The notes beneath the pieces are model-generated. The model was not told the origin of the DNA. It made no database searches and saw only the letters and a list, made by a program, of their open reading frames with translations. Below, one piece after another: positions 1 through 64,000 of a stretch of DNA of 64,000 bases (position 1 is its first letter; each line of letters begins with the position of its first letter). The DNA is taken from the NCBI RefSeq assembly GCF_040958095.1, contig NC_091219.1, forward strand, positions 22,125,037-22,189,036. The letters run 5' to 3'. This DNA is from Procambarus clarkii (taxonomy: Eukaryota > Arthropoda > Malacostraca > Decapoda > Cambaridae). The position numbers and the translations under genes are program-made.

Positions 1-163
1 TAATCACTAGTAAATAACAGTTGTGAAAAACATTAATAATAAATAAATAATATTATTATAAGTTAATATTGCAATCAATATTATTAAATAGTATCTAAAT
101 ATAGTTGTGAGGAATAGTAATAAGTTATGAATAATAATCAAAAATAATCTTCGATATTGAAGA
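1..163 (+). repeat. Left inverted arm of the satellite block
   Basis: AT-rich unique-looking arm beginning TAATCACTAGTAAATAACAG and ending at TTCGATATTGAAG, where the 20-bp array begins. Read against the reverse complement of 33,049-33,207, it matches almost base for base, with a handful of substitutions and one 3-bp length difference near base 50 (left AATAATATTATT, right AATATTATT). The first array unit beyond it is slightly irregular (GAATATTGCTCAATATTG, ~162-179). Window position 1 falls inside or at the edge of the arm. Confidence 0.85.
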
Positions 164-1299
164 ATATTGCTCAATATTGAAGAATATTCTTCAATATTGA
201 AGAATATTCTTCAATATTGAAGAATATTCTTCAATATTGAAGAATAATCTTCAATATTGAAGAATATTCTTCAATATTGAAGAATATTCTTCAATATTGA
301 AGAATAATCTTCAATATTGAAGAATATTCTTCAATATTGAAGAATATTCTTCAATATTGAAGAATATTCTTCAATATTGAAGATTATTCTTCAATATTGA
401 AGAATATTCTTCAATATTGAAGAATATTCTTCAATATTGAAGAATATTCTTCAATATTGAAGAATAATCTTCAATATTGAAGAATATTCTTCAATATTGA
501 AGAATATTCTTCAATATTGAAGAATAATCTTCAATATTGAAGATTATTCTTCAATATTGAAGAATAATCTTCAATATTGAAGAATATTCTTCAATATTGA
601 ATAATAATCTTCAATATTGAAGAATATTCTTCAATATTGAATAATAATCTTCAATATTGAAGAATAATCTTCAATATTGAAGATTATTCTTCAATATTGA
701 AGAATATTCTTCAATATTGAGGAATAATCTTCAATAATATTGAAGAATATTCTTCAATATTGAAGAATATTCTTCAATATTGAAGATTATTATTCAATAT
801 TGAAGAATATTCTTCAATATTGAAGATTATTATTCAATATTGAAGAATATTCTTCAATATTGAAGATTATTCTTCAATATTGAAGAATAATCTTCAATAT
901 TGAAGATTATTCTTCAATATTGAAGAATATTCTTCAATATTGAAGAATAATCTTCAATATTATTGAAGAATATTCTTCAATATTGAGGAATATTCTTCAA
1001 TATTATTGAAGATTATTCTTCAATATTGAAGAATATTCTTCAATATTGAAGAATATTCTTCAATATTATTGAAGATTATTCCTCAATATTGAAGAATATT
1101 CTTCAATATTGAAGAATAATCTTCAATATTGAAGATTATTCTTCAATATTGAAGAATAATCTTCAATATTGAAGAATATTCTTCAATAATATTGAAGAAT
1201 ATTCCTCAATATTGAAGAATATTCTTCAATATTATTGAAGAATAATCCTCAATATTGAAGAATATTCTTCAATAATATTGAAGAATATTATTCAATATT

Positions 1300-4200
1300 G
1301 AAGAATATTCTTCAATATTGAAGAATATTCTTCAATATTGAAGAATATTCTTCAATATTGAGGAATAATCTTCAATAATATTGAAGAATATTCTTCAATA
1401 TTGAAGAATATTCTTCAATATTGAAGATTATTATTCAATATTGAAGAATATTCTTCAATATTGAAGATTAATCTTCAATATTGAAGAATAATCTTCAATA
1501 TTGAAGATTATTCCTCAATATTGAAGAATATTCTTCAATATTGAAGAATAATCTTCAATATTGAAGATTATTCTTCAATATTGAAGAATAATCTTCAATA
1601 TTGAAGAATATTCTTCAATAATATTGAAGAATATTATTCAATATTGAAGAATATTCTTCAATATTGAAGAATATTCTTCAATATTGAAGAATATTCTTCA
1701 ATATTGAGGAATAATCTTCAATAATATTGAAGAATATTCTTCAATATTGAAGAATATTCTTCAATATTGAAGATTATTATTCAATATTGAAGAATATTCT
1801 TCAATATTGAAGATTAATCTTCAATATTGAAGATTAATCTTCAATATTGAATAATAATCTTCAATATTGAAGAATATTCTTCAATAATATTGAAGATTAA
1901 TCTTCAATATTGAATAATAATCTTCAATATTGAAGATTATTCTTCAATATTGAAGAATATTCTTCAATATTGAAGAATATTGAATAATTATTCAATATTG
2001 AAGATTATTCTTCAATATTGAAGAATAATCTTCAATATTATTGAAGAATATTCCTCAATATTGAAGATTATTCTTCAATATTGAAGAATAATCTTCAATA
2101 TTGAAGAATAATCTTCAATATTGAAGAATATTCTTCAATATTGAAGAATATTCTTCAATATTATTGAAGATTATTCTTCAATATTGAAGAATATTCTTCA
2201 ATATTGAAGAATATTATTCAATATTGAAGAATATTCTTCAATATTGAAGAATAATCTTCAATAATATTGAAGAATATTCTTCAATAATATTGAAGAATAT
2301 TCTTCAATATTGAAGAATATTCTTCAATATTGAAGAATAATCTTCAATATTGAAGATTATTCTTCAATATTGAAGATTATTCTTCAATATTGAAGAATAT
2401 TATTCAATATTGAAGAATAATCTTCAATATTGAAGATTATTCTTCAATATTGAAGAATATTCTTCAATATTGAAGATTATTCTTCAATATTGAAGAATAT
2501 TCTTCAATATTGAAGAATAATCTTCAATATTGAAGATTATTCTTCAATATTGAAGAATATTCTTCAATATTGAAGATTATTCTTCAATATTGAAGAATAT
2601 TCTTCAATATTGAAGAATAATCTTCAATATTGAAGATTATTCTTCAATATTGAAGAATATTCTTCAATATTGAAGATTATTCTTCAATATTGAAGAATAT
2701 TATTCAATATTGAAGAATAATCTTCAATATTGAAGATTATTCTTCAATATTATTGAAGAATAATCTTCAATAATATTGAAGAATATTCTTCAATATTGAA
2801 GATTATTCTTCAATATTGAAGATTATTCTTCAATATTGAAGATTGAAGAATATTCTTCAATATTGAAGATTATTCGTCAATATTGAAGAATAATCTTCAA
2901 TATTGAAGAATAATCTTCAATATTGAACAATATTCTTCAATATTATTGAAGATTATTCTTCAATATTGAAGAATATTCTTCAATATTGAAGAATAATCTT
3001 CAATAATATTGAAGAATAATCTTCAATATTGAAGAATATTCTTCAATATTGAAGAATAATCTTCAATAATATTGAAGAATAATCTTCAATATTGAAGATT
3101 ATTCTTCAATATTGAATAATATTCTTCAATATTATTGAAGATTATTCTTCAATATTGAAGAATATTCTTCAATATTGAAGAATATTCTTCAATATTGAAT
3201 AATATTCTTCAATATTGAAGAATATTCTTCAATAATATTGAAGAATATTCTTCAATATTGAAGAATATTCTTCAATATTGAAGATTAATCTTCAATATTG
3301 AAGAATAATCTTCAATATTGAGGAATATTCTTCAATATTGAGGAATATTCTTCAATATTGAAGAATAATCTTCAATAATATTGAAGAATATTCTTCAATA
3401 TTGAAGAATATTCTTCAATAATATTGAAGAATATTCTTCAATATTGAAGATTATTCTTCAATATTATTGAAGATTATTCTTCAATATTGAAGAATATTCT
3501 TCAATATTGAAGAATATTCTTCAATATTGAAGATTATTCTTCAATATTATTGAAGAATATTCTTCAATATTATTGAAGATTATTCTTCAATATTGAAGAA
3601 TATTCTTCAATATTGAAGATTATTCTTCAATATTATGAAGAATATTCTTCAATTATGAAGAATATTATTCAATATTGAAGAATATTCTTCAATATTGAAG
3701 AATATTCTTCAATATTGAATAATATTCTTCAATATTGAATAATATTCTTCAATATTGAAGAATATTCTTCAATATTGAAGAATAATCTTCAATATTGAAG
3801 ATTATTCTTCAATATTATTGAAGATTATTCTTCAATATTATTGAAGAATATTCTTCAATATTATTGAAGAATATTCTTCAATATTGAAGAATATTATTCA
3901 ATATTATTCTTCAATATTGAAGAATAATCTTCAATATTGAAGATTATTCTTCAATATTATTGAAGATTATTCTTCAATATTATTGAAGAATATTCTTCAA
4001 TATTATTGAAGAATATTCTTCAATATTATTGAAGAATATTCTTCAATATTGAAGAATATTCTCCAATATTGAAGAATATTATTCAATATTATTCTTCAAT
4101 ATTGAAGAATATTCTTCAATATTGAAGATTATTCTTCAATATTATTGAAGAATAATCTTCAATATTGAACAATATTATTCAATATTGAAGAATATTCTTC

Positions 4201-7200
4201 AATATTGAAGAATATTATTCAATATTGAAGAATATTCTCCAATATTGAAGAATATTCTTCAATATTCTTCAATATTGAAGAATATTCTTCAATATTGAAG
4301 AATAATCTTCAATAATATTGAAGAATATTATTCAATATTGAAGAATAATCTTCAATATTGAATAATAATCTTCAATATTGAAGAATATTCTTCAATATTG
4401 AAGAATATTCTTCAATATTGAAGAATATTCTTCAATATTGAAGAATAATCTTCAATATTGAGGAATATTCTTCAATATTGAAGAATAATCTTCAATAATA
4501 TTGAAGAATATTCTTCAATATTGAAGAATATTCTTCAATATTGAAGAATAATCTTCAATATTGAGGAATATTCTTCAATATTGAAGAATAATCTTCAATA
4601 ATATTGAAGAATATTATTCAATATTGAAGAATAATCTTCAATATTGAAGATTATTCTTCAATATTATTGAAGATTATTCTTCAATATTGAATAATAATCT
4701 TCAATAATATTGAAGATTAATCTTCAATATTGAATAATAATCTTCAATATTGAAGATTATTCTTCAATATTGAAGAATATTCTTCAATATTGAAGAATAA
4801 TCTTCAATAATATTGAAGAATATTCTTCAATATTGAAGAATATTATTCAATATTGAAGAATATTCTTCAATATTGAAGAATATTATTCAATATTATTCTT
4901 CAATATTGAAGAATAATCTTCAATAATGAAGATTATTCTTCAATATTATTGAAGATTATTCTTCAATATTATTGAAGAATATTCTTCAATATTGAAGAAT
5001 AATCTTCAATATTGAAGATTATTCTTCAATATTGAAGAATATTCTTCAATATTGAAGAATAATCTTCAATAATATTGAAGAATATTCTTCAATATTGAAG
5101 AATATTATTCAATATTGAAGAATATTCTTCAATATTGAAGAATATTATTCAATATTATTCTTCAATATTGAAGAATAATCTTCAATAATGAAGATTATTC
5201 TTCAATATTATTGAAGATTATTCTTCAATATTATTGAAGAATATTCTTCAATATTGAACAATATTCTTCAATATTGAAGAATATTCTTCAATATTGAAGA
5301 ATATTATTCAATATTGAAGAATATTCTCCAATATTGAAGAATATTCTTCAATATTGAAGAATATTCAATATTGAAGATAATTCTTCAATATTGAAGAATA
5401 ATCTTCAATATTGAGGAATATTCTTCAATATTGAAGAATAATCTTCAATAATATTGAAGAATATTCTTCAATATTGAAGAATATTCTTCAATATTGAAGA
5501 ATAATCTTCAATAATATTGAAGAATATTCTTCAATATTGAAGAATATTCTTCAATATTGAAGAATAATCTTCAATATTGAGGAATATTCTTCAATATTGA
5601 AGAATAATCTTCAATATTTAAGAATATTCTTCAATATTGAAGAATATTCTTCAATATTGAAGATTATTCTTCAATATTGAAGAATATTCTTCAATATTGA
5701 ATAATATTCTTCAATATTGAATAATATTCTTCAATATTGAAGAATATTCTTCAATATTGAAGATTATTCTTCAATATTGAAGAATATTATTCAATATTGA
5801 AGAATATTCTTCAATATTGAATAATAATCTTCAATATTGAAGAATAATCTTCAATATTGAAGAATATTCTTCAATATTGAAGAATATTCTTAAATATTGA
5901 AGATTATTCTTCAATATTATTGAAGAATATTCTTCAATATTGAAGAATATTCTTCAATATTGAAGAATATTCTTCAATATTGAAGATTATTCTTCAATAT
6001 TATTGAAGAATATTCTTCAATATTGAAGAATATTCTTCAATATTGAAGAATATTCTTCAATATTGAAGAATATTCTTCAATATTGAAGAATATTCTTCAA
6101 TATTGAAGAATATTCTTAAATATTGAAGATTATTCTTCAATATTATTGAAGAATATTCTTCAATATTGAATAATAATCTTCAATATTGAAGAATATTCTT
6201 CAATATTATTGAAGATTATTCTTCAATATTGAATAATATTCTTCAATATTATTGAAGATTATTCTTCAATATTGAAGAATAATCTTCAATATTGAAGATT
6301 ATTCTTCAATATTGAAGAATAATCTTCAATATTGAAGAATATTCTTCAATAATATTGAAGAATATTCCTCAATATTGAAGAATATTCTTCAATATTATTG
6401 AAGAATAATCCTCAATATTGAAGAATATTCTTCAATATTATTGAAGATTATTCTTCAATATTGAATAATATTCTTCAATATTATTGAAGATTATTCTTCA
6501 ATATTGAAGAATAATCTTCAATATTGAAGATTATTCTTCAATATTGAAGAATAATCTTCAATATTGAAGAATATTCTTCAATAATATTGAAGAATATTCC
6601 TCAATATTGAAGAATATTCTTCAATATTATTGAAGAATAATCCTCAATATTGAAGAATATTCTTCAATAATATTGAAGAATATTATTCAATATTGAAGAA
6701 TATTCTTCAATATTGAAGAATATTCTTCAATATTGAAGAATATTCTTCAATATTGAGGAATAATCTTCAATAATATTGAAGAATATTCTTCAATATTGAA
6801 GAATATTGTTCAATATTGAAGATTATTATTCAATATTGAAGAATATTCTTCAATATTGAAGATTAATCTTCAATATTGAAGAATAATCTTCAATATTGAA
6901 GATTATTCCTCAATATTGAAGAATATTCTTCAATATTGAAGAATAATCTTCAATATTGAAGATTATTCTTCAATATTGAAGAATAATCTTCAATATTGAA
7001 GAATATTCTTCAATAATATTGAAGAATATTATTCAATATTGAAGAATATTCTTCAATATTGAAGAATATTCTTCAATATTGAAGAATATTCTTCAATATT
7101 GAGGAATAATCTTCAATAATATTGAAGAATATTCTTCAATATTGAAGAATATTCTTCAATATTGAAGATTATTATTCAATATTGAAGAATATTCTTCAAT

Positions 7201-10200
7201 ATTGAAGATTAATCTTCAATATTGAAGATTAATCTTCAATATTGAATAATAATCTTCAATATTGAAGAATATTCTTCAATAATATTGAAGATTAATCTTC
7301 AATATTGAATAATAATCTTCAATATTGAAGATTATTCTTCAATATTGAAGAATATTCTTCAATATTGAAGAATATTGAATAATTATTCAATATTGAAGAT
7401 TATTCTTCAATATTGAAGAATAATCTTCAATATTATTGAAGAATATTCCTCAATATTGAAGATTATTCTTCAATATTGAAGAATAATCTTCAATATTGAA
7501 GAATATTCTTCAATATTGAAGAATATTCTTCAATATTATTGAAGATTATTCTTCAATATTGAAGAATATTCTTCAATATTGAAGAATATTATTCAATATT
7601 GAAGAATATTCTTCAATATTGAAGAATAATCTTCAATAATATTGAAGAATATTCTTCAATAATATTGAAGAATATTCTTCAATATTGAAGAATATTCTTC
7701 AATATTGAAGAATAATCTTCAATATTGAAGATTATTCTTCAATATTGAAGATTATTCTTCAATATTGAAGAATATTATTCAATATTGAAGAATAATCTTC
7801 AATATTGAAGATTATTCTTCAATATTGAAGATTATTCTTCAATATTGAAGAATATTCTTCAATATTGAAGAATAATCTTCAATATTGAAGATTATTCTTC
7901 AATATTGAAGAATATTCTTCAATATTGAAGATTATTCTTCAATATTGAAGAATATTCTTCAATATTGAAGAATAATCTTCAATATTGAAGATTATTCTTC
8001 AATATTGAAGAATATTCTTCAATATTGAAGATTATTCTTCAATATTGAAGAATATTATTCAATATTGAAGAATAATCTTCAATATTGAAGAATATTCTTC
8101 AATATTGAAGATTATTCTTCAATATTGAAGATTATTCTTCAATATTGAAGATTATTCTTCAATATTGAAGATTATTCTTCAATATTGAAGATTGAAGAAT
8201 ATTCTTCAATATTGAAGATTATTCTTCAATATTGAAGAATAATCTTCAATATTGAACAATATTCTTCAATATTATTGAAGATTATTCTTCAATATTGAAG
8301 AATATTCTTCAATATTGAAGAATAATCTTCAATATTGAAGAATATTCTTCAATATTGAAGAATAATCTTCAATAATATTGAAGAATAATCTTCAATATTG
8401 AAGATTATTCTTCAATATTGAAGAATATTCTTCAATATTGAATAATATTCTTCAATATTGAAGAATATTCTTCAATAATATTGAAGAATATTCTTCAATA
8501 TTGAAGAATATTCTTCAATATTGAAGATTAATCTTCAATATTGAAGAATAATCTTCAATATTGAGGAATATTCTTCAATATTGAGGAATATTCTTCAATA
8601 TTGAAGAATAATCTTCAATAATATTGAAGAATATTCTTCAATATTGAAGATTATTCTTCAATATTATTGAAGATTATTCTTCAATATTATTGAAGAATAT
8701 TCTTCAATATTATTGAAGATTATTCTTCAATATTGAAGAATATTCTTCAATATTGAAGATTATTCTTCAATATTATTGAAGATTATTCTTCAATATTGAA
8801 GAATATTCTTCAATATTGAAGATTATTCTTCAATATTATGAAGAATATTCTTCAATTCTGAATAATATTCTTCAATATTGAAGAATAATCTTCAATATTG
8901 AAGATTATTCTTCAATATTATTGAAGATTATTCTTCAATATTATTGAAGAATATTCTTCAATATTATTGAAGAATATTATTCAATATTGAAGAATATTAT
9001 TCAATATTATTCTTCAATATTGAAGAATAATCTTCAATATTGAAGATTATTCTTCAATATTATTGAAGATTATTCTTCAATATTATTGAAGAATATTCTT
9101 CAATATTATTGAAGAATATTCTTCAATATTATTGAAGAATATTCTTCAATATTGAAGAATATTCTCCAATATTGAAGAATATTATTCAATATTATTCTTC
9201 AATATTGAAGAATATTCTTCAATATTGAAGATTATTCTTCAATATTATTGAAGAATATTCTTCAATATTGAACAATATTATTCAATATTGAAGAATATTC
9301 TTCAATATTGAAGAATATTATTCAATATTGAAGAATATTCTCCAATATTGAAGAATATTCTTCAATATTGAAGAATATTCTTCAATATTGAAGAATAATC
9401 TTCAATATTGAAGATTATTCTTCAATATTGAATAATATTCTTCAATATTATTGAAGATTATTCTTCAATATTGAAGAATATTCTTCAATATTGAAGAATA
9501 TTCTTCAATATTGAATAATATTCTTCAATATTGAAGAATATTCTTCAATAATATTGAAGAATATTCTTCAATATTGAAGAATATTCTTCAATATTGAAGA
9601 TTAATCTTCAATATTGAAGAATAATCTTCAATATTGAGGAATATTCTTCAATATTGAGGAATATTCTTCAATATTGAAGAATAATCTTCAATAATATTGA
9701 AGAATATTCTTCAATATTGAAGAATATTCTTCAATAATATTGAAGAATATTCTTCAATATTGAAGATTATTCTTCAATATTATTGAAGATTATTCTTCAA
9801 TATTGAAGAATATTCTTCAATATTGAAGATTATTCTTCAATATTATTGAAGAATATTCTTCAATATTATTGAAGATTATTCTTCAATATTGAAGAATATT
9901 CTTCAATATTGAAGATTATTCTTCAATATTATGAAGAATATTCTTCAATTATGAAGAATATTCTTCAATTATGAAGAATATTATTCAATATTGAAGAATA
10001 TTCTTCAATATTGAAGAATATTCTTCAATATTGAATAATATTCTTCAATATTGAAGAATAATCTTCAATATTGAAGATTATTCTTCAATATTATTGAAGA
10101 TTATTCTTCAATATTATTGAAGAATATTCTTCAATATTATTGAAGAATATTCTTCAATATTGAAGAATATTATTCAATATTATTCTTCAATATTGAAGAA

Positions 10201-11400
10201 TAATCTTCAATATTGAAGATTATTCTTCAATATTATTGAAGATTATTCTTCAATATTATTGAAGAATATTCTTCAATATTATTGAAGAATATTCTTCAAT
10301 ATTATTGAAGAATATTCTTCAATATTGAAGAATATTCTCCAATATTGAAGAATATTATTCAATATTATTCTTCAATATTGAAGAATATTCTTCAATATTG
10401 AAGATTATTCTTCAATATTATTGAAGAATATTCTTCAATATTGAACAATATTATTCAATATTGAAGAATATTCTTCAATATTGAAGAATATTATTCAATA
10501 TTGAAGAATATTCTCCAATATTGAAGAATATTCTTCAATATTCTTCAATATTGAAGAATATTCTTCAATATTGAAGAATAATCTTCAATAATATTGAAGA
10601 ATATTATTCAATATTGAAGAATAATCTTCAATATTGAATAATAATCTTCAATATTGAAGAATAATCTTCAATATTGAATAATAATCTTCAATATTGAAGA
10701 ATATTCTTCAATATTGAAGAATATTCTTCAATATTGAAGAATATTCTTCAATATTGAAGAATAATCTTCAATATTGAGGAATATTCTTCAATATTGAAGA
10801 ATAATCTTCAATAATATTGAAGAATATTCTTCAATATTGAAGAATAATCTTCAATAATATTGAAGAATATTCTTCAATATTGAAGAATATTCTTCAATAT
10901 TGAAGAATAATCTTCAATATTGAGGAATATTCTTCAATATTGAAGAATAATCTTCAATAATATTGAAGAATATTATTCAATATTGAAGAATAATCTTCAA
11001 TATTGAAGATTATTCTTCAATATTGAAGAATATTATTCAATATTATTCTTCAATATTGAAGAATAATCTTCAATATTGAAGATTATTCTTCAATATTATT
11101 GAAGATTATTCTTCAATATTATTGAAGAATATTCTTCAATATTGAAGAATAATCTTCAATATTGAAGATTATTCTTCAATATTATTGAAGATTATTCTTC
11201 AATATTATTGAAGATTATTCTTCAATATTGAACAATATTCTTCAATATTGAAGAATATTCTTCAATATTGAAGAATATTATTCAATATTGAAGAATATTC
11301 TCCAATATTGAAGAATATTCTTCAATATTGAAGAATAATCTTCAATATTGAGGAATATTCTTCAATATTGAAGAATAATCTTCAATATTTAAGAATATTC
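1300..11400. repeat. Internal duplication of the array at a lag of about 5.4-5.8 kb
   Basis: Rare variants recur in the same order at this lag. TGAATAATTATTCAA is at 1,981 and 7,376 (5,395 bp apart). GATTGAAGAAT is at 2,841 and 8,190 (5,349 bp). AATATTTAAG is at 5,613 and 11,384 (5,771 bp). All recurrences are in the same orientation. The drifting lag indicates later insertions and deletions of whole 20-bp units. Boundaries are approximate, because only landmark variants were compared. Confidence 0.7.
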
Positions 11401-14400
11401 TTCAATATTGAAGAATATTCTTCAATATTGAAGATTATTCTTCAATATTGAAGAATATTCTTCAATATTGAATAATATTCTTCAATATTGAATAATATTC
11501 TTCAATATTGAAGAATATTCTTCAATATTGAAGATTATTCTTCAATATTGAAGAATATTATTCAATATTGAAGAATATTCTTCAATATTGAATAATAATC
11601 TTCAATATTGAAGAATAATCTTCAATATTGAAGAATATTCTTAAATATTGAAGATTATTCTTCAATATTATTGAAGAATATTCTTCAATATTGAAGAATA
11701 TTCTTCAATATTGAAGAATATTCTTCAATATTGAAGATTATTCTTCAATATTATTGAAGAATATTCTTCAATATTGAAGAATATTCTTCAATATTGAAGA
11801 ATATTCTTCAATATTGAAGAATATTCTTCAATATTGAAGAATATTCTTCAATATTGAAGAATATTCTTCAATATTGAAGATTATTCTTCAATATTATTGA
11901 AGAATATTCTTCAATATTGAAGAATATTCTTCAATATTGAAGAATATTCTTCAATATTGAAGAATATTCTTCAATATTGAAGAATATTATTCAATATTGA
12001 AGATTATTCTTCAATATTGAAGAATAATCTTCAATAATATTGAAGAATATTCTTCAATATTGAAGATTATTCTTCAATATTGAAGATTAATCTTCAATAT
12101 TGAATAATAATCTTCAATATTGAAGATTAATCTTCAATATTGAATAATAATCTTCAATATTGAAGAATATTCTTCAATATTATTGAAGAATATTCTTCAA
12201 TATTATTGAAGAATATTCTTCAATATTGAAGATTAATCTTCAATATTGAATAATAATCTTCAATATTGAATAATATTCTTCAATATTGAATAATATTCTT
12301 CAATATTGAAGAATATTCTTTAATATTGAATAATATTCTTCAATATTGAAGAATATTCTTCAATAATATTGAAGAATATTCTTCAATATTGAAGAATATT
12401 CTTCAATATTGAAGATTAATCTTCAATATTGAAGATTATTCTTCAATATTGAAGAATATTCTTCAATATTGAAGAATAATCTTCAATATTGAGGAATATT
12501 CTTCAATATTGAATAATATTCTTCAATATTATTGAAGATTATTCTTCAATATTGAAGATTATTCTTCAATATTGAAGAATATTATTCAATATTGAAGAAT
12601 AATCTTCAATATTGAAGATTATTCTTCAATATTATTGAAGAATATTCTTCAATATTGAAGAATATTCTTCAATATTGAAGATTATTCTTCAATATTGAAG
12701 AATATTATTAAATATTGAAGAATAATCTTCAATATTGAAGATTATTCTTCAATATTGAAGAATATTCTTCAATATTGAAGATTATTCTTCAATATTGAAG
12801 AATATTCTTCAATATTGAAGAATAATCTTCAATATTGAAGATTATTCTTCAATATTGAAGAATATTCTTCAATATTGAAGATTATTCTTCAATATTGAAG
12901 AATATTCTTCAATATTGAAGAATAATCTTCAATATTGAAGATTATTCTTCAATATTGAAGAATATTCTTCAATATTGAAGATTATTCTTCAATATTATTG
13001 AAGAATAATCTTCAATAATATTGAAGAATATTCTTCAATATTGAAGATTATTCTTCAATATTGAAGATTATTCTTCAATATTGAAGATTATTATTCAATA
13101 TTGAAGATTAATCTTCAATATTATTGAAGAATATTCTTCAATATTGAAGAATATTCTTCAATATTGAAGAATATTCTTCAATATTGAAGATTAATCTTCA
13201 ATATTGAAGAATAATCTTCAATATTGAAGATTATTCCTCAATATTGAAGAATATTCTTCAATATTGAAGAATAATCTTCAATATTGAAGATTATTCTTCA
13301 ATATTGAAGAATAATCTTCAATATTGAAGAATATTCTTCAATAATATTGAAGAATATTATTCAATATTGAAGAATATTCTTCAATATTGAAGAATATTCT
13401 TCAATATTGAAGAATATTCTTCAATATTGAGGAATAATCTTCAATAATATTGAAGAATATTCTTCAATATTGAAGAATATTCTTCAATATTGAAGATTAT
13501 TATTCAATATTGAAGAATATTCTTCAATATTGAAGATTAATCTTCAATATTGAAGATTAATCTTCAATATTGAATATTAATCTTCAATATTGAAGAATAT
13601 TCTTCAATAATATTGAAGATTAATCTTCAATATTGAATAATAATCTTCAATATTGAAGATTATTCTTCAATATTGAAGAATAATCTTCAATATTGAAGAA
13701 TATTCTTCAATAATATTGAAGAATATTATTCAATATTGAAGAATATTCTTCAATATTGAAGAATATTCTTCAATATTGAAGAATATTCTTCAATATTGAG
13801 GAATAATCTTCAATAATATTGAAGAATATTCTTCAATATTGAAGAATATTCTTCAATATTGAAGATTATTATTCAATATTGAAGAATATTCTTCAATATT
13901 GAAGATTAATCTTCAATATTGAAGATTATTCTTCAATATTGAAGATTATTCTTCAATATTGAAGAATAATCTTCAATATTATTGAAGAATATTCCTCAAT
14001 ATTGAAGATTATTCTTCAATATTGAAGAATAATCTTCAATATTGAAGAATAATCTTCAATATTGAAGAATATTCTTCAATATTGAAGAATATTCTTCAAT
14101 ATTATTGAAGATTATTCTTCAATATTGAAGAATATTCTTCAATATTGAAGAATATTATTCAATATTGAAGAATATTCTTCAATATTGAAGAATAATCTTC
14201 AATAATATTGAAGAATATTCTTCAATAATATTGAAGAATATTCTTCAATATTGAAGAATATTCTTCAATATTGAAGAATAATCTTCAATAATATTGAAGA
14301 ATAATCTTCAATATTGAAGAATATTCTTCAATATTGAAGAATAATCTTCAATAATATTGAAGAATAATCTTCAATAATATTGAAGAATAATCTTCAATAA

Positions 14401-17400
14401 TATTGAAGAATATTCTTCAATATTGAATAATATTCTTCAATATTGAAGAATATTCTTCAATATTGAAGAATATTCTTCAATATTGAAGAATATTCTTCAA
14501 TATTGAAGATTAATCTTCAATATTGAATAATAATCTTCAATATTGAAGAATATTCTTCAATATTATTGAAGATTATTCTTCAATATTATTGAAGATTATT
14601 CTTCAATATTGAAGAATATTCTTCAATATTGAAGATTAATCTTCAATATTGAAGAATAATCTTCAATATTGAAGAATATTCTTCAATATTATTGAAGATT
14701 ATTCTTCAATATTGAAGAATAATCTTCAATAATATTGAAGAATATTCTTCAATATTGAAGAATAATCTTCAATAATATTGAAGAATATTCTTCAATATTG
14801 AAGAATATTCGTCAATATTGAAGATTATTCTTCAATATTGAAGAATAATCTTCAATATTGAGGAATATTCTTCAATAATATTGAAGATTATTCTTCAATA
14901 TTGAAGAATAATCTTCAATATTGAATAATTAATCAATATTCTTCAATATTGAAGAATATTCTTCAATATTGAAGAATAATCTTCAATATTGAAGATTATT
15001 ATTCAATATTGAAGATTATTCTTCAATATTGAAGATTATTCTTCAATATTGAAGAATATTATTCAATATTGAAGATTAATCTTCAATATTGAAGATTATT
15101 CTTCAATATTATTGAAGAATATTCTTCAATATTGGAGAATATTCTTCAATATTGAATAATATTCTTCAATATTGAAGAATATTCTTCAATATTGAAGAAT
15201 ATTGTTCAATATTGAAGAATATTCTTCAATAATATTGAAGAATAATCTTCAATAATATTGAAGAATAATCTTCAATATTGAAGATTATTCTTCAATATTG
15301 AAGAATATTCTTCAATAATATTGAAGAATAATCTTCAATAATATTGAAGAATAATCTTCAATATTGAAGATTATTCTTCAATATTGAAGAATAATATTGA
15401 ATAATATTCTTCAATATTGAAGAATAATCTTCAATATTGAAGATTATTCTTCAATATTATTGAAGATTATTCTTCAATATTATTGAAGAATATTCTTCAA
15501 TATTGAAGAATATTATTCAATATTGAAGAATATTCTCCAATATTGAAGAATATTCTTCAATATTGAAGAATATTCAATATTGAAGAATATTCTTCAATAT
15601 TGAAGAATAATCTTCAATATTGAGGAATATTCTTCAATATTGAAGAATAATCTTCAATAATATTGAAGAATATTCTTCAATATTGAAGAATATTCTTCAA
15701 TATTGAAGAATAATCTTCAATATTGAAGAATATTCTTCAATATTGAAGAATATTCTTCAATATTGAAGATTATTCTTCAATATTGAAGAATATTCTTCAA
15801 TATTGAATAATATTCTTCAATATTGAATAATATTCTTCAATATTGAAGAATATTCTTCAATATTGAAGATTATTCTTCAATATTATTGAAGAATATTCTT
15901 CAATATTGAAGAATATTCTTCAATATTGAAGAATATTCTTCAATATTGAAGATTATTCTTCAATATTATTGAAGAATATTCTTCAATATTGAATAATATT
16001 CTTCAATATTGAATAATATTCTTCAATATTGAAGAATATTCTTCAATATTGAAGATTATTCTTCAATATTGAAGAATATTATTCAATATTGAAGAATAAT
16101 CTTCAATATTGAAGATTATTCTTCAATATTATTGAAGAATATTCTTCAATATTGAAGATTATTCTTCAATATTGAAGAATATTCTTCAATATTGAAGAAT
16201 AATCTTCAATATTGAGGAATATTCTTCAATATTGAATAATATTCTTCAATATTATTGAAGATTATTCTTCAATATTGAAGATTATTCTTCAATATTGAAG
16301 AATATTATTCAATATTGAAGATTATTCTTCAATATTGAAGAATATTATTCAATATTGAAGAATAATCTTCAATATTGAAGATTATTCTTCAATATTATTG
16401 AAGAATATTCTTCAATATTGAAGATTATTCTTCAATATTGAAGAATATTATTAAATATTGAAGAATAATCTTCAATATTGAAGATTATTCTTCAATATTG
16501 AAGAATATTCTTCAATATTGAAGATTATTCTTCAATATTGAAGAATAATCTTCAATATTGAAGATTATTCTTCAATATTGAAGAATATTCTTCAATATTG
16601 AAGATTATTCTTCAATATTGAAGATTATTCTTCAATATTGAAGAATATTCTTCAATATTGAAGATTATTCTTCAATATTGAAGAATATTATTCAATATTG
16701 AAGAATAATCTTCAATATTGAAGATTATTCTTCAATATTGAAGAATATTATTCAATATTGAAGAATATTCTTCAATATTGAAGAATATTCTTCAATATTG
16801 AATAATATTCTTCAATATTGAATAATATTCTTCAATATTGAAGAATATTCTTCAATATTGAAGAATAATCTTCAATAATATTGAAGAATATTATTCAATA
16901 TTGAAGAATAATCTTCAATATTGAATAATAATCTTCAATATTGAAGAATATTCTTCAATATTGAAGAATATTCTTCAATATTGAAGAATATTCTTCAATA
17001 TTGAAGAATAATCTTCAATATTGAGGAATATTCTTCAATATTGAAGAATAATCTTCAATAATATTGAAGAATATTCTTCAATATTGAAGAATATTCTTCA
17101 ATATTGAAGAATAATCTTCAATATTGAGGAATATTCTTCAATATTGAAGAATAATCTTCAATAATATTGAAGAATATTATTCAATATTGAAGAATAATCT
17201 TCAATATTGAAGATTATTCTTCAATATTATTGAAGATTATTCTTCAATATTGAATAATAATCTTCAATAATATTGAAGATTAATCTTCAATATTGAATAA
17301 TAATCTTCAATATTGAAGATTATTCTTCAATATTGAAGAATATTCTTCAATATTGAAGAATAATCTTCAATAATATTGAAGAATATTCTTCAATATTGAA

Positions 17401-19550
17401 GAATATTATTCAATATTGAAGAATATTCTTCAATATTGAAGAATATTATTCAATATTATTCTTCAATATTGAAGAATAATCTTCAATATTGAAGATTATT
17501 CTTCAATATTATTGAAGATTATTCTTCAATATTATTGAAGAATATTCTTCAATATTGAAGAATAATCTTCAATATTGAAGATTATTCTTCAATATTATTG
17601 AAGATTATTCTTCAATATTATTGAAGAATATTCTTCAATATTGAACAATATTCTTCAATATTGAAGAATATTCTTCAATATTGAAGAATATTATTCAATA
17701 TTGAAGAATATTCTCCAATATTGAAGAATATTCTTCAATATTGAAGAATATTCAATATTGAAGATAATTCTTCAATATTGAAGAATAATCTTCAATATTG
17801 AGGAATATTCTTCAATATTGAAGAATAATCTTCAATAATATTGAAGAATATTCTTCAATATTGAAGAATATTCTTCAATATTGAAGAATAATCTTCAATA
17901 ATATTGAAGAATATTCTTCAATATTGAAGAATATTCTTCAATATTGAAGAATAATCTTCAATATTGAGGAATATTCTTCAATATTGAAGAATAATCTTCA
18001 ATATTTAAGAATATTCTTCAATATTGAAGAATATTCTTCAATATTGAAGATTATTCTTCAATATTGAAGAATATTCTTCAATATTGAATAATATTCTTCA
18101 ATATTGAATAATATTCTTCAATATTGAAGAATATTCTTCAATATTGAAGATTATTCTTCAATATTGAAGAATATTATTCAATATTGAAGAATATTCTTCA
18201 ATATTGAATAATAATCTTCAATATTGAAGAATAATCTTCAATATTGAAGAATAATCTTCAATATTGAAGAATATTCTTCAATATTGAAGAATATTCTTAA
18301 ATATTGAAGATTATTCTTCAATATTATTGAAGAATATTCTTCAATATTGAAGAATATTCTTCAATATTGAAGAATATTCTTCAATATTGAAGATTATTCT
18401 TCAATATTATTGAAGAATATTCTTCAATATTGAAGAATATTCTTCAATATTGAAGAATATTCTTCAATATTGAAGAATATTCTTCAATATTGAAGAATAT
18501 TCTTCAATATTGAAGAATATTCTTAAATATTGAAGATTATTCTTCAATATTATTGAAGAATATTCTTCAATATTGAATAATAATCTTCAATATTGAAGAA
18601 TATTCTTCAATATTATTGAAGATTATTCTTCAATATTGAATAATATTCTTCAATATTATTGAAGATTATTCTTCAATATTGAAGAATAATCTTCAATATT
18701 GAAGATTATTCTTCAATATTGAAGAATAATCTTCAATATTGAAGAATATTCTTCAATAATATTGAAGAATATTCCTCAATATTGAAGAATATTCTTCAAT
18801 ATTATTGAAGAATAATCCTCAATATTGAAGAATATTCTTCAATAATATTGAAGAATATTATTCAATATTGAAGAATATTCTTCAATATTGAAGAATATTC
18901 TTCAATATTGAAGAATATTCTTCAATATTGAGGAATAATCTTCAATAATATTGAAGAATATTCTTCAATATTGAAGAATATTCTTCAATATTGAAGATTA
19001 TTATTCAATATTGAAGAATATTCTTCAATATTGAAGATTAATCTTCAATATTGAAGAATAATCTTCAATATTGAAGATTATTCCTCAATATTGAAGAATA
19101 TTCTTCAATATTGAAGAATAATCTTCAATATTGAAGATTATTCTTCAATATTGAAGAATAATCTTCAATATTGAAGAATATTCTTCAATAATATTGAAGA
19201 ATATTATTCAATATTGAAGAATATTCTTCAATATTGAAGAATATTCTTCAATATTGAAGAATATTCTTCAATATTGAGGAATAATCTTCAATAATATTGA
19301 AGAATATTCTTCAATATTGAAGAATATTCTTCAATATTGAAGATTATTATTCAATATTGAAGAATATTCTTCAATATTGAAGATTAATCTTCAATATTGA
19401 AGATTAATCTTCAATATTGAATAATAATCTTCAATATTGAAGAATATTCTTCAATAATATTGAAGATTAATCTTCAATATTGAATAATAATCTTCAATAT
19501 TGAAGATTATTCTTCAATATTGAAGAATATTCTTCAATATTGAAGAATAT
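7376..19550. repeat. Higher-order repeat of about 12.2 kb, copy 1
   Basis: Defined by the landmark TGAATAATTATTCAA at 7,376 and its next matching occurrence at 19,551 (12,175 bp). Within it lie the rare variants TGAATAATTAATC at 14,922, ATTGGAGAATATTC at 15,131, GAATATTGTTC near 15,200 and AATATTATTAAATATTG at 12,701 and 16,444. Each has a counterpart 12.1-12.3 kb downstream in the next copy. Unit order, not just unit sequence, is thus inherited. Confidence 0.75.
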
Positions 19551-22500
19551 TGAATAATTATTCAATATTGAAGATTATTCTTCAATATTGAAGAATAATC
19601 TTCAATATTATTGAAGAATATTCCTCAATATTGAAGATTATTCTTCAATATTGAAGAATAATCTTCAATATTGAAGAATAATCTTCAATATTGAATAATT
19701 ATTCAATATTCTTCAATATTGAAGAATATTCTTCAATATTGAAGAATAATCTTCAATATTGAAGATTATTCTTCAATATTGAAGAATATTCTTCAATATT
19801 GAAGATTATTCTTCAATATTGAAGAATATTCTTCAATATTGAAGAATAATCTTCAATATTGAAGATTATTCTTCAATATTGAAGAATATTCTTCAATATT
19901 GAAGATTATTCTTCAATATTGAAGAATATTCTTCAATATTGAAGAATAATCTTCAATATTGAAGATTATTCTTCAATATTGAAGAATATTCTTCAATATT
20001 GAAGATTATTCTTCAATATTGAAGAATATTCTTCAATATTGAAGATTATTCTTCAATATTGAAGATTATTCTTCAATATTGAAGATTATTCTTCAATATT
20101 GAAGATTATTCTTCAATATTGAAGATTGAAGAATATTCTTCAATATTGAAGATTATTCTTCAATATTGAAGAATAATCTTCAATATTGAACAATATTCTT
20201 CAATATTATTGAAGATTATTCTTCAATATTGAAGAATATTCTTCAATATTGAAGAATAATCTTCAATATTGAAGAATATTCTTCAATATTGAAGAATAGT
20301 CTTCAATAATATTGAAGAATAATCTTCAATATTGAAGATTATTCTTCAATATTGAATAATATTCTTCAATATTATTGAAGATTATTCTTCAATATTGAAG
20401 AATATTCTTCAATATTGAAGAATATTCTTCAATATTGAATAATATTCTTCAATATTGAAGAATATTCTTCAATAATATTGAAGAATATTCTTCAATATTG
20501 AAGAATATTCTTCAATATTGAAGATTAATCTTCAATATTGAAGAATAATCTTCAATATTGAGGAATATTCTTCAATATTGAGGAATATTCTTCAATATTG
20601 AAGAATAATCTTCAATAATATTGAAGAATATTCTTCAATATTGAAGATTATTCTTCAATATTATTGAAGATTATTCTTCAATATTATTGAAGAATATTCT
20701 TCAATATTATTGAAGATTATTCTTCAATATTGAAGAATATTCTTCAATATTGAAGATTATTCTTCAATATTATTGAAGATTATTCTTCAATATTGAAGAA
20801 TATTCTTCAATATTGAAGATTATTCTTCAATATTATGAAGAATATTCTTCAATTATGAAGAATATTATTCAATATTGAAGAATATTCTTCAATATTGAAG
20901 AATATTCTTCAATATTGAATAATATTCTTCAATATTGAAGAATAATCTTCAATATTGAAGATTATTCTTCAATATTATTGAAGATTATTCTTCAATATTA
21001 TTGAAGAATATTCTTCAATATTATTGAAGAATATTCTTCAATATTGAAGAATATTATTCAATATTATTCTTCAATATTGAAGAATAATCTTCAATATTGA
21101 AGATTATTCTTCAATATTATTGAAGATTATTCTTCAATATTATTGAAGAATATTCTTCAATATTATTGAAGAATATTCTTCAATATTATTGAAGAATATT
21201 CTTCAATATTGAAGAATATTCTCCAATATTGAAGAATATTATTCAATATTATTCTTCAATATTGAAGAATATTCTTCAATATTGAAGATTATTCTTCAAT
21301 ATTATTGAAGAATATTCTTCAATATTGAACAATATTATTCAATATTGAAGAATATTTTTCAATATTGAAGAATATTATTCAATATTGAAGAATATTCTCC
21401 AATATTGAAGAATATTCTTCAATATTCTTCAATATTGAAGAATATTCTTCAATATTGAAGAATAATCTTCAATATTGAAGATTATTCTTCAATATTGAAT
21501 AATATTCTTCAATATTATTGAAGATTATTCTTCAATATTGAAGAATATTCTTCAATATTGAAGAATATTCTTCAATATTGAATAATATTCTTCAATATTG
21601 AAGAATATTCTTCAATAATATTGAAGAATATTCTTCAATATTGAAGAATATTCTTCAATATTGAAGATTAATCTTCAATATTGAAGAATAATCTTCAATA
21701 TTGAGGAATATTCTTCAATATTGAGGAATATTCTTCAATATTGAAGAATATTCTTCAATATTGAAGAATATTCTTCAATATTGAATAATATTCTTCAATA
21801 TTGAAGAATATTCTTCAATAATATTGAAGAATATTCTTCAATATTGAAGAATATTCTTCAATATTGAAGATTATTATTCAATATTGAAGAATATTCTTCA
21901 ATATTGAAGATTAATCTTCAATATTGAAGATTAATCTTCAATATTGAATATTAATCTTCAATATTGAAGAATATTCTTCAATATTGAAGAATATTCTTCA
22001 ATAATATTGAAGAATATTCTTCAATATTGAAGATTATTCTTCAATATTATTGAAGATTATTCTTCAATATTGAAGAATATTCTTCAATATTGAAGATTAT
22101 TCTTCAATATTATTGAAGAATATTCTTCAATATTATTGAAGATTATTCTTCAATATTGAAGAATATTCTTCAATATTGAAGATTATTCTTCAATATTATT
22201 GAAGATTATTCTTCAATATTGAAGAATATTCTTCAATATTGAAGATTATTCTTCAATATTATGAAGAATATTCTTCAATTATGAAGAATATTCTTCAATT
22301 ATGAAGAATATTATTCAATATTGAAGAATATTCTTCAATATTGAAGAATATTCTTCAATATTGAATAATATTCTTCAATATTGAAGAATAATCTTCAATA
22401 TTGAAGATTATTCTTCAATATTATTGAAGATTATTCTTCAATATTATTGAAGAATATTCTTCAATATTATTGAAGAATATTCTTCAATATTATTGAAGAA

Positions 22501-25500
22501 TATTCTTCAATATTATTGAAGAATATTCTTCAATATTGAAGAATATTCTCCAATATTGAAGAATATTATTCAATATTATTCTTCAATATTGAAGAATATT
22601 CTTCAATATTGAAGATTATTCTTCAATATTATTGAAGAATATTCTTCAATATTGAACAATATTATTCAATATTGAAGAATATTCTTCAATATTGAAGAAT
22701 ATTATTCAATATTGAAGAATATTCTCCAATATTGAAGAATATTCTTCAATATTGAAGAATATTCTTCAATATTGAAGAATAATCTTCAATAATATTGAAG
22801 AATATTATTCAATATTGAAGAATAATCTTCAATATTGAATAATAATCTTCAATATTGAAGAATATTCTTCAATATTGAAGAATATTCTTCAATATTGAAG
22901 AATATTCTTCAATATTGAAGAATAATCTTCAATATTGAGGAATATTCTTCAATATTGAAGAATAATCTTCAATAATATTGAAGAATATTCTTCAATATTG
23001 AAGAATATTCTTCAATATTGAAGAATAATCTTCAATATTGAGGAATATTCTTCAATATTGAAGAATAATCTTCAATAATATTGAAGAATATTATTCAATA
23101 TTGAAGAATAATCTTCAATATTGAAGATTATTCTTCAATATTGAAGAATATTATTCAATATTATTCTTCAATATTGAAGAATAATCTTCAATATTGAAGA
23201 TTATTCTTCAATATTATTGAAGATTATTCTTCAATATTATTGAAGAATATTCTTCAATATTGAAGAATAATCTTCAATATTGAAGATTATTCTTCAATAT
23301 TATTGAAGATTATTCTTCAATATTATTGAAGATTATTCTTCAATATTGAACAATATTCTTCAATATTGAAGAATATTCTTCAATATTGAAGAATATTATT
23401 CAATATTGAAGAATATTCTCCAATATTGAAGAATATTCTTCAATATTGAAGAATAATCTTCAATATTGAGGAATATTCTTCAATATTGAAGAATAATCTT
23501 CAATATTTAAGAATATTCTTCAATATTGAAGAATATTCTTCAATATTGAAGATTATTCTTCAATATTGAAGAATATTCTTCAATATTGAATAATATTCTT
23601 CAATATTGAATAATATTCTTCAATATTGAAGAATATTCTTCAATATTGAAGATTATTCTTCAATATTGAAGAATATTATTCAATATTGAAGAATATTCTT
23701 CAATATTGAATAATAATCTTCAATATTGAAGAATAATCTTCAATATTGAAGAATATTCTTAAATATTGAAGATTATTCTTCAATATTATTGAAGAATATT
23801 CTTCAATATTGAAGAATATTCTTCAATATTGAAGATTATTCTTCAATATTATTGAAGAATATTCTTCAATATTGAAGAATATTCTTCAATATTGAAGAAT
23901 ATTCTTCAATATTGAAGAATATTCTTCAATATTGAAGAATATTCTTCAATATTGAAGAATATTCTTCAATATTGAAGATTATTCTTCAATATTATTGAAG
24001 AATATTCTTCAATATTGAAGAATATTCTTCAATATTGAAGAATATTCTTCAATATTGAAGAATATTCTTCAATATTGAAGAATATTCTTCAATATTGAAG
24101 AATATTATTCAATATTGAAGATTATTCTTCAATATTGAAGAATAATCTTCAATAATATTGAAGAATAATCTTCAATATTGAAGATTAATCTTCAATATTG
24201 AATAATAATCTTCAATATTGAAGAATATTCTTCAATATTATTGAAGAATATTCTTCAATATTATTGAAGAATATTCTTCAATATTGAAGATTAATCTTCA
24301 ATATTGAATAATAATCTTCAATATTGAATAATATTCTTCAATATTGAATAATATTCTTCAATATTGAAGAATATTCTTCAATATTGAATAATATTCTTCA
24401 ATATTGAAGAATATTCTTCAATAATATTGAAGAATATTCTTCAATATTGAAGAATATTCTTCAATATTGAAGATTAATCTTCAATATTGAAGAATAATCT
24501 TCAATATTGAAGATTATTCTTCAATATTATTGAAGAATATTCTTCAATATTGAAGAATATTCTTCAATATTGAAGATTATTCTTCAATATTGAAGAATAT
24601 TCTTCAATATTGAAGAATAATCTTCAATATTGAGGAATATTCTTCAATATTGAATAATATTCTTCAATATTATTGAAGATTATTCTTCAATATTGAAGAT
24701 TATTCTTCAATATTGAAGAATATTATTCAATATTGAAGAATAATCTTCAATATTGAAGATTATTCTTCAATATTATTGAAGAATATTCTTCAATATTGAA
24801 GAATATTCTTCAATATTGAAGATTATTCTTCAATATTGAAGAATATTATTAAATATTGAAGAATAATCTTCAATATTGAAGATTATTCTTCAATATTGAA
24901 GAATATTCTTCAATATTGAAGATTATTCTTCAATATTGAAGAATATTCTTCAATATTGAAGAATAATCTTCAATATTGAAGATTATTCTTCAATATTGAA
25001 GAATATTCTTCAATATTGAACATTATTCTTCAATATTGAAGAATATTCTTCAATATTGAAGAATAATCTTCAATATTGAAGATTATTCTTCAATATTGAA
25101 GAATATTCTTCAATATTGAAGATTATTCTTCAATATTGAAGAATATTATTCAATATTGAAGAATAATCTTCAATATTGAAGATTATTCTTCAATATTATT
25201 GAAGAATAATCTTCAATAATATTGAAGAATATTCTTCAATATTGAAGATTATTCTTCAATATTGAAGATTATTCTTCAATATTGAAGATTATTATTCAAT
25301 ATTGAAGATTAATCTTCAATATTATTGAAGAATATTCTTCAATATTGAAGAATATTCTTCAATATTGAAGAATATTCTTCAATATTGAAGATTAATCTTC
25401 AATATTGAAGAATAATCTTCAATATTGAAGATTATTCCTCAATATTGAAGAATATTCTTCAATATTGAAGAATAATCTTCAATATTGAAGATTATTCTTC

Positions 25501-28500
25501 AATATTGAAGAATAATCTTCAATATTGAAGAATATTCTTCAATAATATTGAAGAATATTATTCAATATTGAAGAATATTCTTCAATATTGAAGAATATTC
25601 TTCAATATTGAAGAATATTCTTCAATATTGAGGAATAATCTTCAATAATATTGAAGAATATTCTTCAATATTGAAGAATATTCTTCAATATTGAAGATTA
25701 TTATTCAATATTGAAGAATATTCTTCAATATTGAAGATTAATCTTCAATATTGAAGATTAATCTTCAATATTGAATATTAATCTTCAATATTGAAGAATA
25801 TTCTTCAATAATATTGAAGATTAATCTTCAATATTGAATAATAATCTTCAATATTGAAGATTATTCTTCAATATTGAAGAATAATCTTCAATATTGAAGA
25901 ATATTCTTCAATAATATTGAAGAATATTATTCAATATTGAAGAATATTCTTCAATATTGAAGAATATTCTTCAATATTGAGGAATAATCTTCAATAATAT
26001 TGAAGAATATTCTTCAATATTGAAGAATATTCTTCAATATTGAAGATTATTATTCAATATTGAAGAATATTCTTCAATATTGAAGATTAATCTTCAATAT
26101 TGAAGATTATTCTTCAATATTGAAGATTATTCTTCAATATTGAAGAATAATCTTCAATATTATTGAAGAATATTCCTCAATATTGAAGATTATTCTTCAA
26201 TATTGAAGAATAATCTTCAATATTGAAGAATAATCTTCAATATTGAAGAATAATCTTCAATATTGAAGAATATTCTTCAATATTGAAGAATATTCTTCAA
26301 TATTATTGAAGATTATTCTTCAATATTGAAGAATATTCTTCAATATTGAAGAATATTATTCAATATTGAAGAATATTCTTCAATATTGAAGAATAATCTT
26401 CAATAATATTGAAGAATATTCTTCAATAATATTGAAGAATATTCTTCAATATTGAAGAATATTCTTCAATATTGAAGAATAATCTTCAATAATATTGAAG
26501 AATAATCTTCAATATTGAAGAATATTCTTCAATATTGAAGAATAATCTTCAATAATATTGAAGAATAATCTTCAATAATATTGAAGAATAATCTTCAATA
26601 ATATTGAAGAATATTCTTCAATATTGAATAATATTCTTCAATATTGAAGAATATTCTTCAATATTGAAGAATATTCTTCAATATTGAAGAATATTCTTCA
26701 ATATTGAAGATTAATCTTCAATATTGAATAATAATCTTCAATATTGAAGAATATTCTTCAATATTATTGAAGATTATTCTTCAATATTATTGAAGATTAT
26801 TCTTCAATATTGAAGAATATTCTTCAATATTGAAGATTAATCTTCAATATTGAAGAATAATCTTCAATATTGAAGAATATTCTTCAATATTATTGAAGAT
26901 TATTCTTCAATATTGAAGAATAATCTTCAATAATATTGAAGAATATTCTTCAATATTGAAGAATAATCTTCAATAATATTGAAGAATATTCTTCAATATT
27001 GAAGAATATTCTTCAATATTGAAGATTATTCTTCAATATTGAAGAATAATCTTCAATATTGAGGAATATTCTTCAATAATATTGAAGATTATTCTTCAAT
27101 ATTGAAGAATAATCTTCAATATTGAATAATTAATCAATATTCTTCAATATTGAAGAATATTCTTCAATATTGAAGAATAATCTTCAATATTGAAGATTAT
27201 TATTCAATATTGAAGATTATTCTTCAATATTGAAGATTATTCTTCAATATTGAAGAATATTATTCAATATTGAAGATTAATCTTCAATATTGAAGATTAT
27301 TCTTCAATATTATTGAAGAATATTCTTCAATATTGGAGAATATTCTTCAATATTGAATAATATTCTTCAATATTGAAGAATATTCTTCAATATTGAAGAA
27401 TATTGTTCAATATTGAAGAATATTCTTCAATAATATTGAAGAATAATCTTCAATATTGAAGATTATTCTTCAATATTGAAGAATATTCTTCAATAATATT
27501 GAAGAATAATCTTCAATAATATTGAAGAATAATCTTCAATATTGAAGATTATTCTTCAATATTGAAGAATAATATTGAATAATATTCTTCAATATTGAAG
27601 AATAATCTTCAATATTGAAGATTATTCTTCAATATTATTGAAGATTATTCTTCAATATTATTGAAGAATATTCTTCAATATTGAAGAATATTATTCAATA
27701 TTGAAGAATATTCTCCAATATTGAAGAATATTCTTCAATATTGAAGAATATTCAATATTGAAGAATATTCTTCAATATTGAAGAATAATCTTCAATATTG
27801 AGGAATATTCTTCAATATTGAAGAATAATCTTCAATAATATTGAAGAATATTCTTCAATATTGAAGAATATTCTTCAATATTGAAGAATAATCTTCAATA
27901 ATATTGAAGAATATTCTTCAATATTGAAGAATATTCTTCAATATTGAAGAATAATCTTCAATATTGAGGAATATTCTTCAATATTGAAGAATAATCTTCA
28001 ATATTTAAGAATATTCTTCAATATTGAAGAATATTCTTCAATATTGAAGATTATTCTTCAATATTGAAGAATATTCTTCAATATTGAATAATATTCTTCA
28101 ATATTGAATAATATTCTTCAATATTGAAGAATATTCTTCAATATTGAAGATTATTCTTCAATATTATTGAAGAATATTCTTCAATATTGAAGAATATTCT
28201 TCAATATTGAAGAATATTCTTCAATATTGAAGATTATTCTTCAATATTATTGAAGAATATTCTTCAATATTGAATAATATTCTTCAATATTGAATAATAT
28301 TCTTCAATATTGAAGAATATTCTTCAATATTGAAGATTATTCTTCAATATTGAAGAATATTATTCAATATTGAAGAATAATCTTCAATATTGAAGATTAT
28401 TCTTCAATATTATTGAAGAATATTCTTCAATATTGAAGATTATTCTTCAATATTGAAGAATATTCTTCAATATTGAAGAATAATCTTCAATATTGAGGAA

Positions 28501-30922
28501 TATTCTTCAATATTGAATAATATTCTTCAATATTATTGAAGATTATTCTTCAATATTGAAGATTATTCTTCAATATTGAAGAATATTATTCAATATTGAA
28601 GATTATTCTTCAATATTGAAGAATATTATTCAATATTGAAGAATAATCTTCAATATTGAAGATTATTCTTCAATATTATTGAAGAATATTCTTCAATATT
28701 GAAGATTATTCTTCAATATTGAAGAATATTATTAAATATTGAAGAATAATCTTCAATATTGAAGATTATTCTTCAATATTGAAGAATATTCTTCAATATT
28801 GAAGATTATTCTTCAATATTGAAGAATAATCTTCAATATTGAAGATTATTCTTCAATATTGAAGAATATTCTTCAATATTGAAGATTATTCTTCAATATT
28901 GAAGAATATTCTTCAATATTGAAGAATAATCTTCAATATTGAAGATTATTCTTCAATATTGAAGAATATTCTTCAATATTGAAGATTATTCTTCAATATT
29001 GAAGAATATTATTCAATATTGAAGAATAATCTTCAATATTGAAGATTATTCTTCAATATTATTGAAGAATAATCTTCAATAATATTGAAGAATATTCTTC
29101 AATATTGAAGATTATTCTTCAATATTGAAGATTATTCTTCAATATTGAAGATTGAAGAATATTCTTCAATATTGAAGATTATTCTTCAATATTGAAGAAT
29201 AATCTTCAATATTGAAGATTATTCTTCAATATTGAATAATATTCTTCAATATTATTGAAGATTATTCTTCAATATTGAAGAATATTCTTCAATATTGAAG
29301 AATATTCTTCAATATTGAATAATATTCTTCAATATTGAAGAATATTCTTCAATAATATTGAAGAATATTCTTCAATATTGAAGAATATTCTTCAATATTG
29401 AAGATTAATCTTCAATATTGAAGAATAATCTTCAATATTGAGGAATATTCTTCAATATTGAGGAATATTCTTCAATATTGAAGAATAATCTTCAATAATA
29501 TTGAAGAATATTCTTCAATATTGAAGAATATTCTTCAATAATATTGAAGAATATTCTTCAATATTGAAGATTATTCTTCAATATTATTGAAGATTATTCT
29601 TCAATATTGAAGAATATTCTTCAATATTGAAGATTATTCTTCAATATTATTGAAGAATATTCTTCAATATTATTGAAGATTATTCTTCAATATTGAAGAA
29701 TATTCTTCAATATTGAAGATTATTCTTCAATATTATTGAAGATTATTCTTCAATATTGAAGAATATTCTTCAATATTGAAGATTATTCTTCAATATTATG
29801 AAGAATATTCTTCAATTATGAAGAATATTATTCAATATTGAAGAATATTCTTCAATATTGAAGAATATTCTTCAATATTGAATAATATTCTTCAATATTG
29901 AATAATATTCTTCAATATTGAAGAATATTCTTCAATATTGAAGAATAATCTTCAATATTGAAGATTATTCTTCAATATTATTGAAGATTATTCTTCAATA
30001 TTATTGAAGAATATTTTCAATATTATTGAAGAATATTCTTCAATATTGAAGAATATTATTCAATATTATTCTTCAATATTGAAGAATAATCTTCAATATT
30101 GAAGATTATTCTTCAATATTATTGAAGATTATTCTTCAATATTATTGAAGAATATTCTTCAATATTGAAGAATATTCTCCAATATTGAAGAATATTATTC
30201 AATATTATTCTTCAATATTGAAGAATATTCTTCAATATTGAAGATTATTCTTCAATATTATTGAAGAATATTCTTCAATATTGAACAATATTATTCAATA
30301 TTGAAGAATATTCTTCAATATTCTTCAATATTGAAGAATATTCTTCAATATTGAAGAATAATCTTCAATAATATTGAAGAATATTATTCAATATTGAAGA
30401 ATAATCTTCAATATTGAATAATAATCTTCAATATTGAAGAATATTCTTCAATATTGAAGAATATTCTTCAATATTGAAGAATAATCTTCAATATTGAGGA
30501 ATATTCTTCAATATTGAAGAATAATCTTCAATAATATTGAAGAATATTCTTCAATATTGAAGAATATTCTTCAATATTGAAGAATAATCTTCAATATTGA
30601 GGAATATTCTTCAATATTGAAGAATAATCTTCAATAATATTGAAGAATATTATTCAATATTGAAGAATAATCTTCAATATTGAAGATTATTCTTCAATAT
30701 TATTGAAGATTATTCTTCAATATTGAATAATAATCTTCAATAATATTGAAGATTAATCTTCAATATTGAATAATAATCTTCAATATTGAAGATTATTCTT
30801 CAATATTGAAGAATATTATTCAATATTGAAGAATAATCTTCAATAATATTGAAGAATATTCTTCAATAATATTGAAGAATATTCTTCAATATTGAAGAAT
30901 ATTCTTCAATATTGAAGAATAT
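19551..30922. repeat. Higher-order repeat of about 12.2 kb, copy 2
   Basis: Counterparts of the landmarks in the preceding copy are at 27,123 (lag 12,201), 27,332 (lag 12,201), about 27,402 (lag about 12,202), 24,842 (lag 12,141) and 28,725 (lag 12,281). The next TGAATAATTATTCAA is at 30,923, 11,372 bp after 19,551, so this copy has lost some units near its end. The remainder, 30,923-33,060, is a partial further copy rich in TTCTCCAATATTG units. Confidence 0.72.
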
Positions 30923-33048
30923 TGAATAATTATTCAATATTGAAGATTATTCTTCAATATTGAAGAATATTCCTCAATATTGAAGATTATTCTTCAATAT
31001 TGAAGAATATTCTTCAATATTGAAGAATATTCTTCAATATTGAAGATTATTCTTCAATATTGAAGATTATTCTTCAATATTATTGAAGAATATTCTTCAA
31101 TATTGAATAATAATCTTCAATATTGAAGAATATTCTTCAATATTATTGAAGATTATTCTTCAATATTGAAGAATATTCTTCAATATTGAATAATATTCTT
31201 CAATATTGAATAATATTCTTCAATATTGAAGAATATTCTTCAATATTGAAGATTATTCTTCAATATTGAAGAATATTATTCAATATTGAAGAATAATCTT
31301 CAATATTGAAGATTATTCTTCAATATTGAAGAATATTCTTCAATATTGAAGATTATTCTTCAATATTGAAGAATATTCTTCAATATTGAAGATTATTCTT
31401 CAATATTGAAGAATATTCTTCAATATTGAAGATTATTCTTCAATATTGAAGAATATTCTTCAATATTGAAGATTATTCTTCAATATTGAAGAATATTATT
31501 CAATATTGAAGAATAATCTTCAATATTGAAGATTATTCTTCAATATTATTGAAGAATATTCTTCAATATTGAAGAATAATCTTCAATAATATGGAAGAAT
31601 ATTCTTCAATATTGAAGATTATTCTTCAATATTATTGAAGATTATTCTTCAATATTATTGAAGATTATTCTTCAATATTGAAGAATATTCTTCAATATTG
31701 AAGATTATTCTTCAATATTATTGAAGATTATTCTTCAATATTGAAGAATATTCTTCAATATTGAAGATTATTCTTCAATATTATTGAAGAATATTCTTCA
31801 ATATTGAACAATATTCTTCAATATTGAAGAATATTCTTCAATATTGAAGAATATTATTCAATATTGAAGAATATTCTCCAATATTGAAGAATATTATTCA
31901 ATATTGAAGAATATTCTTCAATATTGAAGAATATTCAATATTGAAGAATATTCTTCAATATTGAAGAATAATCTTCAATAATATTGAAGAATATTATTCA
32001 ATATTGAAGAATAATCTTCAATATTGAAGATTATTCTTCAATATTATTGAAGATTATTCTTCAATATTATTGAAGAATATTATTCAATATTGAACAATAT
32101 TATTCAATATTGAAGAATATTCTTCAATATTGAAGAATATTATTCAATATTGAAGAATATTCTCCAATATTGAAGAATATTATTCAATATTGAAGAATAT
32201 TCTTCAATATTGAAGAATATTCAATATTGAAGAATATTCTTCAATATTGAAGAATAATCTTCAATAATATTGAAGAATATTCTTCAATATTGAAGAATAT
32301 TCTTCAATAATATTGAAGAATATTCTTCAATATTGAAGAATATTCTTCAATATTGAAGAATATTATTCAATATTGAAGAATATTCTCCAATATTGAAGAA
32401 TATTATTCAATATTGAAGAATATTCTTCAATATTGAAGAATATTCAATATTGAAGAATATTCTTCAATATTGAAGAATATTCTTCAATATTGAAGAATAA
32501 TCTTCAATAATATTGAAGAATATTCTTCAATATTGAAGAATATTCTTCAATAATATTGAAGAATATTCTTCAATATTGAAGAATAATCTTCAATATTGAA
32601 GAATAATCTTCAATATTGAAGATTATTCTTCAATATTATTGAAGATTATTCTTCAATATTATTGAAGATTATTCTTCAATATTGAAGAATATTCTTCAAT
32701 ATTGAAGAATATTCTTCAATATTATTGAAGATTATTCTTCAATATTGAAGAATAATCTTCAATAATATTGAAGAATATTATTCAATATTGAAGAATAATC
32801 TTCAATATTGAAGATTATTCTTCAATATTATTGAAGATTATTCTTCAATATTGAAGAATAATCTTCAATATTGAATAATAATATTCAATATTGAAGAATA
32901 TTCTTCAATATTGAAGAATATTCTTCAATATTGAAGAATAATCTTCAATAATATTGAAGAATATTATTCAATATTGAAGAATAATCTTCAATATTGAAGA
33001 TTATTCTTCAATATTATTGAAGATTATTCTTCAATATTGAAGAATATT

Positions 33049-33207
33049 CTTCAATATCGAAGATTATTATTGATTATTATTCATAACTTATTACTATTCC
33101 TCAGAACTATATTTAGATACTATTTAATAATATTGATTGCAATATTAAGTTATAATAATATTTATTTATTATTAATGTTTTTCACTACTGTTATTTACTA
33201 GTCATTA
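33049..33207 (-). repeat. Right inverted arm of the satellite block
   Basis: Begins at TCAATATCGAAG, the reverse complement of the left-arm junction, and runs to CTAGTCATTA at 33,198-33,207. Reverse-complemented, it aligns with bases 1-163 through CTAGTAAATAACAG, GCAATCAATATTATTAAATA and GAGGAATAGTAATAAG. Beyond 33,207 the sequence (CTTTTTATATTTTAC) cannot be compared, because the left flank is outside the window. Confidence 0.85.
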
Positions 33208-34250
33208 CTTTTTATATTTTACAAATGATATCTGTTTGTTCGGAATTCATAACCTACCAAAGCTCTTCAATGATTGATATTAAATTTTCACACAACCTTA
33301 CTTTGATTGAAAATCACGTTTATATAAAATATGTACATGCGTACATGTCACCTGTGACTTTTTTAGAGACAAAACACATGAGGTTCTTATAAACAAATAA
33401 ACAAAAAAGAACCTTCAATTCAAGTATGTTTATTGACACAATAATAAATACATCTCAAAGGGATACAGTACTTTAGGGTATTTATACTCTACTTGCAGAA
33501 CCTCAAACGGCCCTACAAATACACAATACAAGAATCCTGTTTAATATAGTAAGCACACCATATAAATGTTAGACTCTTTGGGAAAATTTCTTGTAGCTCC
33601 GAGCTATACTGTCTATCATAATGATATCACACAAACACAATTTTAAGTGCTACACTTATTATTGAAGTTTCTATACTTATTCATAAGTTGACACTACAAA
33701 CAACCTTATGTATTAAACTTCAACTATGTTATTGGAGACAACTGAACTAAATCATATTATAAACTCACGACTACCTTAGGGTATTTCTACCCATTCAAGC
33801 TCCAAAACTTCACATACTAAAAATACAACATTCAAATTTCACGTTAATATAGTACTATCTAGGTATATTATTGTACATCCACCCAAACAAATTTTAACAC
33901 ATTAACGCTCAAACATAATCTCACTATACTTTCTTCCATGATTAATATTAAAACTATCTTGGCCATGTCCCTCACATTCACTGACATACGTGATTTCCTC
34001 TCACAGTAACTATTGTGCAAGTCAAACATTTTACAAACGTCAAAGGTATTATTCATATATATTTTTTTTTAATGGTAACATTTATTTTATTACATATTAT
34101 TAACTATTTATTTGATAACGATTTACTCCATAATAATAATAAATGCATTATTTATAATGATTTACAATTAATAACTACATCTATACGTACTATATTAAAC
34201 TTGCATTCATTTCATTACACTATATACAATTCATGCGATTATTTCTTGCC
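33208..34250. repeat. AT-rich flank with an imperfect ~300-bp tandem duplication
   Basis: No gene is supported. Two diverged direct copies are visible. One has TTAGGGTATTTATACTCTAC near 33,474, followed by CCTCAAAC, an aatacac stretch and TTAATATAGTA. The other has TTAGGGTATTTCTACCCATT near 33,775, followed by TCCAAAAC, AATACAAC and TTAATATAGTACT. The offset is about 300 bp, and the copies differ by many substitutions and small gaps, so the duplication is old. Confidence 0.5.
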
Positions 34251-35129
34251 TATCTACAGGCTTATCACTTTGGGGGTTCCCGCTGAACACACCGAAGGGC
34301 GAACGCGGCGGCTGCCCGCTGTAACTAGGAATCTCTGTCGACCTCATGGGCGGAGTACTCTCCCCGCGGGCTCCATCCATTTTACTTCTTCACCAATGCT
34401 GTACCTTGTGCTCCTTCCGTAGTCGGTTCTGGAAGTATTAAAGCAGTAAGGGTGGGCACAAACGGACATGAAGTATCAACCTGACAGCCAAACAACATAA
34501 CCCTTAAGGGTACTGCTGGAATTACTTTCTAACACGAGGGGGACTTTTCCGGAAGCGAACTGTCCAAGTGTCATTATTGGATAAAGCCACGGTGATACCC
34601 TGTGGAAAACTCTGAAAATGGACACTGGCACAGGGGAAAGCAGTGACTAGAGGGGAAAGCAAGAGAAAAACGTCTTCCAGGAATGTAGTCGCTAGCGAAG
34701 TAAGGTAACTACCAACCCGAGCACAACTTTAGCCGGAAAAACAAACACAAGTACAAACAGGTGTGTCTGTTGGGGGGGGGGGGGGGAACAGTTACCGTAT
34801 CTGGGTCAAGGGCACAAGTTATTCCAGGGGGAGGAATCTAGCAACCAATAATTCATTTCAAACTATTCCTATACATTAATATAAACAAACAAAACATTAA
34901 CTATTTATATCACCACTATGTATATAATATCAAATCAATATATAAATAAAACCATATTTCAAATATAAGAAACAGGTCCTAAGGCGCAACTGCAACATGC
35001 TTGCGTCCAGAGTGACAAATTATAACGATGCTAACAGCGTCCGATACATTCACCTCCATTGTATGTTGCCCTCCGAAAGCATGTTACACCTCAATAGTTA
35101 CCCTAACAAACTGCCTTAAGACCCGTAAA
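34251..35129. other. Unassigned region with a GC-richer patch and a 15-G tract
   Basis: From about 34,260 to 34,860 base composition rises relative to the flanks (for example CGAACGCGGCGGCTGCCCGC), and a run of 15 G lies at 34,772-34,786. I found no convincing reading frame, RNA fold or known repeat. From 34,860 it returns to AT-rich sequence with no visible structure. Confidence 0.4.
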
Positions 35130-35290
35130 TTACTTTAGTCTCAGTGTCAATGAGCATCTGCGAGCACCAGTACCCCAACAACTTAAATATCTCGCAATCT
35201 GAGGCAAAGTGAAATGGACACCAGCAACGCTACGGATCCCTAATTGTAACACGTCTCCATAAACCAGCGGCCTGGAACGCCGCATATTAA

Positions 35291-35351
35291 TAACAATATA
35301 AATATAATACCTGAATAACATCGCCGCCTTAACTCATCACAGGAAGAACGT
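35291..35351 (-). repeat. Short dispersed segment shared with 60.2 kb
   Basis: On the minus strand this reads ACGTTCTTCCTGTGATGAG, then TTAAGGCGGCGATGTTATTC, then AGGTATTATATTT. The same string with few mismatches is on the plus strand at 60,166-60,226, at the start of the Penelope-like remnant. In both places it can be translated with a shared RSSCDEL..RCYSGI stretch, and ATTCAG|GTAT resembles an exon/intron border. Identity of the parent element is unknown. Confidence 0.6.
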
Positions 35352-36309
35352 TGCCTCCAGACCACCCCATGAACGCAGTCACCTAAGACGGCAGTGGCTA
35401 TGACAACCTTCCTGGCTACATTGGCCAGACAAAAACGTGTGCATAAACAAGCACCCTGGGAACCAGCACTATCTTCCGGCCTACACCGACCACACAACAC
35501 GTCGGATAACCACCGCCCTGGGAGGCCACACATGTCCCCATAAACCACCAACCGGGAGCCTCCACATTCTTTCGCCCTACACCGCCCACACAAAACGAAT
35601 GTAAACTTTTACTGCTACTGGTAAACGAAAATCATGCTGCCTACCTGTCACTACTTAATAACTTCATGACAAACTCAAGAAAACAAGTATAAAGCTAAAA
35701 CGCTAAGTAAAATGACATGCACTGAAGCAATGCATAACTAGCAATAGATGGCTGAACGAACTAATCATAATACGAGTCCAAGATAAACTTAAAGGGAGAG
35801 CCGTGAACCCCAAAGACAGCGTCTACTACATCCTAGGTGACTAAGTTAAGTAAAGGTGAAGCATAAGTTAAACAAACATTGGTAAACCAGTAAAGTAAAA
35901 ACATGCAGCAACACCGATGTAAAATGCTGGAAATTTCCAGAGGAAACTAAACGTAAATGCAGGGGCCACAATATACTTACAAAATATACAAGGGGGGGGG
36001 GGGGCCTACTCCGCACCTATCACACCCTAGCTGAGTTACTTGATAACTTAATGGCAAACAATAGTTAAACAATCACAATTGCAAAACAAGAGTAAATAAC
36101 GTGCAGCTTGACCCGCATAATTTGCATTAATAAATTCAGGTAAATTAATGGTACGCAATACAAACAATCTTAACGTCAAAGGCATGAGCCTTGCAACTCA
36201 GGAACTACCACAACCTACGTTACTTTACTTCATAAATAACTCAATACAATAAGCCACAGTTTTCGTAAGTTAATAAAACATGCACGGGCCAATGCATAAA
36301 TTGTAATAA
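35352..36309. repeat. Minus-strand GC-rich imperfect repeats, then AT-rich sequence
   Basis: On the minus strand, 35,400-35,600 holds two diverged units that share GGTGTAGG(G/C)CG, a GGAGGCTCCC or TGGTTCCC stretch, and then TGTTTATG or GGTTTATGGGGACA. A third relative, CTGGTTTATGGAGACGTG, lies near 35,250-35,275. They form an open frame on the minus strand, but the frame looks like a repeat by-product and no protein family is recognisable. From 35,600 to 36,309 I see no gene; a run of 13 G lies at 35,992-36,004. Confidence 0.4.
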
Positions 36310-36406
36310 TAACATGCAGACAGAAGCAACTAATAATTATCAAAAGAAGCCACCAAACCGGGAAGGCTATGTACCACCATCAAATGCGAAAAATAATCAA
36401 AGGCCG

Positions 36407-36931
36407 CTAAATATCACCAACGATCCAAATACGAGAACAAAAACGCGTAAGGCGAACGATATCAAAACTATCACAGTCAACAAGAATTCTATTGAGGGAC
36501 AGGTGACCGCGAGGGGCGGTCGGAAAGCAAGACGCACGCTCGTCCTGGAAGTCAGGACATTCAAGAAGGACATGACCGACCGTAAGAGGGACAATGCAAC
36601 TACGACAATAACGAGCACGGCGGCGCTCAATCAAGTGACCATGGGTTAAGCTAATACGGCCAATACAAAACCTCGCAACAGCTCTTTCCCATCGCAACTT
36701 ACGGTGGTAGGAGCACGCCCACGACCAAACAACATTTAACACTACGTACTTTATTAACACTAACAGACGATTAGCAAGCCGCAAAACGGGTAACGACGGA
36801 GGAATGGATAACCCAGTAAAAGTCGGAATATCGAATACCTTCACGACAGATGAGACAACAGCGGACAGCTTCCTTGGCGGAACCATCCGCACGCTCATTT
36901 CAAGACACCAATATAGCTGGGAACCAAACAA
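36407..36931 (-). pseudogene. C-terminal CCHC segment of the jockey-type element
   Basis: This 174-codon stretch contains RISLTHGHLIERRRARYCRS followed by CIVPLTVGHVLLECP. C109, C112, H120 and C125 form a C-x2-C-x7-H-x4-C finger, common at the C-terminus of jockey and related ORF2 proteins. It ends with HLSLNRILVDCDSFDIVRLT; the same tail (HLSLDRILCEFDKFGIVRF) recurs in the fragments at 47.2 and 55.9 kb. The finger is intact, but the upstream half is frameshifted from the RNase H piece. Confidence 0.78.
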
Positions 36932-37031
36932 AACTCAACCGACTTCAATTTACTGTGAACGAGAAACACCAAATGCTGGATCTGGATGCCGGATTAAAGG
37001 ACCGGAGAGCCATCACGGCACTACGAGTCAA

Positions 37032-37353
37032 CTACAAAGGAAGACTGACAACGAGAAACCACGAGACGAAAAGCACACACAATACCATACAGCTCTGCTG
37101 TAAAGATGATAGTCTCCCGAGGTAAACGACACAAGTGCGATCAGCAAAAACAACATTAGCAAACACCATCCAAACACTTAGACCCATCGGTGAAGACAGA
37201 CACCGAGGGGGAGTGAGAACAAAAGTGCTCAAGGAAAACACCTTTTAGAACCGTAGGAAGGGTAAAACCTTTAGTGATGCGGGTCAAGGATGCACAAAAC
37301 CGTGGAAGAGGCACTCTCCACGGGGGAGCAACACCAACCGCACGAGGGCTCAA
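37032..37353 (-). pseudogene. RNase H-like remnant of the jockey-type element
   Basis: Frame 37,156-37,353 ends with SVFTDGSKCLDGVC, resembling the first acidic block (TDGSK..DG) of retroelement RNase H. Frame 37,032-37,241 then continues with VVFADRT and a decayed LSSLQQSCMVLCVL block, where intact relatives have a TAELYAIL-type second block. The two halves are out of frame. An RNase H domain would remove template RNA during integration. The assignment is reasonable because it lies between the RT and the terminal CCHC. Confidence 0.65.
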
Positions 37354-37751
37354 ACTTAAACAACCACAGAGGCGAGAGCAACGATGTTGTAACGATCAAA
37401 CAACATAGCGAACACAGTAGCCATCACGCCAGTCCTGGAGACACGAAGCCAGTCTCAACATACAACCTAACGACGGGAGTCGAACGAAAGCCACCACAAC
37501 TGAGGCGCATCCCAGTATGGTGCAAACCATCAAGACGGCGAAGAGTAAGTAGGCAAACCATAATCGAGCTTACACAGGACGACAGAAAGGAGCAAGGAGT
37601 GCACGCCTATCTGCCCCAAAAAAACTATGGGACAAGACCCCAAAGGAGGGTAAGGGCCTTAGAGCACTCAACACGGAGAATAGAGATATGGGCACACCAA
37701 CAGAAACGAGTGTCAAGCAATAACCCCAAAAGATTCCCGGATTCTTTGTAC

Positions 37752-38838
37752 TCAAGGGGATGACCAAAAACTGACAGAGGGACGAACAACGACCCGTTTC
37801 AGCGTAAAGGTCATGGCACAACTCTTACAAGTAGACAACTTCAAGCCATGATCGGTGGCCCAACACCACACGGCATCAATTGCAACTTGAAGCCGGCGCT
37901 GAAGGAGAGGACATTCATCACCCTCACAGCAAAGGCTAAGATCATCGACAGAGAGCGGAGAAGACACCGGAACGAACACACCAAACAAGACCATTGAGGG
38001 AAACCACAACAAGAGTAGTGCTCAGAACCATGTCCTGGGGCACACCTTCGTATTGCTGAAAACAGGCATAGAGCGCGGTACCAAGGCGCATCCGAAAGGA
38101 ATGACGAGACAGGAAGCTAGGAACAAAGAGAGGGACATTACCACGAAGCCCAAAAGAATGAAGCTGCGACAGATTATGATATCGCAAACTGGTGTCGTAG
38201 GCCTTTTCCACGTCAAAAAGGACCGCAACAACTGAGCTCTTCGCAGCAAAACCAGTACGAATATAGACCTCAAAGTTCACCACGACATCTCTCGTGATGC
38301 GGCACTTGCGGAAACAATTTTCAGAAGGGGAGAGCAGCTGATGGTGTTCCACGAACCACATCAGACGAACATGAACCATACGTTCAAACAATTTGCACAC
38401 AACTTGTGACAGCAATAGGGCCAAAGACCTTAGGGGAAGTACCCACACACCCTGGTTTCCAAACAGGAAGGACAACGCCATCGAGCCACTCCTCAGGGAC
38501 TGACGTCGACTCCCAGATCCCATTACACACACTAAATACAGAGACGTGCACGGAAGGAGATGCCGAAGCATCTCAATGAATACCATTGCAGCCCGCCGCC
38601 GTAGAACCGCAGAGGGCCACGCCACAACGAAGTTCAGAGAGAACGGATCATTATAGGACAGCTGAAGACTAGTGCAGAAATCTAAAGGACGAGACTCAAG
38701 GACAGGTTTACGAAGAACGAAACATTGGGGGAAGATGAACACCACAGCTAACACAAGAAAAGGGCGAACCAAATTCAGAAGCGACCTGCAACGGGTCCGC
38801 CACAACAGTACCACTGAGGTGAAGGACCGGTGAAACAT
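37752..38838 (-). pseudogene. Reverse transcriptase domain remnant of the jockey-type element
   Basis: The 298-codon stretch at 37,942-38,838 shows ordered RT blocks: YNDPFSLNF (61-69), CKLFERMVHVRLMWFVE (148-164), LSPSENCFRK (169-178), FDVEKAYDTSLR (208-219) and EGVPQ (264-268). The catalytic double Asp is in another frame (37,752-38,012) as SVDDLSLCC, where the canonical motif is [YF]xDD, so the aromatic residue is lost and a frameshift separates it from the palm. Several blocks preceding LSP (normally a PFxK..YRPISL region) are scrambled. It would have copied the element RNA into DNA; this copy cannot. Its neighbours on both sides are collinear domains of the same element. Confidence 0.88.
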
Positions 38839-38967
38839 CAGGAACGATCTTGCCCGCTAGCTTCCAGATACGCTTCCAGATCTGGGGCACAGGAGTTTCC
38901 GATGTATTTGTTCAGACAAGATGCCCAACATTAACGTTTAGCTGTACGGATGGCCGTACGGATGGCC

Positions 38968-39970
38968 CTACGGGCCACCGCGCACTCTTTCCGAAACTAA
39001 AGATTCGCCCGTCTGCCGACGGCGGTGCCTCTTCCAGGCAGCACGCTTACAGCGGACAGCCCGAGCACAATCAGCATTCCACGAGGAAACGCACTTCCTC
39101 GCTCTTCCTGTGTGGGTCCGCGGAAGAGCGGAGGCCAGCGTTGAACACTCATGAAAAACGAGGAGAGCACGAGGGAGAGGCAGAAAGGACAGGTCAGAGA
39201 GAGCAGCACTGAGGGTAAATGGGTTCAAGTCCACCTTAGCAAAATGCCACCTAGGGAAGGAAAAAGAAGGAAGAGAAAAAGGAACCAAGGATGGGGAAAT
39301 GATCACTGCCATGGAGGTCATCAACATTCTGCCACGTGAAATCTAAGTAAAGACAAGAAAACCACAAACATCAAGACAGCAAAGGGTAAGAGTCCCAGAG
39401 TCCAAGGCCTCACCAAAATTCACTTGACAGGGAACAACAGAGGATAAAGGGCTCAACAAGGCGACCTCGGGTATTCGTCATATCACCCACCAAAACACAA
39501 TGACGAACATTTAAATCACCAAGCAGGAGCACACGCTCCGGCAAGGAGTCCAGGTGGTGTTTCAAATCAGGAACAGAAAGCCACACTCGGGGGGAGAGAA
39601 ATGGAACAAACTGTACCATTTCCAAAAAACAGATACGAGCTGCACAACAATGGAGACGCGAAAGAACAAATAACCGAACAAAGGGAACATCAGCGCGAAT
39701 CAAGACAGCACATGAATTACCAGCCTGCAACGGGTCCCCACAACAGTACCACGTGAGCAGGAACGAATAGCAACGAAAACGACCAGACCAGGACGAGCAC
39801 CAAGCATCAGCTCCTGGAGACAGACACAAAGGGGCCAAAACACAGAAATTATAACAGACTTCGAGGAAATTGCCATAAAAACATACAAGAACGTTCAAAT
39901 CAAGAATATACTTGGACGAAACGAGAAAAGACAACAGAACAAGGAACAAACAAAGGCGAAAGAGCAACAC
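38968..39970 (-). pseudogene. Endonuclease domain remnant of the jockey-type element
   Basis: Reading frame 39,410-39,970 (186 codons) covers most of an exonuclease/endonuclease/phosphatase fold. It contains FYGNFLEV (residues 31-38), GDPLQAGNSCAVLIRADVPF and LLLGDLNVRH, with G151-D152-L153-N154 and H157 matching the GDxN..H catalytic motif. Related words appear in a neighbouring frame (SLQELMLGARPG), which shows indels. A second stretch, 38,968-39,327, carries WNADCARAVRCKRAAWKRHR, the endonuclease-to-RT linker typical of the family. The enzyme would have nicked target DNA to prime reverse transcription; here it is inactivated by frameshifts. Confidence 0.8.
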
Positions 39971-40005
39971 AGCACGTTAAAGAATATCAGGGTCGGGATC
40001 AGGGG

Positions 40006-40696
40006 CTATGGGTAAACTGAGGAAAGACGGAGGGAAGGAAGCGGGAGAACAGACTCGAGGTGGCCGGCCGGGGTCCGGAGGAGGAACACGAGGAGCAAGA
40101 GGGGGAGAGGGGGGGGTGTAGATAGAGGGGAGCGCACCTCAGCAAGAACAGCAACCGAGAGGGAAGCGGGGGCCAAAGAAACCTCAATAGCAGGAACAGG
40201 GAGCGCAACCACTGAAATGGGAGGTGAAGGAGCAGTACAGCCAAAAGTAGGGGCCCACGAAGAAAGCGAAGCCTTCTTAGCCGCCGGGGAGGAGGGAGGA
40301 GAGGAGCCAGGCTTACGCTTCTGACTAAGACACAGGTGTCCCACCAACTACGTACTGGAAAACGGATTCCAGCGTCTCAACAGAAGCTGAACGAGAGCAC
40401 ACACGACGGCCGTTACGAGAGCGATGGACATCACCCTCCACAAACAGGCGGCGGGGAGACTCAATAGATGGAGGAGAAGGAGGATGGGAGGGAGACGAGG
40501 AAGAAAACACAGGAGACATGTCACACCGAGTAGAAAGAAGGAACCCCACACAAGACAACCAGGAGGGGGCACCCTTTGGGACAACCCAAAGGAACAGAGG
40601 AGGCGGCAGTGGGCGTATCAGGGTCCAAGGCCTGGAAACGGTTGAGTCTGATGAAGGTGGGAAGGACGAGGAGAGGAAGAGCGCAACATTTCTCAC
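40006..40696 (-). pseudogene. ORF1 (Gag-like) remnant of the jockey-type element
   Basis: Two overlapping open stretches in different frames (40,325-40,696 then 40,006-40,347) form one decayed proline- and serine-rich protein. Visible stretches include a basic SQKRKPGSSPPSSPAAKKAS and long Pro/Ala/Val runs. Such low-complexity basic sequence is common in ORF1 RNA-binding proteins of jockey-like elements. No CCHC knuckles are visible here. The frame change near 40,330 breaks it. The assignment depends on its position immediately upstream of the endonuclease on the same strand. Confidence 0.6.
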
Positions 40697-41585
40697 TAGA
40701 AAAATCTATAAGCAAAGAAAATTTATTTTATAAAGTCAACACTTTTACACAACTTTGATTCACAGGTTAAGGCTCTTCACTTAAATGAAAGTCCTCGCTA
40801 TGAGTGCCCCGATATGCCTGTAGTAGTTGTCAAACTGCAACTTATTTCAGGACCTCAATGTCAACCTCGTACCATCACCCTCCAACTCCGTTATTCCACA
40901 ACACCCACACACTTAACTATTGCATGCCGCCAATCTACTCCCTTCATCCATTGTTTGTTTGAAAAATGTAACAAATGCAACCAAATCACGTCCACCACGC
41001 CCTATTGTCACGTCAATTTACTTACCTGGACCTCCAGTGGGTGCCGCTTCAATATTCACCACTGCGTTAATCCCGGTACACTTGCCTTACTGGCAACGTT
41101 ATTAACTACTTGCTTTAACACTTATCTAAGGTATGGTCAAACAGTTCATCGAACTACGTTATGAGGCTTTCGCGCTATTTTATATGCATACTCATCCGCT
41201 CTGTTGCTATTGGGAAACGATAAATTGAATAATGTTATTACTTTGTGTTATTGCATCCACTTCTCCCTGCAACATGCGACACTGACATGTAATTTAAACT
41301 AAATTAACCTCATCGTTGATAAATTGGAATTTATTATATCCAAAACTACCACCAACACTAACGATTTTATTTCAACTTCATTAATAAATCTTTCACAACG
41401 TGAACAGTAATTCTTGCCAAACTAGCTTCCTGTCACATTCAAATTCCACAATTAACTTAACTACTCTGGCGCCTCACCCTGACATTGAAACAGCCACAAA
41501 ACAAACAAACACCTTTACACTGTAGTCAAGTGGCAAAACCTACAACCTATCCCCCCGAAAATTCTACAACAATACTCAGACACTT

Positions 41586-41676
41586 GCCAGAAAGTGTTCA
41601 TTATTCGTGAAGTTGAAGCGTCTCGCTGTTCAACTTCCAGACAGCCCAAGGGTCCTGGCAACCAGTCCGGTATTAC
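41586..41676 (-). pseudogene. Exon-like segment in unit A, splice donor lost
   Basis: Minus strand: acceptor GGTTCTTACAG at 41,677-41,687, then an open frame VIPDWLPGPLGCLEVEQRDA. It corresponds to the clean 87-bp exon of copy C at 58,273-58,359, but several small indels shift the frame. The GTAAG donor found in B and C is replaced by GGCAAGTGTC at 41,579-41,588. The gene is unrecognised. Comparison with C suggests pseudogenisation. Confidence 0.5.
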
Positions 41677-42013
41677 CTGTAAGAACCCAACAGTTAACCT
41701 CACGCTACAATATAAATTATTCAATCATGCCTATACCAGACCTTTAATTGCAACCTGCACCTACTGAAAGTTAATTTGATGTAGCTGCTCATTTCAAATG
41801 CATATTTTAAAGCCACACATACAACCTGGATAGTAAACAGCTTTTGCAGCTGTTACTTGTGCGTTTACACCCTCTGACCAGCCTAATACTATTAATAAAT
41901 ATGTAGTGAGACTGAAGCTATGTGGTCGTCCAGTTTTAAATTTAAGACACTAAAAAAAAACCTGAACACGATTTAACGGCTTGGTGCGGTATCCTAATAA
42001 AATATTAACATAC

Positions 42014-42250
42014 CTCTTTAACGTGGTATTCAATAACATCTTTTAACTCATATCTGCTAACTCAAGTAGCAGATCTAGCCAAACCTCGACATCTGCAACC
42101 ACCTTCTGCTCGGCATCGTCCAAGACTTGTTTCATCGGTCCACCACTGGTCCCATCACAACGGTAGTCTCCTCCACATTCCTACATCACCAGTAGGCTCC
42201 TTTCAAGCGATGCCTCTTCTTCCAACCATTACCTCATTCACTTAATAGCC
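42014..42250 (-). pseudogene. Exon-like segment in unit A with a 30-codon frame
   Basis: Minus strand: preceded by TATTATTTTCAG (42,251-42,262) and followed by the strong donor GAG|GTATGT (42,008-42,013), giving a 237-bp segment. It includes several short upstream ATGs and an ATG frame at 42,043-42,135, MKQVLDDAEQKVVADVEVWL and ten more residues, then TAA. The upstream stops suggest a 5' UTR exon with or without a start codon. The same exon-like segment is in B (50,696-50,932) and C (from 58,847). The protein is not recognised. Confidence 0.45.
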
Positions 42251-42344
42251 CTGAAAATAATAACAGTACAATTAAATACATATTTATACATTTCTTTAGT
42301 ACTGATTAGGGATCAGGACTAAAATTAACTGCCTATATATATAT

Positions 42345-42690
42345 CCCCCAAGAGGGTATATACGGCAGCTGTAAAATATAGATTTTTGACCCTATGTATT
42401 GGCTTTTTGCGGGTGTACAATATGAGTGTAAGCTAGGGGATCTGTCAGCCCTAGCGACCCCAAAGGGTAACGGGGTACCAGCTCAGAGTAACATCACGCC
42501 CTAACACTAACTTGTACACCACAACTATGCCAATACTGGGGTCAAAATAACGTTCCGTCGAGCCTCACCCACCAAGTCGACTCAACAGCCAATCACGTTT
42601 CGATTTTCCAATTGACGTCACTTCTCGCAACCTCTACTCTCATTGGTCGGCTCCACCTAATTGGATAATCTAGTAATTCATGACAATTAT
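42345..42690 (-). promoter_or_regulatory. Conserved CCAAT/CRE block, unit A
   Basis: This ~345-bp block is nearly unchanged in A, B and C even though C has diverged on both sides. It contains the palindrome TGACGTCA (42,613-42,620), the consensus CRE, and several CCAAT pentamers in both orientations (GCCAATCACG, CCAATTGACG, TCATTGGTCG, CTAATTGGAT). The minus-strand exon-like segments lie downstream at 42,250 and below. Promoter function is inference. It could instead be an independently dispersed repeat, because a long open plus-strand frame (MYWLFAGVQYECKLGDL...) runs through it. Confidence 0.5.
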
Positions 42691-42849
42691 GTATGAAAAC
42701 TAAAGTATATATACCCAATGTATGAGAAACATACATATACCATATGTATGAGAAACAATGACTTTACACTCACAAATTATTACTTTTGATTACTTAATAA
42801 TAAGTATTATTAAAATGAATAAATAATAGGATTACTTATTCAAGCTGTA

Positions 42850-43080
42850 AGTACAGTACACTATAGTACAGTACCGTACAGGGCATTCCACTACACTACT
42901 GTTGCCTACACAAAACTACACTACCGTACAATACAGTATGGTAATGTACAATATCGTACACAATAAAACAGTATAATGCAGCGCAATACAGTATAATACA
43001 TTACCGTACAGTCCACTACAATGCACTACAGAGCAGTACAGTACACTATAGGACACCAAAGTACACTACCGTACACTCAC
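42850..43080. repeat. Degenerate GTACA/TACAGTACA array 1, unit A
   Basis: Dense irregular repetition of GTACA and TACAG with interspersed CACTA, for example AGTACAGTACACTATAGTAC. GTAC is self-complementary, so this is a second, unrelated palindrome-rich microsatellite. It begins right after the TTCAAGCTGTAAGTACAG boundary that is also present in B (51,531) and C (59,407). Confidence 0.85.
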
Positions 43081-43561
43081 AGTTCCTTACTTGCCTTTCA
43101 AATGTACCAACGGCATCACCATTACAATTTTGTTCTACTTAAATAACTGTTTCTTCAATGTATCAATGGGGAGAGAACACATTGGTGCAATGGCGGTCTA
43201 TGGCAACTGACGCTAGTATCACTAACCACCATTAGTATTGGATTATTACCTTTCCAACCCTTCATTTTCCTCTATAAACCACACCAATGTATATTTATAT
43301 ACGTCATTTAAGCCATACATGCACACTGCAACTAGTGATAACGATTATTTAACATGCAATCAATTAGTGTTTTTACACATTTATGCAAAGTCATCGCTCA
43401 TTTGGATTTATAAAGATCTTGTGCGTTAGACTTTTGATCATTTGAACTCTTCTCATTGGTTTTTAGAGAATGGCGCTATATTATGCTTTGTTCAGCTAAG
43501 CTAAGCAAGCAAGCAACGCTAGACTGCACTAGCACACGGTAAGATAGGTAAGGTTAGATAG
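43081..43561. other. Spacer between GTACA arrays, unit A: nothing identified
   Basis: AT-rich sequence that is well conserved between A and B (51,746-52,222). It contains GCTAAGCTAAGCAAGCAAGCAACG, where A has one more AAGC unit than B. No gene, RNA or repeat is recognised. Confidence 0.4.
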
Positions 43562-43795
43562 AGTACCGTCAAATATAGGGTACAATACAGGGTACAGTGC
43601 ACGCTACAATACAGTACAGAACATTATAGTACACTACCCTACAGTACCGTTCACTACAGTCTAGTACAATACAGTATAGGACAGTGCAGTACAGGGTGCA
43701 GTACATTACACAACAGTATAGTACAGCATAGTGCAGACCAGTACAGTACAATACATTAAAGTGAAGTACAATGCATTGTACATACAAGTACCGTG
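43562..43795. repeat. Degenerate GTACA array 2, unit A
   Basis: A second GTACA/TACAG stretch in unit A, 480 bp after the first; the intervening sequence has no GTACA repetition. It ends at ACATACAAGTACCGTGGAA. It creates open minus-strand frames rich in YCTVLYC that are translation artefacts of the repeat. Confidence 0.85.
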
Positions 43796-43804
43796 GAACA
43801 TTTT

Positions 43805-44190
43805 TCTACTGCAAATTCCCCCAAACAAATCCGACTACAAATTCCCCTAAAAATAATATTAGAAATTACCCGAGAAATCACCATACAAAATTCCTACTAG
43901 GATTCCCCTAAAAAATCTACTAAAAAATCACCTATAAATGTTACTACAATTCCTACTATAAATCCTACAAGCAATCCTACTACGAAACCCCTACAAATTC
44001 AACTAAAAATCATCAACAAATTATACTTTGATTCCTCCTATAAATCCTACTACAAATCTCTATAAATCATACTAGCAATCCTACTACAATTCATACTAGA
44101 CAAACTATTACGAATCTCACTAAAAATCCAACTACGATTCCCCTAAACATTCTACTAGAAATTACCGACAATACTGACAATTCCTACTAT
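43805..44190. repeat. Degenerate ~25-bp minisatellite, unit A
   Basis: Imperfect repeats built on CCTACTACAAATTCCCCTAA and AAATC, with many mutated units such as CCTACTATAAATCCTACAAG and CAACTACGATTCCCCTAAAC. B has the same tract, with fewer units, at 52,467-52,805. The open frames across it are not considered coding. Confidence 0.65.
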
Positions 44191-44825
44191 TTTCTTCAAT
44201 ATTTCATATTATTCTTCACTCAATATAAATGCAAATGTTCATTTGTGCATAACCGCTATTCAACCTAACTTGTTTACCGATTGCCTTCATTTTTGACACA
44301 ACGTTGCCTTCCAATAGACGCGTCTTTTTTATATACCTACTATACAGATGGCACACCTGTGACAGGTAAAACTATGCTTTCCTTCAAAACACCACCATCT
44401 CTTCCATGTCAAAGCAACACACATGTTATACTAAATATGTTAAAATTACATTTCAATGTTTCTGATTGCAATGATAATTTGATTTTTCATACATTCTGAT
44501 TTATATCCATTTGGATTTCATTATTTGGTGTCATTTCCCTTGGAATTGAGCTGTGTTGTTTACCATCCCGATCATTTCATGAATATATTTGTTTTCCCAT
44601 ATTTTCATGACTTTCACTGAAATTCTTATATTTCACTGCTGGAAACATCACATCACTTCATGTTCCCAATTTTCTCATGGGAACATGACACCATTTGGGA
44701 ACGCATCGGACGAGGGCGTGGGGAATGGTTGGGAGGCCCAGGAGACGGTGAGGGGGGAATGGTGGGGGGAAGATTGGGGGACAAGGAACGTTGCTGTGGC
44801 TCACCAACGCATTGCCAGGTACTGT
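44191..44825. other. AT-rich segment with a perfect hairpin, unit A
   Basis: No gene is supported. It holds a 10-bp perfect stem at 44,659-44,687 (CATGTTCCCA and TGGGAACATG around ATTTTCTCA), imperfect in B, and a G-rich stretch (GAGGGCGTGGGGAATGGTTG and onward) at 44,712-44,780. Confidence 0.45.
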
Positions 44826-45128
44826 TAGTATTCAATAATATTGTTCAATATTGATATTCTTATTATTCAATAGTATTGAATAATATACAATATTATTGAA
44901 TATTAATATTATTCATTAATATCGATTATTATTCATTAAGTCAATAAAATTAAATATTCAATAACATTTATTATTCAAAATTGCCCAATACTATTCAAGA
45001 ATATTAAATATGGATCAATATTATTAATAAATATTTATTAATATTGATTATTATTCAATATTCTACATTTTTGCCTTCAATTTGGTCTATATTTTATTCA
45101 ATATCATTTAATGATCTACAATAATGAA
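44826..45128. repeat. AATATT-rich degenerate block, unit A
   Basis: Irregular TTCAATAATATTG, TTCAATATTGA, TTATTATTCAATA and TATTGAATAATAT words make this region resemble a scrambled version of the 20-bp satellite at 1-33 kb, but without the GAAG/CTTC part and without fixed periodicity. B carries the counterpart at 53,430-53,750 with extensive rearrangement. Confidence 0.6.
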
Positions 45129-45397
45129 TATTTTTGCTAGGGGATTTCTACGTTACCTGAACCTAACTTCTGCCACTTTCCTTCTGTTCTCTTCACATAG
45201 CAAAATACGCACAATTCCACAACACGCTTGGTGCTCACATCTCAACTCAAAGTCCACACAACGTCCTCCAGCCGCCGACCCAAAGCTACACATGCCCCAC
45301 TAGGTCCAGGAACAGTCACGAGGTACAGTCCAGCCAGGACCATCTTCCCAATGTCAGGTCAGGACTATATGCAATCGATTTTTCACTTGCATATAGT

Positions 45398-45650
45398 CAT
45401 GGGGACCATTCACGACTGTTACCATTTGTGTTCCTCACCTGTGCCCCAAAGACTGACACTATTTGATAAATTCATATGCCCAACATTACCATCAGAGTGC
45501 CGGCACGGAAGTGGTTCAAATAGCTTCGGCTATCACTGCCTTATGTACGGTCGTGATGGTCAAGTGCATTAAGGCATCCTGTACATACCAGTTGCGTTGC
45601 TCCTGCCAGTATGGGCTTTGACTCACTTCTCGGGTGCGAGTTTTCAGATA
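45398..45650 (+). mobile_element. tRNA-derived SINE, unit A
   Basis: Begins near TGGGGACCATTCACGACTG and ends at CGGGTGCGAGTTTTCAG. The distal half is tRNA-like, with an A-box-like TGGTCAAGTGCATTAAGG and a decayed B box in GGGCTTTGACTCAC (B has GGGTTTGAGTCAC; the usual B box is GGTTCGANNC). The 3' end runs into TA-rich sequence. I recognise it as a decapod SINE type. It is at the same place in B, so it inserted before the A/B duplication. A perfect 12-bp hairpin (45,363-45,398) abuts its 5' end. Confidence 0.7.
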
Positions 45651-45905
45651 TATATGCACACATACATACACGTATACAGCTAGGATCATTACCTATATCT
45701 ACAATAATTATCCTAACTATGTACCTATAATAAATACCTTACATATCTTAGGATATGTAGCATATGCTAATAAAGGATAATTATTTTATATATATATACA
45801 TTATATATTGATAATCTAGAATAAATATCGTAATCTGGATATGTATATCTGATAACCTAGATGCATCCAAAATATATATACATCTAGATTATATATATCT
45901 ATTAT

Positions 45906-45911
45906 TTTATT
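45906..45911 (-). terminator. AATAAA polyadenylation signal, unit A gene
   Basis: TTTATT on the plus strand is AATAAA on the minus strand, about 580 bp past the ancestral stop codon at 46,492, within AAAATAAAATAATAG. The corresponding signal in B is at 54,647-54,652. The position fits a long AT-rich 3' UTR. Confidence 0.45.
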
Positions 45912-46491
45912 TTAAATAAATATGTATTGTACAAAATATGTACTGAACCATGTCACGAGATTTAACTACAAATCAAGCCCTACAGTCCATGTACATATAC
46001 AAAACATAAAACTACGTATTACAATCTTGGTCGTAACTCCAAGTAACAAACCATACACTTATTACTGTGCACACAACTGTTGAACATTACTAAAGGTTAT
46101 TAACAATACTATGTTTGCGTATATTATTTAATGAGTTCTATTAGTCTCCTGCTTCAGACTTATCAAAACTACATTCAAAATTCCCAACTTGTACATTACA
46201 AATCAACTAATACAATAATGAAAATGTCATGCTGGCTTTACAAGACTGTAATTACCATATTTGTATCCTCACATTCCTTATGTACATTCTTGTATATGCA
46301 TAAATAAATGCTGACAGTACACTCCTGTAATAATGGCACATATCACTATCTCCTAACTGATAAATATTAAAGGATTACCTTTGACATGCAATTCCACAGT
46401 GAGGTCATAGGTCCCTTTACAAATCTATGCATAAGTATCCAATGGTAAAACAAGATATACATTTTAAGGCAAACATATCCATGGACACCCC

Positions 46492-46605
46492 TTAGTCAAC
46501 AGACAAGCAATCATCCTTATCTTGATCCTTGGTTTTATCAGAAACCTCCTCCTCTTCTTCTTAATTCTTACTGCCTTCCTCTTTACCTTTCTTCTTTCCC
46601 AAGGC
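46492..46605 (-). pseudogene. Terminal exon of an unrecognised gene, unit A, nonsense-disabled
   Basis: Minus strand: acceptor ATTTTTTACTTTCAG (46,606-46,620), then 38 codons in frame with the preceding exon. They begin ALGKKKGKEEGSKN, then a TAA at 46,561-46,563, then EEEEEVSDKTKDQDKDDCLSVD and a second TAA at 46,492-46,494. The reading frame stays open and strongly charged beyond the first stop, so the first stop looks like a recent nonsense change in an acidic/Lys-rich C-terminus. A ~580-bp AT-rich 3' UTR follows to AATAAA at 45,906-45,911. B carries a different lesion. I do not recognise the protein family. Confidence 0.6.
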
Positions 46606-47007
46606 CTGAAAGTAAAAAATAAAATATATGAATGATTGATTCTATATTACCATGACTTTTATTGACACTCCAAATACAATACTAAATATCATGTATGCTC
46701 TACTGTCCTAGTTGTATTTACAGCCGATGAACTACACTAAATCGACAACTAAACACTATCAATCCTATTAGTTTTTAAATCTAATTTTAATGCTAGGGAT
46801 ACTCGTCCAAACACTTGGTCATTATTTAAACATTCAATTTATCTCTTCTGTTTATTATCCAAAATATTTCACTCAGTATGTATCCATATTGGCAATTCAC
46901 AACTATGAGCCAAACTATCAAATGTCTAGTTATGTGAGATGACAAAAGCATATTACTGTATTGTATAGTGTGGGCGATACGCAACCATTTACTTTGTTGG
47001 TACTAAC
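46606..47007 (-). other. Intron between the two 3' exons, unit A
   Basis: Minus-strand GTTAGT...TTTCAG, 402 bp, phase 0, AT-rich. The same intron in B spans 55,275-55,672 (398 bp), with a few differences and one short indel near the acceptor. Confidence 0.5.
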
Positions 47008-47090
47008 CAAATAGCTGGAAACATCCTGGCACTGTGTGGTCAGCTCACAATGACCTGAAGTAACATCCTTCCCAGTGATATCACAGTAAC
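47008..47090 (-). pseudogene. Penultimate exon of an unrecognised gene, unit A
   Basis: An 83-bp minus-strand segment between ACCTGATGTCATAG and GTTAGTACC, encoding 27 whole codons after two phase bases: YCDITGKDVTSGHCELTTQC, then QDVSSYL. It joins in phase 0 to the terminal exon through a 402-bp intron (46,606-47,007). B has the same exon with a single V-to-I change. Cys- and Thr-rich; no family is recognised. The exon itself is open, but the downstream exon is interrupted. Confidence 0.6.
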
Positions 47091-47161
47091 CTATGACATC
47101 AGGTAAGTTACAACCTACATTTGGATGTGCATCTATATAGATTAAGTAATTATCAACACAA

Positions 47162-47700
47162 TGCACCAAACCAGGAAGGCTATGTACCACCATCAAATGG
47201 CCGGAATAATCAGAGGGCGCTAAATATCACTAAGGATGCCAATATGAGAACAGAAACGCACAAAGCGAACGATACCAAATTTATCAAATTCACAAAGAAT
47301 TCGATCGAGGGACAAGTGACTGCAAGGGATAGTCGGAAACCAGAGCATAGAGAATGCCATAAAGTTCTGCCGTGAAGATGCCAAGTTTCCAGAGGCAGGG
47401 CGACACACATATCTGGTCAGGAAATAACTTGTGATGGCCTACACTGTCTGCAATCTTAGACCCATCAGTGAAGATGGAAATGAAATGGGACTGTGAAGAA
47501 GTGTTCAAAGAAAACGCATTTCTGAACTGTAGGAGGGGTAAAACCTTTAGTAATGTGGCTCAGGCATTTACTAATTTAGCAAGGCAGACCCTCCACAGGA
47601 GGGCAAACATGGAATACTAGCAGAAATATTCTTAATACTAACCGAAACAGGATTTTGCAGCCGACAAAACTGACCAGAAAGACGGAGATGGGTGAAGGGG
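47162..47700 (-). mobile_element. Internally deleted fragment of the jockey-type element, unit A
   Basis: The segment starting CACCAAACCAGGAAGGCTAT aligns with the 3' end of the full-length element (36,345 onward: GGAAGGCTATGTACCACCAT) and continues to GACAAGTGACTGCAAGGG. It then jumps to sequence matching 37,080-37,310 (CTTAGACCCATC, GGGTAAAACCTTTAG). About 0.5 kb of the element is missing between the two blocks, and the same junction is present in B. The minus-strand translation includes HLSLDRILCEFDKFGIVRF. Confidence 0.8.
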
Positions 47701-47760
47701 TACAGGAGGGGTAAAAGTCAAAGCACGACATACGCAACAGTCAGGGGTATTATAAGGTCA

Positions 47761-47910
47761 TCATAAACACAGACTCGACTCAAGGTCACGGCCTCTTCCA
47801 TTACTCGCCACCGTGGCGTTCCTCCTCCTCTCCACCACATGCGCATTTCTCAAACAAGATACTTCATCGTTCTGTTCCACCCAGCCACAACCTCTCCACA
47901 CGCTACCATC
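47761..47910 (-). pseudogene. Exon-like open segment, unit A
   Basis: After a minus-strand acceptor GGAATTCCAG (47,911-47,920) there are 49 open codons, DGSVWRGCGWVEQNDEVSCL and a basic RNAHVVERRRNATVASNGRG, then TGA. B has the identical frame at 56,431-56,580. A donor-like GCGA|GTAATG lies inside. Frame preservation between the copies is modest evidence; it may simply reflect recent duplication. It could be part of the same minus-strand gene as the exons at 47,008 and 46,492. Confidence 0.35.
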
Positions 47911-49205
47911 CTGGAATTCCATAATATGCGTCAACTTATTATCGACAACATTTCCTATTCTGTTCTACAACCATCTACGAACACTCCATTAACAATTCCT
48001 TATATTAAACATTTCCGCAATGAAGAACATTTCAGTATATTTCAACATCTAACAATTTCGATATTAATTTCATATAGGTTGACAAACTTTTAACACCCTT
48101 TATATGACAACTACAATACATAACACATTTTCAACCTCTGACGAGTCATACTTTTATATACAATTCATTCAGACCCCAACCATCACAAACCACACCCCAC
48201 CCACCTCAAAACTACCCGTTTCTTACACATACAATTGCAGTGTTAAACGCAATTTTTTACCTCCTCGGGGTTTAGTCATCCCGCAAATTTAATCCCCTCA
48301 GCCTCATTTCCTGTTACACTTCTGCCTAGCCAACATTAACTGCTAAACAACTACCTACTAATACCTATATCACCACACATTCCCGCTTACTTCTCCAGGG
48401 ACATCTCTTCCTAGTACACAATTCTCAATTAACACTACAAAATCAACTCAACACCAATATACTTACTGCTACACACGACAACCAACACCCCCACCCCCCC
48501 CCCCCCCCATGGACCAATACCTGAAGCTCAACCTCAAGTTAACAACGCACTTACATTTCAAGGACGAACAATCAGGACATTTTCCTTTCAATTCTGCCTA
48601 TATTGCTCTTACAACACGCGCTACCCCTCATTACAATTTTCAATTTACACTAATATTAATGCACACCGCCTACACACCTCCCCCCCCAACTGTAATGTCG
48701 CCACCCACCTACACATTTAACAGCCTCGTCTCCAGTGCAAATTAATCCACCGCAACATTTACATTCCCTCAGTGTATCAACACATTATTAACCCTTCATT
48801 TTATGACTTCCTCCTATGAAGGTGGTCACGCTTATTTCATGCAGTACCATTAACATTATAAACTATATGCCTTACTCCAATTAAATATTCTAATGGTTAT
48901 TGTTACTACCAGCTGTACGTCAAACAACCTACAGCTAAATATGTCTACGTCACTAAGACAGCAAGACAACGGATTTTCAAACGTTCCCCCTCTCATGTCA
49001 AATTAAAGTGCTCTGGTAACCAGAGTACATAAACTCCCCATTAAACGCTTGGTGAGGGGGGGGGGGGGGGGGTTTACTACACCACTATCAACTTTTAAAG
49101 ACACGACGCGCGAACCGTGAGAAAAAACCCTATCGACAGTTATTCAGTAGTCATAACACGTTTCCGGAAGAAACACCATCCTGCAGCAAAACTCAATTTT
49201 TCTTC
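47911..49205. other. Non-coding remainder of unit A with C and G homopolymers
   Basis: AT-rich sequence largely conserved in B (56,581-57,515). It contains a C run at 48,490-48,509 before ATGGACCAATACC and a G run at 49,056-49,072. The stretch 48,675-49,030 is absent from B. The short plus-strand frames here look fortuitous. Confidence 0.45.
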
Positions 49206-49286
49206 TTTATAAACTAACACTTACACCACTGACTTACAGGTTAAGGCGCTTCAGTTTTTAATGAAAGCCCTCACTGAGGGCCCCAA

Positions 49287-49640
49287 TATGCCTCAAGTTT
49301 GAGTTTGACGAATACTAAACACCTCAATTTCCACCTCATACCATCCCCCTCAAACTTCCTTATTCAACAACCAAAATACTGATCTATTGCATCAACCCCA
49401 ATCTACTGCCTTCATACCTTGTTTTACATTTACATTTTTCACAAGCTAATTGCCAGTAAATCAAGGATATCTAACGAGGATATCTCTCAATGCCGATATG
49501 CCTGTAGTAGTTGTCAAACTGCCACTTATTTCACCACCTCAATGTCAACCTCGTACCATCACCCTCCAACTCCGTTACTCCACAACACCCACACACTTAA
49601 CTATTGCATGCCGCCAATCTACTCCCTTCATCCATTGTTT
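49287..49640 (+). repeat. Local ~207-bp direct duplication at the A/B junction
   Basis: ATATGCCT, then CACCTCAAT, CCACCTCATACCATC, CTATTGCATC and CCAATCTACT recur as ATATGCCT, CACCTCAAT, CAACCTCGTACCATC, CTATTGCATG and CCAATCTACT at a 207-bp offset. The first copy is C-like and the second A-like, so this is the crossover junction of the tandem duplication rather than a simple tandem repeat. Confidence 0.7.
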
Positions 49641-50267
49641 GTTTGAAAAATGTAACAAATGCAACCAAATCACGTCCACCACGCCCTATTGTCACGTCAA
49701 TTTACTTACCTGGACCTCCAGTGGGTGCCGCTTCAATATTCACCACTGCGTTAATCCCGGTACACTTGCCTTACTGCCAACGTTATTAACTACTTGCTTT
49801 AACACTTATCTAAGGTACGGTCAAACAGTTCATCGAACTACGTTATGTGCTTTTCGCGGTATTTTATATGTATACTCATCCGCTCTATTCTATTTATCGT
49901 TTCCCAATAGCAACAATGTTATTACTTTTTGTTATTGCATCCACTTCTCCCTGCAACATGCCACACTGACAACATGTAATTGAAACGAAATTAACCTCAT
50001 CGTTGATAATTTGGAAATGATTATATCCAAAACTACCACCAACACTAACGATTTTATTTCAACTTCATTAATAAATCTTTCACAACGTGAACAGTAATTC
50101 TTGCCAAACTAGCTTCCTGTCACATTCAAATTCCACAATTAACTACTCTGGCGCCTCACCCTGACATTGAAACAGCCACAAAACAAACACTCACCTTTAC
50201 ACTGTAGTCAAATGGCAAAACCTACAACCTATCCCCACGAAAATTCTACAAGACTACTCACACTTAC

Positions 50268-50356
50268 TGCCAAGTGTTCACGATTAATGAAGTTGAAGCG
50301 TCTCACTGTTCAACTTCCAGACAGCCCAGGGGTCCTGGCAACCAGTCCGGTATTAC
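50268..50356 (-). pseudogene. Exon-like segment in unit B, nonsense-disabled
   Basis: Minus strand: acceptor TTCTTACAG, frame VIPDWLPGPLGCLEVEQ, then TGA (A has CGA at this codon). The donor CTTGGCA|GTAAGTG is intact, unlike in A. The segment is 89 bp against 87 bp in C, because of three small indels. This is the same exon as in C, with its own stop. Confidence 0.5.
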
Positions 50357-50695
50357 CTGTAAGAACCCAACAGTTAACCTCACGCTACAATATAAATTAT
50401 TCAATCATGCCTATACCAGACCTTTAATTGCAACCTGCACCTACTTAAATTTAATTTTATGTAGCTGCTCATTTCAAATGCATATTTTAAAGCCTCGCAT
50501 ACAACCTGGATAGTAAACAGCTTTTGCAGCTGTTACTTGTGCGTTTACACCCTCTGACCAGCCTAATATTTATTAATAGTATGTAGTGACACTGAAGCTA
50601 TGTGGTCGTCCAGTTTTAAATTTAAAACACTAAAAAAAAAACCCTGAACACGATTTAACGGCTTGGTGCGGTATCCTAATAAAATATTAACATAC

Positions 50696-50932
50696 CTCTT
50701 TAACTAGGTATTCAATAACAGCTTTAAACTCATATCTGCTAACTCAAGTACCACATCTAGCCAAACCTCGACATCTGCAACCACCTTCTGCTCGGCATCG
50801 TCCAAGACTTGTTTCATCGGTCCACCACTGGTCCCATCACAACGGTAGTCTCCTCCACATTCCTACATCACCAGTAGGCTCCTTTCAAGCGATGCCTCTT
50901 CTTCCAACCATTACCTCATTCACTTAATAGCC
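50696..50932 (-). pseudogene. Exon-like segment in unit B with a 37-codon frame
   Basis: Exactly the same length (237 bp) and splice-like borders as unit A 42,014-42,250. The ATG frame at 50,704-50,817 reads MKQVLDDAEQKVVADVEVWL, then DVVLELADMSLKLLLNT and TAG. In A the frame stops after ADMS. It may be a 5' UTR exon with a short frame or a start-containing exon; no family is recognised. Confidence 0.42.
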
Positions 50933-51026
50933 CTGAAAATAATAACAGTCCAAATAAATACATATTTATACATTTTTTTAGTACTGATTAGGGATCAGGA
51001 CTAAAATTAACTGCCAATATATATAT

Positions 51027-51372
51027 CCCCCAAGAGGGTATATACGGCAGCTCTAAAATATAAATGTTTAACCCTATGTATTGGCTTTTTGCGGGTGTAC
51101 AATATGAGTGTAAGCTAGGGGATCTGTCAGCCCTAGCGACCCCAAAGGGTAACGGGGTACCAGCTCAGAGTAACATCACGCCCTAACACTAACTTGTACA
51201 CCACAACTATGCCAATACTGGGGTCAAAATAACGTTCCGTCGAGCCTCACCCACCAAGTCGACTCAACAGCCAATCACGTTTCGATTTTCCAATTGACGT
51301 CACTTCTCGCAACCTCTACTCTCATTGGTCGGCTCCACCTAATTGGATAATCTAGTAATTCATGACAATTAT
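51027..51372 (-). promoter_or_regulatory. Conserved CCAAT/CRE block, unit B
   Basis: Near-identical to the blocks in A and C, with TGACGTCA at 51,295-51,302. Under the gene model, the transcript of unit B's minus-strand gene would start here and run through 50,932, 50,356 and then unit A's 47,090 and 46,605, ending near 45,900. That makes the block the promoter of the terminal exons located in unit A. Confidence 0.45.
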
Positions 51373-51530
51373 GTATGAAAAGTAAAGTATATATACCCAA
51401 TGTATGAGAAACATACATATACCATATGTATGAGAAACAATGTTTGACTTTACACTCAAAAATTATTACTTTTGATTACTTATTATTAAGTATTAATATA
51501 ATGAATAAATAATAGGATTACTTATTCAAG

Positions 51531-51745
51531 CTGTAAGTACAGTACACTATAGTACAGTACCGTACAGGGCATTCCACTACACTACTGTTGCCTACACAAA
51601 ACTACACTACAGTATGGTACTGTACAATATCGTACACAATAAAACAGTATAATGCAGCGCAATACAGTATAATATATTACGGTACAGTCCACTACAGCGC
51701 AGTACAGTACACTATAGGACACAAAAGTACACTACCGTACACTCA
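51531..51745. repeat. Degenerate GTACA array 1, unit B
   Basis: Counterpart of 42,850-43,080, slightly shorter because about 10 bp of CCGTACAATA and several other units are missing. Confidence 0.85.
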
Positions 51746-52222
51746 CAGTTCCTTACTTGCCTTTCAAATGTACCAACGGCATCACCATTACAATTTTGTT
51801 CTACTTAAATAACTGTTTCTTCAATGTAACAATGGGGAGAGAACACATTGGTGCAATGGCGGTCTATGGCAACTGACGCTAGTATCACTAACCACCATTA
51901 GTATTGGATTATTACCTTTCCAACCCTTCATTTTCCTCTATAAACCACACCAATGCATATTTATATACGTCATTTAAGCCATACATGCACACTGCAACTA
52001 GTCATAACGATTATTTAACATGCAATCAATTAGTGTTTTTACACATTTATGCAAAGTCATCACTCATTTGGATTTATAAAGATCTTGTGCGTTAGACTTT
52101 TGATCATTTGAACTCTTCTCATTCGTTTTTAGAGAATGGCGCTATATTATGCTTTCTTCAGCTAAGCTAAGCAAGCAACGCTAGACTCCACTAGCACACG
52201 GTAAGATAGGTAAGGTTAGATA

Positions 52223-52455
52223 GAGTACCGTCAAATATAGGGTACAGTGCACGGTACAATGCAGTACAGAACATTATAGTACACTACCCTACAGTACCGT
52301 TCACTAGAGTCTAGTACAATACAGTATAGGACAGTGCAGTAGAGGCTACAGTACAGGGTGCAGTACATTACACAACAGTATAGTACAGCATAGTGCAGAC
52401 CAGTACAGTACAATACATTAAAGTGAAGTACAATGCATTGTACATACAAGTACCG
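52223..52455. repeat. Degenerate GTACA array 2, unit B
   Basis: Counterpart of 43,562-43,795, differing by small unit gains and losses (AGAGGCTACAGTAC is extra in B; CAATACAGGGTA is missing). Confidence 0.85.
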
Positions 52456-52466
52456 TGGAAGATTTT

Positions 52467-52805
52467 TCTACTGCAAATTCCCCCAAACAAATCCGACTAC
52501 AAATTCCCCTAAAAATAATATTAGAAATTACCCGAGAAATCACCATACAAAATTCCTACTTGCATTCCCCTAACAAGTCTACTAAAAAATCACCTATAAA
52601 TGTTACTATAAATCCTACAAGCAATCCTACTACGAAACCCCTACAAATTCAACTAAAAATCATCAACTAATTATACTTGGATTGCTCCTATAAATCATAC
52701 TAGCAATCCTACTACAATTCATACTAGACAAACTATTACGAATCTCACTAACAATCCAACTACGATTCCCCTAAACATTCTACTAGACATTACCGACAAT
52801 TCCTA
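52467..52805. repeat. Degenerate ~25-bp minisatellite, unit B
   Basis: Counterpart of 43,805-44,190, with several units deleted, for example between AAATGTTACTA and TAAATCCTACAAG and near 52,685. Confidence 0.6.
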
Positions 52806-53429
52806 TTTTCTTAAATATTTAATATTATTCTTCACTCAATATAAATGCAAATGTTCATTTGTGCATAACCGCTATTCAACCTAACTTCTTTACCGATTGC
52901 CTTCATTTTTGACACAACGTTGCCTTCCAATAGACGCGTCTTTTTTATATACCTACTATACAGATGGCACACCTGTGACAGGTAAAACTATGCTTTCTTC
53001 AAAACACCACCATCTCTTCCATGTCAAAGCAACACTCATGTTATACTAAATATGTTAAAATTACATTTCAATGTTTCTGATTGCAATGATAATTTGATTT
53101 TTCATACATTCTGATTTATATCCATTTGGATTTCATTATTTGGTGTCATTTCCCTTGGAATTGAGCTGTGTTGTTTACCATCCCGATCATTTCATGAATA
53201 TATTTGTTTTCCCATATTTTCATGACTTTTTCACTGAAATTCTTATATTTCAATGATGGAAACATCACATCACTTCATATACCCAATTTTCTCATGGGAA
53301 CATCACACCATTTGGGAACGCATCGGACGAGGGCGTGGGGAATGGTTGGGAGGCCCAGGAGACGGTGAGGGGGAAGGAAGACAAGGAACGTTGCTGTGGC
53401 TCACCAACGCATTGCCAGGTACTGTTAGT

Positions 53430-53750
53430 ATTCAATAATATTGTTCAATATTGATATTCTTAAATCTTATTATTCAATAGTATTGAATAATATACATTAT
53501 TATTATTCAATAATATCGATTATTCAATATATTTTTATTTAATATCGATTATTGTTCATTAAGTCAATAAAATTAAATATTCAATAACATTTATTATTCA
53601 ATATTGCCCAATAATATTAAATATGGATCAATATTATTGATTAATAAATATTTAATAATATTGATTAGTATTCAATATTCTACATTTTTGCCTTAAATTT
53701 GGTCTATATTTTATTCAATATCATTTAATGATGTACAATAATGAATAATT
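53430..53750. repeat. AATATT-rich degenerate block, unit B
   Basis: Counterpart of 44,826-45,128. The flanks align well, but the middle (53,465-53,570) is rearranged relative to A, with extra TATTTTTATTTAATATCG and inverted-looking TTCAATAATAT words. It resembles the 20-bp satellite vocabulary without periodicity. Confidence 0.6.
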
Positions 53751-54025
53751 TTGCTACGGGATTTGTACGTTACCTGAACCTAACTTCTGCCACTTTGCTT
53801 GGGTTTTCTGTTCTCTTCACATAGCAAAATACGCAGAATTCCACAACGTGCAACACGCTTGGTGCTCACATCTCAACTCCAAGTCCACACAACGTCCTCC
53901 AGCCGGCGACCCAAAGCTACACATGCCCCACTAGGTCCAGGAACAGTCACGAGCTACAGTCCAGCCAGGACCATGTTCCCAATGTCAGGACTATATGCAA
54001 TCGATTTTTCACTTGCATATAGTCC

Positions 54026-54436
<411 letters not shown>

Positions 54437-55168
54437 GATCATTACCTATATCTACAATCATTATCCTAACTATATACCTATAAGTTATGTAAGTTAAATA
54501 TCTTAGGATATGTAGCATATGCTAATAAAGGATATTTATTCTAGATTATCAATATATAATGTAATCTGGATATGTATATCTGATAACCTAGATGCATCCA
54601 AAATACATATCATTTTCTAGATATGCATCTAGATTATATATATCTATTTATTTTTCATATTATTTAAAATAAATAAAATATGTATTGTACAAAATATGTA
54701 CTGAACCATGTCACGAGATTTCACTACAAATCAAGCCCTACAGTCCATGTACATATACAAAACATAAAACTACGTATTACAATCTTGGTCGTAACTCCAA
54801 GTAACAAACCACACACTTATTACTGTGCACAACTGTTGAACATTACTAAAGGTTATTAACAATACTAAGTTTGCGTATATTATTTAATAAGTTCTATTAG
54901 TCTGCTGCTTCACACTTATCAAAACTACATTCAAAATTCCCAACTTGTACATTACAAATCAACTAATACAATAATGAAAATGTGATGCTGACAGTACACT
55001 CCTGTAATAATGGCACATATCACTATCTCCTAACTGATAAATATTAAAGGATTACCTTTGACATGCAATTCCACAGTGAGGTCATAGGTCCCTTTACAAA
55101 TCAATGCATAAGTATCCAATGGTAAAACAAAATATAAATTTTAAGGCAAACATATCCATGGACACCAC

Positions 55169-55274
55169 TTAGTCAACAGACAAGCAATCATCATCATCCT
55201 TATCTTGATCCTTGCTTTTATCAGAAACCTTCCTTCTTACTGCCTTCCTCTTTACCTTTCTTCTTTCCCAAGGC
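55169..55274 (-). pseudogene. Terminal exon of an unrecognised gene, unit B, frameshifted
   Basis: Minus strand: acceptor TTTTTTTTACTTTCAG, then ALGKKKGKEEGSKKEGF and TGA at 55,221-55,223. Relative to A, a 14-bp deletion inside the GAA/GAG-rich stretch shifts the frame. The ancestral tail (VSDKSKDQDKDDDDCLSVD, stop at 55,169-55,171) persists in another frame. The same gene in A is broken by a nonsense codon instead, so the two copies were disabled independently, or one of the changes is tolerated. Confidence 0.6.
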
Positions 55275-55672
55275 CTGAAAGTAAAAAAAATATGAATGTG
55301 ATTCTATATTACCATGACTTTTATTGACACTCCAAATACAATACTAAATATCATGTATGCTCTACTGTCCTAGTTGTATTTACAGCCGATGAACTACACT
55401 AAATCGACAACTAAACACTATCAATCCTATTGCTTTTTAAATCTACTTTTAATGCTAGGGATACTCGTCCAAACACTTGGTCATTATTTAAACATTCAAT
55501 TTATCTCTTCTGTTTATTATCCAAAATATTTCACTCCGTATGTATCCATATTGGCAATTCACAACTATGAGGCAAAGTATCAAATGTCTAGTTATGTGAG
55601 GAGATGACAAAAGCATATTACTGTATTGTATAGTCTGGGCGATACGCAACCATTTAGTTTGTTGGTACTAAC

Positions 55673-55755
55673 CAAATAGCTGGAAATATCCTGGCACTGT
55701 GTGGTCAGCTCACAATGACCTGAAGTAACATCCTTCCCAGTGATATCACAGTAAC
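55673..55755 (-). pseudogene. Penultimate exon of an unrecognised gene, unit B
   Basis: 83 bp, same borders as unit A 47,008-47,090: acceptor GATGTCATAG, donor TTG|GTTAGT. It encodes YCDITGKDVTSGHCELTTQC then QDISSYL. It joins in phase 0 to 55,274. The single amino-acid change from A (V/I) is conservative. Confidence 0.6.
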
Positions 55756-55821
55756 CTATGACATCAGGTAAGTTACAACCTACATTTGGATGTGCATCTA
55801 TATAGATTAAGTAATTATCAA

Positions 55822-56370
55822 AACAATGCACCAAACCAGGAAGGCTATGTACCACCATCAAATGGGCGGAATAATCAGAGGGCGCTAAATATCACTAAGG
55901 ATGCCAATATGAGAACAGAAACGCACAAAGCGAACGATACCAAATTTATCAATTTCACAAAGAATTCGATCGAGGGACAAGTGACTGCAAGGGATAGTCG
56001 GAAAGCAGAGCGTAGAGAATGAAATAAAGTTCTGCCGTGAAGATGCAAAGTCTCCAGAGGCAGGCGACACACACATCTGGTCAGGAAATAACTATGGCCT
56101 ACACTGATGGGTCTAAGATTGCAGACAGTGAAGATGGAAATGAAATGGGAGTGTGAAGAAGTGTTCAAGGAAAACGCATTTCTGAACTGTAGGAGGGGTA
56201 AAACCTTTAGTAATGTGGCTCAGGCATTTAATAAATTTAGCAAGGGAGACCCTCCACAGGAGGGCAAAGATGGAATACTAGCAGAAATATTCTTAATACT
56301 AACCGAAACAGCATTTTGCAGCCGACAAAACTGACCACAAAGACGGAGATGGGTGAAGGGGAACATGAGG
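55822..56370 (-). mobile_element. Internally deleted fragment of the jockey-type element, unit B
   Basis: Counterpart of 47,162-47,700 with the same internal deletion junction, showing that insertion and deletion predate the A/B duplication. It contains a 21-bp inversion relative to A at 56,106-56,126. Confidence 0.8.
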
Positions 56371-56430
56371 TACAGGAGGGGTAAAAGTCAAAGCACGACA
56401 TAGGCAACAGTGAGGGGTATTATAAGGTCA

Positions 56431-56580
56431 TCACAAACACAGACTCGACTCAAGGTCACGGCCTCTTCCATTACTCGCCACCGTGGCGTTCCTCCTCCTC
56501 TCCACCACATGCGCATTTCTCAAACAAGATACTTCATCGTTCTGTTCCACCCAGCCACAACCTCTCCACACGCTACCATC
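56431..56580 (-). pseudogene. Exon-like open segment, unit B
   Basis: Same 50-codon frame as unit A 47,761-47,910, after a minus-strand acceptor GGATTTACAG at 56,581-56,590. No changes alter the frame. Function unknown; see the A copy. Confidence 0.33.
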
Positions 56581-58272
56581 CTGTAAATCCATAATATGCA
56601 TCAACTTATCATCGACAACATTTCCTATTCTGTTCTACAACCATCTACGAACACTCCATTAACAATTCCTTATATTAAACATTTCCGCAATGAAGAACAT
56701 TTCAGTATATTTCAACATCTAACAATTTCGATATTAATTTCATATAGGTTGACAAACTTTTAACACCCTTTATATGATGACAACTACAATACATAACACA
56801 TTTTCAACCTCTGACGAGTCCTACTTTTATATACAATTCATTCAGACCGCAACCATCACAAACCACACCCCACCCACCTCAAAACTAACCGTTTCTTATA
56901 CATACAATTGCAGTGTTAAACGCAATTTTTTCCCTACTCGGGGTTTAGTCATCCCGCAAATTTAACACCCTCACCCTCATTTCCTGTTACACTTCTGCCT
57001 AGCCAACATTAACTGCTAAACAACTACCTACTAATACCTATATCACCACACATTCCCGCTTACTTCTCCAGGGACATCTCTTCCTAGTACACAATTCTCA
57101 ATTAACACTACAAAATCAACTCAACACCAATATACTTACTGCTACACACGACAACCAACCCCCCCCCCCCCCATGGACCAATACCTGAAGCTCAACCTCA
57201 AGTTAACAACGCACTTACATTTCAAGGACGAACAATCAGGACATGTTCCTTTCAATTCTGCCTATATTGCTCTTACAACACGCGCTACCCCTCATTACAA
57301 TTTTCAATTTACACTAATATTAATGCACACCGCCTATAGTGACTCCCCATTAAACGCTTGGTGAGGGGGGGGGTTTACTACATCACTATCAACAACTTTT
57401 AAAGACACGACGCGCGAACCGTGAGAAAAAACCCTATCGACAGTTATTCAGTAGTCATAACACGTTTCCGGAAGAAACACCATCCTGCAGCAAAACTCAA
57501 TTTTTCTTCTTTATAAACTTAACACTTACACCACTGACTTACAGGTTAAGGCGCTTCAGTTTTTAATGAAAGCCCTCACTATGAGCGCCCTAATATGCCT
57601 CTAGTATTCGTCAAACTCAAACTTAACACCTCAATTTCCACCTCATACCATCCCCCCCAAACTTCCTTATTCAACAACCAAAATACTGATCTACTGCATC
57701 AACCCCAATCTACTGCCTTCACCTAATTGCCAGTAAATAACGTCAACCACCCCCTATCGTCATCACGTACAGCTACACCTCGAGTGGGTGACACTTCCCT
57801 TAGTGGCCACGTTCTTATTAACTACTTGAACCCTACCTTACATTGCCTGTAAAACTGTTCCTGTAACACCTTTCTTAATATGCTTACTCATCCGGTCTAT
57901 ACACTTTCCCATTAACAACAAACATGTCCCTACTTTGTGTTATTGCACCAACTTCTCAATGGGACACTAATTAGTTAACATGAATATTTATTTACATCAA
58001 CGTTGAACTTACTAAATAATGATATCTTCAATACTTCAACTCACTTTTATTCCAACTTTAATAACTATTCCACAACGTGAATACTAATTCCTGCAAAACT
58101 ACCTTTCTCACATTCAACTTAAATGTTGTTGAAGTGATAATAACTACTCTCGGCCGCCTCAACGTCACATTCAAACCCACACAATATTAACACAATCACC
58201 TTTAGACTAGTAACGTGGCCCAACCTCCAACCTATCCCCACGATTCTTCTACAAGACTAGTCACACTCTTAC

Positions 58273-58359
58273 TGCCAAGTCTTCACGAATAGGGCACTTG
58301 AAGCGTCTCTGTTCTTCCACGCAGCCCAGGGGTCCTGCCAATCCGATGTCCGCTATTAC
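58273..58359 (-). CDS. Clean 87-bp internal exon of an unrecognised gene, copy C
   Basis: Minus strand: acceptor CCTTGTTGCAG (58,360-58,370), then exactly 29 codons, VIADIGLAGPLGCVEEQRRF then KCPIREDLA, followed by donor GCA|GTAAGAG (58,266-58,272). Both borders are phase 0. This is the best exon in the window. The corresponding segments in A and B have indels, a lost donor (A) or a stop (B). Under the gene model it follows the exon-like segment ending at 58,847 and precedes exons in unit B (55,755 and 55,274). The family is not recognised, and expression is unproven. Confidence 0.5.
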
Positions 58360-58609
58360 CTGCAACAAGGCAACGTCATGTTATCAATATCAATCATGCC
58401 TATACCATACCTTTAATGCAACATGTACCTACTTTAGTGAAAGTAATTTCATGCTCCCAATTTCTAATGCCACTTAAAAGCATAAATCCCACATACATAG
58501 TCAACGAGTTTTGCAGCTGTTACTTGTGGCCTCGACACCCTCTGAGCACCTAATACGATTAACCACTTCAGTCTCACTTTACTACGCTATCCTATTACCA
58601 GGCCTCTAA

Positions 58610-58847
58610 ACTTAGACTAGATATTCAATAACTACTTGCCTTAAACTCATCCCGCCATCATAGATGCTAACTCACGCAGCACATCTTGCAAAATCGGGAC
58701 ATCTGCCACCACCTTCTGCTCGCCACTGACTTGATTCATCGGTCCATCACAACCTTATTCTCTCATCCACCTTCCTAAATCACCAGTCGGCTCATTTCAC
58801 GCGATGCCTCGTCTTCCAACCATTACCTAATTCACTTAACAATAACG
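58610..58847 (-). pseudogene. 5' exon-like segment, copy C
   Basis: After the minus-strand acceptor GTTTGTTTTTCAG (58,848 onward), the sequence matches the 237-bp segments of A and B. All three frames from the acceptor stop early. A later ATG frame reads MNQVSGEQKVVADVPILQDV and ten more residues. The GTATGT donor of A and B is not present, and the 3' border is uncertain. Confidence 0.35.
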
Positions 58848-58941
58848 CTGAAAAACAAACTTTACAATTCACTACACATTTATAAATATCTTTTAGTACT
58901 GATTACAGGTCACCACTAAAATATCTGCCTATATATATCCT

Positions 58942-59286
58942 CCCCCAAGAGGGTATATACGGCAGCTCTAAAATAGATTTTTGACCCTATGTATTGGCGT
59001 TTTGCGGGTGTACAATATGAGTGTAAGCTAGGGGATCTGTCAGCCCTAGCGACCCCAAAGGGTAACGGGGTACCAGCTCAGAGTAACATCACGCCCTAAC
59101 ACTAACTTATACACCACAACTATGCCAATACTGTGGTCAAAATAACGTTCCGTCGAGCCTCACCCACCAAGTCGACTCAACAGCCAATCACGTTCCTTAT
59201 TTTCTATTGACGTCACATTCTCGCACCCTCTACTCTCATTGGTCGGCTCCACCTAATTGGATACTCTAGTAATTCATGACAATTAT
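58942..59286 (-). promoter_or_regulatory. Conserved CCAAT/CRE block, copy C
   Basis: TGACGTCA at 59,208-59,215 and CCAAT/ATTGG pentamers around it match A and B with few substitutions, while sequence on either side of this block has diverged heavily. Either purifying selection or independent homogenisation would produce this. Confidence 0.5.
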
Positions 59287-59406
59287 TTATTGAAACTCAA
59301 ATATATACACCAAAATCTATACCCAATGTATGAGAAACAATGTTTGACTTTACACTCATAAATGATGACTGGATTACTTATTATAATAATTATACTTATT
59401 CAAGCT

Positions 59407-59727
59407 GTAAGTACAGTACAACACAGTACACTATAGTATAGTACAGTACAACACAGTACACTATAGTATAGTACAGTAACGTACAGTACAATCCCCTACG
59501 GTACGATACATTACAGTACTATACATTACAGTACTGTAGAGTACAGTTCCGTACGGTACAATACATTAACTACTATACATTACAATACACTCCAGTACCG
59601 TATAGTACACTACACTACAAGGTACAGTGCAGTGCAGTACTGTATACTACACAAAAGTACCGTACAGTACAACATGGTAAAAAATAAAACGGTATAATAC
59701 AGTACGGTACACTGCAGTACAGTACAA
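59407..59727. repeat. GTACA array at the truncated end of copy C
   Basis: The longest of the GTACA/TACAG arrays, with segments such as CAGTACAACACAGTACACTA repeated twice near 59,412 and 59,446. The unit's homology stops inside or at the end of this array, and GC-rich DNA begins at about 59,730. Confidence 0.85.
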
Positions 59728-60154
59728 TGGCATATTGGCCACTCTGAGGCCTCCTTGCGGCCAGCGGGCCTCGCCCTTCGTGGGGGGGGGGGAAGGGGGG
59801 GGGTGTCCGGCCAGCTGGCCTGCGGTGGGGGTGCAGCGCTGGTCCCCAAGTGTCCAGCTGTCCGCAGCTAATCCTTTGCCCAGTCTAGGTGCTAGTAAGA
59901 GTCAGGAAACCCTTCTCCTTATTCCTTGGCGGCCGGCCTCACGCCCTGGGAAAAACTTCTCCCATTTGTCATATCAGTTTTCCCTAGTCACTAGTTATTT
60001 TCTGCCCGCCTGTTAATTCTAGGATTTCCCATTATGTCTTGGTCGGGCTCCGTTAAGTGTTGTCTATACACTTTATTTCCCCTTTGTGTCCTGACTGTTA
60101 CCTAGTTCTAATTACATTTCATCTGCCATTAGGTTTCTGCAGTTTCTTCTGTTC
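59728..60154. other. GC-rich patch with G runs upstream of a Penelope-like remnant
   Basis: CTTGCGGCCAGCGGGCCTCG, an 11-G run at 59,782-59,792, a 9-G run shortly after it, and repeated GGCCAGC/GCCGGCC words. Composition returns to average by about 59,970. It may be 5' sequence of the adjacent retroelement. No coding frame is convincing. Confidence 0.4.
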
Positions 60155-60229
60155 ATGTCCAGCCGACGTTCTTCCTGTGATGAGTTAAGCTGGCGATGTT
60201 ATTCAGGTATCTTATTTATATTCATCAAC

Positions 60230-60781
60230 TGTGCCTACTCTCAAGCTAAACGAAATTTCTTTCATCCTAAACCTGCTTCCAACACTAGTACCACTGTACT
60301 ATGCCTTCCCTTCATATCTGAACTCAAAACTTTTACCAATACCTTTCGTCCTCTTGCCATTAAACTCGCCTTTCGACAAACTAACACACTTCGTACCAAT
60401 CTAGTTCACACTGCTCCTCCTGCTTCTAATGCTGCTGGTGTCTACTCTATTTCCTGTTCATCTTGTCCTCTCCAATACTTTGGCGAAACTGGCCGTACAC
60501 TGAATGACAGACTTAAAGAACACAAGAGAAGTGTTAAGTCTGCAGACACTAACAATGCTCTCTTCTGCCATGTGAGGGATTCTAATCATCCCATTGATTG
60601 GTCTTCCTCCAAAATAATCTTTCCTGCCTCTACTCTACACAGACGCCGTCTTGTAGAATCGGCTCTTATACACAATTCACCCAACATGAACTTGAGTCCT
60701 GGCTTTGTTCCTGTGGACTCTTCCCTTTCACAGTATATACTCAAATGCTCTAATCTTTCTAACAAACGTGACTTAACATAA
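60230..60781 (+). pseudogene. Penelope-like GIY-YIG endonuclease C-terminus, 5'-truncated
   Basis: In the 208-codon frame beginning at 60,155, residues from about 30 onward resemble the C-terminal third of a Penelope-like polyprotein. The endonuclease has GVYSI (95-99), the paired Cys of SCSSC (100-104), YFGETGR (108-114), R119 and H123, downstream C138/H139 and H145, and the presumed catalytic Glu168 in LVESALI. This arrangement, with Cys between GIY and YIG, is characteristic of Penelope-like elements. It would cleave target DNA. The domain is open and may be unbroken, but with no RT it is non-autonomous. The first ~25 residues derive from a shared segment of unknown origin and are probably not native. 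Confidence 0.8.
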
Positions 60782-61050
60782 GCTTACCCCTTCCATTTAT
60801 CTTTCTTTCTCTTTCCTTTTCTTTCTCTCTTCTCCCTTTTTCTGTTCATTGTCTTCTCCTACGCTCCCTTGCTATCCTCTTCTTATTCCTATTACTATCT
60901 CCTTCGGTGGTTATAATAGGAGCTGCCTCGTATGGGCCAATAGGCCTTCTGCAGTTCTCATTATTACTACTATCCCCTACACCTTACTTTCCTCCTCAGC
61001 TCTCTCTTGCCTATTTATTGCTTGTCCCCTACCTCCTCATCACAATCGAC

Positions 61051-61084
61051 TTGAGAATGGTCCAGGACGGACCGAAACGTCGTC
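61051..61084 (+). ncRNA. Hammerhead-like hairpin in the Penelope-like 3' region
   Basis: GGTCC (61,059-61,063), loop AGGAC, GGACC (61,069-61,073), then GAAAC and GTCGTC. A perfect stem followed directly by GAAAC and GTC reproduces stem II and the downstream core of a hammerhead ribozyme. Penelope-like elements are known to carry minimal hammerheads. The upstream core should be CTGATGA but is CTTGAGAAT here, so it is either decayed or not a ribozyme. Flanking stem I pairing was not established. Confidence 0.4.
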
Positions 61085-61130
61085 GTCCCTTCAACTTCTA
61101 GTGTGTGGTCTGGTCTACTTACTCTGACTT

Positions 61131-62137
61131 GTAGGAGTAATGTTAACCTTGCCCTTTATGTGTATTCTGCATTTACTGGTTAATTTACGAATTTACATTA
61201 TGTATTGGAATGGGGCATTATTATCTGTCACGTGTTAGGCCAATATATGCTACTCTAAATGCCCCGATTCTCAAGGAAAAATATGTTAGACATTTGCCTT
61301 ACTTTTACTCATAGATAATAAGTATTCGGTGTTCTGCAGATCTTGATTTAGTTAGTTCCCGGCTATAAGCATATGTATTAATGTTATTAAGTTGCAGTTA
61401 TAGTATTCAAAGTTATACATGTCCATGTTACGCAGTTGTAAAATATACAAGTTATAGCCGCTTCATTAACAGGGTCTGCAGAAAATATTTTATTGTTCTA
61501 CTAATAAATAAATAGGCCCCCTGCATGCTGTTGGTGTCTTTTTTTCTCCCGGATCAGAAATACGGTTTCAGATGTTAAAAAGAAAAAGATAGAAAACTTG
61601 GATTTTGTCAGTAAGAGAAATAGCAGTGGTGAAAGCAGTGACAGAAAAAATTGTGGACTAGTAAATATAAATACGTACTGAACTTGATAATTATGTGTGA
61701 TTTATGTGGCATTGTCTGCAGTTACAGTATGATATAAATTATTTCACTGTACATACTGTACAGTGTTATAATCATATTTTGCTACCACTAGGTTAAGAAG
61801 ACCAACCTGTGCTCCAAAACGTTTAGTAAAAAATATTTGTACATATATACATTACAAATAATATTTATACTCAAACCAATATCATTGTTTATATATTATG
61901 TGTGTGTTTAAGTATCTATAAACATTAATTGTATAACATGCTATATAAAAAATCGAAAAAAGTTGGTGGTGAATAGCCAAAAAGAAAAAGGTCAAATATA
62001 TAGAACACTGTAATTCATGAAAATCTGGATCAGGCATTGAATGATAAAATCTGGAATTTCTGGGAGCACCTGTATATGTACGAATGTATGTGTATATGTA
62101 TACACCAGTATGCATGCATTGTGAGTATATATATATA
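61131..62137. other. AT-rich intergenic sequence
   Basis: No gene, known repeat or RNA was recognised. A short A/G-rich stretch is at about 61,575-61,655 and a TG/TA-rich run at 62,075-62,140. Confidence 0.4.
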
Positions 62138-62400
62138 TTTTTTTTTTTGGAGATATATACAAGAGTTGTTACATTCTTGTACAGCCACTAGTACGCGTAG
62201 CGTTTCGGGCAGGTCCCTGGAATATGATCCCCGCCGCGAAGATTCGCTTTTACAACCAAGTACACATTTTACTGTTGAGTTAAACAGAGGCTACAGTTAA
62301 GGATTTGCGCCCAGTAAATCCTTCCCGGTCAGGATACGAACCCATGACAGAGCGCTCGCGGAACGCCAGGCGAGTATCTTACCACTACACCCCGGAGACC
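62138..62400 (-). mobile_element. tRNA-derived SINE
   Basis: Minus strand: the 5' tRNA-like head GGTCTCCGGGGTGTAGTGGT has an A box (TAGTGGTAAGA) and a B box GGGTTCGTATCC (about 62,331-62,342). A ~170-bp body and a 3' poly(A) (poly-T at 62,138-62,148) follow, preceded by TTGTATATATCTCC. The order and the tail define a SINE. I associate this type with decapods. It is not a functional tRNA gene, because the cloverleaf continues into an unrelated body. Confidence 0.8.
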
Positions 62401-62871
62401 TATATATGTTACATATACAGTGACACAGCGACTTACGATTTTCCCTACTTACAACTTTTTTCAAGTTGCAATGTAAATTTCATCGGAAAATGTAACTTGA
62501 CTTCCAACCGTGTCGTCGACTAGCGACCTAGCTTTATTGATACGCGTTGAGTCGATGAGCGCATGTCCCTAGTGGCACGGCTGACCCCCCCACAGTTTAT
62601 CAGACCCGTGCACTTAGTGATGATCATGCATTCATAAAGAATTTCAGTATTTTTGTGCGTTTTTTTGTTTTTTGAACAGAAAAGTAATAATTATTTTTTT
62701 TTACGTTTCATTTTTATATATATTTAAAACACTTCTTATATTAAATATACTTCTACGTTAAAATATTTGTTAATATTTCTTTCCTCAATATTTCTTACGT
62801 TTTACTTCACTGTCGGGAGTAATTGAAATATTAACTCTCCAAATCTCATTTTCTCATCTTTTATTTATGGT
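62401..62871. other. AT-rich intergenic sequence, nothing identified
   Basis: Mixed AT-rich sequence with T runs (62,693-62,702) and a short CG-containing part near 62,500-62,560. No feature is supported. Confidence 0.4.
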
Positions 62872-62872
62872 C

Positions 62873-63127
62873 TGATATCTTGAGGTTATCTTGAGATGAT
62901 TTCAGGGCTTTTTTAGTGTCCCCGCGGCCCGGTCCTCGACCAGGCCTCCACCCCCAGGAAGCAGCCCGTGACAGCTGACTAATACCCAGGTACCTATTTT
63001 ACTGCTAGGTAACAGGGGCATAGGGTGAAAGAAACTCTGCCCGTTGTTTCTCGCCGGCGCCTGGGATCGACCCCAGGACCACAGGATCACAAGTCCAGCG
63101 TGCTGTCCGCTCGGCCGACTGGCTCCC
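62873..63127 (-). mobile_element. tRNA-derived SINE (Leu/Ser-like head)
   Basis: Minus strand: GGGAGCCAGTCGGCCGAGCG provides an A box (GGCCGAGCGGA), and CTGGGGTCGATCCCAG a B box with one change from GGTTCGANNC. The body includes GGTACCTGGGTATTAGTCAG and GGTCGAGGACCGGGCCGCGG. The 3' end is CATCTCAAGATAACCTCAAG, a repeated AAGATAACCTC-type tail. I recognise this family as very common in decapods such as crayfish. It is the strongest taxonomic clue in the window. Confidence 0.85.
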
Positions 63128-63217
63128 TCTAAGGTTTTATATGCCTAAAGGTGTTTAGCAAGGGCTTCTTACATTTTCAAAGACAGGTTTACACTTATCT
63201 TATAGCATGCTTATATT

Positions 63218-63270
63218 CGTTTTGGGTGAGGTGATATGACAAATGTTTTTGGGTGAGATGACAGAACACA
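63218..63270. repeat. Two-copy ~27-bp tandem repeat
   Basis: TTTGGGTGAGGTGATATGAC and TTTGGGTGAGATGACAGAAC follow one another with the shared word AAATGTTTTTGGGTGAG. Short and of no assigned role. Confidence 0.6.
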
Positions 63271-63304
63271 AATCAATGGGAATCAATTGGATGTGAAAAC
63301 ATAA

Positions 63305-63780
63305 GAATGAAAGTAACTACAGAAGGCCTATTGGCCCATATTTTCTCTTGCTGCTTCTATGATGGTTCGGGGTCTTGAAGTGGGTAGAATATAATTATGC
63401 GTTAATTGGCTGTTGATTGTTGTTGTTGACTCTTTGATGTGTAGGGCCTCCCTGATGTCGAGTTTCCTGCTATCGCTGTATCTATCGATGATTTCTGTGT
63501 TGCTTGTTAAGATTTCTCTGGTGATGGTCTGGTTGTGACAAGAGATTATATGTTCCTTGATGGAGCCCTGTTGTTTGTGCATTGTTAATCGCATAGAAAG
63601 AGATGTTGTTGTCTTGCTTATATACTGAAATCTTTGGGGCTTACAGTCCCCAAGTGGGCATGTGAAGGCATAGACGATGCTGGTTTTCTTCAAGGCGTTC
63701 TGTTTGGTGACTGGGGAGTTTTTCGTGAGTAGGTTGGCAAACGGTTGGTTCGTTATATAGTGACTTATATACTTATACAC
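63305..63780 (-). pseudogene. Penelope-like C-terminus with an altered YIG motif
   Basis: A 150-codon minus-strand frame (63,328-63,780) resembles the end of a Penelope-like polyprotein. It has SIVYAFTCPLGDC with V36/Y37 and C41/C46, YISKTTTSLSMRL with Y53-I54-S55 (Gly of YIG replaced by Ser), R64, H68, H77/H82 and a catalytic-type Glu111 in REALHI. Low-complexity residues follow (ESTTTINSQLTHNY), then EAARENMGQ and a stop. The stop lies in ATGGGCCAATAGGCCTTCTG, a string that also occurs downstream of the other Penelope-like ORF on its own coding strand (60,938). RT is absent; truncated. Confidence 0.78.
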
Positions 63781-64000
63781 TATATATAATATACTTATAT
63801 ATTATATATATATTGTGACGGTGTTCGCCCCCCCCCCTTATCTTTCTCCCACGCCAGCTGCAAGAGTCATATCCACTTTACCCGCGCGTTCTCTACATTG
63901 CAGGCAACAATTTGACGTATGTGGGAGCGTGTAGTGTTCTCGCGTTGGCGAGAAATTCGTAAAAGAACAGTATTTTGGCCTGTGGTTTAGACCCTTTAGA
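63781..64000. other. Right edge: AT tract followed by a possible LTR or repeat start
   Basis: TATATA-rich tract to about 63,813, then TGTGACGGTGTTCG, a C run (63,829-63,837) and mixed GC sequence to the window end. TGTGACGG is a plausible LTR start, but no second copy, primer-binding site or internal coding sequence is in view. No firm call. Confidence 0.3.

Follow-up and report, generated by a model that had tools for sequence, protein, structure and literature searches.

The birth of a satellite is seldom visible, because the edges of the array decay. In Drosophila virilis, the internal tandem repeats of the foldback element Tetris have given rise to satellite arrays in which a 220-bp repeat occurs up to 66 times (PMC4079207), and fibre-FISH has located long TIR-220 arrays between two flanking TIR domains (PMC4079207). 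In Xenopus, tandem repeats carried inside MITEs (Xstir and miDNA4) expand to satellite, and a review model for such MITE-borne satellites has the ends of the element decay after the expansion (PMC12628747, PMC9659126). Crayfish are abundant in short-unit satellites, e.g. the 21-bp PlSAT1-21 (PMC7859515, PMC13130569); the main texts of these two papers make no mention of a palindromic, inverted or 20-bp satellite.

The window analysed here is a stretch of 64,000 nt from the crayfish Procambarus clarkii. Positions 1-33207 contain one long array and two arms, with the following features:

1 to 148, plus strand: left arm, its outer end cut by the window edge (match to the reverse complement of 33050-33207; A+T 84%).
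149 to 162, plus strand: left junction unit CTTCGATATTGAAG, carrying the TTCGATATT variant (count of TTCGATATT in 1-33207).
149 to 33062, no strand: tandem array of the self-complementary unit AATATTCTTCAATATTGAAG (Tandem Repeats Finder, exact-repeat, block and folding analyses).
33049 to 33062, minus strand: right junction unit, mirror of the left junction unit.
33063 to 33207, minus strand: right arm, reverse complement of the left arm (arm alignment, shuffle test).

Tandem Repeats Finder returned a single array (143-33068, period 20, 88% matches) of 1,605.3 copies, i.e. the long head-to-tail run of one 20-bp unit that characterizes a satellite or minisatellite; an earlier note on this DNA gave over 1,600 units. 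The layout of the unit is GAAG-AATATT-CTTC-AATATT, which is its own reverse complement and puts a dyad centre every ~10 bases. The half-unit has a mean length of 10.29 bp over the array, with a spectral peak at 10.22 bp (147-bp windows). Three-base insertions, either AATATTATT or AATAATATT, number 303 in total and lie in the CTTC-to-GAAG spacer; in a nucleosome phasing test they were without regular spacing (gap CV of 0.921 versus 0.886 when shuffled). A+T makes up 81% of the array, whose strands are balanced (3,114 C versus 3,119 G). Folded as DNA, the 200 nt from 150 to 349 form one long hairpin (-87.5 kcal/mol versus a shuffle mean of -21.9; z of -21.7), and a 300-nt piece folded as RNA reached -171.3 versus -55.0 for shuffles. 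A 34-nt unit pattern had zero exact matches in viral_contigs and genome_contigs, the 14- and 20-nt units were absent from the text of the open-licence papers searched, and among the open-licence papers listed, no title or opening of an abstract pointed to this unit or to a self-complementary 20-bp satellite with inverted arms on either side.

The arms proved to be reverse complements, as the earlier note had claimed. When positions 1-161 (left arm and first unit) were aligned with the reverse complement of 33050-33207, there were 153 identities, 5 mismatches and one 3-bp gap; the arms are thus ~97% identical by substitution (5 in 158), or ~3% diverged. The inverted-arm score was 255, the best of 500 first-order Markov shuffles reaching 47. 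The match includes base 1 of the window, with agreement at 19 of the 20 outermost bases, so that the arm length (at least 145-148 bp) is a minimum and the ~160 bp given previously is a lower limit. The variant said to be shared by both junctions is indeed there: TTCGATATT and its complement AATATCGAA each have a single occurrence in 1-33207, one at either end of the array. Since the variant is found only at the junctions, the mirrored block consists of the arm and about one unit. The idea that the arms are degenerate satellite was not supported, as 31 of 500 shuffles scored as high against the unit and palindromic controls reached the arm scores in 19/300 and 12/300 cases for the two arms. In collections where animal DNA is not expected, a 33-nt arm pattern had no exact match (viral_contigs) and the segment 1-170, i.e. 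arm and array start, had no blastn match (phages).

Within the array the order is by and large direct. Exact repeats of at least 150 bp comprise 222 direct pairs versus 14 inverted ones, two of the latter being local self-palindromes. The longest exact direct copy measures 1,029 bp, and the direct higher-order repeats show frequent shifts of ~12.2 kb and of 5.4-6.3 kb, along with others, e.g. 17.6 kb. Fifty-four blocks of 600 bp, covering the array up to its final 515 bp, were tested for partners: the direct partner was closer than the inverted one for 52 of them, with a mean divergence of 3.2% direct versus 7.0% inverted, and certain direct copies were identical across an entire block. Such identity makes these copies probably younger than the split of the arms (5 in 158), so part of the direct duplication in the interior probably took place after the arms had diverged. 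The outermost blocks (two on the left, four on the right) had weak direct partners, at 5.8-7.2%, and a few inner blocks stood at 5.7-6.2%. The two exceptions, for which the inverted partner was best, were the leftmost block (149) and block 16349; their inverted partners, both at 5.3% divergence, lie near 16244 and near 184, respectively, and for the leftmost block the values were 5.3% inverted versus 5.8% direct. No orientation switch was detected in the array with 1,105 oriented variants (652 versus 453; permutation p of 0.15 for the best switch point).

The edges of the array were also compared with each other in inverse orientation, and the divergence was set against that of random placements. 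It was 10.0% versus 9.8% for the first 100 bp, 9.5% versus 8.8% for 200 bp and 10.0% versus 8.8% for 500 bp. Over the 16 inverse edge comparisons, the lowest fractions of equally good random placements were 0.06 (a 500-bp block 1.5 kb inward) and 0.07 (a 300-bp block 600 bp inward), the following one being 0.26; at nearly every offset, then, the inverse likeness of the edges did not exceed that of random pieces. That the array is one overall palindrome, with two half-arrays in mirror image, was rejected on account of the mostly direct order together with the undetected orientation switch. The term 'palindromic satellite' used previously therefore holds for the 20-bp unit and fails for the array as a whole, given the 222 direct and 14 inverted exact pairs. 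Clear mirror symmetry is confined to the arms and about one unit, and interior growth is mainly direct.

No further copy of the arms was recognisable in the flank (33208-64000) by blastn with a shuffle control: 36 and 24 of 200 shuffled arms reached the best score under strict scoring, and 47 and 13 of 200 under lenient scoring. Lenient matches (63-69% over 90-150 bp, with E down to 7e-8, among the matches listed) were at chance level by comparison with the shuffled arms; those listed fell mainly on two AT-rich islands:

44829 to 45062, no strand: AT-rich self-complementary island with 10-bp periodicity, possibly a distant cousin of the satellite.
53425 to 53647, no strand: paralogous island inside an 8.7-kb tandem duplication (aligned with its own reverse complement, it is identical in 70.7% of 232 columns).

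The two islands are paralogues within that 8.7-kb duplication and have a 10-bp AATATT rhythm in common. In the first controls against the satellite unit, none of 500 shuffles was as good for either island, and only one of 300 palindromic controls was, that one being the satellite repeat in another phase. When the AATATT spacers were fixed and the 256 four-letter variants compared, GAAG/CTTC ranked 33rd-34th for the island at 44829-45062 and 38th-39th for that at 53425-53647, the best-scoring variant being GAAT/ATTC. We therefore do not claim the islands as short copies of the element: GAAT/ATTC suits them better than the GAAG/CTTC of the satellite, and the early controls had rarely held AATATT spacers. 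Their kinship to the satellite is unproven.

The flank also holds retroelement fragments. Among eight flank ORFs, Pfam gave weak retroelement-type matches to RVT_1, Exo_endo_phos and GIY-YIG, below the curated cut-offs, and one match at chance level. The best organism-labelled match was Procambarus clarkii for the GIY-YIG ORF (84% over half its length; one labelled match among 6), for the RT ORF (63-70% over 58-68%; of 4 matches, the other two with a label were to the spider Trichonephila clavipes, at 40-42%) and for a third ORF (79% over half; one labelled match of 2). Taken by themselves, these transposon remnants suggest that the host is probably a decapod close to Procambarus, perhaps a crayfish. 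Rfam at the gathering threshold and ARAGORN gave no matches in 33000-64000.

The reading that we prefer, with a confidence that stops just short of even, is that the array is the expanded core of a short AT-rich inverted-repeat element of the MITE or foldback type; that the origin was a transposon is unproven. The starting element would have had a pair of arms, each 145-148 bp or longer, in opposite orientation on either side of a small core made up of self-complementary 20-bp units. This core would then have grown to 33 kb via direct duplication, presumably by slippage first and later through kilobase blocks that underwent unequal exchange or gene conversion; on both sides, the arm and the first unit would have stayed single-copy as fossils of the element. 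The arms would in that case be the TIRs of a mobile element. Tandem repeats are here enclosed by inverted flanking domains, in the manner of Tetris; the inverted arms at both ends of the array, whose outer ends lie beyond view, are candidate terminal repeats of a MITE or foldback element. Three observations fit core expansion: the sharp change from ~97% identical arms to array edges at background level, the direct higher-order repeats, and an arm match far above chance (255 versus 47). The weak direct partners of the outermost blocks are as expected from growth that is mainly internal. The amplification of the centre of a small palindromic element, put forward in the earlier note, is thus consistent with the edge contrast and the direct higher-order repeats, its transposon component being the part that stays unproven. 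The array probably has no cellular function, and may reflect selfish satellite growth aided by hairpin-prone DNA that stalls replication.

Several points count against an element. Inside the window, neither a target-site duplication nor an empty site nor a transposase was seen, and no second copy of the arms could be recognised in 33208-64000; the arm match reaches base 1, and the arms could therefore far exceed the length of a TIR; the arms bear no clear resemblance to the unit, shuffles scoring as high in 31 of 500 cases. The leftmost block, with its inverted best partner, indicates that the interior is not purely direct, and two edge comparisons fall in the lowest 6% and 7% of random placements. 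Moreover, mirror symmetry near the edges would vanish under rapid turnover of any satellite too.

The main rival, which we take to be unlikely overall, is a fold-back inverted duplication. A break or a stalled fork inside an older palindromic array would let a strand snap back, so that the edge and its flank are copied in inverted orientation; the product, flank-array-array'-flank', would later have lost its inner mirror through direct homogenisation. No transposon is required, and the substrate is at hand, with a dyad centre every ~10 bp and 200 nt that form one hairpin (z of -21.7); in yeast, foldback inversions begin at single-stranded DNA hairpins with stems down to 4 bp (PMC7467729). The two 600-bp blocks with a closer inverted partner, the leftmost among them, also speak for it. 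However, the mirrored edges and the initial change in unit orientation that it predicts are not clearly seen, two absences that later turnover can excuse. The arms are explained about as well by fold-back copying as by the expansion of an element core.

We give a low probability to a large segmental inverted duplication with the array at its centre, of which the arms would be just the visible part and would run on well beyond the left edge of the window. The 19 of 20 outermost bases that still match at the window edge are in keeping with this, the more so as it would take a coincidence for the window to begin right at a biological end, except where a contig ends; the flank also contains a segmental duplication of 8.7 kb, in tandem.

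Inversion with staggered breaks is an established mechanism for inverted duplicates at the two ends of a segment. Applied to the array, it would leave the region between the nicks in inverted duplicate on both sides, and apart from that, flipping a self-complementary array would leave hardly a trace. However, the like junctions demand that the duplicated block contain the first array unit by chance, and we consider the scenario very improbable. Slightly lower still stands a sequencing or assembly artefact (e.g. a repeat joined wrongly or a read folded back on itself): hairpin-rich DNA is difficult to sequence and the substitution spectrum between duplicated copies within the window is odd, but a folded-back molecule would give identical arms where those observed show 5 substitutions and one gap of 3 bp between them, and the long-range direct order of the array is unlike random collapse. 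That the entire 33-kb unit with its arms is a present or recent mobile element, with the fully self-complementary satellite and its dyad about once per helical turn as cargo, is hardly probable; if true, it would spread a foldable array in one piece and, if transcribed, yield long dsRNA.

To return to core expansion and to what the locus offers, both of its edges keep a matching arm, and models of satellite birth (element core, fold-back copying, inversion) become testable on it; the arms, if unique, are primer sites around a complete array. Should the element reading be true, expansion of a transposon core would also cover self-complementary units of very short length, and copy numbers well beyond those published for Tetris.

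How the locus stands among known systems can be summarised as follows. The large arrays of the Tribolium madens macro-dyad satellites resemble it in their hairpin potential but switch orientation, a behaviour not detected here, so that the locus falls outside the macro-dyad class (PMC13081366). Foldback-like elements such as Galileo are comparable in having AT-rich stretches and direct tandem repeats in their long inverted repeats (PMC4168063); there, however, the repeats are part of the TIRs, whereas the locus has a single central array with the arms outside it. Unlike the Xenopus MITE-satellite model, where the ends then decay, this locus keeps ends that are ~97% alike. Tetris is the nearest precedent. 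The published account shares with our locus the inverted flanking domains around tandem repeats grown to kb-size arrays, and differs by a unit of ~220 bp in at most 66 copies, against a self-complementary 20-bp unit in ~1,605 copies here (PMC4079207); its target-site duplications are of 8-10 bp (PMC4079207), while none was seen here, where the left flank of the arm lies outside the window. The earlier note mentions internal tandem repeats of a few units; Tetris, with up to 66 x 220 bp, has larger ones, even if the ~1,605 copies found here are well above that. To conclude, the locus is most likely a variant of a route of satellite birth that is already broadly familiar from flies and frogs.

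The two copies of an 8.7-kb tandem segmental duplication, in the sequence to the right of the satellite, differ from each other in an unusual way. The features of this flank are as follows.

37942-39976, minus strand: non-LTR retrotransposon remnants
40809-48672 and 49493-57336: aligned copies of the 8.7-kb duplication
42842-43089: degenerate GTACA/AGTAC pentamer-type repeat
43592-43779: same type
51528-51696: same type
52254-52432: same type
54283-54421: perfect (AT) run, 69.5 copies
59410-59728: degenerate GTACA/AGTAC pentamer-type repeat
60095-60781, plus strand: ORF related to uncharacterised Procambarus clarkii proteins
63328-63801, minus strand: ORF, likewise related

The two longest aligned pieces of the duplication are 93-95% identical and the third 85%; an additional, more diverged copy of the segment lies at 57.5-59.7 kb. 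Complementary transversions (C/G or A/T) are the main type of difference between the two 8.7-kb copies (106 out of 233), the remainder being 61 transitions and 66 others. When five identical bases were required on either side, C/G exchanges made up 45 of 110 differences. The transition/transversion ratio is about 0.3, the usual value being far above this. Transitions are likewise scarce in the third copy (108/360 and 79/265 differences, all contexts), and C/G dominance is absent from these same two sets. The odd spectrum of the duplication may be due either to an error in assembly or to a genuine mutation bias. All five mismatches between the inverted arms that bracket the satellite (1-148 versus 33063-33207) are also complementary (C/G, A/T), for which the chance is 0.02 if the rate is taken from the duplication.

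The (AT) run sits at the break separating aligned pieces of the duplication, and was reported by the tandem-repeat search for only one of the copies. The pentamer-type repeats recur across the duplicated segments. Compositional strand asymmetry is strong between 35001 and 61000, with an AT skew of +0.30 to +0.43 at 35-41 kb and a GC skew of -0.13 to -0.33 at 41-57 kb and -0.44 at 57-59 kb.

The non-LTR remnants gave weak RVT_1 and endonuclease matches, under the Pfam cut-offs, and their closest named relatives belong to P. clarkii. Both ORFs have PF26215-bearing proteins among their matches, and the plus-strand one has a weak GIY-YIG match, under the Pfam cut-off; they may be remnants of Penelope-like retroelements.

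Within the array itself (149-33062), no regular spacing was found for the insertions, which make the half-unit longer on average. The WW dinucleotide period, in 147-bp windows, peaks at 10.22 bp, a value close to the nucleosomal helical repeat.
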